Translations under genes and position numbers: made by a program
DNA from: Campylobacterales bacterium
Lineage (GTDB): Bacteria > Campylobacterota > Campylobacteria > Campylobacterales > Sulfurimonadaceae
NCBI GenBank assembly: GCA_016938735.1
Contig: JAFGUB010000008.1
Location: 62,001-126,000, forward strand
Direction of reading: 5' to 3'
Length of the DNA: 64,000 bases
The notes under the pieces: model-generated
Told to the model about the DNA's origin: nothing
Database searches by the model: none
What the model saw: the letters and a program-made list of their open reading frames with translations, nothing else
Shown here: piece by piece, positions 1-64,000 of the stretch
How the letters are laid out: every line of letters begins with the position of its first letter
Position numbering within the stretch: position 1 is the first letter of the stretch

Positions 1-94
1 TATCACCGCGTTTTTGTGGCATCTCATTGGCATACGCCTCTTCTATCTCTCCCAGTAGAGCTCCAAGACCGCGCCCCAATGCTTCTTTTGCCAT
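1..94 (-). CDS. parB: ParB chromosome-partitioning protein, 5' part only
   Basis: The first 31 codons are in the window and the rest lies off the left edge. The start ATG is at 94, five bases after the parA stop. The N-terminus contains the ParB/Spo0J hallmark RGLGALLGE near residues 8-16. In this family ParB binds parS sites and, with CTP, loads clamps that ParA acts on during origin segregation. Co-directional parA just upstream supports the call. Domain content beyond the edge cannot be judged. Confidence 0.9.
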   Translation of the reverse strand, partial: MAKEALGRGLGALLGEIEEAYANEMPQKRGD

Positions 95-99
95 CGTGC

Positions 100-885
100 T
101 CAGGCCAAAATCGTATGTGCAAGATTTTGATAGGCCGTGGAACCGCTCGACTTGACATCGTAGAGGATAATCGGCTTACCAAAACTAGGACTTTCAGCCA
201 ACTTCACGTTGCGTGGAATGACGATAAACTCATCATCAAGATCCTTAAAGAGTTTGCCCTGAAAATGCTGCCGAAGATCGGCAAAAACTTGTCTCGACAG
301 ATTATTTTGACTGCTGTACATCGTTGGTAAGAAGCCTTTGATGGCCAGCTTTGGGTTGATCGTTTTTCGCACAAGTTTTACCGTATTGAGCAACTGAGCC
401 AACCCTTCAAGAGCGAAAAACTCACACTGAATAGGGATAATTACCGAATTGGATGCGGAGAGGGCATTGATCGTCATTGGTCCTAGCGCCGGAGGAGAGT
501 CGATGATGATATAGTCGTAATCATTTTTGATCGGCGCAATCGCGCGCTTGAGAATCAACTCACGACCTTTGCTGTTACCAGCATCATAATACTCTTTTTC
601 AATCCCCACTAAACCGATATTTGACGGCGCTATGTGCAAAGTCGGAAGCGTGGTTTTTAAAATAACATCGCTGAGTTTTTTGGTACCGATAAGCACATGA
701 TAGATATTGAACTCGTAATCGTTTCGATGATATCCCAACGATGTCGTCGCATTGGCTTGCGGGTCCGCATCGATGAGCAATACCTTTTTCTCGGCAACCG
801 CCAAAGATGCTGCTAAATTAACCGCTGTAGTCGTTTTACCGACACCGCCTTTTTGATTGGCTATGACAATGACTTCGTTATTCAT
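100..885 (-). CDS. parA: ParA/Soj family partition ATPase
   Basis: A 261-residue protein with the deviant Walker A motif KGGVGKTT at residues 11-18, then DADPQAN (about 40-46) and a Walker B-type IIIDSPPALG near 125. Length fits chromosomal ParA/Soj. It would bind DNA non-specifically as an ATP dimer in the cytoplasm and work with ParB to move the origin. The start overlaps the birA stop by 4 bases (ATGA type), so translation is probably coupled. parB follows directly. Confidence 0.95.
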   Translation of the reverse strand: MNNEVIVIANQKGGVGKTTTAVNLAASLAVAEKKVLLIDADPQANATTSLGYHRNDYEFNIYHVLIGTKKLSDVILKTTLPTLHIAPSNIGLVGIEKEYYDAGNSKGRELILKRAIAPIKNDYDYIIIDSPPALGPMTINALSASNSVIIPIQCEFFALEGLAQLLNTVKLVRKTINPKLAIKGFLPTMYSSQNNLSRQVFADLRQHFQGKLFKDLDDEFIVIPRNVKLAESPSFGKPIILYDVKSSGSTAYQNLAHTILA

Positions 886-1535
886 CGCTGACTGTATATC
901 CTTCCGCCTTGACTCATCAATGAGCCGTCTTCCATCATCACGGCATCAGCAAATAATATTTTATTATCTTTTGTGTATGCTTTATGACCTCTGTAGAACT
1001 CAAATTCTAACTGATACTTTATAAAAACTTGCTTCCAGAGAATATATTGTAGTAGTTTTTCTTGGTAGGCTTCGAGCAACTCATCAGGCCCGCAATCAAC
1101 ATCCACCACACCAAACCCCTCCGGTGCCGATGCAAGGTTCACACCGATACCGCAAACGACCGCATCACCTGCAAGCGTTGTGATACAACCACCTACTTTC
1201 AACTCTTCAAGATAGAGATCGTTAGGCCACTTAAGCCAAACTTTAGAGCCTCGCTCTTTTAATACGCGCTGCATCTGATACATAAAATAGATCGATGCAG
1301 ATTCCAATTTAAGATCAAACGGCAGACGCTCGCGCGCAACTGCAATAGAGAAAAAGAGATTGCCAGGTACCGAGATCCAAGAGTTCCCACGACTTCCCAT
1401 CCCCGAGTGCTGCCGCTTTGCAGCAATACAGACGGGTGGCAACAATTCAGTGCTTCTAAGCGCGTTAAGAAGATATTTTTGAGTGGAGTCAACCGACTCA
1501 AGCCAATAGGTCTGCAACCTTAAGCCTTGCCCCAT
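882..1535 (-). CDS. birA: Biotin--[acetyl-CoA-carboxylase] ligase (BirA)
   Basis: 217 residues, the short type without an N-terminal repressor domain. Visible motifs are VDSTQ near residue 15, the biotinyl-AMP loop GMGSRGNSW near 45-53, LKWPNDL near 100, and KVGG followed by GIGVNL. The enzyme makes biotinyl-AMP and transfers biotin to the acetyl-CoA carboxylase carrier protein. The ATG used here overlaps the end of fmt by 38 bases; a TTG at 1517 is an alternative start. Because the DNA-binding domain is absent, no transcriptional role is expected. Confidence 0.88.
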   Translation of the reverse strand: MGQGLRLQTYWLESVDSTQKYLLNALRSTELLPPVCIAAKRQHSGMGSRGNSWISVPGNLFFSIAVARERLPFDLKLESASIYFMYQMQRVLKERGSKVWLKWPNDLYLEELKVGGCITTLAGDAVVCGIGVNLASAPEGFGVVDVDCGPDELLEAYQEKLLQYILWKQVFIKYQLEFEFYRGHKAYTKDNKILFADAVMMEDGSLMSQGGRIYSQR

Positions 1536-2409
1536 TGATATAGTCTACACTGCTCATCTCTTTTTTTGAAGGCGGTTGTAGTGTAAAAATGCGTAAAGCC
1601 CCGCAAGGTGTCCCGACTATAATACTCCCATGGTCTACATGTAAAATTTCACCGCTTCTCCTGCAGCTTGGAAATTCAGGTGCCGGCGCAATTTTTTTGA
1701 GCTTCAAACCGTTTTTAAGAAAGATTCCCGGCCATGGCGTAAAAGCGCGATAGCGATTATAAACACCCAATGCATTGTCAAAACACACCTCTCCGTCACT
1801 TTTGACGATCTTTTTGCAGTAGGTTGCCTCGGCATCCACTTGTGCCGTCGGGGTGAGTGTCGCAAAGATACCCAGCACTTCCGGAGTCATTCGTGCCGCT
1901 AGGCGGGTCAAGCGTTCAAAAAGCGACTCAGCCGTCTCATCCGGACCAATCGCAATGCGCTCGATAAGAAGTACCGCGCCGGTATCAAGCCCTTCATCCA
2001 TCAACATAGCACTGACGCCCGTTTCGGACGCATTGTCGAGTAGTGCTTGCTGAATCGGACTCGCACCGCGGTATTTTGGGAGGATTGAAGCATGCAAATT
2101 GATGCAAGGGGCATGTTCGAGAATCGCTTTAGGCAAAATCTGCCCATACGCGGCCACAACAATAAAATCGCAAGGTATGGCAAGCAACGTCTCTACTACG
2201 GAGGGTTCTCGAAGTCTTTGAGGCTGATAAACCGTTATGTCATGTTGTGCCGCAAGCACCTTGACCGGCGGCGGCGTCAGCACCATCTTCCGACCTACAG
2301 GTTTGTCCGGTTGCGTGTAGACGGCCACCACCTCAACCAAGGGGGTCTCAATCAAAGCGCGCAAAATCTCGGCGGCGTACTCCGGCGTCCCCATAAAGAT
2401 GACGCGCAT
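1498..2409 (-). CDS. fmt: Methionyl-tRNA formyltransferase
   Basis: 303 residues from the ATG at 2409, chosen over an upstream in-frame ATG at 2457 because it begins directly with MRVIFMGTPEYA, lies 1 base after the proB stop and has an AGAGAGG Shine-Dalgarno. The catalytic block INLHASILPKYRGASPIQ (Asn, His) and the family C-terminal domain are present. It formylates Met-tRNAfMet using 10-formyl-tetrahydrofolate. It is part of the dense operon with proB and obgE. Confidence 0.95.
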   Translation of the reverse strand: MRVIFMGTPEYAAEILRALIETPLVEVVAVYTQPDKPVGRKMVLTPPPVKVLAAQHDITVYQPQRLREPSVVETLLAIPCDFIVVAAYGQILPKAILEHAPCINLHASILPKYRGASPIQQALLDNASETGVSAMLMDEGLDTGAVLLIERIAIGPDETAESLFERLTRLAARMTPEVLGIFATLTPTAQVDAEATYCKKIVKSDGEVCFDNALGVYNRYRAFTPWPGIFLKNGLKLKKIAPAPEFPSCRRSGEILHVDHGSIIVGTPCGALRIFTLQPPSKKEMSSVDYINGARLKVADLLA

Positions 2410-2410
2410 C

Positions 2411-3178
2411 TCATGCCTCTCTTGAGAAGAGCGTACCGCTATCGTGCTTTCCTTCAATCAAAAAAGCGCGCACGGTCTGAAGATTAAAGCCGCTGGCCAA
2501 AAACATCGATCGATCATGTCGCAACATGAAGTCGGCCGCTTTGAGCTTGGTGACAATGCCGCCCGTCGCAAAAGCATGGTTGGGCGAAACCGCTTTGCCG
2601 AGCTCTTCAGGATCGATTTGGCTTACATGTAAGCGCACTACCGCATCACTGTGTTTATTGGGATCTTTATCGTAATAAGCATCGATATCCGACAAAATAA
2701 CCAGTAGCGAAGCATCAAAGTGGTGGGCGACATAAGCGGAGAGCTGATCATTGTCCCCAAGCTCCAACTCCGCCGTCGCCGTCGCGTCGTTTTCGTTGAC
2801 GATGGGAATCACGCCGTTACGCAAGAGCGTATCGATCGTATTGTTAAGCCGCTTGGCTTCTTGCGGAGTATGAAAATTGGCGGCTGTGAGCAAAATTTGA
2901 GAGGTGAGGATCTGATGCGGCTCAAACATCGTTTTGTAGCGGCGCATCAAAAGAGGCTGCCCAATAGCGGCGAGTGCCTGTTTGTTTTCAAGCACGCTTT
3001 TATCCAGTTTCAGTTCGGTATAACCCGCCGCTACAGCACCCGAAGAGACAAGGATCACGTCATAAGATTGCTTGAGTTCTGCCAAAAAATCGACCAGATT
3101 TTGCATCCGCTCTTTGGCAATGCGGTTTTGTTCCGTCAGGACGGCGCTGCCCACTTTGATAACGATACGTTTATTCAT
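2411..3178 (-). CDS. proB: Glutamate 5-kinase
   Basis: 255 residues forming only the amino-acid-kinase domain; the C-terminal PUA domain of the E. coli enzyme is absent, so this is the short form. It opens with [12 protein letters not shown] and has VSSGAVAAG (about 46-54), [18 protein letters not shown] and [12 protein letters not shown]. It phosphorylates glutamate in the first step of proline synthesis. It overlaps the obgE stop as ATGA. One TTACATGTAA copy lies inside at 2633-2642 and encodes the LHV of RLHVSQ. Confidence 0.94.
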
Positions 3179-4275
3179 CGTGCGCGGGCCACCAGTTTGA
3201 AAAGTGCAAATTTCAGTGCTTGAATATTCGTGTGCATCACTGAAGAGATCGGAGCTACGAAATAGGGCTTGGATGGGTCAAAAGGGGTGCGCTCATCCGA
3301 GAGATCGCCCTGCTCGAACAAACCCATCGCAGTATCAAAACCAAAGACAGAACCGGAGGAAGGCTCAAGCTCAAGAGCAGCGATAAACGCTGCCACCTTC
3401 TGAGCGACCTCAGAAGGATCAACCGCATCTACCCGAGTGAGCGCTATCGCAAAGGCGCTCTGCGCCAGTGTCGGAGAGAACTGTGCCAACTCATGTCGCA
3501 GGGTGGTGTACTGCTCTTCTAGCGAGCGGTAATTAGCCATATCAATCATAAAGAGCAAGGTCTTTGTGCGCTCGATATGACGCAAAAACTGCAGCCCCAA
3601 ACCGCGACCGTCACTCGCCCCTTCGATGATTCCCGGGATATCCGCCATCACAAAAGCGTCAAAATCGCCTACTTGCACCTGTCCTAGCTTGGGGGTCAGG
3701 GTTGTAAACTCGTAATCTGCGATTTCGGGTTTGGCATTGGAGACGGTCGAAATGAGCGTCGATTTGCCCACATTGGGAAAACCCACCAATCCGACATCGG
3801 CGATGAGCTTCAGATCCAGTTTGATCTCGCGTGTCTCACCCTCCTCTCCGGGTTGGGCATAGCGCGGCTGCTGATTGGTGGAGGATTTGAAGTGGACATT
3901 GCCAAGCCCCCCTTTGCCGCCGCGCAAAAAGAGCTCCTCTTGACCGTCGCGCACCATATCAAAAAGCACTTCACCGCTCTCTTTGTCGATGATCTGCGTA
4001 CCCGGCGGGACGCTGATCACCAGATGCTCTCCCGATTTTCCGGTCATATTGGAACCCATTCCGGGTTTACCGTTTTCGGCTTTAAGCTGTTTGAGCCCCT
4101 TGAAATTGGCTAGGGTATGGCTGTTATTGTCGCATTTAAACCAGACATCCCCGCCGCGTCCGCCGTCGCCGCCGTTGGGTCCGCCGTTGACCACAAACTT
4201 CTCGCGGCGAAACGCCACACAACCCGGACCGCCCTTGCCCGATGATACCGTGAGTTCGACGTAATCTGTAAACAT
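3175..4275 (-). CDS. obgE: Obg/CgtA family GTPase
   Basis: 366 residues. The glycine-rich Obg fold is at residues 1-160 ([25 protein letters not shown]). The G domain follows with [10 protein letters not shown] (G1), DIPGIIEGA (G3), LTRVD (G4) and a late switch region. It is an essential ribosome-associated GTPase for 50S maturation and stress control. Genomic neighbours rpmA and rplU, upstream on the same strand, are the classic L21-L27-Obg cluster. Confidence 0.96.
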
Positions 4276-4374
4276 GCTCTATCCTTGATTGACCCTAAAA
4301 TACTTAATGATACACTCTTACATATAAGGGTAAAAATAGACGGTTAAATATTCGATTGGAATTCATGAAGGGGT

Positions 4375-4390
4375 TTGGGCCAAAGCCCAA
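4375..4390. other. Inverted repeat between rpmA and obgE
   Basis: TTGGGC-CAAA-GCCCAA forms a 6-bp stem with a 4-base loop, 20 bp downstream of the rpmA stop. No T-run follows on the minus strand, so it is not a canonical intrinsic terminator. It could be an attenuator or a processing site between the ribosomal genes and obgE. Confidence 0.3.
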
Positions 4391-4409
4391 TCCGGTGGTG
4401 CGTTGTGTC

Positions 4410-4667
4410 TTAAGAGGCTGCGACGACAGAGACTTGCTTGCGCTTTTTGTCCTTGCGCTCGAACGCAACCACACCGTCTACAAGAGCGTAGAGGGTATGA
4501 TCTTTGCCCATACCGATGTTTTTACCGGGATGAACTTTAGTACCGCGCTGACGGATGATGATGTTACCGGCGCGTACAAACTCGCCGCCGAATTTTTTAA
4601 CGCCTAAACGACGTCCCGCTGAGTCGCGGTTATTTTGTGTACTACCTTGACCTTTCTTATGTGCCAT
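4410..4667 (-). CDS. rpmA: 50S ribosomal protein L27
   Basis: 85 residues starting [16 protein letters not shown], followed by [14 protein letters not shown] and [12 protein letters not shown], all diagnostic for bL27. The flexible N-terminus reaches the peptidyl-transferase centre. The protein begins directly with the mature AHKK form, so no N-terminal cleavage peptide is present. It lies 12 bp after rplU, with obgE downstream. Confidence 0.98.
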
Positions 4668-4679
4668 GACTGTTTCTCC

Positions 4680-4988
4680 TTACGCTGCGATTTTGGTAAT
4701 GCGGACGCGGGTGTAGTCTCTTCTAAAACCGCGCTTCACTTTACTGTCTTTACGACGTCGTTTTTTAAAGGTAATCACTTTTTTCGCACGCCCTTCGTTC
4801 ACGACTTCCGCCGTGACGACTGCGCCGTCGATAAAAGGTGTTCCGACTCGAAGCTCGCCGCTATTGACGGCCAAAACTTCTTTGAATTCTACGGTCTGCG
4901 CAGGCTCAAGACTCATCTTGTCAAGTTCAAGAACATCGCCTTCTTGAACCTTATACTGCTTGCCGCCGTTTTTGATAATTGCGTACAT
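4680..4988 (-). CDS. rplU: 50S ribosomal protein L21
   Basis: 102 residues, normal for bL21: [18 protein letters not shown] at the start and the C-terminal [20 protein letters not shown] block that contacts 23S rRNA. It heads the L21-L27-obgE cluster. Confidence 0.98.
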
Positions 4989-5069
4989 TTCGCTTCCTCT
5001 TCACGTTTGTTCGGTTGTAATAAAGTCTGGAATTTTACCAAAAATAGATTTAAGTTTACTTTAAATGAT

Positions 5070-5447
5070 CTACTTTTTAATCAACGCAATCGCATCGATC
5101 TCTACCAGCGCATTTTTGGGCAGGGTTTTGACCGCCACCGTAGAGCGCGCCGGCTTGTGCGCGCCGAATGCCTCGGCATAGATGGCATTGACAGTGGCAA
5201 AATCATCCATAGAGGCCAAAAAGATCGTTGTTTTGGCCACATGATCCAATCCGCTGCCCGCCGCTTCTAAGACGGCGGAGAGATTTTGAAGCACCTGCTT
5301 CGTCTGCACGCTCACATCTCCTTCAAGCATCACGCCTTGCGGGGTCAAAGCAATCTGACCGGAGGTAAAGATGAGTTCATCGATCCGCACAGCTTGTGAA
5401 TAGGGGCCTATCGCCGCAGGGGCATTGGGGGTCTGAATCATATGCAT
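5070..5447 (-). CDS. ridA: RidA family enamine/imine deaminase
   Basis: 125 residues, full length for YjgF/YER057c/UK114 proteins. Diagnostic blocks are IGPYSQAV (about 12-19), FTSGQIAL, and the C-terminal PARSTVAVKTLPKNALVEIDAIA with the substrate-binding Arg of PARS. RidA hydrolyses reactive 2-aminoacrylate from PLP enzymes. A second ATG two codons in is an equally plausible start. The upstream thioredoxin-like gene ends at the next base. Confidence 0.92.
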   Translation of the reverse strand: MHMIQTPNAPAAIGPYSQAVRIDELIFTSGQIALTPQGVMLEGDVSVQTKQVLQNLSAVLEAAGSGLDHVAKTTIFLASMDDFATVNAIYAEAFGAHKPARSTVAVKTLPKNALVEIDAIALIKK

Positions 5448-5864
5448 TTATGGTTCCTTTGGTTTGAGATGGGTGTATCTGCGCTCGACGTCATCAAGCG
5501 TTGCGAGAAAATCCTCGACGTTCCAGTAGCCCGGAACGGTAAAGATTTTGCCGCCCTGCGGTGTCAAGAAATAGTGTTTGGGTACCATCTTGGCTTGTAA
5601 TGAATCGGGATAGCTACTGCGGTCGCGGTTAAGTTCAAGGGAAATATAACGCTTGGAAATGCGTAGATCAACCATCGGGTCTTTTAAGGTCGTAGCTTCC
5701 ATTTTACGGCACCAGCGGCAATCATCCGTGACAATGATGATATAGAGTATCTTTTGCTCTTTGGCTGCAGCCTCGAGTGCTTTGTCATAGTCGTGATACC
5801 ACTCTATCGCCAAAACTGACGAGGCATACAACCACCCCAACAACCCGATCAACCACCGCGTCAT
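5448..5864 (-). CDS. Secreted thioredoxin-fold protein with CRWC motif
   Basis: 138 residues from ATG 5864, which overlaps the upstream stop as TAATG; an in-frame ATG at 5906 lies inside the neighbour and is less likely. Residues 1-20 look like a signal peptide or anchor ending in SSVLA. A thioredoxin-type DDCRWCRKME motif (CxxC) follows near 55, then YFLTPQGGKIFTVPGY with the cis-Pro-like region. This suggests a periplasmic disulfide reductase similar to SoxW/DsbD-gamma or DUF255-type proteins. The substrate is unknown. Confidence 0.7.
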   Translation of the reverse strand: MTRWLIGLLGWLYASSVLAIEWYHDYDKALEAAAKEQKILYIIIVTDDCRWCRKMEATTLKDPMVDLRISKRYISLELNRDRSSYPDSLQAKMVPKHYFLTPQGGKIFTVPGYWNVEDFLATLDDVERRYTHLKPKEP

Positions 5865-6283
5865 TATCGTGTACCCTTTTTTTGTCTCTTGTGACGCCAC
5901 GTCCACTTAAAATAAGAGACGATCAGTGTCAACAAAATCAATGTTGCAATGATCTCATAACCAATCGCCCACAGTACAAAAAAGGCTGTAAAATCCAATA
6001 CCAGAAAATTGTCAATGTCACTACCTGCGACAAACAAAAAGATAAACAATATCCCCACAAAATAGGGCAAAAGCAAGAAGTAAAGCGGAAATATCACCCC
6101 TTCCCACCCCTCTGGTACCAGAATATACTGTCTGATATCGATCTGCTGCGACCCAAACTTTTCATCCGCTTTTCTTTTGCTGCTGCGAAGCGTCTTTGCC
6201 GGAGCTACACTTCGCTCACTCTGTCGATGCACGTGGCGAAGCGTCTCCTCGCGACTGCTATAGCCATATTCCCTTCCACTCAT
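5864..6283 (-). CDS. Small inner-membrane protein of unknown function
   Basis: 139 residues from ATG 6283, preceded by GGAG at good spacing; an ATG at 6295 is possible. The first ~60 residues are polar (many Arg/Ser, YGYSSREE). Then come two or three hydrophobic segments (about residues 65-87, 92-110, 112-130) and a basic tail. No family recognised. It is translationally coupled to the downstream thioredoxin-like gene, so the two may act together at the membrane. Confidence 0.6.
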   Translation of the reverse strand: MSGREYGYSSREETLRHVHRQSERSVAPAKTLRSSKRKADEKFGSQQIDIRQYILVPEGWEGVIFPLYFLLLPYFVGILFIFLFVAGSDIDNFLVLDFTAFFVLWAIGYEIIATLILLTLIVSYFKWTWRHKRQKKGTR

Positions 6284-6328
6284 ATCAGGCTCCATCGTTT
6301 GTATCCGTTGAACATTGTAGCCTAATTA

Positions 6329-7435
6329 TCAAATCTTGCAGAGAAACTTTGAGATAAAGCGCGAAAACACTTCTTTTAACATTAAAACATCTTCTGCATT
6401 GACATGCTCATTGGGTGCATGAATCGTGTTATTGCGCACCCCGAACTCTACCACGTCGATACCATAAGGGGCAATGAAACGGGCATCTGAGGTTCCGCCG
6501 GCTGTAGAGTATTTGGGTGATATACCCATTACATGTATTATGGCGGCATCGAGCGTACGTACCAAGCCTGTCTGAGCATCTGTTACAAAAGGTGCCGCGC
6601 TTTGGTCGAGATTCAAGGTAAAGTCCAATCCTTCAAGCTGACGACGTACATATGCTTCGATCGAGGCTTTGGAGGTTTTGGTTGAATTGCGTACATTAAA
6701 CATCAGTTTAAGCCGTCCCGGCGTGACGTTGGTCACCTCCATCCCCGAGCGGATGTCGGTGAGGACCATACGGCTGGGTGCAAAAAATGCATCACCGTCA
6801 TCCAGCGCAACGCCTGCGAGTGCTGTCAGTCTAGGCGCGATCAGATCAATCGGATTGATCGATTTTTCAGGATAAGCGGCGTGTCCCTGCCTGCCTCGAA
6901 TCTCGATCACACCGTTGATCGATCCGCGTCTGCCGATTTTGATCGCATCGCCGAAGCGCTCCTCACACGTCGGCTCCGCCACCACGACCGCATCAGGCAG
7001 CATGCCAATCGTCTCAAGATGCTTGAGCACCGCCACCGTTCCGTGCTTGGCAGGGCCCTCTTCATCGGAGGTAAGCAGTAGCGAGAGTGTTCCGTTAAAG
7101 CTTTGCGTCTCTTTGAGCGCCTGAGTAAAGGCGGCAACCCCGCTCTTCATATCCTGCGCCCCGCGCCCGTAAATCACCCCGTCGCGTTCAATAGGCATAT
7201 AGGGATCGCTGCTCCACCCTTCGCCGGCGGGAACCACATCGACGTGCCCCGCAAAACAGAGATGCGGCCCGTCACCGAAACAGCGATACAAAAAGAGATT
7301 TTTGACCCCCTCTTCATCGACGCGCACAACACTAAAGTCGGGTAAATAAGAGGCAATAAAATCCAAAAGTCCACCGTCATCGGGCGTTTCACTCTTACAT
7401 GTAAGCATGTACTTAAACAGTTCCAGCGTCTGCAT
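6329..7435 (-). CDS. dapE: Succinyl-diaminopimelate desuccinylase
   Basis: 368 residues from ATG 7435, five bases after GGAG; a GTG at 7441 is an alternative. M20 peptidase metal motifs are present: FAGHVDVVPAGEGW (His, Asp), TSDEEGPA (catalytic Glu-Glu) and the C-terminal HAPNEHV. It releases LL-diaminopimelate in lysine and peptidoglycan synthesis. The TTACATGTAA at 7395 gives MLTCKSE at residues 10-16, where other DapE proteins are variable. Confidence 0.95.
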   Translation of the reverse strand: MQTLELFKYMLTCKSETPDDGGLLDFIASYLPDFSVVRVDEEGVKNLFLYRCFGDGPHLCFAGHVDVVPAGEGWSSDPYMPIERDGVIYGRGAQDMKSGVAAFTQALKETQSFNGTLSLLLTSDEEGPAKHGTVAVLKHLETIGMLPDAVVVAEPTCEERFGDAIKIGRRGSINGVIEIRGRQGHAAYPEKSINPIDLIAPRLTALAGVALDDGDAFFAPSRMVLTDIRSGMEVTNVTPGRLKLMFNVRNSTKTSKASIEAYVRRQLEGLDFTLNLDQSAAPFVTDAQTGLVRTLDAAIIHVMGISPKYSTAGGTSDARFIAPYGIDVVEFGVRNNTIHAPNEHVNAEDVLMLKEVFSRFISKFLCKI

Positions 7436-7500
7436 TCTCACTCCGTCCGTGCAATTTGGGCCGCCATTGTAGCGATTTTAAACGTTAGACCCAAAGAGCG

Positions 7501-8469
7501 CTACTGACGCTTCAGCCGCTCTTCAAAATCCAAAGCGAGCCCTTTGGAGGTCATCACAAACCCCTTTAAATGTAAGGTGCCTTCATGGATGGCGCGGTGG
7601 TGCTCTTTGCACAGCGGCACCAGATTGTAGCGGTGGTCCTGATGGAAATGACCGATGTACCCTTTGGCATTTGCTCTGGCCTGTCCTGCGATATGGTGCA
7701 CCTCCTCGGCCATCGCGCCGCAGATGACGCACTTGGTGACATAAAGCTCTTTGTTGTATTTGCTGGTGCGTTTTTTGACCAGCAACTCCAGCTCTTCAAA
7801 CTCATTGGAGAGACGCTTACGGATACGGTTGGCATTGTCGAGAAACTCAGCGTCCATGTGGAGCGAACGGGCAAACTCCAGACCGTACACGCTGCTGCCG
7901 CTGCCCGCTTGCAATGTGCGGTTGAAGATCAGACGATCGTTCGCCTCATCATACTCGACGCTTAGATGCAGATCAACGACACTTTTGAGGCGCTTGATTT
8001 CCTCCATGCTAGAGAGCTGATGCAGATGGGTCGCAAAGAGAAAGAGGCTTTGGCGCGAAGCCAGTTTCATGATGGCACTGGCCACAATCGCCACTCCCGA
8101 GAGGGTCTCCGTTCCGTGCGAGATCTCATCGCCCAAAATGAGCGCCTTGGCGCTAGAGCGGTTGAAGATATTCTTCATCTCGATCATCTCGACCGCGAAG
8201 GTGGAGAGCCCCTGCGTGAGATTGTCCTGCGATACGATGCGGGTAAAGATCGATTCAAAGAGCGAAAACTTCATCGACGACGCGCTCACATAAAAACCCG
8301 CCTGCGCCAGCAGCACCGCAATCCCCACGCTCTTCATAAGCGAAGACTTTCCGCTGGAGTTGATCCCATAAAGCAGCACCCCGTGGATGTTGTGTCCGTC
8401 GTGCAGCGCGGGATCGAGCATCACGCTGTTTGGATAGGGCAGATCCATATAGCCGCGCTCCCCCATCAC
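7501..8469 (-). CDS. MutS7 C-terminal piece: ATPase domain plus HNH nuclease
   Basis: This piece carries the MutS domain V ATPase (GINSSGKSS Walker A, LILGDEISHGTE Walker B, THLHQLSS) and then an HNH zinc module: CVIC, HHIAGQARANAKG, HRYNLVPLCKEHH. A C-terminal HNH is the mark of the MutS7 subfamily known from Campylobacterota, giant viruses and octocoral mitochondria. It is in the same frame as the piece ending at 8503. The codons between, after one TAG, read QRHGIYVPNDIV, matching the conserved YVPNDI of MutS. So this is one gene interrupted by an amber codon. An internal GTG/ATG could restart translation here. Confidence 0.85.
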   Translation of the reverse strand: MMGERGYMDLPYPNSVMLDPALHDGHNIHGVLLYGINSSGKSSLMKSVGIAVLLAQAGFYVSASSMKFSLFESIFTRIVSQDNLTQGLSTFAVEMIEMKNIFNRSSAKALILGDEISHGTETLSGVAIVASAIMKLASRQSLFLFATHLHQLSSMEEIKRLKSVVDLHLSVEYDEANDRLIFNRTLQAGSGSSVYGLEFARSLHMDAEFLDNANRIRKRLSNEFEELELLVKKRTSKYNKELYVTKCVICGAMAEEVHHIAGQARANAKGYIGHFHQDHRYNLVPLCKEHHRAIHEGTLHLKGFVMTSKGLALDFEERLKRQ

Positions 8470-8502
8470 GATGTCGTTGGGGACGTAGATGCCATGGCGC
8501 TG

Positions 8503-9834
8503 CTACCGCTCGATGAGAATATGGCGCAGCCCCATGAGCTGTAAAAAGTTTTCCCCCTCTTTGACCTCAATGATCTGCGGTCGGGCGTAGCGGTAGAGTT
8601 CGGCCACCTTCGCTCCGCTCACCGCCACGTCCAGATCGGCGATAAAGGCGATCATCCGATCCAGCAGCAACAGATAGCGCCGCTCAAACAGCCGCTGCAA
8701 GGCCAAAAAACGCTCCTTGACGAGCGCCACGATCTTGAGGCGGTTACGCATGATCCGATCGGAGAGCTCATCGGTGTACTCGGAGGTGATCTTGACGTTG
8801 TTGGTCAATTTTTTGACCGTAAAGTCCTTACATGTAAGCGTTTTGCCCCCGATCTCGATGGCACACCCCTGAAAATAGGGCTCGATCAGCGACCAGCGGT
8901 TTTTGCTCACACTGATGTGATACCCTTCCTTATCGAGCATCCCCAGCGTCACATAACGCGCCTGCGACGCAGAGAGGGTCTCACCGAGCATCCCTTCCAA
9001 GGCATCCATGATGATGGCAAATTGCTGCAGCATCATCGCATTTTGATCGCTCAGAGCGTCTACCCCCACGTCCACGCCGCGTTTGAGGAAGTTCTCATCC
9101 AGCGAAGCGGTGGTGAAACGGCGGGTGGTCTCCAGATCGACACTCTTGTCGATATCGCGGATGAACTCCTCGATCTCGAACTCTCCAAAGGGGCTCTTTT
9201 GGATCTTGTGCTTTTTCAGATACGCCGTCAAATCGCGGACGCTGCAGAGTGAATCGTAAACATAGTTGATCTCAAAAGGGTGTAAACGCCCCAGTCGAAT
9301 CCGCCTTGAGAGCCGTTCCAGATCATAAATGCCGCGCAAATCCTCATCGAGCAGGCGTGTATGCGTCATCACCCGCTCAATCAAATCGTAACGGCGCAGC
9401 AGCTCGTCGCGCTCCTTGATCGGATTGAGCAGGCGTTCCTTGAGCAGACGCTTGCCGATCGCCGTTGCGCTCTTATCAAGCAGCCGCAGCACACTCGCTT
9501 CGTTGCGATGGCGAGAAAGGATGCCCAGCTGCTCGAGCGCATTGTTGCCCAGATAGACGAAGCGGCGGTTCTCAATCATCTGGGGTCTGGAGAGCTTCTG
9601 GACGATGTGGTAGTCATGCTCGACGATAAATCCGATCAAGATACAGAGCGATTCACTCACCATCGGATGACGTTCAAGATCGAGGTGCTCAATCGGCGAG
9701 AGCAGCGACTCGATCTCGTACACCTTGCCCAGCAGCTCGTTTTGATACTCGATGCGCGGACGCTCGTGGTTGACGCTGTAGGTGTAACGCTCCGCAATCT
9801 CTAGGTAGCGCAAAAGCGCCTTTTGATCATCCAC
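8503..9834 (-). CDS. MutS7 middle piece: connector, core and clamp domains
   Basis: 443 residues from a GTG codon at 9834. It contains MutS core/lever signatures (LRLLDKSATAIGKRLLKERLLNPI, near residues 105-130), clamp helices and, late, VSKNRWSLIEPYF. It ends at LRHILIER followed by TAG at 8505-8503, in the middle of the conserved motif that leads into the ATPase domain. Frame comparison shows that one extra T in the TTTT run at 9841-9844 would join it to the upstream piece as EVVLTFLDGVDDQK. It is best read as the central part of a ~990-residue MutS7. Confidence 0.85.
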   Translation of the reverse strand: MDDQKALLRYLEIAERYTYSVNHERPRIEYQNELLGKVYEIESLLSPIEHLDLERHPMVSESLCILIGFIVEHDYHIVQKLSRPQMIENRRFVYLGNNALEQLGILSRHRNEASVLRLLDKSATAIGKRLLKERLLNPIKERDELLRRYDLIERVMTHTRLLDEDLRGIYDLERLSRRIRLGRLHPFEINYVYDSLCSVRDLTAYLKKHKIQKSPFGEFEIEEFIRDIDKSVDLETTRRFTTASLDENFLKRGVDVGVDALSDQNAMMLQQFAIIMDALEGMLGETLSASQARYVTLGMLDKEGYHISVSKNRWSLIEPYFQGCAIEIGGKTLTCKDFTVKKLTNNVKITSEYTDELSDRIMRNRLKIVALVKERFLALQRLFERRYLLLLDRMIAFIADLDVAVSGAKVAELYRYARPQIIEVKEGENFLQLMGLRHILIER

Positions 9835-9839
9835 GCCGT

Positions 9840-10478
9840 CTAAAACGTCAGTACGACCTCCGAAGTTTTGTAGATATGCAGCAGATTGAAGAGCTCATCA
9901 AGTGCATATGAGGGGTCCTCGCTGGTGCCGTGGCTCTCAAAGAGCCAGGTTTTTCCGGTTGTCACGTCGATGGCGGCGTAGCCTATGGAGTAGATCTCCC
10001 GGTATTTGTCGATCAAAATAGAGACGATATAGTTATCGTCGTTATCGATGGTGTAGTCAAAATTGGTACCCGGAGAGATGATCTGTGCGATGTAGCGGCT
10101 GAGTTTGGGCGGAGTCCCTTTTTGACGCACCACTACCACCGTATAGCGCTGTTCCTGAATCACGCGGGAGAGATAGCGCTCGAACGAGACCGAAGGCACG
10201 CCGCAGAGCAGTGGATTTTTGACCGAGTTTTCAGCAATGCTCTTATTCTTTTTGGTCAACTGAATGTTGAGCAACTCCGCCATCTCCTTGGCTTTTCCGA
10301 CCTGCTCTTCCTCATTGTTGATCTCATAGACCTCAAAAAAGCTGCCGATCTCCATAAATACGACGGTATCATGGCCGTAGCGCTCTTCAAAACGGCGCTG
10401 CAGAGCGAAGTACGTCTCGCTGAGCAGTGCATTTTTGTCGTTGATAAGATCATGCAGATCGCTGCCAAACATCCCCAA
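9840..10478 (-). CDS. MutS7 N-terminal piece: mismatch-recognition domain
   Basis: 212 residues with MutS domain I: ERYGHDTVVFMEIGSFFEVYEI near residues 32-53, keeping the Phe-x-Glu mismatch-wedge motif (FFE), followed by LLCGVPSVSFERY and VVRQKGTPP, then the connector domain start. The reading frame stops at TAG at 9842-9840 right after EVVLTF, while the continuation lies in another frame. This is probably the genuine start of the interrupted MutS7 gene. As a lone product it could bind DNA poorly at best. Confidence 0.85.
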   Translation of the reverse strand: MGMFGSDLHDLINDKNALLSETYFALQRRFEERYGHDTVVFMEIGSFFEVYEINNEEEQVGKAKEMAELLNIQLTKKNKSIAENSVKNPLLCGVPSVSFERYLSRVIQEQRYTVVVVRQKGTPPKLSRYIAQIISPGTNFDYTIDNDDNYIVSILIDKYREIYSIGYAAIDVTTGKTWLFESHGTSEDPSYALDELFNLLHIYKTSEVVLTF

Positions 10479-10604
10479 AAGAGCCTTTAAAAAAATTCAC
10501 AAATTATAGCGACACAACCGCTCACACGCCCTTAGAGATGCGTTTTACCGATTTCTTAGCGACATGTTGCTAACATACCCGGAAAAAAACAGGACAAAAG
10601 AGCC

Positions 10605-11024
10605 ATGAAACGACCCGAACCTCGCAATGAAGAGGTCTTTTTTGACGGCAGAAGCCTCATTTCAGAAACCGATACAAAAGGAATTATTACCTTTGTGAAC
10701 CGAAAATTCGAAGAGATGTCGGGGTACAGCAAGGCCGAAATCATCGGCGTACCGCACAGCATCCTACGCCACCCCGATATGCCCAAGGCCGCCTTTGCCG
10801 AGATGTGGAAGGTGATTCAAAGCGGAAAGATATGGGACGGATACGTCAAAAACCTGCGCAAAGACGGCAAGTTTTACTGGGTTATCGTCCACATCGTGCC
10901 AAAATTTGACGACGCCGGTAACATTGTCGGCTATATCGCTTCGCGTAAAGTGCCCGACCGCATCAAAATTTCCCAGATGGAAAAACTCTACAAAGAGATG
11001 TGCGCCTCCGAATCTAACGGCTAA
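10605..11024 (+). CDS. PAS-domain protein, CetB/Aer-like redox sensor
   Basis: 139 residues that are almost entirely one PAS domain of the Aer type: TDTKGIITFVNRKFEEMSGYSKAEIIG (about 21-47), SILRHPDMPKAAFAEMW, NLRKDGKFYWV. Aer-type PAS domains bind FAD and report cellular redox state. In Campylobacter the PAS-only CetB works with the receptor-like CetA in energy taxis, so that role is the best guess. No CetA-like or MCP gene is adjacent. The gene overlaps the convergent 11021 gene by 4 bases. Confidence 0.8.
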   Translation: MKRPEPRNEEVFFDGRSLISETDTKGIITFVNRKFEEMSGYSKAEIIGVPHSILRHPDMPKAAFAEMWKVIQSGKIWDGYVKNLRKDGKFYWVIVHIVPKFDDAGNIVGYIASRKVPDRIKISQMEKLYKEMCASESNG

Positions 11025-11284
11025 AAAAGTGCCGCAAGCTCCTGCATGGCCGCTTCAAGGTCATCGCGGGTAGCATAAGAGAGCACCACCCGATTTTTAG
11101 GCACCGTTCCCCCCGGATCAACGTCAAAAACAAGCACGTAGCCCGATACCGCAACCTTCTGCGCTTTCAGCTCCGCCCATTCAAGCGATACCTGAGCCTC
11201 TTCCGTGCCCATCTTCACGATGGCAGCCGGGTAGAGCCTTGTGAGTCGGCTTAAGTCAATACGCTGCCCTTGCGCTTCATACAT
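11021..11284 (-). CDS. Conserved small protein, unknown function
   Basis: 87 residues from ATG 11284, which overlaps the MFS stop as TGATG behind a strong AAGGAGG. It is mixed alpha/beta with no Cys, no signal and no membrane segment; it contains LYPAAIVKMG and VLVFDVDPGG. I recognise no family. Tight coupling to the MFS gene suggests a cytoplasmic accessory, but this is inference. Confidence 0.6.
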   Translation of the reverse strand: MYEAQGQRIDLSRLTRLYPAAIVKMGTEEAQVSLEWAELKAQKVAVSGYVLVFDVDPGGTVPKNRVVLSYATRDDLEAAMQELAALF

Positions 11285-12504
11285 CAATACCCACCTCCTT
11301 GTGAAGGCTCTTTAAGTTCGAACCTTCGCCGCATCCATCCAAAATAGAGCGCCGCAACCACAAATCCGCTGCCCATAACCACCGCAATCCACTCCAGTGC
11401 GATACCCCCATCGGCCATCACGCCGATCATCATCGAAGTTCCTGCCGCGCTGAGCAAAAAGAGCATATCGTTGTAGGCCACTACGCGCCCGTAGTAGTAC
11501 TCATGGGTGTGGTGCTGCAACAGTGTGTAGGTATAAGACCAAAGCGTGGTCGTAGAGAAGCCGACCAACACCGACGCCGCCAAAGAGGCGTAAAAGTGCT
11601 CCATCACCGAAGCCCAGATCCATATCGATACGGCCTGCAGTACAAAAAGCCACACCAGCATCTTGTGGTTGATTCGCTTACCCAACCACATCGGCCCGAT
11701 CACCAAACCAAGTGCGCGTGACGCGTGCAGCAGCCCGATCGCCAAAGAAGCGGCGATGAACGACGCGTAATAGCGCTCCACCATCAGCGCCACCAAGGCA
11801 TCAAAAGCGGTCAATCCAACAAAAGCATGCAGTATCAGCAGATAAAACACAACGGGGTTTTCCCGCATGTAGCGGATCGTATCCCCCATCATCGTCATCA
11901 AGTCAAGATGGTGCGCTTGCTGCTTTACATGTAATGACAAAGGGAACAAAAGTATCAAGCCGACCATAAACAACAGCGCATCGATCACGAATGCCGTCCG
12001 CACGCCGACCTGATAGACCACCAAACCACTGACGGCCATACCGACGGTATAAGAGAGCGACCAGATAATAGAGTGAATCTCATTGGCGGCCTGCAGATCC
12101 GCTCCGTTTAAAATTCTGGGTAACAGCGCCATCTCAAGCGTAAAATAGAAGCTAGACGCTGCCATCCGCACAAAAATCAGCAGATACAGCAGCCACAAAT
12201 GCTCAGCCTCCGTCACCATCAGCAGCATCAGCGTCGTCATGATCTCGACGCTCAAAAGCAGCACCATCACCCGCTTAGGCTCAAAACGATCAATCAGCGC
12301 ACCGGTAAAGGGAGCCTGAAGCACTCCGGGCAAAAAATGCATCACCGCCGTCAGCGCGATGACGGTCGCCGAAACACCCATCTCAAGCAGCAGCGTGTAG
12401 ATCGCCACATTGGTAAACCAAGCGCCGAAATAGGCCAAAAGCTGAATCTGACTAAGCCGACGCAAAATGGCGTGTTGTGATAAAAGATGCAGATAGCGGT
12501 TCAT
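11284..12504 (-). CDS. MFS transporter
   Basis: 406 residues with about 12 hydrophobic segments and the MFS loop GALIDRFEPKRVM near residue 68, an acidic/basic motif A variant. The layout resembles enterobactin-exporter-like (MFS_3) efflux proteins. Substrate unknown. A TTACATGTAA at 11925 encodes the LHV of LSLHVKQ in the central cytoplasmic loop, a place that tolerates change. The start faces the divergent flaG promoter. Confidence 0.85.
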   Translation of the reverse strand: MNRYLHLLSQHAILRRLSQIQLLAYFGAWFTNVAIYTLLLEMGVSATVIALTAVMHFLPGVLQAPFTGALIDRFEPKRVMVLLLSVEIMTTLMLLMVTEAEHLWLLYLLIFVRMAASSFYFTLEMALLPRILNGADLQAANEIHSIIWSLSYTVGMAVSGLVVYQVGVRTAFVIDALLFMVGLILLFPLSLHVKQQAHHLDLMTMMGDTIRYMRENPVVFYLLILHAFVGLTAFDALVALMVERYYASFIAASLAIGLLHASRALGLVIGPMWLGKRINHKMLVWLFVLQAVSIWIWASVMEHFYASLAASVLVGFSTTTLWSYTYTLLQHHTHEYYYGRVVAYNDMLFLLSAAGTSMMIGVMADGGIALEWIAVVMGSGFVVAALYFGWMRRRFELKEPSQGGGY

Positions 12505-12523
12505 AAAGCGAAGCCTAGCACAC

Positions 12524-12550
12524 TAAAGATTATTTTAGCGGTGTCGATAC
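12524..12550 (+). promoter_or_regulatory. Candidate sigma28 (FliA) promoter of flaG
   Basis: TAAAGATT, an 11-base spacer and GTCGATAC match the sigma28 consensus TAAAGTTT-N11-GCCGATAA in 7 of 8 and 6 of 8 positions with exact spacing. It ends 31 bp before the flaG start. This fits late-class control of flaG and fliS. Confidence 0.65.
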
Positions 12551-12581
12551 TACCTGCAAGAACACACTCAAAGGATGTGCC

Positions 12582-12968
12582 ATGGAACTGATGCAAAACG
12601 TCGCCAAGATGCAAAATTCTCAAATGAACGCGCCTGCCGCCAGCAGCTCGAATCAGATGCAGCAGCATCGCGTCGAAGCGATTCAGCAAGCGGAGATCAA
12701 TCAGCAAAAAAAGGACGATCAGAATTCACCTCACAAAGTTGACTCTCAAAAGGACGTTGAAGATCTCGTAAAGGAGCTCAATCGGGCCATAGACCCTTTC
12801 AACACTTCACTGCGCTTTGGATTTGACAACCGTTCTGAAGATTTTTATGTTTCGGTCATTGAATCCGAATCCAACCGGATGATTCGTCGTTTTCCCGCTG
12901 AAAAAGCGGCAGAGTTTCTATCGAAAATTCAAGAGCTCAACGGCTTTTTGTTTGATGAAATGGGATAA
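12582..12968 (+). CDS. flaG: FlaG family flagellar protein
   Basis: 128 residues: a Gln/Ser/Asn-rich N-terminal half (about 1-60) and the conserved FlaG domain at 60-128 (LNRAIDPFNTSLRFGFDNRSEDFYVSV, then RRFPAEKAAEF). FlaG affects filament length in Campylobacter and Pseudomonas. It lies behind a sigma28-type promoter with an AAAGGA ribosome site and 57 bp before fliS. The usual fliD between flaG and fliS is missing. Confidence 0.9.
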   Translation: MELMQNVAKMQNSQMNAPAASSSNQMQQHRVEAIQQAEINQQKKDDQNSPHKVDSQKDVEDLVKELNRAIDPFNTSLRFGFDNRSEDFYVSVIESESNRMIRRFPAEKAAEFLSKIQELNGFLFDEMG

Positions 12969-13025
12969 CGGCAACCCCTTTTTCCCTCTTTATAACGCTT
13001 TACCAATTTTTGCAAGGATTGTTTT

Positions 13026-13397
13026 ATGAATGCAGTTGCTTACAATGCTTATGTCCAAAATAATGTGGGTATTGAATCCCCCGAGAAGTTGATCGAAATG
13101 CTCTATGAGGGAGTGTTACGATTCAACGTACAAGCCATCAGGGCAATACGTGCCGAAGATATCGAAAAGCGCACCTACTGGATCAACCGTTCCATGGCCA
13201 TATTCGTTGAGTTGATCCGCACGCTCGATCTCAGTCAGGGTGACATCGCACATTACCTTAGCGGTCTGTACAACTATCAGATTAAACTGCTTATGGAAGC
13301 CAACAGTTTCAATCAATCCGACAAGCTCGAAGAGGTCAACCGAGTTATCCGCGGTCTACTCGAAGCGTGGCGTGAGACTACCGGTGTGGGTCAATGA
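13026..13397 (+). CDS. fliS: Flagellin export chaperone FliS
   Basis: 123 residues, a helical FliS: AYNAYVQNNVGIESPEKLIEMLYEGVLRF at residues 4-32 and LSGLYNYQIKLLMEANSFNQSDKLEEV near 75-100. It binds the C-terminus of flagellin and keeps it unfolded for export. A good AAGGA lies upstream. It overlaps the next small gene by 14 bases. Confidence 0.93.
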   Translation: MNAVAYNAYVQNNVGIESPEKLIEMLYEGVLRFNVQAIRAIRAEDIEKRTYWINRSMAIFVELIRTLDLSQGDIAHYLSGLYNYQIKLLMEANSFNQSDKLEEVNRVIRGLLEAWRETTGVGQ

Positions 13398-13638
13398 GCT
13401 CAAGATCGCCTTGGCGACAGGCGATCTCAAAACCATTGAGAAAATCGTATCGGAAACGCCAGAATTCATGACCCTTGAAGAGCGGCGTGAGGCGGCATTT
13501 TTGATTCAAAACGCTATCACGCAATTTGAGTCCAAAAAGCGCGCAACCCTTGAGGAGATGGCGCAAATCAAAAAAAATCTGCAATTTATTCGTTCCATAG
13601 CACGACCCTCAAGCAAAAAACTTGATATCACCTCTTGA
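13384..13638 (+). CDS. Small FliS-linked protein, unknown function
   Basis: About 84 residues from GTG 13384, overlapping the end of fliS; GTG 13372 is an alternative. It is strongly helical (ELKIALATGDLKTIEKIVSE, then MTLEERREAAFLIQNAI) with a Lys-rich tail. A small open frame in this position after fliS is common in Campylobacterota and may be an export chaperone akin to FliT by position. Function not shown by sequence. Confidence 0.6.
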   Translation: MWVNELKIALATGDLKTIEKIVSETPEFMTLEERREAAFLIQNAITQFESKKRATLEEMAQIKKNLQFIRSIARPSSKKLDITS

Positions 13639-13724
13639 GAATACCGCTGCTTCATTAAAGCTTTCCTCTAGGCTTGTTTGGCTAAAATTGCGCCATTATT
13701 CATCCTCATGACAAAAGAGCTCCC

Positions 13725-14936
13725 ATGAAAAAAAGTGTTAAAAAAGTTGTACTTGCCTACTCCGGCGGTCTGGATACCAGCGTGATTCTGAAATGGCTCC
13801 AAGACGAATACCAGTGCGAAGTGGTCACCTTTACCGCCGATATCGGTCAAGGCGAAGAGGTGGAACCGGCGCGCGCCAAAGCTATAGCGCTGGGCATCAA
13901 ACCTGAAAATATCTTCATTGATGACCTGCGCGAAGAGTTTGTACGCGATTACGTCTATCCGATGTTTCGTGCCAATGCCATCTACGAAGGCGAATATCTG
14001 CTGGGCACCTCGATTGCCCGCCCGCTGATTGCCAAGCGTCAGGTCGAGATTGCCCGCATCACCGGTGCTGATGGCGTCGCGCACGGGGCTACCGGCAAAG
14101 GCAATGATCAGGTACGGTTTGAGATGGGCTATCTGGGCATGAACTCCAGCCTCACCATTATCGCTCCCTGGCGTGAGTGGGATCTTAACTCCCGCGAAAA
14201 GCTCCTCGCCTACGCCGAACAACACGGCATTTCGATCGAGAAGAAAGGCAAAAAATCCCCCTACTCCATGGATGCCAATCTGCTGCACATCTCCTATGAA
14301 GGCGGCATCCTAGAAGATCCTGCCGCAGAGCCTGAGAAGAGCATGTGGCTCTGGACGACAGCCCCCGAAGATGCACCGGACACGCCTGAATACATCGAGA
14401 TCGGTTACAAAAACGGCGATCCCATCACCCTAAACGGTGAAACCCTCTCTCCGGCTACGATGCTCAAAACCCTGAACACCCTCGGCGGCAAACACGGAAT
14501 CGGTCGCGCCGACATCGTTGAAAACCGCTTTGTCGGTATGAAGAGCCGTGGCTGCTACGAAACCCCCGGCGGCGCGATCATGCTCAAAGCCCACCGCGCC
14601 ATCGAATCGATCACCCTGGATCGTGAAGAGGCCCACCTCAAAGATGAGCTGATGCCGCGCTACGCCAAACTGATCTATAACGGTTTTTGGTTTAGCCCTG
14701 AGCGCGAGATGCTCCGAGCTGCCATTGACAAGACGCAAGAGAACGTCGAAGGTACCGTCCGCCTCAAGCTCTACAAAGGGGTCGTAACGGTCGTTGGCCG
14801 CCAATCCCCGCGCTCGCTTTTTAACCCTGAATACTGCACCTTTGAAGAGGACGCGGTCTACGATCAAAAAGATGCGGGCGGCTTTATCAAGCTCAATGCA
14901 CTGCGCTTCATTATCGAAGGCAAAGCACGTAAATAA
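13725..14936 (+). CDS. argG: Argininosuccinate synthase
   Basis: 403 residues with the N-type ATP pyrophosphatase loop AYSGGLDTS at 10-18, [10 protein letters not shown] near 125 and [22 protein letters not shown] near 180-200. It joins citrulline and aspartate in arginine synthesis. The upstream sequence has a TAAAAT-type -10 and a GAG ribosome site. A TTACATGTAA begins 4 bases after its stop. Confidence 0.97.
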
Positions 14937-14958
14937 GCGTTACATGTAAGGAGAGACC

Positions 14959-15675
14959 ATGATCAAAATCGACATGCACTCACAAGAGTTTCAAGGGGAA
15001 CTGGAAAAAACCGTCCGCTTCACCGACAAGGTGCTCTCACAGTTTGGCTGGGTCTACAATCCCGACAAAGAGATCAACGAGGGAATTCAACTCGGGCTGA
15101 CACGCAACAAACTGATGCACGGCAAACGCTATTGCCCCTGTTTCTTCGTCACAGGCAACAAAGAAGAGGACCGCATCTGCCCTTGTAAACCGGCGATTGA
15201 GCATGAGATTCCTACCGATGGAGTATGTCATTGCCAGATCTTCTGCACGCCGGAATTCGCAAGCGCCAAAGCAGCCGAAGAGCGCTTAGAAGAGGCAGTC
15301 CACCGACATTCACGCGGCCTGACGCACGAAGAGTGCGAGATGCTGCTGCGTAAAGAGCAGCTCGACGGCGACGAAGTGGAAGCGCTTATCGAAGCCCGCG
15401 CCATCGGTATGATCCGCTTCAAGCTCATCGACGTGCGCGAACACATGGAGTGGCGCATGGGTCACATCGCAGGCGCCGATCTGCTGATCCCCACGAGCAG
15501 CTTCTTTGACACGCTGGATTCATCCAAACTCTCCAAAGAGGAGCCGCTGATCGTCTACTGCCACGTCGGCAGCCGCAGCGCACACTGCCAAAGAATCCTG
15601 CACGATATGGGTTATAAACAGGTGAGCAATCTCACCTATGGGATCGTTTCATACGGCGGCTCTATCGTCCGCTAG
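14959..15675 (+). CDS. Ferredoxin:thioredoxin reductase beta-like domain fused to rhodanese
   Basis: 238 residues. Residues 1-105 match the catalytic subunit of ferredoxin:thioredoxin reductase, with the CPC...CPC...CHC cysteine pattern (YCPCFF, ICPCKP, CHCQIFC) that holds a [4Fe-4S] cluster and redox disulfide. Residues 150-238 form a rhodanese domain, LIDVREHMEWRMGHIAGA and active-site YCHVGSRS. No variable FTR subunit is adjacent. It may pass electrons or sulfane sulfur in redox or sulfur metabolism. TTACATGTAA copies lie 9 bp before its start and 2 bp after its stop. Confidence 0.85.
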   Translation: MIKIDMHSQEFQGELEKTVRFTDKVLSQFGWVYNPDKEINEGIQLGLTRNKLMHGKRYCPCFFVTGNKEEDRICPCKPAIEHEIPTDGVCHCQIFCTPEFASAKAAEERLEEAVHRHSRGLTHEECEMLLRKEQLDGDEVEALIEARAIGMIRFKLIDVREHMEWRMGHIAGADLLIPTSSFFDTLDSSKLSKEEPLIVYCHVGSRSAHCQRILHDMGYKQVSNLTYGIVSYGGSIVR

Positions 15676-15719
15676 CCTTACATGTAACGCATCCCCCACT
15701 AACACTACAAAGGTTAAAC

Positions 15720-16166
15720 ATGAAAGTATTACTTATTAAAGACGTCCCCTCTCTTGGCAAAGCCGGAGAGATCAAAGAGGTCAAAGACGGCTACGGCAAA
15801 AACTTCCTTATCGGCAAAGGCTTTGCCAAACACGCCACAACAGAGGTACTTGAAGCACACAAAGCCGAAGAGGCACGCAAAGCCGAAGCCTTAGCAAAAG
15901 AGATCGCCGATCTTAAAGCACTGGCGGCAAAGCTGGACAAAATGGGCATCAAGATTCACAAGAAGTTAGGCGATACGGGGCATCTTTTCGGCTCCGTCAC
16001 CAAAGAGGAGATCGCCCACGCCCTGCAAGAGCAGCATCACGTCGAGATCGACAAAAAACATATCGACATCAAAAATCCGATCAAAACGGTCGGTCTGCAC
16101 GATCTTGATCTGAAGCTCGGCCACGGCATCCATGCCACCTTACATGTAACGGTTGTCGGCGACTGA
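15720..16166 (+). CDS. rplI: 50S ribosomal protein L9
   Basis: 148 residues: [18 protein letters not shown] and the [13 protein letters not shown] block of the N-terminal domain, a long charged connecting helix (45-80), then the C-terminal rRNA-binding domain. The TTACATGTAA at 16140 encodes LHVTV at the extreme C-terminus. It overlaps the hslV start by one base. Confidence 0.97.
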
Positions 16167-16711
16167 TGTTTGAAGCCACAACGATTCTAGCCTACAAAAG
16201 CCAGAAGGGTGCGGTCATCGGTGGGGACGGTCAAGTCACCTTCGGTAATGCCGTGCTCAAAAACAATGCCACCAAGATCAGAACCCTCTACAACGGACAG
16301 ATTCTGGCCGGTTTTGCGGGCTCGACCGCCGATGCCTTCAATCTCTTTGATATGTTTGAGGAGCAACTCTCCCAACGCAAAGGTGATCTGGTCAAAGCGG
16401 TCATCGATTTTTCCAAAGCGTGGCGCAAAGATAAAGTCCTGCGCCGCCTTGAAGCCATGATGATCGTGCTCAACACCCGCCACATCTTTATCCTGACTGG
16501 AAACGGCGATGTCGTCGAGCCTGAAGACGGCGAAATCGCCGCCATCGGCAGCGGAGGCAACTTCGCCATCGCTGCCGCCCGTGCCCTCGAAGCCCACGCC
16601 GCACTCGACCCACAGACCTTGGTCTTTGAAAGCCTCAAAATTGCCGCCGATCTGTGTATCTACACCAACCACAATATCAAAACGCTAAGCCTGGAGCCAT
16701 CACCCGCATGA
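16166..16711 (+). CDS. hslV: ATP-dependent protease subunit HslV
   Basis: 181 residues with a short propeptide MFEA followed by TTILAYK, so the catalytic Thr becomes the mature N-terminus. GGDGQVTFG and [15 protein letters not shown] are typical. It forms the dodecameric peptidase core that HslU feeds. The stop overlaps the hslU start (ATGA). Confidence 0.96.
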
Positions 16712-18036
16712 ACATGACCCCTAAAGAGATCGTCGCTTATCTCGATCAATATGTCATCGGTCAGCGCGAAGCCAAAAAGACCATCGCCCTAGCCTTGCGC
16801 ACCCGCTACCGCAGGATGCAGCTGGATCCCGATCTGCGCGATGAAGTGATGCCCAAAAACATCCTGATGATCGGCTCAACCGGCGTTGGAAAGACCGAAC
16901 TCTCACGCCGTCTGGCCAAAATGATGCGCGTACCGTTTATTAAGGTTGAGGCGAGCAAATACACGGAAGTGGGCTTTGTCGGGCGGGACGTTGAGTCGAT
17001 GATTCGCGATCTGATGATGACCTCGATGAGCATCGTCAAAGAGGAGTTCTCCGAAAACGCCAAAGAGTCCATGTACGAATTTGTCCTTGAGCGCATCGTC
17101 GAGAAACTGCTCCCACCTCTGCCCTCTCTAGCCACAGATACCAAAAAAGTGCAATACGAAGAGTCCAAAGCCCGAATGCGCCAGCGTGTCATGGGCGGAG
17201 AGATGGACAACCATACCATCGAAATCGAGCTTCCATCAGCGCGCATCGAGTTCAACGACACCAACATGATGCCCGAAATGGCCAAAGTCCAAGAATCCTT
17301 CTCAGCCCTCTTTGCCAACTTGAATAAAGGTGAACGCAAAAAAGAGATGAAGGTGAGCGAAGCCAAAGAGGTGCTTTTAGTAGAAGCGGAGCAGCGACTG
17401 CTGGATATGGAAGCCGTGAAAAAAGAGGCGCTGCGACGAACGGAACAAGGGGGGATCATCTTTCTTGACGAAATTGACAAAATCGCCGTCAGTTCCCGAA
17501 GCGACGGGCGCAACGACCCCAGCAAAGAGGGGGTACAGCGCGACCTGCTGCCCATTGTAGAAGGTAGCAGTGTCAACACCAAATTCGGCACGATCAACAC
17601 CGATCATATCCTCTTCATCGCCGCAGGCGCCTTCCATCTGTCTCGACCCAGCGACCTGATCCCCGAACTTCAGGGTCGCTTTCCGCTGCGCGTGGAGCTT
17701 GAGCCGTTGGATGAAGAGGCGCTGTACAAGATTTTACGCCAAACCAAAAACTCTCTGCTGCATCAATATCAGGCGCTGCTCGCGGTCGAAGGCTTAACGC
17801 TGGAGTTTGACGACGAGGCAGTCCGCGCCATTGCCCGTATTGCCCATAAAGCGAATGAGAAAAATGAGGATATCGGTGCCCGAAGGCTCCACACCGTACT
17901 TGAGAAATTGCTTGAAGATATCAGCTTCAGCGCCGATGAGCAACATGGAACCACCATTGTCATCACGGCAGAGACGGTTCATAAAAAACTCAATATCGTT
18001 ATTGAAAATGACGATCTCGCGCGTTACATCTTATAA
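16708..18036 (+). CDS. hslU: HslU ATPase subunit of the HslVU protease
   Basis: 442 residues from ATG 16708, chosen because it forms an ATGA overlap with hslV; an upstream in-frame start at 16654 lies inside hslV. It begins [19 protein letters not shown]. Walker A is GSTGVGKTE, Walker B is [11 protein letters not shown], sensor regions follow and the protein ends DDLARYIL, the tail that inserts into HslV. The I domain lies near 110-230. Confidence 0.97.
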
Positions 18037-18047
18037 AAGGCATCCCT

Positions 18048-18926
18048 ATGAGCAAAGCCGGATTTGTAGCCATCATCGGACGTCCCAACGCCGGTAAAAG
18101 CACCTTGATGAACCATCTTCTGGGCGAAAAGATCGCCCTCGTCAGCCAAAAAGCCAACGCCACCCGTAGACGCTCTCGCGCTATCGTCATGCACCATGAC
18201 GATCAGATTATCTTCGTCGATACGCCAGGCTTGCACGAAACGGAAAAGATGCTCAACAAGTTTATGCTTGAAGAGGCACTAAAAGCAATGGGTGATTGCG
18301 ATCTGATCTTATTTTTGGCTCCTGCATCGGATCATTTAGGCGATTACGAAAAATTTCTCAAACTCAACGCCGGTCGCAAAAAGCATATCGTCGTACTGAC
18401 CAAAATCGATCAGATCAGCCAAGAGGCACTGCTCAAAAAAATCCTGCAGTACAACGCCTACAGCGATCAATTTGAGGCCCTTATTCCCTTCTCTACCAAC
18501 AAAAATGTGGGTAAAAACGACCTGCTCGATACCGCAGCGCGCTATCTCGATGAATCGCCCTACCTCTTCGACCCGGAAGATTTAACCACGGAGCGGCTGC
18601 GCGACATCTACAAAGAGTTCATCCGCGAAGCCATCTTCGAAAACATCAGTGACGAGATTCCCTACGAATCCGACGTCATTATCGACGCTATCGAAGAATC
18701 GGAGACGATAGAGCATATTCGCGCCACCATCGTCGTCGAAAAAGAGAGCCAAAAAGGGATTATTATCGGTCAAGGCGGCAGCGCCATCAAACGCATCGGC
18801 AAAGATGCCCGCGTAAAAATCGAACAACTCAGCGGTATCAAAGCCTATCTGGAGCTCTTCGTCATTGTACGCAAAGGATGGAGCAGCGATAAAGAATTTC
18901 TGAATGAATTGGGATACGAATGGTAA
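18048..18926 (+). CDS. era: GTPase Era
   Basis: 292 residues: GRPNAGKSTL (G1), DTPGLHET (G3), VLTKIDQI (G4), then a C-terminal KH domain with IIGQGGSAIKRIGKDAR. It binds 16S rRNA in 30S maturation. It follows hslU by 11 bp and overlaps the next gene by 7. Confidence 0.97.
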   Translation: MSKAGFVAIIGRPNAGKSTLMNHLLGEKIALVSQKANATRRRSRAIVMHHDDQIIFVDTPGLHETEKMLNKFMLEEALKAMGDCDLILFLAPASDHLGDYEKFLKLNAGRKKHIVVLTKIDQISQEALLKKILQYNAYSDQFEALIPFSTNKNVGKNDLLDTAARYLDESPYLFDPEDLTTERLRDIYKEFIREAIFENISDEIPYESDVIIDAIEESETIEHIRATIVVEKESQKGIIIGQGGSAIKRIGKDARVKIEQLSGIKAYLELFVIVRKGWSSDKEFLNELGYEW

Positions 18927-19882
18927 AGTTTTTTGTAGCGATATGCATGTTTTACGCCCTCTATGCCACTGAAGAGCCGGCGCTGATCTATCAGGCACAG
19001 GGAGTCGAAGCGCTCACCCAAGCACTTGATCGTGAACTGGCCGGCAAAGCATTCTGGGAGCGGCACTTAAATACTCTTGATACTACCTACGGCTATCTCG
19101 AAGGCCGTGATGCATTGCTTACATGTAATAAAAAAGAGGGCAAGCTCTATTATCATAAACGACAAAACAATGGCAGCTTCAAAACCTTACTTCAATATGA
19201 TGCGCTTTTAGGCAAATCCACCGGTGACAAGCAGATCGAAGGAGACCATAGAACCCCTATCGGCATCTACACGCTAACCCAAAAACTCGATAAACTCGAC
19301 CCCTATTACGGCCCGTTGGCCTATGTCACCTCTTATCCCAACCTTTTTGACCGCATTCGGGGCAAAAACGGTTCCGGAATCTGGATTCACGGAGTACCTG
19401 AAAACACGCTTCGTGAAACGGCGACCAAAGGGTGTATTGCATTAGAAAACAGCGACCTTCGTACACTAGATGCAACACTTGACATGAAGCATACCTTGCT
19501 TGTCATTGATGAAGAGGTCAAAATAGATATTGACAAGGAGCAACTCGCCACTCTTTTAAGCCAGCTTTTTGCATGGCGCCTTGCATGGCTGAACAATGAT
19601 CTTGAAAGCTACCTCTCTTTCTACGATGCACGTTTCAAACGCTTTGACGGAAAAGACCTCGATGCTTTTAGGGCTTACAAAAAGCGCATTTTTGCTAAGG
19701 ACGAGCCTAAGACTATCTACTTTAGTAACGTAGCGGTTTTGCCCTACCCAGGTGAAGAATCCGATCGCTACTTGATCACATTTCACGAAAGATACTTTGC
19801 GAGCTCATATCAGTTCGAAGGTGAAAAAACATTGATCACAACACTTGAAAACGCAAAAATGCGTATCATTGCGGAACAATAG
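18920..19882 (+). CDS. Csd6/Pgp2-like L,D-carboxypeptidase (YkuD fold)
   Basis: 320 residues with a short signal peptide (1-16). A YkuD catalytic domain spans about 70-200 with DHRTPIGIYTLT, then GIWIHGVP and the catalytic TKGCIAL. The C-terminal third resembles the NTF2-like domain of Helicobacter Csd6. In Helicobacter and Campylobacter this enzyme trims peptidoglycan tetrapeptides to tripeptides and sets helical cell shape. TTACATGTAA at 19119 gives LLTCNKK. This is the last exact palindrome before an 11.7 kb gap. Confidence 0.82.
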   Translation: MVKFFVAICMFYALYATEEPALIYQAQGVEALTQALDRELAGKAFWERHLNTLDTTYGYLEGRDALLTCNKKEGKLYYHKRQNNGSFKTLLQYDALLGKSTGDKQIEGDHRTPIGIYTLTQKLDKLDPYYGPLAYVTSYPNLFDRIRGKNGSGIWIHGVPENTLRETATKGCIALENSDLRTLDATLDMKHTLLVIDEEVKIDIDKEQLATLLSQLFAWRLAWLNNDLESYLSFYDARFKRFDGKDLDAFRAYKKRIFAKDEPKTIYFSNVAVLPYPGEESDRYLITFHERYFASSYQFEGEKTLITTLENAKMRIIAEQ

Positions 19883-20003
19883 ACTCAACTTTTTCAACTA
19901 AAAGCCGATATGATTTATAGTCATGGTACAAATATTGCTATGATTCGTGAGCTACAGCATCTATAAACTTACGATAACAGATAACTCATCAAAGTTTATT
20001 TTA

Positions 20004-20012
20004 TGCTATGAT
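20004..20012 (+). promoter_or_regulatory. Extended -10 promoter for the Msh/Cts-like operon
   Basis: TGC-TATGAT is an extended -10 element 28 bp before the first gene, followed by a GAGG ribosome site at 20032. The 158-bp gap holds no other gene and is AT-rich. No clear -35 was seen, which is usual for sigma70 promoters in this phylum. Confidence 0.45.
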
Positions 20013-20039
20013 AAGCACTATCTTCAAAGATGAGGACCT

Positions 20040-21575
20040 ATGAGTAAAAGTACCAATCCATTTTCCACTATTCTCTCTATTAATCCTTATCAAAAAACGT
20101 ATTATGTAAGCACAGGGACGCAAATAGGGGCCGAGAAGAAGCCTATCTACCAGAAAAATCAATACGTCATCTCCTTTATCAATACTCGAAATTTCATCAC
20201 TGCAATGATCGGCATCAGCAAAAATATTGCCGAAGAAGATATCTACGACGCTCTTGAGAACAAAGTCTATGACGAACTGGCACTCGATCTTGCGGTTGAA
20301 TACAAAATCAAATACATTCCTGCACACGGCATCACTGATGGGAATGATCAATTTTTTCACGTGTTTATCGTCGATCCACTCACACTAGAAGAAGAGTTCA
20401 AAGAAGCTGTTGGAGCCTTAAAGTATATCGATCTTATTGTCCCTCTTCCCCTTCTGTACACACCGCTCTATCATCAGCAGCTCATCGATGACAGTGGCCT
20501 TCACGTCTTCATCTATTTTCAAGAGAATGACGCATCTTTAACCATTTTCGATCATCAAAACTTTGTCTACACCAAATCGCTTAAGTACTCTTTCAAACAG
20601 ATGCACGAGCGTTTTATCGAACTATTGGGTGAGCAGATACCGTATAATCAGTTTCTGACCATGCTCCAAGAATATGGGCTTGGTGCTGTCGACAGCGAAC
20701 ATCAAAAGTATCTCATCAAGCTATTCGGCGAACTTTTTTTACACATCAATGATGTCCTCACCTATGCCAAACGCGCATTCGAAATCACACAAATTGATCA
20801 TCTGTACATCGGATCTCTGATCGGCTCGATAGCCGGCCTTGATGAATATGCGCAAACCTATCTTGGACTTAGAAGCTCACTTTTTGAGTTTGAATATGGC
20901 TTTAGCGTCAGCAATACGGGACCGGATCAAATTCATGCATTGATGCAGCTCTATGCCAAACTTGATCCGAGCGCCCAATATGACTGCAACTTTTCTGAGT
21001 ATCATAGACCTCCACCATTCGTCAAACGAGAAAGCGGTAAGCTCATTATGCTTAGTGCGGCATCCCTAGTTGGTGCCATGCTCTATCCCACAATCTACTG
21101 GACGATGGATTATGCAGAGAAGTTGCATCTCAACCTCCTAAACACCCAATATCGTGAACTCCACAATCAAAAAATTGAGCGTGAAGCAATCATCAACATC
21201 AAGCTAAGTGAACAAAAGCGCTACGAAACGCTTTACAATGAAGAACATCAAGCATTTTTGAAAACCAAGCAGACTTTGACATCAATCCATGAAGTGAAAG
21301 TCAATTACCCCATGAAAGCGAAACTCCTCTCCTATTTTACAAACGACTTTAATCGCTTTGATATACTCCTCCAATCAGTCAGCTACACAGAGACTGAGGG
21401 GAAAACTAAGGCTTTTTCATTTCATTTAATTGCTAAAAACGACAAGCAATTGACTGATCTACTCAAATATCTCACTGCCACACATGCTCAAAAATACATG
21501 TTCAGCATGGATAAAATCTCTTTTATCGAAGAAGAGAAGCATTACAACAGCGAGCTTAAGGCGGTATTACGATGA
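20040..21575 (+). CDS. MshI-like pilus/competence protein (PilM-PilN type)
   Basis: 511 residues. The first ~310 residues look like an actin-fold PilM-type cytoplasmic domain (weak). One transmembrane segment lies at about 335-355 (IMLSAASLVGAMLYP), then a coiled coil (365-420) and a PilN-like periplasmic domain. This M+N fusion layout is that of MshI. First gene of a nine-gene run with 4-base or shorter overlaps. Assignment rests on position and topology more than sequence motifs. Confidence 0.65.
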   Translation: MSKSTNPFSTILSINPYQKTYYVSTGTQIGAEKKPIYQKNQYVISFINTRNFITAMIGISKNIAEEDIYDALENKVYDELALDLAVEYKIKYIPAHGITDGNDQFFHVFIVDPLTLEEEFKEAVGALKYIDLIVPLPLLYTPLYHQQLIDDSGLHVFIYFQENDASLTIFDHQNFVYTKSLKYSFKQMHERFIELLGEQIPYNQFLTMLQEYGLGAVDSEHQKYLIKLFGELFLHINDVLTYAKRAFEITQIDHLYIGSLIGSIAGLDEYAQTYLGLRSSLFEFEYGFSVSNTGPDQIHALMQLYAKLDPSAQYDCNFSEYHRPPPFVKRESGKLIMLSAASLVGAMLYPTIYWTMDYAEKLHLNLLNTQYRELHNQKIEREAIINIKLSEQKRYETLYNEEHQAFLKTKQTLTSIHEVKVNYPMKAKLLSYFTNDFNRFDILLQSVSYTETEGKTKAFSFHLIAKNDKQLTDLLKYLTATHAQKYMFSMDKISFIEEEKHYNSELKAVLR

Positions 21576-22204
21576 CCCACCAGATAGAAAACAGCCTCCA
21601 TAAAATTGATCAAGCATTCGCGCAAAAGGACCCTAAAGAAGTACTCATGCTCTATGTCATGATTGCTGCGGTGCTCTTTGCGCTGTCCTATTTCCTCTTT
21701 TGGGAAAGCGCCGAAGCGAGCTTCAATGCCACACGAGCACAAGTTGTCGATGTGCAGAATAAAATTTCAGCAGATCAAAGTTTTTTAAATGCCAATCCTC
21801 CGGCTTTGATTACGCAGATCGAGGCAAAAACTGAGTCACTCAAACAAGAACTCACCAAAACGCAAGAGCAGAATCAATACATCAAACATCAGATTGAGCA
21901 AATATCCGAGCTTTATTACGATGAAGTGGCATGGGGGGAGTATATCAATTCGATTTCAAAACATGCAAAAGTTGAAACCATCCACCTGCTCGAACTCAGC
22001 AACAGCATCGCTAATGTAGGCGAGTCATTCGGACATGTCCTAGACATTACAATTAGAGCCGATGCCCCATACAAAAATCTACTCAAATTTATTAATCAGC
22101 TTGAGCAAAGTGCTTTAGTCGTCGATTTACATGAATTCAGAATCACTGCCGACAAAACATTGACCGCCGATCTTAATATTTCAGTGTGGGGGATTAGCTA
22201 CTAA
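21572..22204 (+). CDS. MshJ/PilO-like inner-membrane protein
   Basis: 210 residues: cytoplasmic stub (1-22), one transmembrane helix (about 25-45), coiled coil (50-120) and a small C-terminal ferredoxin-like domain (130-210), the PilO/GspM plan. It would form the inner-membrane alignment complex with the MshI-like protein. It overlaps upstream by 4 bases and downstream by 1. Confidence 0.65.
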   Translation: MTHQIENSLHKIDQAFAQKDPKEVLMLYVMIAAVLFALSYFLFWESAEASFNATRAQVVDVQNKISADQSFLNANPPALITQIEAKTESLKQELTKTQEQNQYIKHQIEQISELYYDEVAWGEYINSISKHAKVETIHLLELSNSIANVGESFGHVLDITIRADAPYKNLLKFINQLEQSALVVDLHEFRITADKTLTADLNISVWGISY

Positions 22205-22641
22205 TGAAACATTTCATACTTACGCTTATTCTTAGTGTCGGTATCGTCTACGCGTCAAGTACAAATGAATTGTCTTGGGTTGATGATCAAATTAAGGCTA
22301 TTAAGCCGCCAAGGGTAGGGATTCAAGCCGGTTATATCGATCTACTTAAAGACCCGATCCGATTAGTTCAAGAGCGAAACACAACGAATACAACCCCTTC
22401 CGTACATTACGTAACGTCTGGAAAGGTTGACCGAATGCTGCATCTAAGACCACTCACTCTTGAAGCCATCATGAACGGACGAGCTTACATTAGCGGTGTC
22501 TGGTATCGTATTGACGACAAAGTACAACATTCGATCCTCACATCGATCGAAGAGGACCATGTCGTATTGACAGAGAAAAATAAAAAGACGCGCCTCTTTG
22601 TCAATCCGCAAAATAACAAAATCAAAATCACCAAACGATAG
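22204..22641 (+). CDS. MshK/CtsR-like periplasmic protein
   Basis: 145 residues with a signal peptide (1-17, ending VYA). The C-terminal half (LEAIMNGRAYISGVWYRIDDKVQHSILTSIEEDHVVLTE) matches the PilP/GspC homology-region pattern that contacts the secretin. Placed directly before the secretin as mshK and Campylobacter ctsR are. Function inferred from context. Confidence 0.6.
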   Translation: MKHFILTLILSVGIVYASSTNELSWVDDQIKAIKPPRVGIQAGYIDLLKDPIRLVQERNTTNTTPSVHYVTSGKVDRMLHLRPLTLEAIMNGRAYISGVWYRIDDKVQHSILTSIEEDHVVLTEKNKKTRLFVNPQNNKIKITKR

Positions 22642-22649
22642 GATCTGAC

Positions 22650-24248
22650 ATGACACGATTTTTGCAAAAACAGTATTCAAAAACGGCAATGGCATTGATG
22701 ACACCGCTGTTTCTATTCAATCTTCTTCAAGCTGACTGTTCTTATCAGCTTTTTAGTGTCACCTCTGCCAAGGGAATTACGATTGAAGAGTTTATCGACG
22801 AGCTCAGCAATAGTTGTGACTACACTGTAGTCATTGCAGATCCCGAAGCGCGCAAGATTATCAAACAGCAACTTCAGAAAACAACACTAAAAAACCTTAC
22901 GATCGACGAAGTACTTGAAGTGGTCTTACTAGAGAATAATCTAACCTACAAGCTTGAAAACAACGTTTTGAAAATATCTTATCTCATTACCAAAACTTTC
23001 CAGCTTGACTATCTTATCTCCAAACGTACCGGCAAGGGAAGCACAGATATAACCCTAAGCTCGAAAACTGCGCCAGCCGGCGGCGTCAGCGGTAGCACAA
23101 CGCTCGCCGGCGGTCAGGGCGGAGGAAACGACTCCCAAACAGGTATCACGATCGAATCAGAAGATGAAGTGCAGTTTTGGCATGAGCTTGATCTGGAATT
23201 TGAACGCGTCTTAAACCGTCCGCAAGACGACTACAAGGCAGATGCCCCAATCATTAATAAAAATGCCGGCATGGTTACAGTAACCGCAACACTCAAGCAA
23301 CTAAAGCGCCTTGAAGATTATATTAGCCATCTACAAGCCAAGATGCAGCAGCAGGTATTGATCGACGTCCACATGCTCCTTGTCACATTTAACAAATCCA
23401 AGACGACCGGAGTGGATTGGTCTCAGCTGTATGCTTTGCAAAATGTCAAGATTGGTGGAGAATATTTGTCAAAATCTAACGTTGTGGAGTGGGAAGGCAA
23501 CACAATCTCAACAGTAGGCAACCAAGCCAAAAATAATGCTTCTATACTCAAGCTCACTGCAGGAGAAATTAGTCTTAACGAGGTGATAAAATTTCTCAAA
23601 ACCCAAGGCGATGTACACACTGTCTCCAATCCAAAAGTTTTAACCCTGAACAATCAACCTGCCTTGATTACTGTCGGAACAGAGTACTTTTACAAAATCC
23701 AGCAATCCTCCAATCAACAAGGCTCCGGCGGTGGGGTTGCGGCGACTACCCAAAACGATATCGTCAACTCCGTCTTCGCGGGTGTTTTGCTTGACATCAC
23801 ACCCGAAATTGCCAACGACCGAACCATTACACTGAAGATCAATCCTTCAGTCTCACGAACCCGTGAAGATCTTGCGGCGCAAACCGAAGGGGGCAGAACT
23901 ATTCCCCCCGATCTCGACCGCAGACAGCTTGCATCGGTTGTTACTGTAAAAGATGGAACTCGGGTCATTCTGGGAGGGCTCATCAACCAAAACAACAATA
24001 CGGTAGAAAATAAAGTCCCTTTGCTTGGGGACATTCCTGGTCTGGGCTATTTTTTTAAATATGAAAAAGATACGGTATCCACAGAAGAGCTCATTGTTGT
24101 GATCGAACCACATATCGTTGACAAGTCCAAAAACACACTCTCATTATCACAATTAGGTTATGAGCGTATCGATCCCGCTATTATTCGCGCATCATCTGAG
24201 CCAAAACCTGCACTCCCTGCTGACAGCCAAGAGTCTAATGGAAAATAA
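22650..24248 (+). CDS. mshL: Secretin of the MshL/CtsD type
   Basis: 532 residues. A signal sequence ends near residue 30. An N0/STN-like domain follows (35-110), a Gly/Ser/Thr-rich linker (130-165), then the secretin domain with VLIDVHMLLV, SNPKVLTLNNQPALI and the signature VPLLGDIPGLGYFFK near 470. It forms the outer-membrane channel for a pilus or pseudopilus. No lipobox is obvious. Its end overlaps the ATPase gene by 11 bases. Confidence 0.88.
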   Translation: MTRFLQKQYSKTAMALMTPLFLFNLLQADCSYQLFSVTSAKGITIEEFIDELSNSCDYTVVIADPEARKIIKQQLQKTTLKNLTIDEVLEVVLLENNLTYKLENNVLKISYLITKTFQLDYLISKRTGKGSTDITLSSKTAPAGGVSGSTTLAGGQGGGNDSQTGITIESEDEVQFWHELDLEFERVLNRPQDDYKADAPIINKNAGMVTVTATLKQLKRLEDYISHLQAKMQQQVLIDVHMLLVTFNKSKTTGVDWSQLYALQNVKIGGEYLSKSNVVEWEGNTISTVGNQAKNNASILKLTAGEISLNEVIKFLKTQGDVHTVSNPKVLTLNNQPALITVGTEYFYKIQQSSNQQGSGGGVAATTQNDIVNSVFAGVLLDITPEIANDRTITLKINPSVSRTREDLAAQTEGGRTIPPDLDRRQLASVVTVKDGTRVILGGLINQNNNTVENKVPLLGDIPGLGYFFKYEKDTVSTEELIVVIEPHIVDKSKNTLSLSQLGYERIDPAIIRASSEPKPALPADSQESNGK

Positions 24249-25047
24249 CTTTTTTGCAAAGCCCAAGGAGGTTTTTCTGGATGTTGTCAACGCTAAAGAT
24301 TACATCCAGCTTGACAGCGTCTCGACCATCTATCAGTCTCTAAAAGATTCCGTTAAAAAGCCTCTGAAGATGATACTGCTGTTTGGTCGTCCCGGTACGG
24401 GTAAAAGCATGCTCTTAAATAAACTACATCAAGATCTATCGCAATATCAAAAGGTCGTTATTTACAATACACCCATTGTTGATGAAGAGGATTTTTTACG
24501 CTCGTTAGCACGCGATCTCTACGATGTCAACACGCCTTCAAGCCTTAACTTTACACGCTTCAATGAACTCTCTAACCACTATCGGTTTGACTCCGTTCCT
24601 CTGGTTTTGCTGGATGAAGCACAACTGTACACCTCTGCATTAATGGAAAAAATCCGTCTTCTTTCCGATTCCAGAAAAATCAAATTCGTGGTCACATTGC
24701 ACAAAACAGAAGAGGAAGACCTAATCGCCAAAGAGCATTTTCAAACCAGGATTTGGGAAAGCATAGAACTCAAAAACTCTTCCCACTCAGAATTGAAAAT
24801 ATACATTCAAAAAAAACTGATGAAAGCGAACTGCTTCGATATTGCCAATATGTTTGACGACAACAACTCAAAACTGATTCACACCATCACACGCGGAAAC
24901 TACAGAGATACCAATAAGCTGCTTTTTTCACTTTTCCATATTCTTAGCTGGTATGAAGAGCACAAGCCAAGTAAAATTAGCTACCACAGAGTGCCTCACA
25001 AGATCATTGAGATGGCTGCACTAGACACAGGTTTTTTACGTGCGTAA
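24238..25047 (+). CDS. MshM/ExeA/CtsP-like AAA ATPase
   Basis: 269 residues from ATG 24238 inside the secretin end; an in-frame start at 24160 would overlap more. Begins MENNFFAKPKEVFLD; Walker A FGRPGTGKS near 50, Walker B LVLLDEAQLY near 125. ExeA/MshM ATPases help assemble the secretin; in Campylobacter CtsP is needed for DNA uptake. The ribosome site is weak, so coupling to the secretin is likely. Confidence 0.75.
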   Translation: MENNFFAKPKEVFLDVVNAKDYIQLDSVSTIYQSLKDSVKKPLKMILLFGRPGTGKSMLLNKLHQDLSQYQKVVIYNTPIVDEEDFLRSLARDLYDVNTPSSLNFTRFNELSNHYRFDSVPLVLLDEAQLYTSALMEKIRLLSDSRKIKFVVTLHKTEEEDLIAKEHFQTRIWESIELKNSSHSELKIYIQKKLMKANCFDIANMFDDNNSKLIHTITRGNYRDTNKLLFSLFHILSWYEEHKPSKISYHRVPHKIIEMAALDTGFLRA

Positions 25048-25822
25048 TATTCATGAACTTGAACGACAATGGATTCGGTACAAGATCCGTTCATATGCAC
25101 CTTGGATTATCACCCCGATCACACTTTTGACGCTTGGAATAGTTGGGTACCTAATGGTTCCTTCTCAAGCAGACTTGTCTTCGTCCGTCTTGCCTACTCC
25201 CGAGTCAATCGAACAAACGCCACTCTCAAACTCTGTAGCAGCAGCATCATCTTCTTCAGTACCCGCCGTCAGCATACCACCTTCATTAGCACCTGAAGCA
25301 ACCGTTGCCACGTTTGCATCACCCGTCTTGACACCTTCGCTCAACTTCATCGAACGGTTAAATCAAAAATCGGTATCTTCCGCCTCATCCGTCCTGATTA
25401 CATCACCATCGCAAGAGTCATCTTCAAGTGACAACCATTCCAAAACAATTATCCAGCCATCAGTCGATCTCTCTAAAGTGTCTGAGCAGCAACATATATT
25501 GACTATAGGGACGAATCGTGACGACAATGATATTGAAGAGGTCATATCACGATTCAAAACAAATAAAAAACCGGCACTCAGCCTCTTCGTCGCCAAACGA
25601 TACTATGCAATGCGGCAGTACCACGACGCCTATAACTACGCGCTCATTACCAATGAACTCGATTCTGAAAACGAAGAGAGCTGGTTGATCGCGGCCAAAG
25701 CACTCGTGAAGCTAGGGGACAAAGAGAAAGCCATGCATCTGTTGAACAAGTTTATCGCCCGTTCTGACTCCGTTCGCGCCAAAATGGTATTGGCTCAAAT
25801 TGAAAACGGTACGCTTGAATGA
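25040..25822 (+). CDS. MshN-like membrane-anchored TPR protein
   Basis: 260 residues from GTG 25040, overlapping upstream by 8 bases. One transmembrane helix at about 20-37, a long Ser/Pro/Ala-rich periplasmic linker (45-150), and TPR-like helices at 165-260 (ALSLFVAKRYYAMRQYHDAYNYA, then AKALVKLGDKEKAMHLLNKFI). Equivalent in place to MshN; it may also correspond to Campylobacter CtsX. Confidence 0.6.
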   Translation: MRNIHELERQWIRYKIRSYAPWIITPITLLTLGIVGYLMVPSQADLSSSVLPTPESIEQTPLSNSVAAASSSSVPAVSIPPSLAPEATVATFASPVLTPSLNFIERLNQKSVSSASSVLITSPSQESSSSDNHSKTIIQPSVDLSKVSEQQHILTIGTNRDDNDIEEVISRFKTNKKPALSLFVAKRYYAMRQYHDAYNYALITNELDSENEESWLIAAKALVKLGDKEKAMHLLNKFIARSDSVRAKMVLAQIENGTLE

Positions 25823-26364
25823 AGATTTTCTGGCCATTGCTCTTTCTCTTTAGCTTTGCTTTTGGTGACCCAAAATCCGATCTACTCGATTTATTCAAAA
25901 ATGAGGAGTACAAGTCGGCCTGCAGTACGGGCATGAAATACTACTCTCAATATATGCAAGATGAAGAGTATATTACACTCTATGCCTTCTCCTGCCTCCG
26001 ATCCGATTACATCGATCGACTTGCCGTACCTATTTCAGGATTGAAGCACACATCCGAAGCTAGGGCCAACGCAGCCTATTTTGCCGTTATTTTGCTACAA
26101 AAAAAGTTTCTTTATCATGCGCTTATCGATGGATACGATATGGGCACACTAAAGCTCCCAACGACTGATTATGTGCTTTCAAAAGTGTTTGACCTTTACA
26201 TGTATGATCCGCAAAAAACTCAAAAAACGGCTTGGGAATATCAAGACAACACAGAGCAAGAAAAACATTACAAACTCTTTGTCGATCGTGAATCCAAACC
26301 GAAAAAAATCGTCATTGAAGTCTATCAAGAGGGTATAATGACCTCTCGCCATCTTTACTGGTAA
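25819..26364 (+). CDS. Exported protein of the Msh/Cts-like locus, unknown
   Basis: 181 residues with a signal peptide ending AFG near 16. Helical middle part (SDLLDLFKNEEYKSACS, LYAFSCLRSDYIDR) with three cysteines, and a C-terminal beta segment (KKIVIEVYQEGIM). No family recognised. MSHA operons do not have a gene here between mshN and mshE, so it is a lineage-specific component. ATGA overlap with the TPR gene. Confidence 0.65.
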   Translation: MKIFWPLLFLFSFAFGDPKSDLLDLFKNEEYKSACSTGMKYYSQYMQDEEYITLYAFSCLRSDYIDRLAVPISGLKHTSEARANAAYFAVILLQKKFLYHALIDGYDMGTLKLPTTDYVLSKVFDLYMYDPQKTQKTAWEYQDNTEQEKHYKLFVDRESKPKKIVIEVYQEGIMTSRHLYW

Positions 26365-26374
26365 ATGAGCCATC

Positions 26375-28111
26375 ATGGATAGAATCACTTTAGACCTTAT
26401 CTCTAAAAACCATCTAACCCAGCAACAGGTAGAGCGTCTCACCTCTCGAGGAGTGGGTGACGACACCGTTTTAGAGACCTTAACCAAAGTGAGTGCGGTC
26501 TCACTCAATTTTCTTAAACGTTTTATTGTTGATCAGATCCGCAGCGGCAGGTACGACCTCTCTATCATCAAAAATTATGTTTTTTTAGATGAATCCTCCG
26601 TCTTGGAGCATCTGGCTCAAGTTATGGAGATTCCCTTCGTCGATCTCGACTCAATCGATCTTGATTATCGACTTTCCGAGCGTATACCGATTGCACAGCT
26701 GAAAAAAAACAGTGCATTGCCTGTCTCGCAAAGCGATATGCACGTCAATGTGGTCTTTTCGGATCCACTCAACATCCAAGCCCAAGAGGCGATTCAGCGT
26801 CTCTTTCCGCGCAAGCCGATCAAAGTGCAGGTTGCGACCGACAAACAGATTCAATCCTATCTGTTTAAATTGGAGATCAAAGACAGCGTCAAAGAGCTCG
26901 TCACCAACATCCGCTCCGAACTCAACTCTATCGCCTCACTAGAGGAGCAGCAAGAGGCTTCCTCTATTTTACAGCTCATCGATGTCATCCTCAAAGCGTG
27001 CATCAACGGACGCGCCAGCGATATACATGTAGAACCGACAGAGAAAAACTGTGTGGTACGGGGACGCGTCGACGGTAAACTGGCGGAGATCTTCATTTTC
27101 GACAAAGACATCTACCCGCCGCTGGCATCGCGTCTGAAACTCCTTGCCAACTTAGACATCGCCGAAAAACGCAAGCCCCAAGACGGAAGATTCTCCGCCA
27201 ACGTCAAAGACCGAGAATTCGACTTTCGTATCTCCACACTCCCGATTCTCTACGGAGAATCAATCGTTATGCGTATTTTGGATAAGACCAAGGCGCTCAT
27301 CAAACTTGAAGATGCGGGGATGGACGAGGCCAATTACAAGAAGCTGCATACCGCGTTACAGTCACCTTTTGGCATCATACTGGTCACCGGACCTACCGGA
27401 AGCGGTAAAACAACGACACTCTATGGAGCACTCAACGAACTGCGCTCGGTTGAAGAGAAAGTTATCACCGTTGAAAATCCGGTAGAATACCGAATGAACC
27501 TCATCCAGCAGGTACAGGTCAACGCCAAGGTTGGACTCTCTTTTGCCGATGCGTTGCGCTCTATCCTGCGCCAAGACCCGGATAAAATCATGATCGGTGA
27601 GATCCGCGACCACGAAACACTCGAAATCGCCATCAAAGCGGCACTTACGGGCCACCTTGTCATCTCTACACTCCACACCAATGATGCCATCAGCGCCATC
27701 CCGAGGATGATCGATATGGGCATCGAACCTTATCTCATCAGTGGTGCTTTAGTCGCCATTCAGGCCCAAAGGCTGGTGCGCAAAATCTGCTTACACTGCA
27801 AAAAAGAGGTCTCAATTCCCAAAGCCGTCGAAGAGCGCTACCACAAATTCATTCCCGAGCACACCCGTTTTTATGAGGGAGCCGGCTGCAAGGAGTGTAA
27901 TGGAAGCGGCTATATGGGACGCGAAATGATCAGCGAAGTACTGCCGATTTCAGAAGAGATCTCAAGCCTGATCGCCAAGGGTGCCTCCAAAGACGAAATT
28001 CACGCCCAAGCGGTCAAAGAGGGGTTCACCGATATGTTTGCAAGTGGTATGAAAAAAGTCGTCAACGGCATCACGACCATTGATGAGATTCTAAGGGTGG
28101 CAAAAGGATGA
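26375..28111 (+). CDS. GspE/PilB-type assembly ATPase (MshE/CtsE)
   Basis: 578 residues: an N-terminal T2SSE_N-like domain (60-150), then the ATPase domain with GPTGSGKTTTLYGAL (Walker A, about 335), IMIGEIRDHET (Walker B), LHTNDA (His box) and a zinc tetracysteine, CLHC and CKEC. It powers pseudopilus extension from the cytoplasm. Overlaps the next gene by 4 bases. Confidence 0.92.
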   Translation: MDRITLDLISKNHLTQQQVERLTSRGVGDDTVLETLTKVSAVSLNFLKRFIVDQIRSGRYDLSIIKNYVFLDESSVLEHLAQVMEIPFVDLDSIDLDYRLSERIPIAQLKKNSALPVSQSDMHVNVVFSDPLNIQAQEAIQRLFPRKPIKVQVATDKQIQSYLFKLEIKDSVKELVTNIRSELNSIASLEEQQEASSILQLIDVILKACINGRASDIHVEPTEKNCVVRGRVDGKLAEIFIFDKDIYPPLASRLKLLANLDIAEKRKPQDGRFSANVKDREFDFRISTLPILYGESIVMRILDKTKALIKLEDAGMDEANYKKLHTALQSPFGIILVTGPTGSGKTTTLYGALNELRSVEEKVITVENPVEYRMNLIQQVQVNAKVGLSFADALRSILRQDPDKIMIGEIRDHETLEIAIKAALTGHLVISTLHTNDAISAIPRMIDMGIEPYLISGALVAIQAQRLVRKICLHCKKEVSIPKAVEERYHKFIPEHTRFYEGAGCKECNGSGYMGREMISEVLPISEEISSLIAKGASKDEIHAQAVKEGFTDMFASGMKKVVNGITTIDEILRVAKG

Positions 28112-29355
28112 AGTATTTTCAAGCAACCGTTTTAGTCAAAGGCAAAAAAAACGTCTATGGACTCTACGCCGAAACCAAAAAAGAGGCGCAATACGCTGCC
28201 AAGATCAAATATCCCGGTATCGTTTTGAAAATCGTTGAGACCAAACCCCCGCTCGAAGAACAGTGGCGCCGTTTCAAAGAGAACTTCTCCAAAAACGCCA
28301 GAAAAAAGAAGCTCAAGCAAGACGCGCTCATCGCCGCGATCCGTCAGCTTGCGGTTATGGCCAATGCCGGTATCTCCATTCACGACTCACTCAAGGAGAT
28401 CGCAGACGCCACTACCGATAAAAACCTTCAAAACATTCTAACCAGCATTGCCGATGATATCAATGCCGGTTTAAGTATGTCTCAATCCATGGAAAACTAC
28501 CGTTTTCAACTAGGTAACTTAACCTTAGCGATGATTGAGCTTGGAGAGAAAACAGGTAATATGGCCAAATCCCTGCATAAACTGGCCGATATGCTTGAGG
28601 AGATCCGGCGTAATATCATCAAATTCAAAAAAGCGATGGCCTATCCGCGTAACGTTATGATTGCGATGGCGGTCGCTTTTACCATTCTGATCTCTTACGT
28701 CGTTCCACAGTTTAAGGCTATTTTCGAATCACTCAATGCCGAACTACCGATGCCGACCAAAATTCTGCTTTTTCTTGAGAATATCTTTAACAATTATGGC
28801 CCTTATGCCTTGGCGATTTTGATTGTCGGCGTGATGATCTTTCGCTATATGTTGCAACACTCCACCTCTTTTCGCTATGGATGGCATAAATTTTTGCTCA
28901 AAACGTACCTCATCAACAACATCATCATGTTTGCTACTCTAAGCCGATTCACTCTGGTCTTTTCGGAACTGGTACGCGCCGGTATCCCTATTGCCGAAGC
29001 GCTTGAGACGGCTATTGCCATGACCGACATCCTGCCGCTTAAAGAGAGGCTGCTGGGGGTGCGCTCTACCGTCGAAAAGGGGGGTGCACTTTACAAGGGG
29101 CTAGAAGATACAGGACTGTTTGAAAATATGATCATTCAGATGATCTCTGCCGGAGAATCCAGTGGCCAACTCGATGCAATGCTTGACAAGGTCAATGACT
29201 ATTATAAAATGCGCTTTGATGCCATTATCGACGGCCTCTCCGAGGCGATCGAGCCGATCATGCTCTTTATCATCGCGGCTATGGTCATTTTGCTCGCGCT
29301 GGGGATCTTCTTGCCGATGTGGGATATGGGCAACGCGGTTCAGGGACGCCGCTAG
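28108..29355 (+). CDS. GspF/PilC-type platform protein (MshG/CtsF)
   Basis: 415 residues with two T2SSF domains, LRQLAVMANAGISIHDSL-like near 80 and RFTLVFSELVRAGIPIAEALETA near 285, and three membrane helices (about 185, 235, 390). It is the inner-membrane platform for the assembly ATPase. It ends the operon and overlaps the convergent uvrD end by 4 bases; no pilin gene follows. Confidence 0.92.
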   Translation: MKYFQATVLVKGKKNVYGLYAETKKEAQYAAKIKYPGIVLKIVETKPPLEEQWRRFKENFSKNARKKKLKQDALIAAIRQLAVMANAGISIHDSLKEIADATTDKNLQNILTSIADDINAGLSMSQSMENYRFQLGNLTLAMIELGEKTGNMAKSLHKLADMLEEIRRNIIKFKKAMAYPRNVMIAMAVAFTILISYVVPQFKAIFESLNAELPMPTKILLFLENIFNNYGPYALAILIVGVMIFRYMLQHSTSFRYGWHKFLLKTYLINNIIMFATLSRFTLVFSELVRAGIPIAEALETAIAMTDILPLKERLLGVRSTVEKGGALYKGLEDTGLFENMIIQMISAGESSGQLDAMLDKVNDYYKMRFDAIIDGLSEAIEPIMLFIIAAMVILLALGIFLPMWDMGNAVQGRR

Positions 29356-31439
29356 TCTTCATCCTCACCCTTCTCTTCGCCTTTAGCGACGAGCATGGCA
29401 TAGACTTCATCTTTACTCAGCAATCCTGCCTCATACAAAAACTGCGACGCTAAGAAATCGCTCTTTTTAATCTTGTCATATTTGGCGTAACTCAGATACA
29501 AAATCTCTTTCGCCCGTGTCACTGCCACATAAAAAAGCCTCCGCTCCTCATCTAAACTACCGCCGCGACTCATCAGTTTGCGGTTGGGAAAACGTCCGTC
29601 CATCAGATCGATCACATAGACCTCTTCATACTCAAGCCCCTTGGAAGCGTGTATGCTTAGCAGATGTACCCCTTCGCCTTGGGTCAGATCTTGCGAACCC
29701 AAAATCATCGCATTCAAAAAACGCTCATGCTCTTTATAGGGCTTGGCCAACTCGGAAAGGACTTTTGTTTTACGCATAATGCGCTCATGTGCGGCGGTTT
29801 TGAGCGCCTCATCAATGGAGCCATTTTCGAGTTGTGCGCGTTTAGTGCAGAGCTGCTCCACGATATGTTGATAGAAGCGCGACTGCGCAATCCGCTCCAC
29901 CACATTTTGCGGTTTGGCGATGGCGGTGAGGGTCTGAAAGAGCAAGTAGCAGTCATAAAGATATTGCGCACCGTCTTTACTCAGTTTGGGATGTTTTAGT
30001 ACCGGATTTTTCATAAAGTTTGCATCAAATCCCAAAAGTGCAAATCGCCCGGCTGAACCCAGCTCGGCAAAATCATCAAAAAGTCCAAGCTGTTGATTAA
30101 GCTTGCGTTTTTCAAAGGGGTTGCTAATGGAGAGATCAGGCTTGTAGAGTCCGCGCAACATCGAACCTCCGCCCAGACGCTGCAAGGCCACAAAAAGCTC
30201 CTTGGCCACCGCGCTGCCCATCCCTTTAGCATACTCAAAGAGGTGGATAAAGGCCATCATGTCATGCTCATTGATAAGCAGGGTATAACAATCGAGCAGC
30301 GCTTTAACCTCTCTGGCATCAAAAAAGCTGGTTCCGCCCCTGCGCCGACAGGCAATCCCCTTTTCGCGCAGCGCCGCCTCGATCCCATCGGCTGAAGCGT
30401 TATTACGGAAGATTACGGCAATTTCATCATGCTTGGTTTGTGACGTACCGATCAACTCGGCGATCCCGTGGTACTGATCAAAAAGCTCCTCATACACCAA
30501 CAATTTTGGCGGTGCAGCTTCATGCGTGCGGGTCACTTCAAGCGATTTGGGGTAGATGCGCTCGTTGTAGGCGATGACACGATTGGCCAGTGAGAGAATC
30601 GGCACCGTCGAGCGGTAATTCTTTACCAGCGTATAGATCTGCGCATCGTCAAATTTTTTGGCAAAGGAGCCGATAATCGAAATATCGGCACCGTTAAAGG
30701 CGTAGATGCTCTGATCGTAATCCCCCACGCAAAAGAGTGAATCCGGGCGCATTGCATCGATGAGGGTGCCTTGAAGCGCATTGGTGTCTTGATACTCATC
30801 CACCAGCACCTCTTTATAGCCAAGGCTTACATGTAAACAAAGCGTGCGCATCTGCAGCAGCAGATCATTGAAGTTCAAAAAGCCGTAGGTGGTTTTGAGC
30901 TGCTCAAACTCTTCGACAATGTCGGCATAAATCAGGGCGTAGGGCTTGTGCTCCTCTTGCTTACATGTAACCCACGCTTCAAAATCGCCGGAGAGTTCTG
31001 TGTTCTGAAAAAAGGAGTAGAGATCATAAAGATAATTCGCCCCATAAGGTGGCACACTGTCGATCAGATGATCAAAAGAGCGCTTCTCATAAACGCTGCG
31101 AAAGAGGGTTTTGAGTTCGCGCTGCTGCTTGAGCACTACCTTGCCGTTGTGGCGCTTGAGCCAGCGGTAGCTCACGGCATGAAACGTACCCGCATCGATC
31201 GAAGCGGCCACCTCTTTACCAAAAAAGAGGGCCAGACGCTCGATCATCTCCTGCGCCGCCTTGTTGGTAAAGGTGAGCAGCAAAATCTCCTCCGCCTTAA
31301 TGCCATGCTGGAGCAGATAAGCGATGCGCCCGACAATCGTAGAGGTTTTGCCGGTTCCGGCGGAAGCAATAATGAGATTGTGTCCAAAGGGAGCCATCGC
31401 AGCGCGAAGCTGCTCGGTATTGAGTCGTGATAGCGGCAA
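29352..31439 (-). CDS. uvrD: UvrD/Rep/PcrA-family DNA helicase
   Basis: 695 residues, superfamily 1A: ASAGTGKTST (Walker A, 26-35), LLTFTNKAAQEM, VDEYQDTN, GDYDQSIYAFNGA, and LLSIHASKGLEYEEVYV near 600. It acts in repair and replication restart. The start is TTG at 31439 with AAGGAG five bases away, both inside a hairpin-forming region. Two TTACATGTAA copies 134 bp apart (30827, 30961) encode CLHVSLG and VTCKQEE. Confidence 0.93.
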   Translation of the reverse strand: MPLSRLNTEQLRAAMAPFGHNLIIASAGTGKTSTIVGRIAYLLQHGIKAEEILLLTFTNKAAQEMIERLALFFGKEVAASIDAGTFHAVSYRWLKRHNGKVVLKQQRELKTLFRSVYEKRSFDHLIDSVPPYGANYLYDLYSFFQNTELSGDFEAWVTCKQEEHKPYALIYADIVEEFEQLKTTYGFLNFNDLLLQMRTLCLHVSLGYKEVLVDEYQDTNALQGTLIDAMRPDSLFCVGDYDQSIYAFNGADISIIGSFAKKFDDAQIYTLVKNYRSTVPILSLANRVIAYNERIYPKSLEVTRTHEAAPPKLLVYEELFDQYHGIAELIGTSQTKHDEIAVIFRNNASADGIEAALREKGIACRRRGGTSFFDAREVKALLDCYTLLINEHDMMAFIHLFEYAKGMGSAVAKELFVALQRLGGGSMLRGLYKPDLSISNPFEKRKLNQQLGLFDDFAELGSAGRFALLGFDANFMKNPVLKHPKLSKDGAQYLYDCYLLFQTLTAIAKPQNVVERIAQSRFYQHIVEQLCTKRAQLENGSIDEALKTAAHERIMRKTKVLSELAKPYKEHERFLNAMILGSQDLTQGEGVHLLSIHASKGLEYEEVYVIDLMDGRFPNRKLMSRGGSLDEERRLFYVAVTRAKEILYLSYAKYDKIKKSDFLASQFLYEAGLLSKDEVYAMLVAKGEEKGEDED

Positions 31440-31469
31440 GGTACTCCTTGGTACCTTGGCCTAAGGTAC
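31438..31469 (-). promoter_or_regulatory. Competing hairpins over the uvrD ribosome site and start
   Basis: On the minus strand, GTACCTT (31469-31463), AAGGTAC (31457-31451) and GTACCTT (31444-31438) follow each other. The middle copy can pair with either flank. Pairing with the third would put AAGGA in the loop and the first two bases of the TTG start in the stem. The region lies between the fliW stop and uvrD. Confidence 0.4.
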
Positions 31470-31853
31470 TTACGGTCTAAAAGATTGAATCCTCTGCGCC
31501 ATTGAAAAATCGGGGTATGCCGAAGCTTTAAGCACCACTTGTGCCATCGTCTGATTGCCTTCATTGAAGATCAGCGGTGCGAGAAAATTGACGCAGGACA
31601 TGTCGAGAGGGTCTTGAACGACGACGATATTATATACCAGTAACTTTGAGTTTTCATCGATCTCCAGCAGCGCTTTGATCGCATAAGGGATCTCAAACGA
31701 ATACTCCCGCAAACTATAAGGGTTCACTAATGTAAACGCTATAGGAGCGTGATCGGGGTCACGCAAGGTCGCAAACATCTCATCGATCGGCTCCAACTCT
31801 GCCCGAACCATCTGCTCAAAGCCCAAAATCTCGGATTTAACTTCGTATATCAT
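31470..31853 (-). CDS. fliW: Flagellar assembly factor FliW
   Basis: 127 residues of the FliW family: EILGFEQMVRAELEPIDEMFATL at the start, then FTLVNPYSLREYSFEIP and the C-terminal LKASAYPDFSMAQRI. FliW binds flagellin and antagonises the translational regulator CsrA. Start ATG at 31853, divergent from valS. Upstream and co-directional with uvrD, a neighbour with no obvious functional tie. Confidence 0.88.
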   Translation of the reverse strand: MIYEVKSEILGFEQMVRAELEPIDEMFATLRDPDHAPIAFTLVNPYSLREYSFEIPYAIKALLEIDENSKLLVYNIVVVQDPLDMSCVNFLAPLIFNEGNQTMAQVVLKASAYPDFSMAQRIQSFRP

Positions 31854-31899
31854 GACCGCTCCTTAGTTGTAATTCATGACCATTTTACATCCCCTTGGC

Positions 31900-31905
31900 T
31901 ATAAT
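31900..31905 (+). promoter_or_regulatory. -10 element of valS
   Basis: GGCTATAATC contains a perfect TATAAT 37 bp before the valS ATG. No conventional -35 is present. Confidence 0.45.
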
Positions 31906-31941
31906 CGCGCTAATTTTTCGCCAAAAAAGGCCATAGTTATC

Positions 31942-34563
31942 ATGAGTTCCAAAACTACCTTCGAACCCAAAGCGATCGAAGCCGCCTACTACCCCATCTG
32001 GGAAGAGCGCGGCTACTTTGAGCTTGACGCCAACGCCGACATCCAAAAAGAGGGGGCGCACTTCGCCATCATGCTCCCACCGCCCAACGTCACGGGCAGT
32101 CTGCACATCGGCCACGCCCTCAACCACACCCTCATCGACATCATCACCCGCTACAAACGTATGGACGGGTACAAAACCCTCTGGCAACCCGGCACCGATC
32201 ACGCCGGTATCGCCACGCAAAACGTCGTCGAAAAGCAGCTGCTTGCTGAGGGAAGCAGTAAAGAGGCACTGGGGCGTGAAGCCTTTTTGGAGCGCGTCTG
32301 GAAGTGGAAAGCGCACAGCGGCGGCACCATTGTCGGCCAAATGCGCCGTCTTGGAGTCTCACCCGCATGGAGCCGTGAGCGCTTCACGATGGATGAGGGG
32401 CTCAAAAACTCCGTGCGCGAAGCCTTTGTGCATCTCTACAACGAAGGGATCATCGTTCGGGGCAACTATATGGTCAACTGGTGTACCCACGATGGAGCGC
32501 TCTCGGACATCGAGGTAGAGTACGAAGAGAAACAAGGCGCGCTCTATCATATCCGTTATCCGCTCACCCAAGGCGGTCATATCGTGGTAGCCACCACCCG
32601 CCCCGAGACCTATTTCGGCGACACGGCGGTGATGGTACACCCCGAAGATGAGCGCTACACCCACCTCATCGGTCAAAGCGTGCGCTTGCCGCTGACAGAG
32701 CGCGAAATCCCCGTGATCGCCAATGCACACGTTGATATGAGCTTTGGAACCGGCGTGGTCAAAGTCACCCCCGCGCACGATCCCAACGACTACGAAGTGG
32801 GCAAACGCCACGATCTGGAGTTCATTACCGTATTTGATGAATCGGGCATCCTCAACGACTACGCCGGAAGCTTCAAAGGGCTAGAGCGCCTTGAGGCGCG
32901 CGGCAAAATCGTCGCTGCACTTGAAGCGGCAGGATTTATGGAGAAGATCGAACCGCACACCCACCAAGTCGGCACCTGCTACCGCTGCCGCAACATCGTC
33001 GAGCCTTACATCTCGCGCCAGTGGTTCGTGCGCAGCGAAGTAGCCAAAAAATCGATCCAAAAGACCAACGAAGGCGCGGCCCAATTCTTCCCTTCCCACT
33101 GGATCAACAGCTACAACGCCTGGATGGGCGATCTGCGCGACTGGTGTATCTCGCGCCAGCTCTGGTGGGGACACCGTATCCCCGTCTTTTACTGCGACGA
33201 CTGCGGCCATGAGTGGGCCAGCCGCGATGAGCACCCCGCAGCCTGCCCCAAATGCGCCTCACACGCCTTCACCCAAGACCCCGATGTACTGGACACCTGG
33301 TTTAGCTCCGCGCTTTGGCCCTTTTCCACGCTGGGCTGGGGCAATGAGGGCGCATCCAACGCGCACTACGGCGCAGAGGACATGCGCACTTTTTATCCCA
33401 ATAGCCTGATGATCACCGGCTTCGACATTCTCTTTTTCTGGGTGGCGCGGATGATGATGATGGGTGAGCACCTCATCGGCGAACTTCCGTTTAAAGACAT
33501 CTATCTACACGCACTGGTACGCGACGAACACGGCCAGAAGATGAGCAAATCACGCGGCAACGTCATCGATCCGCTGGAGATGATCGAAGAGTACAGCGCC
33601 GACGCGCTGCGCTTCACCCTTGCTAGCCTCGCGGCGCAAGGGCGCGATATTCGTCTGAGCCGCGACAAGCTAGAGCAGAGCCGCAACTTCACCAACAAGC
33701 TCTTCAACGCCTCGAAGTTTTTACTGATGAACGCCTCGGAGTTTCCTGATCTTGGCGGTTTTTGCGTCGAAACGCCGCTGGGCAAGTTTATGCTCTCACG
33801 CCTCAACGTCGCCACCCAAAACGTCCGCGAAGCGATTGAGAGCTACCGTTTCAACGACGCCGCAACCCTCCTCTATCGCTTCTTGTGGAGCGAGTTTTGC
33901 GACTGGGGGATCGAACTTTCCAAAGCCTCCAAGGAGTCGATCATCGAACTGGGGGCCATCTTTAAAGAGGCGATGAAACTGCTGCACCCCTTTATGCCTT
34001 TTATCAGCGAATGTTTGTACCATGAGCTCTCCAACACCGCGCTTGAAGAGGGTGCGGGTTCGATCATGATCCTGCCCTACCCGCACAAAACCAAGCGCCG
34101 CGACAAAGAGGAGCGCCTTTTTGAGGTGATCCAAGACGCCATCGTCTCCATCCGCCGCGCCAAAACCCTCATCGATCTGGGCAACCAAAAGATCGCACTG
34201 GCTTTTGTCAAGGCCGAAGGGATCGATGAAGCCCTCGCCAAAGCCTTTATCGAACGGCTCGCCAAAGTCGAAGAGGTACGCTTTACATGTAACAAGGTCG
34301 AAAACGCCATCAGTGATATCGGTGAGCATGTGGAGGTCTATCTACCTACCGAGTCGATCGATCTTTCGCCCATTATCGCGCGGCTTAGCAAGCAGCTAGA
34401 AAAGAGCGAAAAAGAGGCGCAAAAACTCGAAAATATGCTCTCCAACGAGCGCTTCGTCGCCAATGCGCAGCCCCAAGTGATCGAAAAAAGCCGCGCAAAA
34501 CTCGCCGATGCGCAGAGTAAAATCGCGGCGATCCAAGAGCAACTCAAAGCACTCGGCGCGTAA
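31942..34563 (+). CDS. valS: Valyl-tRNA synthetase
   Basis: 873 residues from ATG 31942; an in-frame ATG at 31876 lies upstream of the -10 box and is rejected. HIGH motif is SLHIGHALNHT near 46, the editing domain has TTRPETYFGDTAV, KMSKS is GQKMSKSRGNVIDP near 525, and a C-terminal coiled coil spans 800-873. Charges tRNA-Val. TTACATGTAA at 34283 encodes FTCNK in the linker before the coiled coil. Confidence 0.97.
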   Translation: MSSKTTFEPKAIEAAYYPIWEERGYFELDANADIQKEGAHFAIMLPPPNVTGSLHIGHALNHTLIDIITRYKRMDGYKTLWQPGTDHAGIATQNVVEKQLLAEGSSKEALGREAFLERVWKWKAHSGGTIVGQMRRLGVSPAWSRERFTMDEGLKNSVREAFVHLYNEGIIVRGNYMVNWCTHDGALSDIEVEYEEKQGALYHIRYPLTQGGHIVVATTRPETYFGDTAVMVHPEDERYTHLIGQSVRLPLTEREIPVIANAHVDMSFGTGVVKVTPAHDPNDYEVGKRHDLEFITVFDESGILNDYAGSFKGLERLEARGKIVAALEAAGFMEKIEPHTHQVGTCYRCRNIVEPYISRQWFVRSEVAKKSIQKTNEGAAQFFPSHWINSYNAWMGDLRDWCISRQLWWGHRIPVFYCDDCGHEWASRDEHPAACPKCASHAFTQDPDVLDTWFSSALWPFSTLGWGNEGASNAHYGAEDMRTFYPNSLMITGFDILFFWVARMMMMGEHLIGELPFKDIYLHALVRDEHGQKMSKSRGNVIDPLEMIEEYSADALRFTLASLAAQGRDIRLSRDKLEQSRNFTNKLFNASKFLLMNASEFPDLGGFCVETPLGKFMLSRLNVATQNVREAIESYRFNDAATLLYRFLWSEFCDWGIELSKASKESIIELGAIFKEAMKLLHPFMPFISECLYHELSNTALEEGAGSIMILPYPHKTKRRDKEERLFEVIQDAIVSIRRAKTLIDLGNQKIALAFVKAEGIDEALAKAFIERLAKVEEVRFTCNKVENAISDIGEHVEVYLPTESIDLSPIIARLSKQLEKSEKEAQKLENMLSNERFVANAQPQVIEKSRAKLADAQSKIAAIQEQLKALGA

Positions 34564-34620
34564 CCGCCCTGAAACCGAATCGTCACCGCCAAGCAATCGC
34601 TTGATGTTAGAGTGGTACTC

Positions 34621-34740
34621 ATGAAACAGACATCACTCTTTAGCATCGGCGCGTTACTGGATCTTTTGGGCAAGAAGTTTTTCAAGTTCACCTATCTTGA
34701 TTACGAAGACGATTTTGTTTTGGCACCTAAACTCAGATAG
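34621..34740 (+). CDS. Possible 39-residue small protein
   Basis: A short frame, MKQTSLFSIGALLDLLGKKF then an acidic end, between valS and the GNAT gene. Amphipathic first half. The ribosome site is weak (GAGTGG). No family recognised; it may not be expressed. The stop codon's last base begins the 18-bp palindrome at 34740-34757. Confidence 0.3.
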   Translation: MKQTSLFSIGALLDLLGKKFFKFTYLDYEDDFVLAPKLR

Positions 34741-34768
34741 CCCTTACATGTAAGGGCGGGAGCAGCCC

Positions 34769-35191
34769 TTGCAAATCCGCCAAATGAATCTACAGGAGCT
34801 TGACTCGGCCTTCGGGCTGATCGCTCTACTACATCCCGATCTAAGCTTCGAGCAGTTTGAGTCGCGCATCTACGCGATGCGCGATCAAAACCTGCAACTC
34901 CATGCCATCTACGAACATGACACCCCCATTTGCATCGCGCTCTCATGCGTGCTCATCAGCGTGCGTCTGGGGCATTACTGGCATCTTTTTGATCTGATCA
35001 CCCATCCGCAGTGGCGTTTTCGCGGCTACGGCAAAGCGATGCTGGGCTATCTGCGCGATCAAGCCAGAGTGCTGGGGTGTGAACATTTTGTGATCGAGAG
35101 TGCGAACGCTTCAATGGAGGCGCTGCTGATGTTTGAAAAAGAGGGATTTGAAGAGGCGCCGCCGATGCTGATCGGCTCGCCTTACATGTAG
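34769..35191 (+). CDS. GNAT-family N-acetyltransferase
   Basis: 140 residues from TTG 34769 with GGGAG seven bases before; ATG 34784 is the alternative. The acetyl-CoA loop is HPQWRFRGYGKAML near residues 85-98, followed by CEHFVIESANASMEALLMFEKEGFEE, the usual GNAT motif B. Substrate unknown. Its stop codon TAG is the last part of a one-mismatch palindrome, so the protein ends PYM. Confidence 0.82.
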   Translation: MQIRQMNLQELDSAFGLIALLHPDLSFEQFESRIYAMRDQNLQLHAIYEHDTPICIALSCVLISVRLGHYWHLFDLITHPQWRFRGYGKAMLGYLRDQARVLGCEHFVIESANASMEALLMFEKEGFEEAPPMLIGSPYM

Positions 35192-35207
35192 ACTACTTGA
35201 GTGCACC

Positions 35208-35618
35208 TTAGAGCAGTTTCATGACGCTATCGCCGCCGCTGCCTTTGACGTACTCCAAGATGATGGGCACAAACTGCGAAATCATTCCCGCATCCAGCCC
35301 CAACGCACCAAACTGTGACGCAAGCGAAGCCAAGCCCGCCTTTTCGCCCAAGCCCGAAGCAAGTGCGCCTAACCCGCCGCCGCTTTTAGGTGCAGCGCCC
35401 AGCAGTGAACCGATATCGGGAATCGCCGAAGCGACCTGCGCATACTCCTCTTTGCCCAAATTGCCCTTGGCGTATTTGAGCAGCGTTCCCGCCCCACCGT
35501 TTGCCTGTTTCTCGCTCACACCGAGCTGATCCATCAGCATAGAGCTCAATGAAGAGGCCTGTGCACTCAAAGACAAAAAGAGCAGCGACATCAGCGTCAC
35601 GATCCATTTTTTCATCAC
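35208..35618 (-). CDS. Exported DUF2780-like protein
   Basis: 136 residues with a signal peptide ending LSAQA (about 1-21). The mature part, MDQLGVSEKQANGGAGTLLKYAKGNL, then SGGGLGALASGL and LGLDAGMISQFVPIILEYV, is the pattern of DUF2780 proteins. Function unknown. TTACATGTAA is 10 bp upstream of the start, near the ribosome site. Confidence 0.75.
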   Translation of the reverse strand: MMKKWIVTLMSLLFLSLSAQASSLSSMLMDQLGVSEKQANGGAGTLLKYAKGNLGKEEYAQVASAIPDIGSLLGAAPKSGGGLGALASGLGEKAGLASLASQFGALGLDAGMISQFVPIILEYVKGSGGDSVMKLL

Positions 35619-35658
35619 GATTTCTCCTTACATGTAAATTTGGCGTACTATAGCAGAC

Positions 35659-35928
35659 TTAAGGACTCTTTTTGGTGAGTTTGTAGATGAAACTAAAAAG
35701 CTCCGCGACGGCTTTATAGAGATTTTCGGGGACTTCACGGTCTAACTCTATTTTACTCAGCAGCTCCACCAGATCGGCATCTTCCTTGATGGGCAGATCG
35801 TGCTCTTTAGCGGTTTTGATGATTTGAGCGGCCACTTCGCCTTTGCCTTTGGCGACCACGCGCGGCGCGTTTTCGCGCACAGTGTCGTAGCGTAGGGCAA
35901 CCGCTTTTTTGATCTTCTCTTCACTCAT
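35659..35928 (-). CDS. FlhB C-terminal-domain-like protein (FlhX type)
   Basis: 89 residues that match only the cytoplasmic tail of FlhB/YscU: KKAVALRYDTVRENAPRVVAKGKGEVAAQIIKTAKEHDLPI, with the central NPTH autocleavage motif absent. In Campylobacter a small FlhB paralogue (FlhX) can partly replace the cleaved FlhB tail in export switching. ATGA overlap with the FliK-like gene upstream supports a flagellar role. Confidence 0.85.
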   Translation of the reverse strand: MSEEKIKKAVALRYDTVRENAPRVVAKGKGEVAAQIIKTAKEHDLPIKEDADLVELLSKIELDREVPENLYKAVAELFSFIYKLTKKSP

Positions 35929-36815
35929 ACCCGCACCTCAAATCCCGCGCTAGGTAGCTCCGCCTCGCTCTCCTCTTTGGGCATGGCAAAAAGCCGCACT
36001 TCGCCCAGATCAAGCCCCGCCGCTCCAAAAGCGCCGCGCAGTTGCCCCAGCGCTTCACGCACGCTTTGCTTAAACGTGTCGTTATCGCAAAAAAGGTGCA
36101 AAGTGATCTGATTCTCATCATAAAGCATCAGCCGCAAACGCACCGCGCCTATCTCTTTGAGCGTCAAGGCGATATCGCAGTAGGTGCGCTTGCCTTTTTT
36201 GATGAGCAGATGCCCCTCTTCAAGCGCATCCCACTCAAAAGGAACATACAGCGCACTGCCTTGCTGCAGATAAGAGAGCAGCTGAAAGTACTCGATCTGC
36301 AGCAACAGCTTCTCCGCCAGACGGCTCGCCTCTCCCCCCGATACTCCAAGCGCAGCGCCGGCTTTGAGCAGCGCCGCTTTCATATCTTTGACGATCTCAC
36401 CCGCTTCTAGGGCGCGTGCCAGCTTGGATTCAAAAAAGATGCCCGATTGCTCAATCTGCTTTTTGAGCAGCGCCGCGCCGCTGTTTTGGAGGCTGTGTCG
36501 AAAAGATTCTAGGATTTTTCGCGTTTGGGGGTCTAGGTTTTTGGTATCGGGGTGCTCTAAAAGCCTTGCCAGATCGTTGCCGAAACTGCCCATCTCTTTA
36601 AACACCGCCGTGTTTTTGAGCATCTCCAGTAGCAGGGTTGTGGTGCCGCTCGTTTTGGCTTCGCCAAAGAGTGAAGCGACCAGCGCCCTTAAACCGCCCT
36701 GAGCCTGTAATGCCTCGCGCTGCTGCGGCGTGGCGTCGCGCAGAACGGTTTCAAGCGCCCTGTTGGTTTGGGGCGATAGAAGCGTATGTCGGGTCTCGGC
36801 GGAAATCTGCATCAT
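35925..36815 (-). CDS. FliK-like flagellar hook-length protein
   Basis: 296 residues. Helical N-terminal two-thirds and a C-terminal domain (about 180-275: YVPFEWDALEEGHLLIKKGK, then GAVRLRLMLYDENQITLHLFC) of the FliK C-terminal type. The same FliK-like/FlhB-tail gene pair occurs in Campylobacter. It probably takes part in export substrate switching. The two Met codons at the start are both possible. Confidence 0.65.
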   Translation of the reverse strand: MMQISAETRHTLLSPQTNRALETVLRDATPQQREALQAQGGLRALVASLFGEAKTSGTTTLLLEMLKNTAVFKEMGSFGNDLARLLEHPDTKNLDPQTRKILESFRHSLQNSGAALLKKQIEQSGIFFESKLARALEAGEIVKDMKAALLKAGAALGVSGGEASRLAEKLLLQIEYFQLLSYLQQGSALYVPFEWDALEEGHLLIKKGKRTYCDIALTLKEIGAVRLRLMLYDENQITLHLFCDNDTFKQSVREALGQLRGAFGAAGLDLGEVRLFAMPKEESEAELPSAGFEVRV

Positions 36816-36844
36816 GGCGCACAGTATACCACGATGCGCACAGA

Positions 36845-37411
36845 CTACACTTTTTTGAGAAACTTGCTCAGCAGTACGATGCGCACGCCGTTGACACGCC
36901 CTTCGATCTGCTCGGGGTTGTCCGTGAGGGTGATGTTTTTGACCACCGTACCGCGCTTGGCGGTAAAGCCCGCCCCTTTAACTTCGAGATCTTTAATGAT
37001 AGTGACGCTGTCGCCGCCTTGCAAAGGCGCGCCGTTGCTATCCAGCGTAGGCGCATCGGCCACTACGGCGTGCATCCCCTTTTGCGCCCAGCTTTCGATA
37101 TCGCTCTCCACATAAAGCGTCTCCAGTAGTCCCCGCGCCCACTCTTCATCTTCAAGTCGGTGCAGCATCCGATAGGCCATCACCTGCACCGCCCCCACGC
37201 CGCTCCACATGCTATCAGCCAAAGCGCGCCAGTGATCGCTCTGTATCGGTGCTTCGCCTTCGAGTTGCGCTTTACATGTAGCGCAAATCACAATCTCCCC
37301 CTCGTCCAGCGACGGGGCGTGCGATACGTCATAAATGCTCAGCGCATCCGATGCTGCGCACAATTCGCAGACGCCGCCGCTGCGCTCTTTGAGTGTTTCT
37401 ATTGAACTCAT
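36845..37411 (-). CDS. phnA: PhnA family zinc-ribbon protein
   Basis: 188 residues from ATG 37411 behind GGAG. N-terminal zinc ribbon, CELCAASD and CATCKAQ; C-terminal PhnA domain with VADAPTLDSNGAPLQGGDSVTIIKDLEVKG. Despite the name, PhnA is not known to act in phosphonate breakdown. A one-mismatch palindrome at 37272 encodes ATCKA, making the second Cys pair motif itself. Confidence 0.87.
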   Translation of the reverse strand: MSSIETLKERSGGVCELCAASDALSIYDVSHAPSLDEGEIVICATCKAQLEGEAPIQSDHWRALADSMWSGVGAVQVMAYRMLHRLEDEEWARGLLETLYVESDIESWAQKGMHAVVADAPTLDSNGAPLQGGDSVTIIKDLEVKGAGFTAKRGTVVKNITLTDNPEQIEGRVNGVRIVLLSKFLKKV

Positions 37412-37490
37412 TTTGGCTCCTTGATTCAAGAATCCGTATTGTAGCCATCCCCACCGTCAAAAACCAAATCGGACCCTGGCGTTTTGTCGC

Positions 37491-37496
37491 TATAAT
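37491..37496 (+). promoter_or_regulatory. -10 element very close to the phosphate transporter start
   Basis: GCTATAATCC has a perfect TATAAT ending 7 bp before ATG 37504. Transcription would begin at or next to the start codon, so the message may be leaderless. Confidence 0.45.
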
Positions 37497-37503
37497 CCGC
37501 GTT

Positions 37504-39177
37504 ATGAGTACGATGATAATTGAAGCCCTTTCGGGTCTGGGTATGTTTTTGTTCGGTATGTACTACATGGAGCTCTCTATCAAGGAAGCAGCGGGCGGGC
37601 GCTTTAAAAGCTGGGTTCGACGCTCCACCTCCAGCGTGCCCAAATCGCTACTGGCCGGAACCTTCGCTACGGCCGTGCTGCAAAGCTCCAGCGTCGTGAC
37701 CCTGATGACACTTTCATTTGTCAGTGCCTCGATGATGACGCTCAACTCCGGTATCGGCGTCATCTTCGGTGCCAACGTCGGCACCACCGTCACGGCGTGG
37801 ATCGTTGCGACGCTCGGCTTTAAAGTCCAGATCGACGCCTTTGCCCTGCCGGTGATCGGTGCGGGCGGATTGCTGCTGATGTTTGCCGCAGAGAGCCGCA
37901 AGCTTCAAGGCACCGCCAAGGTCGCCATCGGCTTTGGTCTGCTCTTTTTGGGTCTGGACATTATGAAAGATGCTATCGAAGGGGTGGCGACACAGATCGA
38001 TCTGAGCCACTTTAGTACCTATCCGCCTATCGTTTTCGTTCTTATCGGCTTTGTTCTCACCGCCCTGATCCAATCCAGTTCCGCTGCTACCGCCATCACG
38101 CTCAGTGCGCTGTATGCGCAGATTCTGAGCTTCGATCATGCTGCGGCAATGATTATCGGTGCCAATATCGGCACCACCGTCACGGCACTGCTCGGTGCCA
38201 TCGGCGGTATCCCCGACAAAAAACGCGTGGCGATGGCCCATCTAATCTTTAACCTCATCACCGCACTGGTCGCCTTTGCGCTGCTGGATCTACTGACACA
38301 CTTTGTGTTCGTCACCCTCTCGATGCAGAATGATCCGACCACGGCGCTGGCACTCTTTCATACCCTTTTCAACATCCTCGGCGTCATCTTGCTTGCCCCC
38401 TTTATCAGCTATCTGGCACGTTTTCTGAACCGTCGTTTTGTCTACAAAGCACCCGTTGCAACACGATACATCCACCTTGTCGATCCACGCACTGCCGATA
38501 CCGCCATCGTCGCTTTGCGCAATGAGGTCAATAGCCTCTTTGTCAAAACCATGAAGTTCGCGCTGCTCATCGCCCATATCAAACCCAATGACCTGCTGGT
38601 TAAAAAGATGGAGGCGCGCGCACTGATCGAGACCAATGCATCGACACTTGAGTTTAATGACCAGAAAGCTTACAGTGCCATCAAAGAGATTGAAATCGCC
38701 ATTGCGGGCTTCGTGGCGCGGCTGGGCGCCCAGACCATCACCCCGCAACAGAGCCAACAGCTCGATTTTCTACTCACCTCGGTGCGCGAAAGCGTCTACG
38801 CCGCAAAAATCCTCAAAGACAGCAAGAGCAATATCGACGACTTCGCCCAAAGCGACAACCCCGTCATCGTCGAACTTTTTCAGGCCATCCGCCGCAATCT
38901 GGCCTATGGCTTGCAGATCTACGTCAACTATCTGAACGGCGATTGGGACACCAAAAGATGCCAAGAGCGCTTCACCAAAGCGCTTGATGAAAACCGTCGC
39001 ATCATGCACGATATCACCATCGCCATCAGCCGCTCCAATATCACTGAAAAAATGGTCGTCTCCCTGCTCAACACCAACCAAAGCGTCCTCACCGCCCACG
39101 AATCGTGGATGGAGGCATCATCGGCGCTACAATCCCACTTCGCCATTGATCCTGTAGAGGATGAAGCTTACATATAA
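37504..39177 (+). CDS. Na+/phosphate cotransporter (NptA/PhoU-like)
   Basis: 557 residues from ATG 37504. Two Na/Pi repeats, each with a QSSS motif: TAVLQSSSVVTLMTL and TALIQSSSAATAITL, followed by GANVGTTVTAW and GANIGTTVTALLG. About eight membrane helices span residues 1-310. Residues 340-557 are a helical PhoU-like cytoplasmic domain. Likely imports phosphate with sodium or exports it. ATG 37513 is an alternative start. It ends inside a TTACATATAA variant. Confidence 0.9.
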   Translation: MSTMIIEALSGLGMFLFGMYYMELSIKEAAGGRFKSWVRRSTSSVPKSLLAGTFATAVLQSSSVVTLMTLSFVSASMMTLNSGIGVIFGANVGTTVTAWIVATLGFKVQIDAFALPVIGAGGLLLMFAAESRKLQGTAKVAIGFGLLFLGLDIMKDAIEGVATQIDLSHFSTYPPIVFVLIGFVLTALIQSSSAATAITLSALYAQILSFDHAAAMIIGANIGTTVTALLGAIGGIPDKKRVAMAHLIFNLITALVAFALLDLLTHFVFVTLSMQNDPTTALALFHTLFNILGVILLAPFISYLARFLNRRFVYKAPVATRYIHLVDPRTADTAIVALRNEVNSLFVKTMKFALLIAHIKPNDLLVKKMEARALIETNASTLEFNDQKAYSAIKEIEIAIAGFVARLGAQTITPQQSQQLDFLLTSVRESVYAAKILKDSKSNIDDFAQSDNPVIVELFQAIRRNLAYGLQIYVNYLNGDWDTKRCQERFTKALDENRRIMHDITIAISRSNITEKMVVSLLNTNQSVLTAHESWMEASSALQSHFAIDPVEDEAYI

Positions 39178-39389
39178 GCGATGACTTCATTTGGCTTTAA
39201 CCCATGCAAACCCGATTGGCTTACATGTAAAGGCTCATTGGTAATAAGTCGCGGGGGAATGTCGATCAGACCCGATGTGGAGCTGCCGGGCAGATAGTGA
39301 TACCAGCTATTGCTAAAGTAATAGACTTCGCTCACGCAGTCACTTTTAAAGAGAGAAGCAAAATCACCTACAGCCTCGCTAGCACCCAT
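39168..39389 (-). CDS. Hypothetical protein, possibly a gene remnant
   Basis: 73 residues from ATG 39389. Segments SEVYYFSNSWYHYLPG and GLIDIPPRLITNEPL look like real protein but match no family I know. No signal or ribosome site is evident, so it may be the tail of a decayed surface-protein gene. Contains TTACATGTAA at 39221 (LHVSQ) and ends AYM at a TTACATATAA variant. Confidence 0.35.
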   Translation of the reverse strand: MGASEAVGDFASLFKSDCVSEVYYFSNSWYHYLPGSSTSGLIDIPPRLITNEPLHVSQSGLHGLKPNEVIAYM

Positions 39390-39451
39390 CAACCAATCTA
39401 TGGTGGACTACATATTTGAAAAAAGATACTTTTTCATCATTGTGTAGACCC

Positions 39452-39694
39452 TTACTGTTGTGTTTTGATCCAGGCGTCGCAGCACGCCTTAGCCTCTGCA
39501 TCGAGTTCGACGTATCCTAGATAGCAGCTGTTTTCATCCAGCGTCATACCCGCACATGTCGTATCGGACGAACTTTGTGCGCTAGACGAAGTTGCCGCAG
39601 ATGACGACGCTTCACCACTTGAACCGCCTCCTCCTCCACCGCCGCAGGCAGCCAGCAACACCGCTAAAACTATAATCCATAAAAAGCGGTTCAT
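39452..39694 (-). CDS. Small lipoprotein with Cys-Gly7 tether
   Basis: 80 residues: lipoprotein signal peptide with lipobox LLAAC, then seven glycines and a Ser-rich stretch, and a C-terminal part with four cysteines (CAG, SCYLG, ACCDAW). Would be lipid-anchored in the envelope with two possible disulfides. TTACATGTAA lies 14 bp upstream of the start. Function unknown. Confidence 0.72.
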   Translation of the reverse strand: MNRFLWIIVLAVLLAACGGGGGGGSSGEASSSAATSSSAQSSSDTTCAGMTLDENSCYLGYVELDAEAKACCDAWIKTQQ

Positions 39695-39802
39695 GAAACT
39701 CCTTTTTTTACATGTAAACGATCACATTTTATCCTGTGAGATAATGCGCTTTTGATGCTACCCCAATAAAGTTTACGTTTCATTTAACCTCTGGAATCAT
39801 CT

Positions 39803-39925
39803 TTGGCTGAAGCGTGGCAGAATTTTTTAATAGAGGAGATCGAAGCATTTCATCGGCACATCGGCTCCAATGTGAAACGGCTTCGTGAAGCGAGAGGTTT
39901 GTTCCAGCTTGATCTAGCGCTGAAG
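39803..39925 (+). pseudogene. Truncated XRE-type helix-turn-helix gene
   Basis: From a TTG codon the frame reads AFHRHIGSNVKRLREARG then LFQLDLAL, the first half of an XRE (HTH_3) DNA-binding domain. After about residue 41 it runs into the antisense 3' end of the OpgC gene and similarity stops. The recognition helix is missing, so it is a remnant of a regulator. Confidence 0.45.
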
Positions 39926-40972
39926 CCGCCCCTCTTCATAGGCAATGTAGAGCGTCATCACGCCAAATTGGATACACAAAAGCCCAAAAACATAGATGCT
40001 TCCTAGATTGTAGTGGTAGGTACTCCCTTCGATCAGCATCGCCATCGTTACATGTAAGCCCAGCAGATAGAGGGAATGACGCCCCATATAGCGAAAAAAG
40101 GCGATCCGACCCCCCAGCGCTTTAAGCGGCGCACGTAGCATCAAAAAGAGATAGAGCAGCAAGGAGAGATCAAGCAGACGCAGCGGCCCGAGCTCTTTTT
40201 TGGCAAAGAGCCACGCGTAGACGCCAGGATCGATCATCAGCGGGCTGTAGGGCACCCGCGCCGCATAAAATATGAGCGCCCCCACAAGCACCGCCGCGCT
40301 TAGCGGGTGTGACCACGCAGGCGAAAACTGATGTCCTTGGATGCTAAAGTAAAGCCCCACACACCACAAAAACTGCCACGCAAAAATATCGAAAACGCCA
40401 AGTCTCAGATAGACGTAACCGTCAAGCGCTGCGGCAAGCGCGGAGAGCAGCCCCGCCTGCGCCGCCACCCAAAGCGCCGCGCTTAAAGAGAGCACCACAC
40501 CCCATCCCGCACGCTTTGCAAGCGCCACCGCCCCCACAGAGAGCAGCAGCAGCATGATGTAGGTCGGCAAAATATCCAGATAGGGCGGATGATACAGCAG
40601 CGCCAATCCGCTCACATAAGCAAGCACCCCGCCGTCTCGCATTCCGTAGACGAAGACGTCAAAAGCGTCGCTCTGCGTCGCGATAGCGTTGATAACGACA
40701 TAGACAAAGAGCAGGGTCCACAGATGCACGACATAGAGCTTTTTGCTGCGCTTAATGATCCAAGCGCGCCATGATTCAAAACTGCCGATCGCATTGATCT
40801 TCTGACCCATCAGATAGGCCGAAATGAGGATAAAACCCTCCGCCGCCGAAACAAAGCCGAGCGGCTCGAAGGTGTACGCACGCCAAAGGCCGGGCGTATG
40901 ATCAAGGATCATCATAAAGAGTAAAAAACCGCGCAAGATATCCAGATGGGCGATCCGTGGTGCGTGGTGCAT
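39914..40972 (-). CDS. OpgC-family integral membrane acyltransferase
   Basis: 352 residues with about ten hydrophobic segments, starting RIAHLDILRGFLLFMMILDHTPG, the OpgC/acyltransferase-3 like N-terminus (invariant Arg and His-type DH). OpgC succinylates osmoregulated periplasmic glucans; no opgG/H is nearby, so the acceptor is uncertain. TTACATGTAA at 40048 encodes LHVTM near the C-terminus. Confidence 0.8.
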   Translation of the reverse strand: MHHAPRIAHLDILRGFLLFMMILDHTPGLWRAYTFEPLGFVSAAEGFILISAYLMGQKINAIGSFESWRAWIIKRSKKLYVVHLWTLLFVYVVINAIATQSDAFDVFVYGMRDGGVLAYVSGLALLYHPPYLDILPTYIMLLLLSVGAVALAKRAGWGVVLSLSAALWVAAQAGLLSALAAALDGYVYLRLGVFDIFAWQFLWCVGLYFSIQGHQFSPAWSHPLSAAVLVGALIFYAARVPYSPLMIDPGVYAWLFAKKELGPLRLLDLSLLLYLFLMLRAPLKALGGRIAFFRYMGRHSLYLLGLHVTMAMLIEGSTYHYNLGSIYVFGLLCIQFGVMTLYIAYEEGRLQR

Positions 40973-41069
40973 CGACGCTAGGCCTTTGAGAGCAAAATGG
41001 GTGCGACATTGTAGAGCAAAATCGGTGCGAATGCAGCGCCGTTTAGGGGCTTTGAAACGTCAAAGACTC

Positions 41070-41075
41070 TATAAT
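41070..41075 (+). promoter_or_regulatory. -10 element of pyrF
   Basis: ACTCTATAATAACG has TATAAT 25 bp before the pyrF ATG; AAGG at 41091 is the ribosome site. Confidence 0.45.
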
Positions 41076-41100
41076 AACGCATACCATGTAAAGGTTTTGT

Positions 41101-41784
41101 ATGCAACTCTGTGTCGCCCTCGATCTGCCCACCATGCGCGAGAACCTCGCCCTTGTTGCGCAGCTTCAACACCACAACCTCTGGCTCAAAGTGGGCCTGC
41201 GCTCGTTTATCCGCGACGGCAAACCCTTTTTAGACGCCATCCGTCAGGTCAATCCAAAGTTCAATATTTTTCTCGATCTCAAACTCTACGACATCCCCAA
41301 CACCATGGCCGACGCCGCCGAATCGATTGCCCAGCTGGGTGTGGAGATGTTCAACGTCCACGCCTCCGCCGGAGAAAAGGCGATGCGCGAAGTGATGGCG
41401 CGGCTTGGCACATACGAGCGGCGTCCTCTGGTGCTGGCCGTCACGGCGCTCACCTCCTTTGATGAAGCGGGCTTTAGCGCGGTCTACAACGCCCCCATCG
41501 CCCCCACCGCTGATCGGTTCGCACTCGAAGCGCACCGCAGCGGGCTTGATGGCGTCGTCTGTAGCGCTTTTGAGAGTGCATCAATCAAAGCGCTTACATG
41601 TAAGGAGTTCATCACCCTCACCCCCGGCATCCGCCCTTTTGGCGAAGACGCGGGCGATCAACAGCGTGTCGCCACCATCGAGACCGCGCAAGCGGCGCTG
41701 GTCGATTTCATCGTCGTAGGCCGCCCCATCTATGCCGCACCCGATCCGCAAGCGGTCGTAGCCAAAATTTTATCGGCACTTTAG
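41101..41784 (+). CDS. pyrF: Orotidine 5'-phosphate decarboxylase
   Basis: 227 residues, standard length: LCVALDLPT, KVGLRSF, the catalytic FLDLKLYDIPNTM (Asp-x-Lys-x-x-Asp) near 60, TLTPGIRPFGEDAGDQQRV and IVVGRPI. Makes UMP from OMP. TTACATGTAA at 41594 encodes ALTCKEF. A terminator overlaps its stop codon. Confidence 0.96.
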   Translation: MQLCVALDLPTMRENLALVAQLQHHNLWLKVGLRSFIRDGKPFLDAIRQVNPKFNIFLDLKLYDIPNTMADAAESIAQLGVEMFNVHASAGEKAMREVMARLGTYERRPLVLAVTALTSFDEAGFSAVYNAPIAPTADRFALEAHRSGLDGVVCSAFESASIKALTCKEFITLTPGIRPFGEDAGDQQRVATIETAQAALVDFIVVGRPIYAAPDPQAVVAKILSAL

Positions 41785-41793
41785 TGCCGTTTT
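41774..41793 (+). terminator. Intrinsic terminator of pyrF
   Basis: CGGCAC-TTTA-GTGCCG followed by TTTT: a 6-bp GC-rich stem, 4-base loop and short T-run. The pyrF TAG lies in the loop/stem junction, so the coding end doubles as terminator. Confidence 0.6.
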
Positions 41794-41818
41794 AAGCTGT
41801 ATGTTATAAAGAAAAAAA

Positions 41819-41824
41819 TATAAT
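41819..41824 (+). promoter_or_regulatory. -10 element of the tRNA-Ser/tRNA-Asn pair
   Basis: AAAAATATAATTCCC carries TATAAT 16 bp before tRNA-Ser, in an A-rich stretch after the pyrF terminator. Confidence 0.5.
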
Positions 41825-41840
41825 TCCCGTCTCTTTTCAA

Positions 41841-41930
41841 GGACAGATGGGTGAGTGGCTTAAACCACACCCCTGCTAAGGGTGCGTACTGGAAACGGTA
41901 CCGAGGGTTCAAATCCCTCTCTGTCCGCCA
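41841..41930 (+). tRNA. tRNA-Ser (GCT anticodon)
   Basis: 90 bases including encoded CCA. Acceptor GGACAGA pairs with TCTGTCC, the long variable arm (GTACTGGAAACGGTACC) marks a class II tRNA, the T-loop is GGTTCAAATCC and anticodon GCT is at 41875-41877. Reads AGC/AGT codons. Confidence 0.95.
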
Positions 41931-41937
41931 CTTTTGT

Positions 41938-42012
41938 TCCGGTTTAGCTCAGCGGTAGAGTAGGTGACTGTTAATCACTTGGTCACAGGTTCGAATCCTG
42001 TAACCGGAGCCA
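41938..42012 (+). tRNA. tRNA-Asn (GTT anticodon)
   Basis: 75 bases including encoded CCA. Acceptor TCCGGTT pairs with AACCGGA, the D arm is AGCTCAGCGGTAGAGT, the T arm CAGGTTCGAATCCTG, anticodon GTT at 41970-41972. Seven bases separate it from tRNA-Ser, so they are co-transcribed. Confidence 0.95.
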
Positions 42013-42151
42013 TCCTTTCAAAACCCCCTAATACACAGACATTCCAACCGTCCATTTTACACACCGAGTCCGAACCCTCCCAAAAGATCACCAAAGCCCT
42101 GTCGTAGCGCTCTGTCACTTCCGCCTTAACTCCTAATTTTTGCAACATGAT

Positions 42152-42166
42152 TTATAATAATTATCA
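42152..42166 (+). promoter_or_regulatory. Candidate Fur box over a -10 element
   Basis: TTATAATAATTATCA matches the Fur 7-1-7 consensus TGATAATNATTATCA at 13 of 14 fixed positions. It contains TATAAT at 42153-42158, so bound Fur would block RNA polymerase. The start of the downstream gene is 69 bp away. The rest of the 224-bp gap after tRNA-Asn holds nothing else I can identify. Confidence 0.55.
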
Positions 42167-42235
42167 TACATGCTTAACTAAGTCTTCATCAAACCCCTGC
42201 TAGAGTGCGCTTCCAATTCACCCACAGGACTTGAT

Positions 42236-42625
42236 ATGACCTCCAAATTATTGCTCGATAAATACCCCATCCAAACCCTGAATATCCCCTTTGATCGTTG
42301 CGCTTTTGAGAATGTTGATGCCATCATTGAACATCTTCGTCACTGCATCGAAGCCGATCCTATCGCCGGATACATCGCTCTGTTTGACCACTACGCCCAC
42401 ACCGCATCACGCGAGAACAACGAAATCGCCCCTGCAATCAAAGAGGCCAAAAACATCCTCTTTTGCTTCGGCCAGAAGCTCCCCTCCGCCGAAATGCTTG
42501 CCGTTCGTCCCCGCAGCATCGGCGTCGCGCGCACGGATGAGGGCTTTACATGTAGCTTTATGGAAGCGCCGATGGCACCCATGAATGAGAAAATGGTGGC
42601 GTGGATAGAGCAGCTTCAGCGCTAG
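42236..42625 (+). CDS. Conserved hypothetical protein behind a Fur box
   Basis: 129 residues, cytoplasmic, no signal or membrane part. Segments: LDKYPIQTLNIPFDRCAFENVDAI-like start, IALFDHYAHTASRENNEIAPAIKEAKNILFCFGQKL and a C-terminal RPRSIGVARTDEGFTCSFMEAPM. The His/Cys-containing middle could bind a metal, which would fit iron control, but this is inference. A one-mismatch palindrome at 42546 encodes FTCS. No family assigned with confidence. Confidence 0.65.
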   Translation: MTSKLLLDKYPIQTLNIPFDRCAFENVDAIIEHLRHCIEADPIAGYIALFDHYAHTASRENNEIAPAIKEAKNILFCFGQKLPSAEMLAVRPRSIGVARTDEGFTCSFMEAPMAPMNEKMVAWIEQLQR

Positions 42626-42663
42626 TTTTGTATCATCGCGCACACTTTATCAGAGGAGTTTGC

Positions 42664-43374
42664 GTGAATCCATCGACACTCACCCATCTTATTGCCCTGC
42701 TGCTCGCGGGGCTATCGTTGATCATTCCTGAACCTATAATTTCCCGAATGCTTCTTTTGGGCGGCCTTTTTGCCTTCTCCGGCGCCATCACCAACACCCT
42801 TGCCATTCACATGCTCTTTGAACGCGTGCCGCTGCTCTATGGCTCAGGCGTGATCGAAGCGCGCTTTGATGCCTTTAAAAGTGCCCTGCGTTCCATGATC
42901 ATGGAGCAGTTTTTCACCCGCGCACAACTGGAAGCTTTTTTTAACGATGAGGAGCGCCGCATCGATCTTGAGCCGTTGCTGCAGCGCAGCGATTTTTCTC
43001 CGGCGTTTGATGCGCTCAGCCAGAGCGTGATGGAGTCGCGTTTTGGCGGGATGCTCTCGATGTTTGGCGGAGAGAAGGCGCTTGAGGGGCTGCGCGAACC
43101 CTTCAACGAAAAGCTCAAAGTCTCCTTGATCGCTATCACCCGCAGCGAAGCCTTCAAAGCGCAAATGCACGCACAGATGGAGCGCTCACCGCTGATTGAT
43201 GACGTAGAGCGCAAGCTCACCGAACTGATCGACGCGCGGCTGGATGAGCTGACCCCGCAAAGCGTCAAGATGCTGGTAACGCGACTGATTCGGGAACATC
43301 TGGGGTGGCTGGTCGTTTGGGGCGGCGTTTTTGGCGGATTGATCGGGATGATCGGCGCGTTAGCGGGGGCTTAG
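42664..43374 (+). CDS. DUF445 family membrane protein
   Basis: 236 residues from GTG 42664 behind AGGAG. Two N-terminal membrane segments (8-24, 30-55, with GAITNTLAIHMLFERVPLLYGSGVI), a long helical domain (75-210) and a C-terminal membrane hairpin (LVVWGGVFGGLIGMIGAL). This is the DUF445/YheB plan. Function unknown. Overlaps the convergent hrpB end by 15 bases. Confidence 0.82.
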   Translation: MNPSTLTHLIALLLAGLSLIIPEPIISRMLLLGGLFAFSGAITNTLAIHMLFERVPLLYGSGVIEARFDAFKSALRSMIMEQFFTRAQLEAFFNDEERRIDLEPLLQRSDFSPAFDALSQSVMESRFGGMLSMFGGEKALEGLREPFNEKLKVSLIAITRSEAFKAQMHAQMERSPLIDDVERKLTELIDARLDELTPQSVKMLVTRLIREHLGWLVVWGGVFGGLIGMIGALAGA

Positions 43375-45831
43375 AAACTTCTTGGTGCGGCTCGTCGCCT
43401 GCGCCTCTAGCGGATCATCAGGCCAGTAGTGTTTTTTGTATTTGCCGCGCAGCTCTTTTTTCACCTCATGATACGCCCCGCGCCAAAAACTCGCCAGATC
43501 GAAGGTAACTTGCATACTGCGGTGCGCCGGAGAGAGCAGATGCAGCAGCAGCGGATGACGCCCCTCCAAAATGCGCGGCGTCTGCTCCAGCCCAAACATC
43601 TCCTGCAACCGCACGCACAGCACCGCTTGAGCGCTGTCGCTGTAATCGATCGCAATCATCGATCCGCTGGGTACGCGCAGCGCGTGGGGGGCCAGACGAT
43701 CCAGCTCAGTGCGCCGCTCATACGAGAGCATCCCCGACAAGATCGCTTCCATAGAGAGCTTTGAGAGTTCACGCAGCGCCTCCATACCCTCTACATACGG
43801 CCCCAACCACGCCACAACGCCCTCTAGCAGCGCCGCGTCGCTCCAATCGGGCCACGCCTCATCACCCGTCTGAGCGCGTACAAAGCGGACGCGATGAAGC
43901 AGTGCGCGGCTTTGATTGCACCACGGCAACACCTCCAACCCCGCTTCCACGATTCCCGCGCAGAGCGCTTGTGTCACCAATACACCCTCCGGTTTGGCCA
44001 GCGGGCGGCTGGAGAGGGTGAGTGCCAACAGGCGCTTTTGCCCCCTTGATTCCACGCGGCCGCTTTGCGGATTAAACGTACAAAAGGTCTCATCACGCAA
44101 AAGATGCGCACAATAGCGCTCGATCTGCTCCAGTGAGAGCGGCGCGGCCAGCGCGATGCGTTTGCCGCTGCCGCCAAGCGACGCCACCGCCAAAAAAGTA
44201 GAGCACCCCAGCGCGGAAGTGGCCTCCAGCGACGCGCCTTTGCCCGATGAGAGCAGATACTCGCCCCCCTCACGACGCATGGCGATACGATCGGGATAGG
44301 CCAGCGCCAGCAGCACCCCGATCATCTCAAAACGCATCACGCGCGGCACTTCAATAGTGCCCAAACGCGCACGCAGCCCTGCGGCACTCTCGATGACGCG
44401 CATGGCCCCCATGCGCTCTTGCGGCTCAAAACGGCGTTCATGCAGCGCTTCAAGCCGCGCGACAATATCGACACCGAAGCGTCCCAGTCCATCGGCCTCA
44501 CTCAACATTGCTGAGAGCAAAGACGCTTCATAAGCCAACCCCAAAGCTTCGCCGCGCAAGAGCATATACGAGAGTCGCGGATGCACGCCTAGAGCGATGG
44601 AGCGCGCACCCAGCGGCGCGATTGCACCCGATGGCTCAAGCATCTGCAGCTCTTCAAGCAGCCCCCTCGCCTCTTTGATCATAAACGATGAGGGCTGATC
44701 GATGAGAGATAGGAGCGACGGATCACCCACGCCCCACTGCGCCAGCTCCAGCACAAAAGCGCTCAAATCGGCACGCAGGATCTCCGGCTCACTCTGCGCC
44801 ACCAGACTTTTATGCTCATGCCACAGTCGATAACACACCCCGCTGGATTGCCGTCCGGCGCGACCGGCACGCTGAATGGCGCTTTGAATCGAAATAAAAC
44901 CGTCGCGCAGCGTGTCCATACCCGAACTCGGGTCATAGTACGCCTGTCGCTCCATCCCCGAATCGATCACGATGCGCACCCCTTCGATGGTGAGGCTTGT
45001 CTGCGCGATGTTGGTTGAGACGATCACTTTGCGCTGCTTTGAAGCGCAGAGCGCGGCCTCTTGCGTCTGTTTATCGAGTGCGCCGTGCAGGGCAAAAAGT
45101 GCCAAATCGGGATAGGCGGCGCTCAGACGCGCTAGGGTGGCGTGAATCTCGGCGGCTCCGGGCACGAAGATCAGCACGTCTCCCTCATGCGCCGCCAGTA
45201 CGCGCCCCAACATCTTGGCGATATGCTCACTCAGATCGCGCAAGGTCAGTTGCGGTACTTTCGGATCAAGGTACGAAAGCGCCACATCAAAAGCGCGGCC
45301 TTGCGATACGATCTGAGCGGCTTTGGGCAGCAGCGCACCCAACGCCTCCAGCCCCAGCGTCGCCGACATCACCACCAGCCGCAGATCCTCTCGAAGGATG
45401 CTTTGCGACTCCAGCGAAAGCGCCAGGACCAGATCACTGTGCAAAGAGCGCTCATGAAACTCATCAAACATCACGCAAGCGATCGCTTCAAGAGAGGGGT
45501 CGCTTTGCAGCATCCGCGTCAAAATCCCCTCGGTCACCACCAAAATACGGGTGCGTGCGCTGCGTTTGCCCTCGTTTCTGATCTGATAGCCCACGCGCTC
45601 GCCTAGCCTCTCGCCGAGCACCCGCGCCATGCGCTCCGCCGCCATACGCGCAGCCAGTCGGCGCGGTTCTAGCATCACGATGAGCCGATCTTCAAGCCAA
45701 GGTTCCTGCAGCAGCGAGAGCGGTACGGCAGTGGTCTTTCCGGCACCCGGCGGTGCTTGTAAGATGAGTTGATTGTGGGTGCGAAGGGCGTTACGAACCG
45801 CGTCTAAATGCGGCTCTATGGGGAGTGACAA
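43360..45831 (-). CDS. hrpB: ATP-dependent helicase HrpB
   Basis: 823 residues from a TTG start adjacent to the upstream stop. APPGAGKTTAVPL (Walker A), CVMFDEFHERS (motif II), VMSATLGLEAL, STNIAQTSLTIEGV and QRAGRAGRQSSGVCYRLW, then the HrpB-specific C-terminal domain with LSPAHRSMQVTFDLASFWRG. A DEAH-box helicase; its cellular role is poorly defined. Confidence 0.94.
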   Translation of the reverse strand: MSLPIEPHLDAVRNALRTHNQLILQAPPGAGKTTAVPLSLLQEPWLEDRLIVMLEPRRLAARMAAERMARVLGERLGERVGYQIRNEGKRSARTRILVVTEGILTRMLQSDPSLEAIACVMFDEFHERSLHSDLVLALSLESQSILREDLRLVVMSATLGLEALGALLPKAAQIVSQGRAFDVALSYLDPKVPQLTLRDLSEHIAKMLGRVLAAHEGDVLIFVPGAAEIHATLARLSAAYPDLALFALHGALDKQTQEAALCASKQRKVIVSTNIAQTSLTIEGVRIVIDSGMERQAYYDPSSGMDTLRDGFISIQSAIQRAGRAGRQSSGVCYRLWHEHKSLVAQSEPEILRADLSAFVLELAQWGVGDPSLLSLIDQPSSFMIKEARGLLEELQMLEPSGAIAPLGARSIALGVHPRLSYMLLRGEALGLAYEASLLSAMLSEADGLGRFGVDIVARLEALHERRFEPQERMGAMRVIESAAGLRARLGTIEVPRVMRFEMIGVLLALAYPDRIAMRREGGEYLLSSGKGASLEATSALGCSTFLAVASLGGSGKRIALAAPLSLEQIERYCAHLLRDETFCTFNPQSGRVESRGQKRLLALTLSSRPLAKPEGVLVTQALCAGIVEAGLEVLPWCNQSRALLHRVRFVRAQTGDEAWPDWSDAALLEGVVAWLGPYVEGMEALRELSKLSMEAILSGMLSYERRTELDRLAPHALRVPSGSMIAIDYSDSAQAVLCVRLQEMFGLEQTPRILEGRHPLLLHLLSPAHRSMQVTFDLASFWRGAYHEVKKELRGKYKKHYWPDDPLEAQATSRTKKFLSPR

Positions 45832-46161
45832 CTATCGGCACTCCGTAACGGAGATGAGCAAAGCGTTGTGCACACTACCCTCACGACCGATGAACGTTTG
45901 GGTGCCGATACTGTATGAAAAGGTACTTTGATTCACTTCTATGCCCTTACATGTAAGGGTTTTGCCCTGATGGTATTTGAGCACTACGGCAACGGCTTGC
46001 GCACGCTGCGCGTCGCTTCGGACGTTGTAGAGATACATGGCACCGATGAGCAGCGCGAGTACCGCAACCACGCCGCTTTTTTGTTTGTGGCTCAGTTCTG
46101 TGAAGAAGTGCAGCACCGCAAAGAGCAGCCCAAGCGCGGCCAGTCCGATCAGATAACCCAT
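45832..46161 (-). CDS. Small membrane-anchored protein
   Basis: 109 residues: two hydrophobic segments (3-20, 28-45) then a soluble C-terminal half with LVYN-like repeats absent and KTLTCKGIEVNQSTFSYSIGTQTFIG. TTACATGTAA at 45947, extended to the 16-bp palindrome CCCTTACATGTAAGGG, encodes the TLTCKGI. Sits between murC and hrpB with adjacent starts and stops. Function unknown. Confidence 0.6.
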   Translation of the reverse strand: MGYLIGLAALGLLFAVLHFFTELSHKQKSGVVAVLALLIGAMYLYNVRSDAQRAQAVAVVLKYHQGKTLTCKGIEVNQSTFSYSIGTQTFIGREGSVHNALLISVTECR

Positions 46162-47466
46162 TTATTCCCCCCGTAGCTGATAGGTGATATCGCCGGCGCC
46201 AAAGCCGACGATGAGCCCCCTCTTGAGACTGTGCGCCATTGTATCATCTTTGTACACTTCCAGCGCCTCTTCGACGCGCACCAGATGATCGGCCTGCACC
46301 AGATCGTAATGCGCGAACGCCGTTGCGAAGTCGATATCGCGCACTGCCTCGCCCGCCGCCCACACAGGCAAGATGATAAGCCGATCCGCCCCCTCGAAGC
46401 AGGTGCGAAAGGCATCAAGGTTATCGACGGTGCGCGAATATTTGTGCGGCTGCCAGATGGCGGTGATGCCCTCTAAGCCCCGCAGCGCGGCGAAGGTTTT
46501 AACCGCCTCCATCGTCGCCTTGATCTCGGTGGGGTGGTGGCCGTAGTCGTCGATGATGACGCAATCGCCGCTGTCGCTGAGGATATCAAAACGCTTTTTG
46601 ATCCCCTTGTAGTCCAGCAAACGCGCCCTAATCGTCTCGATCTCCACACTTGGCATCGCCGCTAAAATCGCCAGCGCCGCGTCAAGTGCGATATGCGCCC
46701 CAAAACCCCACACCTCAAAAACGCCCAGATCCAGCAGCTCAAAACGGGTATGCGGTTCGCCCTCAATGAGCACATACTCGATATTGCGGATATCGGTGCT
46801 CGGATAGAGCCGCTCGGCCTTACATGTAAGGCTACTCAAAAAAGGATCTTCGGCGTTGAGGATGCGCAGCGGCGCGTTTTCGATGAACTGTTTGTAGGAG
46901 CCGTAAAAGAGCACTTCGTCATAGCCGTAGTACTCCATGTGTTCGGGTTCGGCGTTGGTAACGATGGCGCAGTAGGCGTTGGCGTTGAGAAAGCTGCCGT
47001 CGCTCTCGTCGGCTTCGAAGATGAGCACGTCGCTCTCATTGCAGTAGCGTACATTCGAGCCAAAAGCCTTGGACTCCGCGCCGATGATCGCCGAGCCGTG
47101 CATCAGTTCAGAGAGAATCGCCGACGTCGTGCTTTTGCCGTGCGCCCCCGCCACCGCGTAGACTTTTGAATCGTGCAAAATCTCTAGCAGCGCTTCGCGT
47201 CTTGGAATCACGCGAATCCCCCGTGCTTTGGCCTCAAGTACTTCGGGATTGTCCGCTTTGATGATGGCCGAATGGATCACACAATCGGGATCTTTGATGT
47301 TTTGAGCGCATTGGGGAATCGTTACATGTAAGCCCTCTGCTTCAAGCTTGTGGGTAATGTGCGATTCACGAATGTCCGAACCGCTCACCTGATGACCGCG
47401 ATAATGCATATACTTGGCCAGCCCGCTGATGCCGATGCCGCCGATGCCGATAAAATGGTATTTCAA
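46162..47466 (-). CDS. murC: UDP-N-acetylmuramate--L-alanine ligase
   Basis: 434 residues: N-terminal UDP-binding GIGGIGISGLAKYMHYRGHQVSGSD, ATP loop AGAHGKSTTSA near 108, ADESDGSF and EPEHMEYYG, then IIDDYGHHPTEIKAT. It adds L-Ala to UDP-MurNAc in the cytoplasm. Two TTACATGTAA copies, at 46820 (LTCKAERL) and 47322 (LHVTIPQ), lie in this gene. Confidence 0.95.
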   Translation of the reverse strand: MKYHFIGIGGIGISGLAKYMHYRGHQVSGSDIRESHITHKLEAEGLHVTIPQCAQNIKDPDCVIHSAIIKADNPEVLEAKARGIRVIPRREALLEILHDSKVYAVAGAHGKSTTSAILSELMHGSAIIGAESKAFGSNVRYCNESDVLIFEADESDGSFLNANAYCAIVTNAEPEHMEYYGYDEVLFYGSYKQFIENAPLRILNAEDPFLSSLTCKAERLYPSTDIRNIEYVLIEGEPHTRFELLDLGVFEVWGFGAHIALDAALAILAAMPSVEIETIRARLLDYKGIKKRFDILSDSGDCVIIDDYGHHPTEIKATMEAVKTFAALRGLEGITAIWQPHKYSRTVDNLDAFRTCFEGADRLIILPVWAAGEAVRDIDFATAFAHYDLVQADHLVRVEEALEVYKDDTMAHSLKRGLIVGFGAGDITYQLRGE

Positions 47467-47513
47467 GAGTGACCTTGGATAAAAAAATTGGTGGACTAAA
47501 GCAAAAAACGTGC

Positions 47514-47972
47514 CTACGCCTTAAAAGCGCAGATGTAAAAACTCTGCGCCTCTTGCGTCGCATCCAGATCAGCGATCTCGTCGATAAAACGCTCAAAAGC
47601 GATCTGATCGTTGGCGCAGCGGGTATGGCGTTTGATCGCCTCTTGAAATGCCCTATCTTCGCTTATGCCTTCAAGAATCTCAAAAAGCGCGGCGGCGTCG
47701 CTGAGGCTGCCCGCGCTGTAGTGTTCGATGGCGTATTCATAAAGCGCGCGCACGGTGGCGTAGTCTTGCACCTCATCTAGCTTGAAGCGCTTGGCGCTCT
47801 CTAGGGCCGTCGTGAGGTTTTCTAGGGCCAGATCGAGAATGTTGGCGTAGTACGCCACCAGCTCCTCTTCGCCAAAAACATCGTGCGCACGCTGCTCTAG
47901 CAGATACAGCGCGGCAATGTCCCCCTCGCTTTGGGCCTTAAGGATTTCGGATTTTAGGGCTTCAGCGTTCAT
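47514..47972 (-). CDS. Helical conserved hypothetical protein
   Basis: 152 residues, almost wholly helical, with TPR-like stretches (ATVRALYEYAIEHYSAGSLSDAAALFEIL). Its start overlaps the aminotransferase stop by 11 bases, so translation may be coupled. No enzyme motifs. Function unknown. Confidence 0.65.
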   Translation of the reverse strand: MNAEALKSEILKAQSEGDIAALYLLEQRAHDVFGEEELVAYYANILDLALENLTTALESAKRFKLDEVQDYATVRALYEYAIEHYSAGSLSDAAALFEILEGISEDRAFQEAIKRHTRCANDQIAFERFIDEIADLDATQEAQSFYICAFKA

Positions 47973-49101
47973 TCAGACACTCCCGTATGCGCAAAAGTGC
48001 TTCGCGTGTATTGGCCTCACTCTCTACCAATGCGATACGCACAAAGCCCTCGCCCGGATTGACCCCCTCGCATTCGCGCCCCAAAAATGCCCCCGGCAAC
48101 ACTTTCACGTTGTAACGCTCATAAAGCTTACATGTAAAGGCCAGCGCATCATCCACCTCCAGCCAGACATAAAAGGTCGCTTCAGAGGGGGTGACTCCTA
48201 AAATCTCCTCGGCCAAAGCGGCGTTGGCGCGGTAGACGGCGCGCGCCTCTTCAACATGCACGTCATCGCGCCACGCGCTTGCGGCGGCGTACTGCAGCGG
48301 CAGGGGTGACGCCGCGCCGATGTAGGTGCGGTAGCGCCCATACGCCGATAGAATCTGCGCGTCTCCGGCGATAAAGCCCGAGCGCAGCCCCGGAGCGCTG
48401 GAGCGTTTGGAGATGGAGTTGATCACCAGCACGTTTTTAAAGTCGCTGTTGCCTACATGTAAGGCTGCTTCAAGGAGTGAGGGCGGCGGATTTTGAGTGT
48501 AGATTTCGCTGTAGCACTCATCATTGAGCAGCACAAAATCGTGCTTGAGTGCCAGCTTCACCCACGCGCCAAGCTCATCAAGAGTGAGCGTCGATCCCGT
48601 GGGGTTGTTGGGGAAGTTTAAAATCACCAGATGGCACGAGGCGAGCGCGGCCTCATCCACTTCGGGCTTGAAGTGCCGCTCTTTGGTGAGGTTGATGTGC
48701 AGCACCTGCGCGCGCGAAGCGATGGCCGCACCTTCGTAGATCTGGTAAAAAGGGTTGGTGTAGGCCATTTTGGGCGCGGTTTTGTCATACAGATAAAACT
48801 GCGGAAAGTTAAAGAGCACTTCGCGGGTGCCGAAGGTGGGGATGAGCTGCTGAGGCAGAAGCTCCACGCCAAAACGCCGCGATACAAACTCAACCATCGC
48901 TTCGCGCAAGGCGGTTTCGCCCGCCGTTTTGGGGTAAAAACGCAGCTGCGGCGCGGCGTTGCACAGCGCTTTTTGGATGAATGAAGGGGTCTCAAACTGC
49001 GGCTCGCCGATGGTGAGGCTCAGCGGCGCATAGTCGCTACTTGGCACGATGGGCGCCAGCAGATCGGATAGTTTTTCAAATGGGTAGGGTTGGAAGGTCA
49101 T
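47962..49101 (-). CDS. Class I/II aminotransferase, probably succinyl-DAP aminotransferase
   Basis: 379 residues from ATG 49101 with AAGAG upstream; ATG 49116 is an alternative. PLP lysine in NSISKRSSAPGLRSGF near 235, FPNNPTG near 160, LNDECYSEI near 195. The short DapC-like form is used in Campylobacterota, and dapE in this window would act on the product. TTACATGTAA at 48128 encodes FTCKLYE. Confidence 0.82.
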   Translation of the reverse strand: MTFQPYPFEKLSDLLAPIVPSSDYAPLSLTIGEPQFETPSFIQKALCNAAPQLRFYPKTAGETALREAMVEFVSRRFGVELLPQQLIPTFGTREVLFNFPQFYLYDKTAPKMAYTNPFYQIYEGAAIASRAQVLHINLTKERHFKPEVDEAALASCHLVILNFPNNPTGSTLTLDELGAWVKLALKHDFVLLNDECYSEIYTQNPPPSLLEAALHVGNSDFKNVLVINSISKRSSAPGLRSGFIAGDAQILSAYGRYRTYIGAASPLPLQYAAASAWRDDVHVEEARAVYRANAALAEEILGVTPSEATFYVWLEVDDALAFTCKLYERYNVKVLPGAFLGRECEGVNPGEGFVRIALVESEANTREALLRIRECLNER

Positions 49102-49170
49102 GGAAGCTCTTTTCATTCGGATGGTAAAAAACGAAATTATAGCCCAAAACGGCTCAGAGCATCGGCAGGT

Positions 49171-49845
49171 TCAAGTAACGCTCAGTCTGTAACCCACCTT
49201 GTTCACATTGACAATCAGCTCTTTATGCGTCTGGTCACGGATACGGTGAATCAGCGAGCGCAGGGTCTGTTGTGAGACGCTTTCTCCCCAGACATGCTCC
49301 ATAATCTGCTCAATGGAGACGCTGCTTTGCGGCGAACGTGAGAGCAGCGCCAGAAGCCGCAGGGCCACGGGGCCAAGCGGCACCTCTTTGGAATCGAGAA
49401 AGAGCCGTTCGCTTTCGCGCTCAAAGCGGTAGCCGCCCACAAGTTGCAGGGTTGCGGGCTGCGCCAAGGGCGCTTTTGCACTGCCCAGCATGGCGAGTCT
49501 GAGCGTCGTGATGATCTCCTTGTCGCGGTAGGGCTTGACGAGGTAGGCGTAGGCTCGCGATTCTAGCGCCATATCCAGCATCTGCGTTTCACTGTAGGCG
49601 GTGAGAAAAATGATGATGACATCAGGCATAAAACGGCGGATGGTACGCGCCGCTTCGGTGCCGCTGAGTGCGCCTTCGAGCATGATGTCCATCAAAATGA
49701 TGTCGGGCCGGTGCGCTCCGGCGTGCTCAATCGCCGCTTCGCCGGAGGCGACGGTAGAGACGACCTCATACCCCTCTTTTAGGAGGACTTTTTTGAGATA
49801 ATTGGCGGGAATGCGCTCATCTTCGACAATCAAAACACGGCTCAT
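49171..49845 (-). CDS. Two-component response regulator, receiver plus winged helix
   Basis: 224 residues. Receiver domain: VEDER acidic pair, phospho-Asp in IILMDIMLEGALSGTEAA near 52, LTAYS and Lys in YLVKPYRD near 105. C-terminal OmpR-type winged helix (140-224: VPLGPVALRLLALLSRSPQSSVSIEQIMEHVW, then RSLIHRIRDQ). ATGA overlap with the kinase gene shows the pair is one unit. Confidence 0.9.
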   Translation of the reverse strand: MSRVLIVEDERIPANYLKKVLLKEGYEVVSTVASGEAAIEHAGAHRPDIILMDIMLEGALSGTEAARTIRRFMPDVIIIFLTAYSETQMLDMALESRAYAYLVKPYRDKEIITTLRLAMLGSAKAPLAQPATLQLVGGYRFERESERLFLDSKEVPLGPVALRLLALLSRSPQSSVSIEQIMEHVWGESVSQQTLRSLIHRIRDQTHKELIVNVNKVGYRLSVT

Positions 49846-50963
49846 GCAGGAAACTCCATGCGGTAGTGGTAGGGTTTGGGATCGTGCATAAAAAGGGTGC
49901 CGTGAAGCTGCTCAAGGGTGAGTTTGACGAGGCTGAGTCCCAGCGTGTCATCGCAAACAGGCAGCGCATGCGTGTCGCCGCTGTCGCTGTAGTGCAAAAT
50001 GCAGCTTTCGTCTTTACATGTAAGCGCCATTGCCACGCTACAGGTGCCGTTCTGGCAGGCATATTTGATGGAGTTGGTGAGCAATTCATTGATGATGATG
50101 CCCAGCCTAATCGTCTTTTCGAGCTCAAAGGTGGCATCGTCGCTATGAAACTTCAGCGTCACCTCCTTCTCTTTTCCCGCTGCCACAAGTGCCTGCTCGG
50201 CAAGCTGTCTGACATAGGTGCCAAAATCGACGGCTTCAAGGTTGCCGCTGCGATAAAGCGTTTCGTGCGCCAGCGAGATGGACTCGATGCGCAGCCGGTT
50301 CTGATCGATAATGCGGTCAATATCGGGATGGTTGGTCTCGAGCTTCTGCAAGCCCAGAATGGAGCTGATGATGTTGAGATTGTTCTTGATACGGTGGTGG
50401 ATCTCTTTGAGCAAAATCTCCTTTTCACGATTGGCTTTTTCGAGTTTGCGGTGCGACTCTTCGATGGCGTAGTTATAAAAAATCCCAAAAGCCAAAACAA
50501 AGAGCGAAGCGATGAAATACGAAGCCAAAGCCCGATCATCGTGTAAAAACGGATGCCCTTCATACCGATAAAATCCCTGCACAAAAAGAGCGGCAAGCAC
50601 CGCATAATACAGCGACATATTGATCAGAATTTCGCGCGGCGGCATCAAGATAAACGCCACGACGGGCAGCAGCAGCGTAAACATAATACTCATATTGAAG
50701 GCGTTGTGATAGACAAAGAGAAACACGATGGCGCTTGCCGTCCAATAGATGGCGCGCGCGGCTATTTTGTGGTTGCGACTCTGCAAAAAGTACCACAAAA
50801 ACCCCACCCCTACCGCCACAAAAAGCAGATCAAGCCAGAGGTCGAAATCGTTGGCGATCATAAGATCAATAAATGCTGCAATAGAGGTGATGGTGATAAA
50901 ACTGAGGTAAAACCCGATAAGAAACAACTCTTTGTAATGAAACTGCTTAAGCCATGTTTGCAT
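49842..50963 (-). CDS. Membrane histidine kinase of the HisKA_2 type
   Basis: 373 residues. About six membrane helices in residues 15-165 serve as the sensor part. The phospho-acceptor is His in LLKEIHHRIKNNLNIISSILGLQ near 192-195, the HisKA_2 signature, followed by LAHETLY and an ATPase domain with IGIIINELLTNSIKYA (N box) and a short GLSLVKLTLEQL. TTACATGTAA at 50014 encodes ALTCKDE. Signal unknown. Confidence 0.88.
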   Translation of the reverse strand: MQTWLKQFHYKELFLIGFYLSFITITSIAAFIDLMIANDFDLWLDLLFVAVGVGFLWYFLQSRNHKIAARAIYWTASAIVFLFVYHNAFNMSIMFTLLLPVVAFILMPPREILINMSLYYAVLAALFVQGFYRYEGHPFLHDDRALASYFIASLFVLAFGIFYNYAIEESHRKLEKANREKEILLKEIHHRIKNNLNIISSILGLQKLETNHPDIDRIIDQNRLRIESISLAHETLYRSGNLEAVDFGTYVRQLAEQALVAAGKEKEVTLKFHSDDATFELEKTIRLGIIINELLTNSIKYACQNGTCSVAMALTCKDESCILHYSDSGDTHALPVCDDTLGLSLVKLTLEQLHGTLFMHDPKPYHYRMEFPA

Positions 50964-51050
50964 GGTGCATTATAGCGCTTTTGAACGTCACGAAACGGAT
51001 AAAGGATTCCCCTGCGATAAAGTTGCCGCAAACTAAAAAAAAGGATCAAA

Positions 51051-53825
51051 ATGAGATGGCATATCACAGGTTTGCTGCTCGCGGGTTTGCTGATAACCGG
51101 TTGTGGCGGCGGGGGCGGTGGGGGTGCGACGACTTCTGCTGAAACAAACAGCACTGTTTCGACATCATCAAACGCAAGTAGCAGTTCAACACCTTCAATC
51201 GGAAGTGATGACGGCTCGGAAATAATAGAGTTGGCACCGGAGTTTGCCCATGCCGAGTATGAACGCCTCAATTTCTATGATTACAACTCCAGCTCCTTTA
51301 CACGTGAAACCGACGGGGAAACCAAACGGATGGTCTTAGATAAGCTCAATGAAAACATTGCAGGCAAAGCACTTTTTGTCAATGGCATGTTTGAGGGTAT
51401 CGTTGCCCAACAAAGCGATGCAGCTACAACCACGACGGTGATTCTCGAAAATGCCAATGCGCTAGAAGAGATTATTGACACCTTCAGTGTCGATGTCAAT
51501 GCCAGCGGACTCAGTAATAAAAGGGTACGAATGCCGCATGGCACGATAGGAACTTACGACGACATCAACGATCAACCGCTCACCTATGAGCTGCGTCAAA
51601 AGAGCCGTTTTAATGCACGTACTGCGCAGACGGAAGTTGAGCCGACGATTCGCATTAATTTCCCCAAAGGGTACCGGATGCCGCTGCATACCAAGCCTCT
51701 AGATATTTATATACCCTCATCACAAAAGCGCGGTGTCAACCAGACAGGTACTTTTATCTGGACTGAGCATTTTGATATCGATGAAGACTATAAAGATGAT
51801 TATGTGACGATCACGAGTGATGGCAGTTACATCGAATTCGGCCTGGGAACGCGGTTACATGTAGAAGGGCGCACCCGCAAAAGTGACCGCTACGCCGCCA
51901 TTGCTTTTGACCAGAATGCTACATTTGAGTCTAATTTGCAAGTCGAGGTTACCGGGCATTATGAAGAGAGCTGGAGTGATACCATCACACTCACCAACGC
52001 CATTTCAATTTCCATTCCCGTCAGCACCCTTGTCGCGGTAAAAATTGCATTTACGCCCGAACTGCGTGTGGGCGGATCAGGGAGTATCGACGGTCATCTG
52101 CTGGCACACTCCTTCACACATCGCGACGGTGCCTTTGGGATCAATTTTGATTCACGCCGAAGTAGCGGTGACAAAATCCTTACTTCCAGCAGTTTTAACG
52201 CCAATTCCAATCTGCTAGATCAGGAGAGTGTCAACGTTGCCATTGAGGCACAGGGATCGGTTCTTCTTGCGCCCGTGCTGAAAATTACACCAAGTGCCAA
52301 TATCGCCGGTGTTATGGATGTGAAGTTTATTGAATTGCGCGGCGGTATTGACGTATTGGCTACGGCGAACGGGGCCATTGCGACCGGTTTTGAAATCATC
52401 AATACTGCCCAAGGCAGCGTTAGTAGTAGTCATACCAGTACTTCGATCGGGGTGCATATCGGCGCCTTCCCGTGGCTCTCTTATGAGATGGATGTCGTGC
52501 TGGATCCTGTCGATATTCGTACGCGATTCAGTGATGTTGTCATAAAGCCGATAGAGATTTATGACGGTGATGAAAAGGATCTGTTTCGTGGCAACGAAAT
52601 TGAGATTTTCGACTGGAATATCGCGCTATTGAATACTCCTGATATTATCGTCTCCTATCCGCTGGGACAAACCTACGTTGGATTTATTATCAACATTGAT
52701 GCGCTACTTTTAGAGCATGTGAAATTCTATTATACGCTGGATGGTTCGATACCCACTGAAAATGCGGCACATCTTTGGGATGGCATACCTTTTTATCTTG
52801 AAAACAATGCCACGGTTCGCGTTAAAGCAGTAATGTTGGGCGCGGATTCTCTGACATCACACTGGAATTTTGGCAAATCGGTCTCTCCGACGGTGTCTAA
52901 GTCTGTCGTTGCGCTGCCTGCGATACCGGCCACACCTACCAATGTCAATGCCACCGATACCCTCAAAGGCAGCATCAACGTGACATGGGCCGGAACGATT
53001 GACACTGCAGAATATGACATCTACCGCAGTAGCACCGAGCAGGGGACTTACACTAAAGTCACCACTAGAACAACCACCTCATATAACGAATCCATACCGC
53101 TTGGCGGCAGTTTTTATTACAAAGTCAAAGCATGCAATAGCGCCGGATATTGCAGTGATTTTAGCGCAAGCGATCGGGGGGAGGCGCTCACCACGCTTGA
53201 AATTGATCCGGTTGATCCGAATAATGGCGACCAGATTGACCCGCCGACGACCTTGAGTGCCAATGCCGGAGCCGATCAGTATGTAGCGTTGACAGCGGCC
53301 TCGGTAAGCGTAAGCTTTAGTGCAGAAGGTTCCCTTGGACTACCTGCCATTGTAGGTTATGAATGGCGCATCACCGGTCCTGGCGGTTATATGGTTTCAA
53401 ACAACCACAGCTTTAGCACCAATTTTGTCGCAGGTGTGTATGAGCTGGAGCTGACGGTACGCAACAGTAACGGCGACACCGATACGGACAGCGTCATGCT
53501 CTATGTCAGAGAGATTCCCGATGCTCCGGTTGTAACGGCAACCAATGCCTTCAACAGCGTCCATCTGGAGTGGAACAATATAAGCAATGTCAGTTACTAT
53601 GAGATTTACAGCGACACCAATGCCGATGGTTTTTATTACTGGACAGCCGAAGTGCCGCAACCAGAAGGTGCACTGATTCCGCTCTACTCTACTTATGATC
53701 ACAGTGTCAGCGACGATCTGTTTCACTATTACAAAGTACGTGCCTGCGATGTCAAAATCGATAAGTGCTCAGACTTTTCCAAGATTGTGAGCGCAAAAAG
53801 GAATGCTGCGCTGACATTTCAATAA
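51051..53825 (+). CDS. Large multidomain lipoprotein with FN3 and PKD domains
   Basis: 924 residues. Lipobox LLITGC near 17-22, seven glycines, then a Ser/Thr-rich spacer (30-60). Residues 60-540 are a beta-rich region of unknown type. Near 560-610 a chitobiase C-terminal-like unit (YYTLDGSIPTEN) appears, then an FN3 domain (650-720), a PKD domain (735-830: GADQYVALTAASVSV, YEWRITGPGG) and a second FN3-like domain. Likely surface-anchored and adhesive or carbohydrate-binding. No catalytic residues recognised. Confidence 0.8.
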   Translation: MRWHITGLLLAGLLITGCGGGGGGGATTSAETNSTVSTSSNASSSSTPSIGSDDGSEIIELAPEFAHAEYERLNFYDYNSSSFTRETDGETKRMVLDKLNENIAGKALFVNGMFEGIVAQQSDAATTTTVILENANALEEIIDTFSVDVNASGLSNKRVRMPHGTIGTYDDINDQPLTYELRQKSRFNARTAQTEVEPTIRINFPKGYRMPLHTKPLDIYIPSSQKRGVNQTGTFIWTEHFDIDEDYKDDYVTITSDGSYIEFGLGTRLHVEGRTRKSDRYAAIAFDQNATFESNLQVEVTGHYEESWSDTITLTNAISISIPVSTLVAVKIAFTPELRVGGSGSIDGHLLAHSFTHRDGAFGINFDSRRSSGDKILTSSSFNANSNLLDQESVNVAIEAQGSVLLAPVLKITPSANIAGVMDVKFIELRGGIDVLATANGAIATGFEIINTAQGSVSSSHTSTSIGVHIGAFPWLSYEMDVVLDPVDIRTRFSDVVIKPIEIYDGDEKDLFRGNEIEIFDWNIALLNTPDIIVSYPLGQTYVGFIINIDALLLEHVKFYYTLDGSIPTENAAHLWDGIPFYLENNATVRVKAVMLGADSLTSHWNFGKSVSPTVSKSVVALPAIPATPTNVNATDTLKGSINVTWAGTIDTAEYDIYRSSTEQGTYTKVTTRTTTSYNESIPLGGSFYYKVKACNSAGYCSDFSASDRGEALTTLEIDPVDPNNGDQIDPPTTLSANAGADQYVALTAASVSVSFSAEGSLGLPAIVGYEWRITGPGGYMVSNNHSFSTNFVAGVYELELTVRNSNGDTDTDSVMLYVREIPDAPVVTATNAFNSVHLEWNNISNVSYYEIYSDTNADGFYYWTAEVPQPEGALIPLYSTYDHSVSDDLFHYYKVRACDVKIDKCSDFSKIVSAKRNAALTFQ

Positions 53826-53906
53826 ATAAAAGGCAGAAAAGTTATGTCCTTTTAACCCAACAGATCAACGCTACAAACGCTACAGGCGTATGTAATCCTC
53901 AAAAGC

Positions 53907-53912
53907 TATAAT
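53907..53912 (+). promoter_or_regulatory. -10 element of the hydrogenase operon
   Basis: AAGCTATAATGC has TATAAT 26 bp before the first hydrogenase gene; AAAGGAG at 53927 is a strong ribosome site. No -35 or known regulator site seen. Confidence 0.5.
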
Positions 53913-53937
53913 GCGCCATCCCTTTTAAAGGAGTCGC

Positions 53938-55668
53938 ATGAGTCCGATTTGGCTTTTGCTTTTGCCGCTTGTCGCTGCCGCAGGGGTGCGTTATGGCACG
54001 CGACCGCTTGGCGTGATTGGCGTGTTTTGGCTTCTTAGCTCTTTGATTGCGATGACGCTTCAAGAGGCGCTGATTGGCATCCACGCGTCGTGGCTGGATT
54101 GGCCTATCGCTTTGGCGGATGTGGGGTTGTTGCTCTTTTTTGCCTACGTGGGGCGCAATGAAGGCGACGTGCGCGTTTTTGGCCTTGCGATTGTGCAAAT
54201 GCTCTTGTTTGTTTTGATCGAACTCTTCGGCGCACACGCTGAGGGGGCCACCTTCCTCATCGACGACGCGTCGCGCATGATGCTCTTTATCGTCAACGTC
54301 GTCGGCGGTGCCATCGTCTACTACGCCCATGCGTATATGCGCTTTGAGCAGGGCGATGCGAAGCGCTTTTTGATCTATCTGCTGCTCTTTATTGCCGTCA
54401 TGAACGCCATCGCAATGAGCAACCATCTGATGCACTTCTTCTTCTTTTTTGAGCTCACCACCCTCTTTTCGTACCTGCTCATTCGCTACCGCCTCGATGA
54501 GACGGCCAAGGCCAACGCCCTGAGAGCGCTCTGGATGAACCAGATCGGCGGCATCGCGCTTCTGATCGCGGCGCTGGTGGCTTCAAGCAGCTTTGACACC
54601 CTCTACCTTGATGCGCTCACACAACATGCAGGCGGCGCGGCGGTGATGATCGCCGTCTTTGTGGCGCTTGGGGCCATGATCAAAGGCGCGGCCATGCCTT
54701 TTCAAAGCTGGCTGCTGGGTGCGATGGTCGCCCCTACGCCTGTGAGCGCCATCTTGCACTCCGCCACCATGGTCAAGCTTGCTCCCTTTATGGTGCTTAA
54801 AATCGCCGCGCTCTTACATGTAAGCTTTGCCGGAGCGCTCATTAGCCTCTTTTCGATGGCGGTTTTTGTCTACGCCTCGTTTCTCGCACTCTCCAAAACC
54901 TCACTCAAGGAGATTTTGGGGCTTTCCACCATCGCCTTGCTGGCACTCATGGTCTCTCTCGCGGCTACGGGCGAAGAGCGTGCGCGGGAGATCGTACTCA
55001 TGCTGATCCTCTTTCACGCCCTCTCCAAAGCCCTGCTCTTCTTGGTCGCGGGGGTGCTGGAAAAACACTTCCACCTCAAAGATATCGAAGATATGGCGGG
55101 GCTGATCTATCAAGCCCCCCGCAGTGTGGCGCTGCTCGTCTTTGGCTTTTTAAGCCTGAGCGTTCCGCCTTTTGGGCTGCTGCTGGGGAAGCTCTTTGCG
55201 CTGATCTTTTTGGCGCAGATGATGCAAGAGCAGAGCTGGGCGCTCGCGCTGCTGCTGCTTGCCGCGCTGGGCTCAACCCTGCTCGCACTACTCTATTTTC
55301 GGCTGCTTAGCCACCTGCTCTCGCGCAGCGGCGAACGTGCGGCGATGGCGCATGAGACGATCGGCTGGGGTTTTGGCGTGCCCATTGCGGCGCTCTCGCT
55401 TTTGAGCGTGGTGCTGAGCCTTGGCTACTTTTATGACGCGTTCGGGCTTGGCGCACTCCTTGCCACCCTCGCACTGCTCGTAGTGTCCGCCCTGACTCTG
55501 CGCTCTTTTGCCAAGGTTGAGCGGGTCAAAGAGTATGCCTGCGGCGAACGCGCCCCCTTTGTCGGAGCGCTGGCGTATTACACTTTAAGCGAAGCGTATA
55601 CGGCCAAGTTTATTCAGGGTTTTGGCCTCTTCTTTGGCTTGATCGCCCTCGCGGGGGTGCTCTCATGA
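53938..55668 (+). CDS. Group 4 hydrogenase proton-pump subunit (EchA/HyfB/NuoL-like)
   Basis: 576 residues, about 14-16 membrane helices. Complex I antiporter-like core: a Glu in FFFFELTTLFSYLLI near 180, then GAMIKGAAMPFQSWLLGAMVAPTPVSAILHSATMVK near 245-280 with the conserved Lys and His. Residues past 520 lack the long lateral helix arm of NuoL. It couples H2 chemistry to ion movement. First of six genes in Ech order. TTACATGTAA at 54814 encodes LLHVSFA. Confidence 0.88.
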   Translation: MSPIWLLLLPLVAAAGVRYGTRPLGVIGVFWLLSSLIAMTLQEALIGIHASWLDWPIALADVGLLLFFAYVGRNEGDVRVFGLAIVQMLLFVLIELFGAHAEGATFLIDDASRMMLFIVNVVGGAIVYYAHAYMRFEQGDAKRFLIYLLLFIAVMNAIAMSNHLMHFFFFFELTTLFSYLLIRYRLDETAKANALRALWMNQIGGIALLIAALVASSSFDTLYLDALTQHAGGAAVMIAVFVALGAMIKGAAMPFQSWLLGAMVAPTPVSAILHSATMVKLAPFMVLKIAALLHVSFAGALISLFSMAVFVYASFLALSKTSLKEILGLSTIALLALMVSLAATGEERAREIVLMLILFHALSKALLFLVAGVLEKHFHLKDIEDMAGLIYQAPRSVALLVFGFLSLSVPPFGLLLGKLFALIFLAQMMQEQSWALALLLLAALGSTLLALLYFRLLSHLLSRSGERAAMAHETIGWGFGVPIAALSLLSVVLSLGYFYDAFGLGALLATLALLVVSALTLRSFAKVERVKEYACGERAPFVGALAYYTLSEAYTAKFIQGFGLFFGLIALAGVLS

Positions 55669-56483
55669 GTATACTGCTCGCACTTTTGGCCCCCGTCTTG
55701 GGCGCTTTGGTCTATGGCTTTGAGCGCATCGTGCGGGCGCGGATGCAGCGGCGCAAAGGCCCGCCGCTGCTGCAGCCCTTTTATGACATGGCCAAGCTGC
55801 TCGATAAACGTCTGGTGATGGTACACGCCTTGCATGTAAGCCTTGGCGTCGTGCACTTTATCCTCTTGTGGGTCGCGGTGGCGATGCTCTTTTTGGGCGG
55901 TCATCTGCTGCTGATCCTTTTTGTGCACCTCTTTGCCCTGCTCGCTTTGGTGATGGCGGGCTATAGCGTGCGCTCGCCCTACTCGCACGTCGGAGCCAAC
56001 CGTGAGCTGCTCGCACTGCTGGCGTATGAGCCCGTGCTCATCTTGGTGGCGACGGGGTTTTATCTCACGACGGGCAGTTTTTATGTCGAAGAGATCCTCA
56101 CACAATCGCCAAAGCTTGGGCCGCTGTGGATGTGCTTTTTGGCGCTCTTGCTCGTCATCCCCATCAAACTCAAAAAATCCCCCTTCGACGCCCTTGAAGC
56201 GCATCAAGAGATCGTCGGCGGGGTCGAGATCGAGTACAGCGGCGCTTTTTATGAGGTGCTTTATATGGCCAAAATGGTCGAGTATCTCTTTGTGTATGGC
56301 CTTGTGTGGCTCTTTGCGGGGGATTCATGGCTGCTGGGTTTAGTGCTCGTTAGCCTCGTCTTTTTGCTGGTCAATGCCGTCGATAACGCCACCGCGCGTG
56401 TACGCATCGATCATCTGCTGCGCATCGTCGCCCTTGGCGGGCTCGGCCTTGCGACGCTCAATCTGATTGGAGTAAGCCTATGA
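55665..56483 (+). CDS. Group 4 hydrogenase membrane subunit (EchB/HyfC/NuoH-like)
   Basis: 272 residues with about eight membrane helices. RMQRRKGPPLLQPFYDMAKLL near 27-47 is the NuoH-type quinone-loop signature, and KKSPFDALEAHQEIVGGVEIEYSG near 170 has the conserved acidic loop. It anchors the hydrophilic arm. ATGA overlaps at both ends. Confidence 0.92.
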   Translation: MSILLALLAPVLGALVYGFERIVRARMQRRKGPPLLQPFYDMAKLLDKRLVMVHALHVSLGVVHFILLWVAVAMLFLGGHLLLILFVHLFALLALVMAGYSVRSPYSHVGANRELLALLAYEPVLILVATGFYLTTGSFYVEEILTQSPKLGPLWMCFLALLLVIPIKLKKSPFDALEAHQEIVGGVEIEYSGAFYEVLYMAKMVEYLFVYGLVWLFAGDSWLLGLVLVSLVFLLVNAVDNATARVRIDHLLRIVALGGLGLATLNLIGVSL

Positions 56484-57016
56484 GTCTCTGGAGCAAATGG
56501 CGCAAACGCGCCCCGTGGATCCTGCACTACAACGCCGGAAGCTGCAACGGCTGCGATATCGAAATCCTCGCCGCGCTTAGCCCGCGCTATGATCTGGAGC
56601 GCTTTGGGGTGCTCAACTCGGGCAACCCCAAGCAGAGTGATATCTTTTTGGTCACCGGCCCCGTCACCTACCGCTCGCGCGAACGCCTCATTGAGCTCTA
56701 CATGCAGATTCCTGAGCCCAAAGTCGTGGTGGCAGTGGGGGCGTGTACCGCTACGGGCGGCGTGTTTCGCGGCATGTACAATGTCGAAGACGGGATTGAT
56801 CGCTATATCCCCGTCGATGTCTATGTCCCCGGCTGCGCCGCAGGGCCGCAGCTCATTATCGACGGAGTGATGGAGGCGGTGGCCATCTGGGAGCAAAAAA
56901 CCCAAGCGCTTGAAGAGCCCTTTAGACTCTTTGGCGGCATGGGCACAATCGGCGAAGCACTCAGCCGCCGCAACACTTTGGAGGTCAAAGATGAACAAAA
57001 TCACCGTGAACCTTGA
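56480..57016 (+). CDS. Group 4 [NiFe] hydrogenase small subunit (EchC/HyfI/NuoB-like)
   Basis: 178 residues. One [4Fe-4S] cluster ligand set: GSCNGCDIEILA near 16-27, then VGACTATGG and VPGCAAGPQ. Only the proximal cluster is present, as in other group 4 enzymes. It transfers electrons from the ferredoxin-like subunit to the large subunit. Overlaps the NuoC-like gene by 26 bases. Confidence 0.93.
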   Translation: MSLWSKWRKRAPWILHYNAGSCNGCDIEILAALSPRYDLERFGVLNSGNPKQSDIFLVTGPVTYRSRERLIELYMQIPEPKVVVAVGACTATGGVFRGMYNVEDGIDRYIPVDVYVPGCAAGPQLIIDGVMEAVAIWEQKTQALEEPFRLFGGMGTIGEALSRRNTLEVKDEQNHREP

Positions 57017-57338
57017 AAACGTGGTCGAGACGATCAAGGCTTTTTACAACCCCGCAGCGCACCACTTTCTCACCCTCAATGCCCTCAATGCGCCCGATGA
57101 CTCCATTGAGCTGGAGTGGATCTTCACCCGTTACGGCGTCATTGACGAACCGACGGTGTTTACCCTTACATGTAAGCGTGACGTGCTGATTCCCTCCGTG
57201 ACCTCCTTCATCCCCTCGGCCATCATGAGTGAGCGCGAGACGGTGGATATGTTCGGCGTCAGCATCGAAGGGGCCAAGCGCGGGCTCTACCTCGATGAAG
57301 ACTCACGTGAAATGCCACTAGGGAGATGCAGAGTATGA
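56991..57338 (+). CDS. Group 4 hydrogenase NuoC-like subunit (EchD type)
   Basis: 115 residues from ATG 56991, inside the end of the small-subunit gene with GGAGG upstream. The NuoC/30-kDa signature is SFIPSAIMSERETVDMFGVSIEG near 80-100. TTACATGTAA at 57166 encodes TLTCKRD. ATGA overlap with the large-subunit gene. Confidence 0.88.
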   Translation: MNKITVNLENVVETIKAFYNPAAHHFLTLNALNAPDDSIELEWIFTRYGVIDEPTVFTLTCKRDVLIPSVTSFIPSAIMSERETVDMFGVSIEGAKRGLYLDEDSREMPLGRCRV

Positions 57339-58420
57339 AAAAGACCGTCGAAATCCCGCTGGGATCGCAGCATATCTCGCTGCTTGAGCCGATCCGCTTT
57401 CGCTTCCACTGCGAAAACGAAGTGATCCGCGACGTCGATGCCGACGTGGGCTTTGTGCATCGCGGGGTCGAAGAGGCGTGCGCGAGTCGTTTTGAGTTCA
57501 AGCAAGTCGGCTACGTGGTGGCGCGGGTCTGCGGACTGTGCGCCATCACCCACTCGCTGGGCTACACGCTGGCGGTGGAGAAGCTCTTACATGTAGAGAC
57601 TTCGATGCGCATCAAATACCTGCGGATGCTGATGGTGGAGCTGGATCGCATCCACTCGCACATGCTCTGCCTCGCACACACTGCTGAAAATGCGGGCTTT
57701 GAAGCGCTTTTTATGCAGATCATGAATGAGCGTGAGCTGGTTATGGACGTGCAAGAAGCGCTCAGCGGCAACCGCGTGCAGTTTGACTACATCAGCATCG
57801 GCGGCGTCAACCGCGACCTCAGTGCGCAAGCGGGCGCGCTGGTGCTGCGCAATCTCTCCTTGCTGGAGCCAAAAATCGATGAGCTCTTTGAGCGCTTCAC
57901 AAGCAACTGGAGCCTTTCACTCAAGTATCGCGGCATCGGGGCGCTGAGCCTAACGCAGGCGTACATGTACAACACCCTCGGGCCGCTGGCGCGCGCGGCG
58001 GGGCTAGAAACCGACGTGCGGCTGGAGACGAATGACTTCCCCTACGCGCAGATCGGCTTTGAGATCATCACGGAGCAAGGCGGCGATATTTACGCGAGAA
58101 ACCTCGTGCGTCTGCGTGAGATCAAACAGTCGATAAAGATGGTGCGCCACATCATCGAAGGGCTGCCCGAAGGGGCGATTCAGGAAAAAACCAAAGGCAA
58201 GCCCGAAGGCGAAGCCATTGTGCGCATAGAGGCCCCCAGAGGTGAGCTGATGTATCTGGTACGCGGCAACAAGAGCAGCATTTTAGAGCGCGTGCGGATC
58301 AAAACCCCCACCTTCTCAGGCATCCCCGCCATGATCGAGATCTTCAAAGGGAGCAACTTCGCCGACGCACCGGCGATTTTGGCCTCGTTTGATCCGTGCA
58401 TGAGCTGTACGGCAAAGTGA
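57335..58420 (+). CDS. Group 4 [NiFe] hydrogenase large subunit (EchE/HyfG/CooH-like)
   Basis: 361 residues from ATG 57335, chosen for its ATGA overlap and GGAG spacing. Both nickel-iron ligand pairs are present: RVCGLCAITHS near 63 and DPCMSCTAK at the very C-terminus. The protein stops right after the second pair, so there is no removable tail, a state known for some group 4 enzymes. Both pairs being intact argues for a true hydrogenase rather than a complex I subunit. A one-mismatch palindrome lies at 57587. Confidence 0.93.
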   Translation: MKKTVEIPLGSQHISLLEPIRFRFHCENEVIRDVDADVGFVHRGVEEACASRFEFKQVGYVVARVCGLCAITHSLGYTLAVEKLLHVETSMRIKYLRMLMVELDRIHSHMLCLAHTAENAGFEALFMQIMNERELVMDVQEALSGNRVQFDYISIGGVNRDLSAQAGALVLRNLSLLEPKIDELFERFTSNWSLSLKYRGIGALSLTQAYMYNTLGPLARAAGLETDVRLETNDFPYAQIGFEIITEQGGDIYARNLVRLREIKQSIKMVRHIIEGLPEGAIQEKTKGKPEGEAIVRIEAPRGELMYLVRGNKSSILERVRIKTPTFSGIPAMIEIFKGSNFADAPAILASFDPCMSCTAK

Positions 58421-58427
58421 GGAAACC

Positions 58428-58880
58428 ATGCTAAACGCCCTGATTCAAGCCCTCAAAAACCTGATCTCCCCGCCCGTGACCCTGCAATATCCGCTTGCTG
58501 AAGATATCACCCTCCCAGCGCAGTATCGCGGCCTCATCGAATACAGCGCGGAGGATTGCATCTTTTGTGACAAGTGCGAACACGCCTGCCCCCCACGCGC
58601 CATCATCTTTTTCCAAGAAGCAAACGGCGACAAAGTCTACCGCTACAACCCCCACCTCTGCATCTACTGCGGCGAATGCGTCCGCGCCTGCCCCAAACCC
58701 CAAGAGGCGCTCTGGCAGAGCGAGAAGAAGCAGCCTTTTGCGCTAAGGGCTGAGAATGTTAATAGTGAGTGGAAGGTGTGGGAAGAGCGCTGCTCTGAGA
58801 GCCGCGACGCTTTTGCGGCAGCGAAGAAGGCGAAGAAGGCGGCAAAAGCGCAAAGTGATGGACAAGGGGAGATGCAGTAG
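58428..58880 (+). CDS. Hydrogenase ferredoxin-like subunit, two [4Fe-4S] clusters (EchF/NuoI-like)
   Basis: 150 residues with two clusters: CIFCDKCEHACP near 45-56 and CIYCGECVRACP near 81-92. The C-terminal 40 residues are Lys/Ala-rich (AAAKKAKKAAKAQ) and may be a lineage-specific extension. It would accept or give electrons to soluble ferredoxin. Last of the six genes. Confidence 0.9.
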   Translation: MLNALIQALKNLISPPVTLQYPLAEDITLPAQYRGLIEYSAEDCIFCDKCEHACPPRAIIFFQEANGDKVYRYNPHLCIYCGECVRACPKPQEALWQSEKKQPFALRAENVNSEWKVWEERCSESRDAFAAAKKAKKAAKAQSDGQGEMQ

Positions 58881-58904
58881 GGGTGCTTTGGGAGGTGAAG
58901 GCGT

Positions 58905-59255
58905 ATGCATTTTGAATGGGATGAAAACAAAAATCGGACCAATATCAAAAAGCATGGCATCGACTTTAGGGAAGCTTGCTATGTGTTTGCAGACCCATTT
59001 GCACTGAGTATGCCAAACGACGAACATTCAGACAGCGAGGAAACTCAAATGAAAAAAGAATACGATTTCTCCAACGCGGAGCAAGGTAAATTTTATGTAC
59101 CGATGGATGAAATACGTCTGCCGATCTATCTTGACAAAGATATTGAGATATTTCTGGCCAAGGCCGTCAAAAAAGACGGCAAAAGCTCTATCCAAACCGT
59201 GGTAAACGAACTGCTGCGCAAAGACATAGAAATAGCTAAAAAGGTTTGGGCGTAA
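58905..59255 (+). CDS. BrnT toxin fragment fused in frame to BrnA antitoxin
   Basis: Residues 1-46 match the N-terminal half of BrnT (MHFEWDENKNRTNIKKHGIDF, then VFADPFALSMPNDEHSD). BrnT then stops and residue 49 begins a complete BrnA-like antitoxin (MKKEYDFSNAEQGKFYVP, then KSSIQTVVNELLRKDIE). BrnT is normally about 90 residues, so its catalytic second half has been deleted in frame. GAGGA seven bases before the internal ATG at 59049 could still drive free BrnA (68 residues). Confidence 0.75.
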   Translation: MHFEWDENKNRTNIKKHGIDFREACYVFADPFALSMPNDEHSDSEETQMKKEYDFSNAEQGKFYVPMDEIRLPIYLDKDIEIFLAKAVKKDGKSSIQTVVNELLRKDIEIAKKVWA

Positions 59256-59295
59256 CAGAGACCATGTTGCGATTTGCTTACATGTAGTCGTTTTT

Positions 59296-59413
59296 TTCTC
59301 GTTCCCAACGTCCCCGCTGGGAACGTATATGAAAGCTTACATGTAAAGAACGTATCATGATCGCCAAAAGAGAAAAAAGTATGCGTTCCCAAGCTGGAGC
59401 TTGGGAACGAGGA
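59296..59413 (+). repeat. Direct repeat, copy 1, with two hairpins around TTACATGTAA
   Basis: 118 bp. A left hairpin (GTTCCCAACG...CTGGGAAC), a central AGCTTACATGTAAAGAA, and a right hairpin (TTCCCAAGCTGGAGCTTGGGAA). A second copy lies at 59949-60065 in the same orientation, flanking the gene at 59471-59800. The right hairpin resembles short repeats I recall from unrelated bacteria; not verified. Confidence 0.85.
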
Positions 59414-59470
59414 GAAGTTTGAACAGCTCCTTTTGTTGTCACATATTTTTTTCTCTATTGCACTGTCCTA

Positions 59471-59800
59471 TCAAAGGCCCATATATCTACTGCACCCCTC
59501 TTTGATACTGTCTTGTATAATTTCTGAAAAAATAATGTGATTGCCCCCATCTTTTAAGAGAAGTTCAGCATCCTTCCAATTCAATCTTGGGTACTTTTTC
59601 GCATGTGCTCGTGCGGTACCATTGACGGCATATTGGTCGCCTGCGATGTCAATAACGACATATTTTTTATTGCCCTGCTCCCAACATTGCACAACTCCAA
59701 AATCAGTCTTTAAATGAGCAAGCTGCTCTTTTTTCAAAAATCCTGCTTGCGCAAATGATACTAAAACTATCGAGAAATATAGAGAAACTACCATTCTCAT
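59471..59800 (-). CDS. Exported DUF2511-like protein between direct repeats
   Basis: 109 residues from ATG 59800, preceded by a full GGAGGTG. A signal peptide runs to about residue 19 (SFAQA). The mature part has FGVVQCWEQGNKKYVVIDIAGDQYAVNGTARAHA, similar to DUF2511 (YebY-like) proteins, then a helical tail. Base composition is lower in GC than nearby genes. Flanked by the two direct repeats, so it may have come as a cassette. Confidence 0.65.
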   Translation of the reverse strand: MRMVVSLYFSIVLVSFAQAGFLKKEQLAHLKTDFGVVQCWEQGNKKYVVIDIAGDQYAVNGTARAHAKKYPRLNWKDAELLLKDGGNHIIFSEIIQDSIKEGCSRYMGL

Positions 59801-59948
59801 AATTACACCTCCTATTAAACTGTTGATAAATAGTAACAAAAATAGTCTTAAGTAAACAACATTATTTCTGGCTTACTGAGAAAATAAATGGAAACAGTAC
59901 ACGAGGCTAATTTAAACCTTCAGCAGAACGAATATAACGGCAAAAGTT

Positions 59949-60065
59949 TTCTCGTTCCCAACGTCTTCGTTGGGAAGTCATATGAAAGCTTACATGTAAA
60001 GAATGTATGATGAGCGCCAAAAGAGAAAAAGTATACATTCCCAAGCTGGAGCTTGGGAACGAGGA
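59949..60065 (+). repeat. Direct repeat, copy 2
   Basis: 117 bp, same plan as copy 1 with scattered changes in both hairpins (GTCTTCGT loop instead of GTCCCCGC; CATTCCC for CGTTCCC). The TTACATGTAA is kept exactly at 59990-59999. It occupies part of the 400-bp stretch between 59800 and 60202; the rest holds nothing I recognise. Confidence 0.85.
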
Positions 60066-60201
60066 AAGCCCATTCAAGGCATTGCAATGTGCTCCTATTC
60101 TTCTTGAATCGTTACATGCTACAATACCTCATTTTTGACGCCATATCCGATGATGCAACAAATCTAAAACCCTAAACAAACTTCACAAAAAAGGACCCAA
60201 C

Positions 60202-60543
60202 ATGATCAAAACCGCTCTGCTCTTTGCCCTGCTGCTCGCAGGCTGCACCCAAGAGACCCAAAACAAAATCGGAAGAGGCATCCAAAACTGGACGGGCACA
60301 GATGGCGTGGTCGATATCTACGCCGGGGAGAAGCTCATCAAGCGTTTCATCCAAGTTGACAAGCTCAGCACCGGAAAAGGTACCGACGACGGTAAACCCA
60401 GAGCCTACCGCTACGGCTACGGCTATGACGATCTCAACTTCAACTTCGTGGCCGATAAAAATGAAAAGAAAATCTACTTCGAGGTCGGCGAGTTCACCAC
60501 TCATGTTTTTTACGAAAACACTCAGGTTTCGCAGCAGCCATAG
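60202..60543 (+). CDS. Small lipoprotein, unknown function
   Basis: 113 residues. Lipobox LLLAGC at 11-15, then QETQNKIGRGIQNWTGTDGVVDIYAG and a Tyr/Gly-rich YRYGYGYDDL. The C-terminal FVADKNEKKIYFEV suggests a small beta fold. AAAGGAC upstream. No family recognised. Confidence 0.72.
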   Translation: MIKTALLFALLLAGCTQETQNKIGRGIQNWTGTDGVVDIYAGEKLIKRFIQVDKLSTGKGTDDGKPRAYRYGYGYDDLNFNFVADKNEKKIYFEVGEFTTHVFYENTQVSQQP

Positions 60544-60666
60544 CGCCCTTCTCCTCAGTCGATTTGTATCTGATCCGTACAGAATGCGGTTCAGAATCAA
60601 ACAAAATAAACTATTTTGTCATTTTATTTACAATGTACAAAATTTTACAAAAGGTTAGGAGTTTAT

Positions 60667-60930
60667 ATGGCACAAGTCAATGTCAACATCCGCATGGATG
60701 AAACGGTAAAAAAACAAGCCGAAGAGCTCTTTAGCGAACTGGGGCTTAATATGACTACGGCATTTAATATGTTTGTTCGTCAGGCACTCAATCGCGGCGG
60801 TATCCCTTTTGACGTCGTACGTAAAGATGATTTTTATAGCGCATACAACCAAGAAAAGCTAAAAGAGTCTATCTCCGACACCAACAAAACGGTAAAAAGC
60901 ATCGACGAATTGGAAAAGATGGCTCAATGA
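60667..60930 (+). CDS. RelB/DinJ family antitoxin
   Basis: 87 residues from ATG 60667 behind TTAGGAG. Ribbon-helix-helix start AQVNVNIRMDETVKKQAEELFSELGLNMTTAFNMFVRQ is typical for DinJ/RelB, then IPFDV and a toxin-neutralising tail. AT-rich repeats upstream (TTTTGT...ACAAAA) may be its operator. Overlaps the damaged toxin as ATGA. Confidence 0.88.
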   Translation: MAQVNVNIRMDETVKKQAEELFSELGLNMTTAFNMFVRQALNRGGIPFDVVRKDDFYSAYNQEKLKESISDTNKTVKSIDELEKMAQ

Positions 60931-61195
60931 GCCAAAAAATCTTCTTTACTCCAATGGCGTGGGAAGAGTACCTCTCATGACATAGTGAGGACAAAAAACA
61001 CGCAAACGCATCAACCAACTCTTAGCCGACATTATGCGCAACGGCACCCAAGGTATCGGCAAGCCTGAAAGACTCAAAGGTGATCTGTCGGCATATTGGA
61101 GCCGCCGAATAGATGACAAAAATCGCATTGTCTACCGTATCCTTGAAGAGGTAATCGAAGTAGTACAGTGCAAAACACACTACGCGGATCAATAG
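60927..61195 (+). pseudogene. YoeB-type toxin gene, broken
   Basis: Begins MSQKIFFTPMAWEEYLS, then TGA at 60978 where YoeB has Trp (TGG), then HSEDKK. One A is missing from the A-run at 60993-60998; restoring it joins KRINQLLADIMRNG and GIGKPERLKGDLSAYWSRRI plus IVYR...CKTHY, which hold the YoeB catalytic region. So the gene has a nonsense change and a -1 frameshift. The antitoxin remains intact. Confidence 0.85.
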
Positions 61196-61278
61196 AAACA
61201 AATCCTTACATGTAAAGAGCGACGGACGCACCGCCTCAACCGAAAACACGCTACAATCAGCCCCAAAAAGGAGCCTAA

Positions 61279-61989
61279 ATGAACCCGTCCGAAGCCAAAA
61301 CCGCCCTGCTTGAAGCGAGCGCCTTTCGCCATGCCTGCAAACTTTTTGACCCCCAAAAACCCATCAGTGACGACAATATGGGCTTTTTGCTCGAAATCGC
61401 CAGACTCTCGCCCACCTCGTTTGGGATGCAGGGGGTGCGGCTCATCGTCATCACCGATCCTGCGCTCAAAGCCGCATTAAAACCCGCCTGCTGGAACCAA
61501 AACCAGATCGACACTTGCAGCCACCTCATCGCCCTAACCACCCGCACCGCCGACTTAGAGCCTTATAGCGACTGGGTCAAGGCGCGTTTTGGTGATCGCG
61601 GGCTGAGCGCCGAGCAAGAAGCGGCGTACAACGACAAATACAACGCCTTTCACCAAGACCTCAAAACACGCATCGAAGGCTTGTTTAAACCGCGCGTCAT
61701 CGGCTTTTTTTACTGGCTCTTTCACAAAAACCGCACGCCCAAAGAGCTTTATGAGTGGGGCGCACGCCAGTGCTACATCATCCTTGGCAACCTCATGAGC
61801 GCCGCCGCCGCCATTGGCATCGACTCTTGCCCGATTGAGAGTTTTGAGAAAAACAGAGTAGAGGAGATTTTGGCGCTCGATACGCAGCGCGAAGAGGTCG
61901 CGGTGCTCTGCGCTCTGGGCTACCGCGCAGGCGCGCAACCACCCAAACTGCGGCTGCCACTTGAGGCCATCACGGAGTTTAGAAGCTGA
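61279..61989 (+). CDS. Nitroreductase-family protein
   Basis: 236 residues: EASAFRHACKLFDPQKPISDDNMGFLLEIARLSPTSFGMQGVRLIVI at the start and GNLMSAAAAIGIDSCPIESFEK near 170 match FMN-dependent NfsB-like enzymes. Likely a flavin NAD(P)H oxidoreductase. AAGGAG ribosome site and TACAAT -10. Overlaps the convergent rlmI end by 11 bases. Confidence 0.9.
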   Translation: MNPSEAKTALLEASAFRHACKLFDPQKPISDDNMGFLLEIARLSPTSFGMQGVRLIVITDPALKAALKPACWNQNQIDTCSHLIALTTRTADLEPYSDWVKARFGDRGLSAEQEAAYNDKYNAFHQDLKTRIEGLFKPRVIGFFYWLFHKNRTPKELYEWGARQCYIILGNLMSAAAAIGIDSCPIESFEKNRVEEILALDTQREEVAVLCALGYRAGAQPPKLRLPLEAITEFRS

Positions 61990-63154
61990 TTTTTCGCAGC
62001 ACCACACCGCTAAGGTAGTCGGTGTTGGGGATCGAGAGGATGTAGGGGTGATCCGCGTCGGCGCGCAGCAGCTCCAGCACTTCAAGCATCACCCCCTCTT
62101 GGGTGCCTACATGTAAGGCCAAAGTGAGCAACTCGCCGATACCTACATGGTGCGAACATGAAAAGAGCGCCACGATCCCCTGATCTTCGAGTATCTTCAC
62201 CGCCGAAGCAAGCAAAAAGCCCATCCCCTTCATCGCCCCCTCCACCTCGCGCTTGGTTTTGGCAAAAGGGGGCGGATCGAGCACGATCAGATCATAACGC
62301 GTAGCGCTTGCGACCTGAGCCTCCATGAAGTCAAAAGCGTCTGCCTTGGTGATGGTCTGCGGCGCGAAGCCGTTACATGTAAGGTTTTGCGCTACCTGGA
62401 CGAGCGCACTGTCGCTCATATCCACAAAATGGACACTCGCCCCTTCGCGCAGGGCGTGCAGCCCAAAACCGCCCGCGTTGCAAAAGCAATCCAGCACGCG
62501 CATACCGCCGCGCACATAACCCGAGACGACATGACGGTTGCGGCGCTGATCGAGGTAAAATCCGGTCTTTTGCCCCGCGTGCAGATCCACCTCGAAAGCG
62601 ACGCCGCGCTCTTGCATCACCACGCGCTGCGGCACTTCGCCCCAAATCACGCCGCCGGCGCTCTCAAGACCCTCTTTGCGGCGCATCTTGGCATCGGACT
62701 TTTCGATGATCCCTTTGGGCTGGGCAACGGCAATAAGCGCATCGATGATCCAAGGGCGCAGGCGCTCCATCCCCAGCGTGTTGATCTGCAAGGAGAGATA
62801 ACCGTTGTAATAATCCACCATGAGTCCGGGCAACATATCGGCTTCGGCGTGGACGATGCGGTAAGCATTGCTTTGGCGTGCCAGATCGCTGCGCTTGTGC
62901 CATGCGCGCTCTATACGCTGAGCCATAAACGCCGCGTCGATGCTACGCTCCTCAAACGACAAAACGCGTACCGTAATCTCGCTTGCGCCGTTGTAGTAAC
63001 CGATGCCCAAAAATGCGCCGCCGTGAGATTCGATGCGCACCCTATCACCGTCTTGGATCGCCTCGTCGTACGCGGCTATTTCGTTTCGGTAGACCCAACA
63101 AAAACGGCTCTGGAGTTTATGGCTTGAGGCTTTGGTAACGCGAAGGGTATGCAT
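61979..63154 (-). CDS. rlmI: RlmI-like 23S rRNA (cytosine-5) methyltransferase
   Basis: 391 residues from ATG 63154 with AAAGAG upstream. An N-terminal PUA domain (1-75), the RlmI middle domain with DMLPGLMVDYYNGYL, the SAM motif VLDCFCNAGGFGLHA near 218, VLDPPPFAK near 290 and the catalytic FSCSHHV. It methylates C1962-type sites. TTACATGTAA at 62373 encodes LTCNGF and another copy at 63173 precedes the ribosome site. Confidence 0.9.
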   Translation of the reverse strand: MHTLRVTKASSHKLQSRFCWVYRNEIAAYDEAIQDGDRVRIESHGGAFLGIGYYNGASEITVRVLSFEERSIDAAFMAQRIERAWHKRSDLARQSNAYRIVHAEADMLPGLMVDYYNGYLSLQINTLGMERLRPWIIDALIAVAQPKGIIEKSDAKMRRKEGLESAGGVIWGEVPQRVVMQERGVAFEVDLHAGQKTGFYLDQRRNRHVVSGYVRGGMRVLDCFCNAGGFGLHALREGASVHFVDMSDSALVQVAQNLTCNGFAPQTITKADAFDFMEAQVASATRYDLIVLDPPPFAKTKREVEGAMKGMGFLLASAVKILEDQGIVALFSCSHHVGIGELLTLALHVGTQEGVMLEVLELLRADADHPYILSIPNTDYLSGVVLRKISF

Positions 63155-63211
63155 GGGACTCTTTACATGTAAGGGATTGCGGTCAAAAAACCGCGTTGAA
63201 AGCATATCAAG

Positions 63212-64000
63212 TTAGGCTTCAAGCGCGTGCAGAATCACGCTAAATTTTGCCCCCTCCTCCTCGTTTTGTACAAAGAGATTGCCTTTACAATGCTCTTCGA
63301 TGATTGTTTTGGACATATAGAGCCCAAGCCCCGATCCCGTGTTGGCTTTGGTGGAAAAATAGGGATCGAAAATCCGCTCCAGATGCTCGGGCGCTATTCC
63401 TCCGGCGTTGTCGCCGATGGAAGCGATAAGGAGATCCTCTACCCGTACCAACTCTACGGTGATGCGCGGCCGCAGCGTAGCGCGTTCCATAAGCGCCTCC
63501 TTGGCATTGCCCAGCAGATTCATAAAGACCTGTGTCAATTCGTTTTCATAGCTCTCGATTGCGCCGTCATCTTGCAGATGACGTACCACTTCAATTCCGT
63601 AATGCTCAAAACTGTCCGTAAAGAAGGAGAGCGCCTTCTCCAGCGCATGACGAAGCCGGAAGTGACTTTTGCCGCGATCAGGCTTGAAAAAACTTCTAAA
63701 ATCATCGATGGTATGCGCCAAATGCTGCATGTAGCCGGCAATCCGCGCCAGCCGCTCTTGCACATACATACCCTCTGCGCTCTCTCTTGCACTGCGGCAG
63801 ATTAGCTCTTTGCTGTGCAGTTTGGTCTGCAAGGTTGCCACGGTAGAAGCGACGGCACCTAGAGGTTGGCGCCACTGATGCGCAATCATCGAAAGCATCT
63901 CACCGGCCTGCGCCAAACGGCTCTGCATCACCATCTGCCGCTCTTGACGCTGCAGACGCAGTTCAAGTGTTTTGCGTCTGGAGATATCACGAACAAGCAG
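63212..64000 (-). CDS. Sensor histidine kinase, C-terminal part
   Basis: The gene runs off the right edge; the last ~262 codons are here. It opens with LLVRDISRRKTLELRLQRQ, the end of a PAS domain, then the phospho-acceptor region GEMLSMIAHQWRQPLGAVAS, NLLGNAKEAL (N box), IGDNAGGI (G1) and TGSGLGLYMSK (G2). A PAS-type kinase. The tail EEEGAKFSVILHALEA completes it. No regulator gene is in view. Confidence 0.88.
   Translation of the reverse strand: MLVRDISRRKTLELRLQRQERQMVMQSRLAQAGEMLSMIAHQWRQPLGAVASTVATLQTKLHSKELICRSARESAEGMYVQERLARIAGYMQHLAHTIDDFRSFFKPDRGKSHFRLRHALEKALSFFTDSFEHYGIEVVRHLQDDGAIESYENELTQVFMNLLGNAKEALMERATLRPRITVELVRVEDLLIASIGDNAGGIAPEHLERIFDPYFSTKANTGSGLGLYMSKTIIEEHCKGNLFVQNEEEGAKFSVILHALEA

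What the first reader, a model, noticed from the sequence alone, without database searches (positions are those of the whole stretch)
2633..63182. A 10-bp palindrome, TTACATGTAA, repeated 29 times in 64 kb
I count 29 exact copies; random expectation for one 10-mer in 64 kb is about 0.06. At least eleven more differ by one base. The surrounding bases favour C before and G after, and nine copies are the full 12-mer CTTACATGTAAG. Some extend to 16-18 bp (34740-34757, 45944-45959, 46817-46832). About a third of copies are between genes although most of the window is coding. It is not a terminator: no T-run, and most copies are inside genes. It fits the idea of a highly iterated palindrome such as HIP1 of cyanobacteria, but I know of no description of this sequence. 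Possible roles: binding site for a nucleoid or repair protein, a methylation-linked site, an uptake sequence, or a self-spreading mark.
Basis: seen in the sequence. Interest (0 to 1): 0.85.

Follow-up and report, generated by a model that had tools for sequence, protein, structure and literature searches.

The report
Iterated palindrome tied to solitary methyltransferase
A ten-letter palindrome, TTACATGTAA, is stamped about a thousand times through the genomes of Sulfurospirillum and related bacteria, kept almost letter-perfect by evolution and linked to a lone DNA-methylating enzyme; it may be a label by which these bacteria recognise their own DNA, but that role is untested.

Summary
Observation confirmed and extended. 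The window has 29 exact copies (shuffles: 0.03); the genome has 1061 in 2.85 Mb, against 0 for the reversed word. The host is an unnamed member of Campylobacterales. Of 399 genomes of that order, only two families carry the excess (Sulfurospirillum: up to 1496). The core TACATGTA has few one-base errors, and sites keep their position between species 80% identical (8 of 10; about 1 expected). Copies lie in and between genes, evenly around the chromosome.

Best reading: a HIP1-like label linked to a solitary D12 adenine methyltransferase of the CATG lineage. HIP-rich genomes carry a distinct clade of this enzyme with no restriction gene beside it. Three Sulfurospirillum genomes without it have fewer, decaying sites; three other genomes keep sharp sites without it, so the link is strong but not absolute. 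MutL is absent, so the mismatch-repair ratchet proposed for HIP1 cannot apply. The likeliest role, inferred only, is recognising self DNA for uptake, as C. jejuni does with methylated RAATTY; an intracellular reader is the main rival. No description of this sequence turned up in the open-access library searched.

The parts
2623..2632 (.). TTACATGTAA copy 1
7395..7404 (.). copy 2
8828..8837 (.). copy 3
11925..11934 (.). copy 4
14940..14949 (.). copy 5 (intergenic)
15678..15687 (.). copy 6 (intergenic)
16140..16149 (.). copy 7
19119..19128 (.). copy 8
30827..30836 (.). copy 9
30961..30970 (.). copy 10
34283..34292 (.). copy 11, inside the valyl-tRNA synthetase gene; conserved exactly in G001
34744..34753 (.). 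copy 12 (intergenic, 18-bp palindrome); conserved in G001
35628..35637 (.). copy 13 (intergenic); not present in G001
39221..39230 (.). copy 14 (intergenic)
39708..39717 (.). copy 15 (intergenic)
40048..40057 (.). copy 16; conserved in G001
41594..41603 (.). copy 17
45947..45956 (.). copy 18 (16-bp palindrome); conserved in G001
46820..46829 (.). copy 19 (16-bp palindrome); conserved in G001
47322..47331 (.). copy 20; conserved in G001
48128..48137 (.). copy 21
50014..50023 (.). copy 22
54814..54823 (.). copy 23
57166..57175 (.). copy 24 (intergenic)
59337..59346 (.). copy 25 (intergenic)
59990..59999 (.). copy 26 (intergenic)
61206..61215 (.). copy 27 (intergenic)
62373..62382 (.). copy 28
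63163..63172 (.). copy 29
1635..1644 (.). core variant CTACATGTAA
6529..6538 (.). core variant TTACATGTAT
26196..26205 (.). core variant TTACATGTAT (in the pilus operon)
27023..27032 (.). core variant ATACATGTAG (in the pilus operon)
35182..35191 (.). core variant TTACATGTAG
37272..37281 (.). core variant TTACATGTAG
42546..42555 (.). core variant TTACATGTAG
48453..48462 (.). core variant CTACATGTAA
51855..51864 (.). core variant TTACATGTAG
57587..57596 (.). core variant TTACATGTAG
57961..57970 (.). core variant GTACATGTAC
59278..59287 (.). core variant TTACATGTAG
62107..62116 (.). core variant CTACATGTAA
20040..29355 (+). [quoted passage not shown] the kind of machine that takes up DNA in C. 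jejuni. Candidate reader apparatus; that it belongs to the system is inferred only
   Evidence: role by analogy from PMC10046745

Best explanation
TTACATGTAA is a highly iterated palindromic label of the HIP1 type, not a repeat element or a regulon. SHOWN: it is genome-wide, sharp, conserved in position, evenly spread, and limited to two families of Campylobacterales. SHOWN: most HIP-rich genomes carry a particular clade of solitary D12 N6-adenine methyltransferase (in this genome between recO and an Rrf2 regulator). INFERRED: that enzyme methylates the A of the central CATG, because close relatives sit beside IceA/NlaIII-type (CATG) restriction genes. [quoted passage not shown] Sites would then also accumulate by transformation with labelled DNA.
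For: Genome count 1061 vs 0 control; phyletic distribution. Strict core: 263 TACATGTA vs 3-4.5 expected, and only 16 core one-base variants against 151 exact copies. Positions conserved at 8/10, 5/6, 5/6 and 5/6 where 8-23% is expected. Solitary methyltransferase clade: all 25 tree rows come from genomes with at least 264 copies; support 92/97, fork drawn open. Two HIP-poor genomes have their homologue beside IceA. In Sulfurospirillum, genomes with the enzyme have median 1127 copies, without 412, p=0.0007. Three no-enzyme genomes show decay: 22 near-misses vs 13 exact. Even chromosomal spread, index of dispersion 0.87; fewer sites in low-GC 5-kb stretches. Uptake reading: ComEC in 42 of 42 genomes; pilus/secretion operon in the window; C. 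jejuni precedent (PMC8468864, PMC10046745, PMC4294202); a sister species (G019) carries a non-palindromic iterated word TGGCGTTT instead, 693 copies vs 13 control.
Against: G222 (934 copies), G134 (567) and G168 (340) are nearly complete, have sharp sites and no detectable D12 enzyme, so this enzyme is not strictly required there. G004 has a solitary homologue and only 2 copies; G029 has one and 48 copies. No methylome, no binding protein and no competence data for these hosts were found. ComEC is universal and so does not discriminate. Known uptake sequences are not palindromes (PMC1939737). The pilus operon was not compared directly with the C. jejuni cts genes.
Confidence: 0.42

Rival explanations
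1. The label is read inside the cell: a repair, recombination, replication or nucleoid protein binds TTACATGTAA, with methylation at CATG as a strand or state mark (HIP1-like, intracellular function).
For: Palindromic symmetry suits a dimeric DNA-binding protein; even spread around the chromosome; position conservation; pairs of sites spaced 20-23 bp, about two helical turns, are in excess, 40 of 90 vs 15.7 expected; sites persist in genomes without the methyltransferase.
Against: No such protein found; patchy distribution within genera and decay in some lineages show it is dispensable; lower density in low-GC, probably foreign, stretches is equally expected of an uptake label.
Confidence: 0.3
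2. Mutational ratchet or molecular drive without function: a biased repair or gene-conversion process linked to methylation creates and preserves the word (Elhai's model for HIP1).
For: Solitary methyltransferase association; deviations confined to outer bases as in HIP1.
Against: The published model needs MutS/MutL; no MutL at the family cut-off in 24 of 24 genomes, while 11 of 14 control genomes pass it. Sites persist without the enzyme in three genomes.
Confidence: 0.1
3. Transcription terminators or regulatory operators: the palindrome and its pairs act in RNA or bind a transcription factor.
For: Density 5-fold higher between genes (1.35 vs 0.255 per kb); in G109 densest between convergent genes and just after stop codons; some close pairs form extended hairpins.
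Against: 109 of 151 copies lie inside genes; a T-run follows only 3 of 40 pairs; about 1000 copies is far too many for a regulon; flanks show no extra complementarity beyond base preference.
Confidence: 0.08
4. Chromosome-organising site of the matS / SlmA / Noc type, placed relative to origin and terminus.
For: Palindromic binding sites of such systems are known (general knowledge).
Against: Even distribution over the whole chromosome of G109, 8-14 per 20 kb in 18 of 20 samples, no broad origin or terminus gap.
Confidence: 0.04

Closest known systems
HIP1 (GCGATCGC) and alternate HIPs of cyanobacteria (Elhai 2015, PMC4390886)
   Same: Genome-wide short palindrome, in and between genes; linked to solitary methyltransferase(s) of an internal sequence; one-off variants at first/last base and avoided at the centre.
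   Different: AT-rich (20% GC) against mostly GC-rich HIPs; Campylobacterota; about 372 per Mb (10-mer) or 575 per Mb (core) against 1000-2000 per Mb; no MutL, so the proposed repair ratchet cannot apply.
Methylation-dependent DNA uptake of Campylobacter jejuni (CtsM, RAATTY)
   Same: Same bacterial order; D12-class solitary adenine methyltransferase; palindromic target; a type II secretion/pilus machine is encoded.
   Different: RAATTY is a short 6-mer with about 27,500 sites (PMC4294202), not an iterated 10-mer; the Campylobacter-like D12 enzymes are only distant relatives of this clade (E about 1e-46 to 1e-57; that these are CtsM is not verified); uptake untested here.
DNA uptake sequences (Neisseria DUS, Pasteurellaceae USS)
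   Same: About 1000-2000 copies per genome, over-represented in and more so between genes, some inverted pairs.
   Different: DUS/USS are not palindromes and, to my knowledge, are not tied to a methyltransferase.
CATG restriction-modification (NlaIII, HpyI/IceA1)
   Same: The methyltransferase belongs to the same D12 lineage.
   Different: No restriction gene beside it in HIP-rich genomes; CATG itself is not over-represented.

Membership tests
HIP class (HIP1-type iterated palindromes) | Short palindrome grossly over-represented genome-wide | tested here: met
   1061 vs 0 control; 151 vs about 0.2 in 458 kb
HIP class (HIP1-type iterated palindromes) | Present inside and between genes | tested here: met
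   109 genic, 42 intergenic
HIP class (HIP1-type iterated palindromes) | Genome encodes a methyltransferase for an internal sequence | tested here: inconclusive
   D12 enzyme of the CATG lineage present in most HIP-rich genomes, absent in three; specificity inferred, not measured
HIP class (HIP1-type iterated palindromes) | One-off variants mainly at the outer bases | tested here: met
   97 outer vs 16 core variants; HIP1 pattern
HIP class (HIP1-type iterated palindromes) | GC-rich and cyanobacterial | tested here: not met
   20% GC; Campylobacterales. These describe the known members rather than define the class
DNA uptake sequence (DUS/USS) | Sequence-specific stimulation of DNA uptake | not testable with these tools
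   needs a transformation assay
DNA uptake sequence (DUS/USS) | Non-palindromic word | tested here: not met
   perfect palindrome
DNA uptake sequence (DUS/USS) | Host encodes DNA-uptake machinery | tested here: met
   ComEC in 42/42; secretin, T2SSE and T2SSF operon in the window; not discriminating
CtsM-type methylated uptake mark | Solitary D12 adenine methyltransferase | tested here: met
   PF02086, no restriction gene beside it
CtsM-type methylated uptake mark | Methylation at the site is required for uptake | not testable with these tools
   needs methylome and uptake assays
CATG restriction-modification system | Cognate restriction gene linked to the methyltransferase | tested here: not met
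   none beside it in G000, its HIP-rich relatives or Sulfurospirillum; IceA present in HIP-poor G019 and G130
Chromosome-organising sites (matS, SlmA, Noc) | Skewed distribution relative to ori/ter | tested here: not met
   even over 20 samples of G109

The most novel reading that the evidence does not exclude
A palindromic, methyltransferase-written self label for DNA uptake in Sulfurospirillum and relatives: a first palindromic iterated uptake sequence, and a HIP outside cyanobacteria with a definable role, where sister species have swapped labels (TTACATGTAA in G168, TGGCGTTT in G019 of the same genus).
Probability: 0.33. Interest if true: 0.87.

Novelty: new variant of a known kind. Interest (0 to 1): 0.74.

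Why it matters
The function of HIP1 has been open since the 1990s. Here is an independent iterated palindrome in culturable, fully sequenced bacteria, in an order where methylation-dependent DNA uptake is established, with natural losses of the enzyme and natural decay of the sites. MutL absence already removes one leading model. That makes 'what are iterated palindromes for?' directly testable, and it suggests that solitary methyltransferases derived from restriction-modification systems can reshape a whole genome's word content.

Tried and rejected
PF01555 methyltransferases do not track the palindrome. ComEC presence does not discriminate. Elhai's mismatch-repair ratchet: rejected, MutL absent. 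Terminator reading: no T-runs, most copies genic. Macrodomain reading: even distribution. Flank extension as a real hairpin: flank complementarity no greater than base preference gives. PDB search found no solved relative of the methyltransferase at the thresholds used. Literature: no paper found for TTACATGTAA as an iterated bacterial word; the original CtsM paper is not held, so CtsM is cited through later papers.
Full report
OBSERVATION. The window holds 29 exact TTACATGTAA (shuffles 0.03). In 458 kb of the same genome there are 151 against about 0.2 expected, and the core TACATGTA is the most over-represented 8-mer: 263 against 4.5 under a third-order model. The whole 2.85-Mb assembly has 1061, while the reversed word AATGTACATT has none.

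FORM. One-base variants of the 10-mer are common only at the outermost base (97), and rare at the other four half-site positions (16 in all, none at the central A). Preferred flanks in this genome are C (then C or G) before and G (then G or C) after; in G109 the element is TTTACATGTAAA and even the outer T/A of the 10-mer is strict. Inside genes it is read as Leu-His-Val or as (Leu/Phe/Val/Ile)-Thr-Cys-(Lys/Asn); the third frame contains a stop and occurs almost only at gene ends. Density is 0.255 per kb in genes and 1.35 per kb between them, using a simple ORF model rather than curated genes.

HOST AND DISTRIBUTION. Named genomes with closely paired copies are Sulfurospirillum species (diekertiae, cavolei, arcachonense and others) and unnamed Campylobacterales MAGs. 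One relative, G020, has the same matches and contig coordinates as the genome of the record 'uncultured Helicobacteraceae RB_MAG_00011'. G180's contig length, 2,814,086, is that of S. diekertiae JPD-1. Calling G109 S. deleyianum, G211 S. multivorans and G242 S. barnesii rests on genome lengths I recall, not on a tool result. In 399 genomes of the order only the window's family (f1) and the Sulfurospirillum family (f20) have the excess; the other families have 0-11. Within these two families the count runs from none to about 1500.

MAINTENANCE. Between the window's genome and G001 (about 80% identical) 8 of 10 sites are exact in both, against about 12% expected; three Sulfurospirillum pairs give 5 of 6 where 8-23% is expected. 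More distant pairs keep fewer. Sites are spread evenly over the G109 chromosome. Stretches of lowest GC, which by base composition should have more of this AT-rich word, have fewer: in the lowest tenth 1.1 core sites per 5 kb in this genome against 2.9 overall, and 0.9 against 2.7 in G109.

METHYLTRANSFERASE. Every HIP-rich genome first tested, except one incomplete one (G032) and one MAG (G063), carries a PF02086 (D12) adenine methyltransferase beginning M(N/H)YIGSK with intact DPPY and FAG motifs. In the window's genome it lies at G000:C43:32612-33598 between recO and an Rrf2 regulator, with one copy of the palindrome near its start and another overlapping its stop codon. In Sulfurospirillum it sits beside a transglutaminase-fold protein gene or sensor/regulator genes. 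No restriction gene is adjacent. In a tree of 56 such enzymes, 25 from HIP-rich genomes of both families form one group (92/97, fork drawn open, so treat as likely); other members are mostly from HIP-poor genomes, two of which have an IceA (NlaIII-type, CATG) gene beside them. From this I infer CATG as the methylated core. CATG as a whole is not enriched (1909 vs 2200 expected), so a CATG enzyme alone cannot explain the 10-mer: a reader of the longer word, or an extended enzyme specificity, is needed.

TEST BY LOSS. In the genus g37 (Sulfurospirillum) 17 genomes with the enzyme have median 1127 copies and 7 without have 412 (p=0.0007; not corrected for phylogeny; two of the seven are incomplete). 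Three without it (G278, G158, G372) show decay: 22 core near-misses against 10.3 expected and only 13 exact, in 173 kb. So the enzyme is associated and probably contributes, but it is not indispensable on this time scale.

MECHANISM. MutL is absent in 24 of 24 genomes, which removes the methyl-directed mismatch-repair ratchet proposed for HIP1 (PMC4390886). C. jejuni, same order, takes up only DNA methylated at RAATTY by CtsM (PMC8468864, PMC10046745); the RAATTY enzyme is a D12 adenine methyltransferase (PMC4294202). The window itself carries a secretin/T2SSE/T2SSF operon of the type used for uptake, and ComEC is universal. A sister species, G019, lacks the palindrome but has a sharp non-palindromic word TGGCGTTT, 693 copies against 13. 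Together these favour a self-DNA uptake label, at about 0.4; an intracellular reader (repair, replication, nucleoid) is the main rival at about 0.3.

LIMITS.

Noticed in passing
G019 (L193-L197); also G377, G505, G258: Non-palindromic 8-mer TGGCGTTT/AAACGCCA is iterated: 693 copies in G019 vs 13 for the reversed control; G377 349 vs 85, G505 321 vs 58, G258 254 vs 91. It has a sharp core and is mostly in genes; looks like an uptake-signal-type word in the same genus that elsewhere carries TTACATGTAA.
   Followed up: partly
[quoted passage not shown] only two core variants inside.
   Followed up: partly
L001, L003, L008, L038, L051 and others: Close pairs of the palindrome are concentrated at 20-23 bp spacing (40 of 90 vs 15.7 expected), often with inward complementary bases such as TTACATGTAAgg-n-ccTTACATGTAA and no T-run after them.
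   Followed up: partly
G055:C2:1692-2660 (L153): A second, divergent D12 methyltransferase sits on a 39.9-kb contig of a HIP-rich Sulfurospirillum, next to genes that look by eye like an IS21-type transposase pair.
   Followed up: no
f11 genomes (e.g. L257 in G411): Most listed genomes of the Campylobacter-like family f11 have a distant D12 homologue of about 370 aa (E about 1e-46 to 1e-57); possibly CtsM, not verified.
   Followed up: no

Follow-up and report, generated by a model that had tools for sequence, protein, structure and literature searches.

A Msh-order locus beside era in a Campylobacterales bacterium as a candidate DNA-uptake engine related to cts of Campylobacter jejuni

Introduction

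Two described systems come closest to the locus analysed here. The first is the MSHA pilus of Vibrio cholerae, whose assembly operon has the order mshI-J-K-L-M-N-E-G-F in the available portion of PMC4624765, where deletions of mshM and mshN are also reported to leave pilus production like that of the wild type; mshE, G, L and M are four of the five mandatory MSH pilus genes, according to an excerpt of PMC6668835. The second is the Cts system of C. jejuni, encoded by ctsR-D-P-X-E-F. Lengths of 105, 472, 202, 195 and 519 have been published for CtsR, D, P, X and E (PMC8308473, in part), and efficient DNA uptake in this species depends on Cj0683, the gene ahead of priA (PMC10046745, in part). About competence in vent Campylobacterota nothing is known, in the words of one paper (PMC10092268, in part).

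Results

The window, a stretch of 64,000 nucleotides, carries nine genes on the forward strand between positions 20040 and 29355, six of whose eight junctions overlap. They and their neighbours are:

16654..19882, +, upstream neighbours hslU, era and a csd6-like gene (ORFs, domain profiles)
20040..21575, +, gene I (MshI position), 511 aa, PilM-like actin-fold domain, long helix and small alpha/beta domain
21572..22204, +, gene J (MshJ position, PilO-like), 210 aa, PF04612 T2SSM and PF04350 PilO
22204..22641, +, gene K (MshK position), 145 aa, CtsR match by HHalign
22650..24248, +, gene L, MshL-type secretin, 532 aa, CtsD counterpart (PF00263, TIGR02519, secretin tree)
24238..25047, +, gene M, AAA ATPase (MshM position), 269 aa from the ATG at 24238, PF13401 and CtsP match
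25040..25822, +, gene N, TPR-like protein (MshN position), 260 aa, PF12895 and CtsX match
25819..26364, +, gene x, TPR-like protein with a C-terminal beta part and two invariant cysteines (35 and 59; alignments, AF2)
26375..28111, +, gene E, extension ATPase, 578 aa, PF00437, PF05157 and CtsE match
28108..29355, +, gene G, inner-membrane platform (PilC/GspF family), 415 aa, PF00482 and CtsF match
29352..31439, -, convergent neighbour, UvrD-type helicase gene, named by eye from the ORF

E matches PF00437 (T2SSE) at 1e-130 (436 bits) and PF05157 (MshEN) at 1.6e-17, G matches PF00482 (T2SSF) at 3.8e-52 and an HMM of the C. jejuni G protein at 3.9e-72, and L matches the PF00263 secretin domain at 1.2e-46 and passes the NCBIfam MshL model TIGR02519 with 259.7 bits (cut-off 250.2), so that equivalents of mshE, G, L and M are all present at the level of domain families. 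M is recognised by PF13401 (AAA_22, 2.4e-13), with a PDB sequence search showing generic AAA proteins in the 60 best of its 407 matches, and probably starts at the ATG at 24238 rather than at 24160. N matches PF12895 at 4.4e-8 and CtsX weakly (0.0028). The two matches of J (PF04612 at 1.2e-5, PF04350 at 4.1e-4) lie under the cut-off, and domain profile searches gave no family match above cut-off for I, K or x. Structures were predicted for two of these: the AF2 model of I (pLDDT 86.9) finds Pseudomonas aeruginosa PilM as its top PDB matches (5eou, E 1.6e-14), and its small alpha/beta domain may be PilN-like judging from the model, while the model of x (pLDDT 92.3) retrieved nothing from the PDB at E<=0.001. 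The product of x is likely exported.

ORFs, domains and recurrence beside era all bear out the MSHA gene order that an earlier note had read from this DNA. Related loci lie next to era in 19 of the 20 genomes read, and since the arrangement recurs there across the phylum sample, its gene order is beyond chance, the 20 loci having been chosen by hand rather than sampled at random. The UvrD-type helicase gene also adjoins 8 of the 20 fetched loci. GC content dips over the locus (0.41-0.47, against 0.46-0.58 in neighbouring blocks), but the recent horizontal gain that this would suggest is rejected in view of the phylum-wide synteny. Promoter and terminator scans performed near chance.

The named C. 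jejuni record pairs CtsR with K, CtsD with L, CtsP with M, CtsX with N, CtsE with E and CtsF with G, and in C. jejuni these form a single run K-L-M-N-E-G (103, 470, 202, 195, 519 and 393 aa). All six genes thus have a match in the window locus, in shared order. HHalign probabilities against the families of the era-linked locus are 99.1% for CtsR with K, 99.8% for CtsP with M and 99.8% for CtsX with N (in a set without one locus, L138, of uncertain start), and at most 11.4% for these three proteins on the remaining genes. The parallel with cts drawn in the earlier note therefore stands as to order and matches, except that it had left ctsX to either N or x: N alone is the counterpart (99.8%, against 6.6% for x), and x has none in the cts run. 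C. jejuni-type loci differ further in having neither I nor J within the run and in not lying beside era in the flanks read. Gene I is found in none of the 11 genomes of the C. jejuni group, and neither is a PilT-grade ATPase (best second match 3.1e-12).

These matches leave the type of locus from which cts derives to other evidence. The window genome also holds, on another contig (C3), a pilin-bearing Msh locus of the kind we call MSHA-type, a label given because pilins adjoin, so that their presence there is a matter of definition. Against the MSHA-type families the probabilities are 98.7% (CtsR with K), 99.9% (CtsP with M) and 99.7% (CtsX with N), CtsP being if anything nearer the MSHA-type M. 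Since both types score alike, HHalign cannot serve as proof of origin; as far as profile comparison reaches, it shows kinship with Msh and not the type of source locus. Nor does the MshL name separate MSHA from Cts, because C. jejuni CtsD scores 330.5 on TIGR02519, above gene L.

Trees were built from the rows that passed length filters (54 for E, 52 for L, 49 for G; L085, L135 and L147 left out). In the secretin tree, CtsD groups with the era-linked loci of Campylobacteraceae (support 96/96), and joining it to the pilin-bearing MSHA-type paralogues is rejected (p=0.0003). The G tree, from which the T2SS, HEL, orphan, L139 and L153 rows were removed, groups cts with the same Campylobacteraceae loci at 88/99, not starred, with p 0.166 for the alternative of cts with MSHA-type. 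For E, cts with MSHA-type has p 0.175 and cts with era-linked Campylobacteraceae p 0.058; without the long rows (the same removals, and RED16) cts falls beside MSHA-type at 90/83, with p 0.346 for the alternative. The M tree (39 rows, 6 of them from cts) gives p 0.323 for MSHA-type and 0.107 for Campylobacteraceae. On these alignments neither locus type is decisively favoured by the trees of E, G and M, and it is the secretin tree that supports orthology of cts with the era-linked locus rather than with the MSHA-type paralogues. In all 15 surveyed genomes of family f3 only one extension-type ATPase was found, so that no second locus is seen there as a source of cts.

As the earlier note had stated, neither a pilin nor a prepilin peptidase is encoded among the nine genes; in particular, there is no MshA-type pilin inside the locus, and the candidate pilins are unlinked. 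Three pilins lie upstream of priA on the comEC contig, as C. jejuni too has a pilin-like gene adjoining priA, and a minor-pilin operon lies on contig C9. The genome further holds one detectable prepilin peptidase (C28), two PilT-like ATPases (C8 and C27), and both comEC and dprA, the genes that the earlier note had proposed to look for. The latter two do not discriminate, since dprA is present in 10 of 10 genomes tested, including two (G021 and G144) in which the extension ATPase was not found. In two hand-chosen, non-random sets of 30 genomes, 37 of the 41 that fall outside family f2 have pilins upstream of priA, against 0 of the 19 within it, a pattern that is confounded with phylogeny. A strict co-occurrence of this pilin with the locus is also not clean: an extension ATPase occurs in 8 of the 19 f2 genomes, which are without the priA pilin, while in G144 the pilin is present and no extension ATPase was found. 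In genome G167, the locus stands next to pilins, minor pilins and two PilT-like genes. Among the 17 pilins of the window genome, the four pilins of G167 find their best matches on C24 and C9 over their full length; without the N-terminal helix the matches are weak and one of the four switches partner. The genes upstream of priA and the minor-pilin operon are thus the likely pilin partners of the locus.

The locus could instead build a type IV pilus that serves mainly in adhesion, twitching or biofilm formation, for instance on surfaces of sulfur or minerals. DNA uptake would then play a minor part or none, and the role of cts would be a later specialisation of C. jejuni. We regard this as unlikely, though it is the alternative to be taken most seriously. 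A 2194-aa Calx-beta protein, which suggests adhesion, precedes the minor-pilin operon of the window genome, and a long ORF lies upstream of the minor-pilin pair in 25 of the 30 loci read; the two PilT-like ATPases would fit as well, and Sulfurovum indicum raises a protein named MshL, which may belong to either locus type, on elemental sulfur (PMC10045233, in part). Speaking for DNA uptake instead, the c-di-GMP motif of the sister MSHA-type locus was not found in the window E, the related cts run holds the sole extension-type ATPase in 11 of 11 genomes of the C. jejuni group, and comEC lies about 3.8 kb beyond the priA-side pilins.

The MSHA-type locus on C3 raises another alternative, namely that the window locus is a duplicate MSHA engine sharing the pilins of that locus. 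The two are nearly identical in gene order, as are the relatives of the C3 locus, with x included (x occurs in several MSHA-type loci), and a single prepilin peptidase is found in the genome. K is not recognised in the C3 locus, while 9 of 12 MSHA-type loci have it. Unlike the window locus, MSHA-type loci have pilins on either side and keep the c-di-GMP motif in E (12 of 12 paralogues), whereas by motif counts the tandem motif of the MshE N-terminus is absent from the window E. MSHA-type rows also form their own clade in the E and G trees, apart from the window locus, and 10 of 12 do so in the secretin tree; genome G020 retains the era-linked locus without a second extension ATPase, and over their full length the G167 pilins are closer to those of C24 and C9 than to those of C3. 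A duplicate engine is accordingly improbable. Compared with V. cholerae MSHA itself, as described in part, the window locus shares the order from I to G and the kinds of protein, but has x inserted before E, no c-di-GMP motif found in E, and no adjoining pilin operon, the next gene being on the opposite strand.

A type II protein-secretion machine, to which the core is homologous, is very improbable, given that L and E fall below the GspD and GspE cut-offs (160.9 against 351.35 and 529 against 630.25) while L passes MshL, that no GspG-K pseudopilin genes lie in the locus, and that two separate T2SS-like sets, whose GspK matches are weak and below cut-off, occupy contigs C50 and C53.

Discussion

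With a probability of roughly 0.65, we consider that the locus encodes an envelope-spanning engine that drives a DNA-uptake type IV (pseudo)pilus, akin to C. jejuni cts and less reduced. The view of the earlier note that this is a good candidate DNA-uptake machine is thereby supported, through the orthology with cts in the secretin tree; uptake itself we infer from homology. That note had held a full MSHA pilin cluster elsewhere, in a genome with neither comEC nor dprA, to speak against it: a pilin-bearing MSHA-type locus is indeed present, but so are both genes.

While gene identities, conserved order, the cts correspondence and the presence of the other genes were computed, the assembly, pilin partnership, retraction and DNA cargo that follow are our interpretation. 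E and the platform G would polymerise pilins, and I and J (PilM/PilN/PilO-like) together with K would connect this engine to the outer-membrane secretin L. The ATPase M, with the TPR protein N, may assemble or gate the envelope channel, and x would be an exported accessory. Pilins would be supplied by the three unlinked genes beside priA and by the minor-pilin operon, and matured by the C28 prepilin peptidase. Upon retraction, probably by one of the PilT-like ATPases of C8 or C27, DNA would be drawn through L to ComEC and received inside by DprA.

The correspondence ties three poorly understood C. jejuni proteins, CtsR, CtsP and CtsX, to the Msh components K, M and N. Since mshM and mshN are dispensable for the pilus in the V. 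cholerae work cited in part above, and C. jejuni nevertheless retains both, the part of M and N may lie in taking up DNA and not in building the pilus. In the available portion of the survey PMC8308473, CtsP and CtsX were not found in Aliarcobacter, where distant homologues may have been missed. With candidate pilins named, competence in free-living Campylobacterota becomes testable.

We tentatively put forward a broader scenario, somewhat short of even odds, in which the ancestor of the phylum had two Msh-type machines: a c-di-GMP-binding MSHA-type pilus, and an era-linked sister for DNA uptake, uncoupled from c-di-GMP and fed by the priA pilins. C. jejuni competence would then be a stripped remnant of the second, minus the PilM/N/O-like genes, x and PilT. 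If this is true, competence would be a trait of long standing in the phylum, its free-living lineages included.

Gene content of the locus

The interval 20040-29355 is filled by nine plus-strand ORFs in the order I-J-K-L-M-N-x-E-G (letters after Msh position, x being an extra gene), and since six of the eight gene junctions overlap, the nine genes likely form one operon. Judged from sequence, their domain matches fit Msh components.

Domain matches of genes within 20040-29355
J, + strand: PilO/T2SSM, weak match
L, + strand: secretin, above the NCBIfam MshL cut-off
M, + strand: AAA ATPase, start most probably ATG 24238
N, + strand: TPR-like
E, + strand: T2SSE ATPase with MshEN domain
G, + strand: T2SSF platform

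The domain search gave no family match above a cut-off for gene I. Its AlphaFold model (pLDDT 86.9) matched P. aeruginosa PilM (E 1.6e-14) and continues beyond the PilM-like part as a long helix, then a small alpha/beta domain, and on this model we read it as a putative fusion of PilM to PilN. The V. cholerae MSHA operon, described as nine genes from mshI to mshF, holds I, J, L, M, N, E and G of the same kinds (PMC4624765). As the earlier note had stated, no pilin or prepilin peptidase is present among the genes of the locus. Elsewhere in the window, a 924-aa gene (51051-53825) looks by eye like a secreted lipoprotein.

Correspondence with the Campylobacter cts genes

The proposed parallel with the C. 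jejuni transformation genes ctsR-ctsD-ctsP-ctsX-ctsE-ctsF is borne out: the named C. jejuni record (L214) reads K103-L470-M202-N195-E519-G393, near the published lengths of CtsR (105), CtsD (472), CtsP (202), CtsX (195) and CtsE (519) (PMC8308473). A contig scan with four M proteins of the C. jejuni group (g15) returned 14 loci, every title Campylobacter and C. jejuni best; in two loci of this group (L135, L215) ctsP was read as a 167-aa ORF, not 202. Profiles of CtsR, CtsP and CtsX, compared with window-type I, J, K, M, N and x, scored 99.1-99.8% on K, M and N and at most 11.4% on the others. Of the suggestion that N or x is ctsX, the part on N thus stands, while x matched none of the three profiles. 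The same profiles scored 98.7, 99.9 and 99.7% on K, M and N of MSHA-type loci (paralogous, adjoined by pilins), and therefore establish Msh kinship, not which locus type is concerned. Unlike the window genome, the g15 genomes have no PilT-grade ATPase match, their best second match being 3.1e-12, far short of the 1e-36 to 1e-45 in other genomes compared, and gene I was found in none of the 11. In the open-access literature searched we found no paper arguing a cts-MSHA relation. Names in use already hint at one: the secretin of the transformation locus is listed as mshL/ctsX/gspD in a C. hepaticus table (PMC6371046), and C. ureolyticus genes carry the names MshL and MshM (PMC3758288).

In the secretin tree, CtsD grouped with loci of Campylobacteraceae that, like the window's, lie beside era (96/96), and a single clade of the cts rows with ten MSHA-type rows was rejected (p 0.00029); two further MSHA-type secretins, of family f5, were placed apart from these ten, near the era-linked secretin of f5. 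The G tree favoured the Campylobacteraceae grouping (88/99), its rival not being rejected (p 0.166). The E tree did not place cts (p 0.175 with MSHA-type, 0.058 with era-linked Campylobacteraceae), and with long rows removed set it beside MSHA-type (90/83; alternative p 0.346); in the M tree, p was 0.323 for cts joined to MSHA-type and 0.107 for cts joined to Campylobacteraceae. MSHA-type rows formed one clade in the E and G trees (100/100). Family f3 had a single extension-type ATPase in 15/15 genomes compared, none seen with both locus types, which is a point for an era-linked origin of cts.

Other Msh-type and T2SS-like loci in the genome

The window genome has five extension-type and two PilT-like ATPases. 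On contig C3, L059 (G000:C3:22001-42000) is a second locus, I-J-L-M-N-x-E-G, flanked on both sides by pilin-like genes: four upstream, and two downstream past a large gene whose product has at least 1317 aa. Two of four L059 pilins passed the Pfam N_methyl cut-off, one fell below it and one had no match. Besides L059, eleven more MSHA-type loci were read. Gene x occurs in both the MSHA-type and the era-linked locus type; it is probably a general accessory, not specific to competence. Two more T2SS-like sets (L058 on C50, L060 on C53) have weak GspK matches and GspD-like secretins slightly below the GspD cut-off. C49 carries an extension-type ATPase (L062:6956-8704) around which 18 kb were read; neither a secretin nor a platform was matched there, and by eye the neighbours of this ATPase look like hydrogenase-maturation genes.

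Using the relaxed pattern that PMC5013675 gives for the c-di-GMP motif it defines, we found at least one motif in 12/12 MSHA-type E proteins, 1/18 of the era-linked set and 3/5 of a mixed C-type set, and in none of nine CTS, two RED16, three HEL, one orphan and three T2SS-like proteins. Two motifs were present in 6/12 MSHA-type E proteins, and in all 12 once the turn glycine was relaxed. By the relaxed pattern window E has no predicted motif, and its best partial match was attained by 87 of 100 shuffles.

Conservation across the phylum

With window M as sole query, 172 of 298 genomes in the phylum sample gave matches, weak ones and MSHA-type M included. Among 20 loci fetched around M matches, picked to span families and genera, era adjoins the genes in 19 (exception L085) and hslU was seen in 18; beside era, L083 lacks E and G, and in L084 an unmatched 423-aa ORF takes G's expected place. 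Close E is present in 27/27 sampled genomes of the window's family (best E-value at or below 6.1e-286); in genus g19 of family f2, 0/23 had an E match better than 1.4e-14. An ORF of about 430 aa directly precedes gene I in L067, L068, L069, L071, L072, L073 and L074 and is absent from the window (19882-20040). In f5 (L083, L147, L149) the era-linked locus ends after N, and one f5 genome (G006) carries x-E-G together at another chromosomal place. Reduced loci, I-J-K-L-E-G with M, N and x missing, occur in L140 and L141 (f3, g16), era being absent from the flanks read.

Pilins and other uptake components

The window genome has 17 N-methylation matches, one prepilin peptidase match with both domains, and both comEC and dprA, two of the genes the earlier note had wanted checked. 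On C24, three of the pilins lie directly upstream of priA, and comEC starts about 3.8 kb past the priA end; C. jejuni Cj0683, which also precedes priA and resembles pilins in its N-terminal part, is required for uptake to be efficient (PMC10046745). In 60 chosen genomes, a motif-plus-hydropathy test found pilin-like ORFs before priA in 37/41 outside f2 and 0/19 inside it, 11 of these 19 being g19. One of the 37, G144 (f3, g9), is without the extension ATPase, none of its ATPase matches being better than 4e-43.

The f2 genome G167 has the locus as I-J-K-L-N-E-G. Ahead of it, and on the opposite strand, lie two PilT-like genes, four pilins (two of major type, two of minor type) and one small gene. 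When these four pilins were compared with the full set of 17 in the window genome, their best partners were on C24, C24, C9 and C9; minus the N-terminal helix the signals were weak, and three of four kept their partner. A minor-pilin pair like that of C9 was present in 30/30 best loci (two being the query genomes themselves), with a long ORF adjoining it upstream in 25. In the window genome this ORF encodes a 2194-aa protein with Calx-beta domains (L249:2128-8712, C9), overlapping the minor-pilin operon, and is a candidate pilus-tip adhesin.

By sequence comparison, then, the locus is an Msh-order machine: its secretin L is the orthologue of CtsD, and K, M, N, E and G each match a cts gene. 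On these grounds the DNA-uptake machine proposed for it keeps its standing as a candidate.
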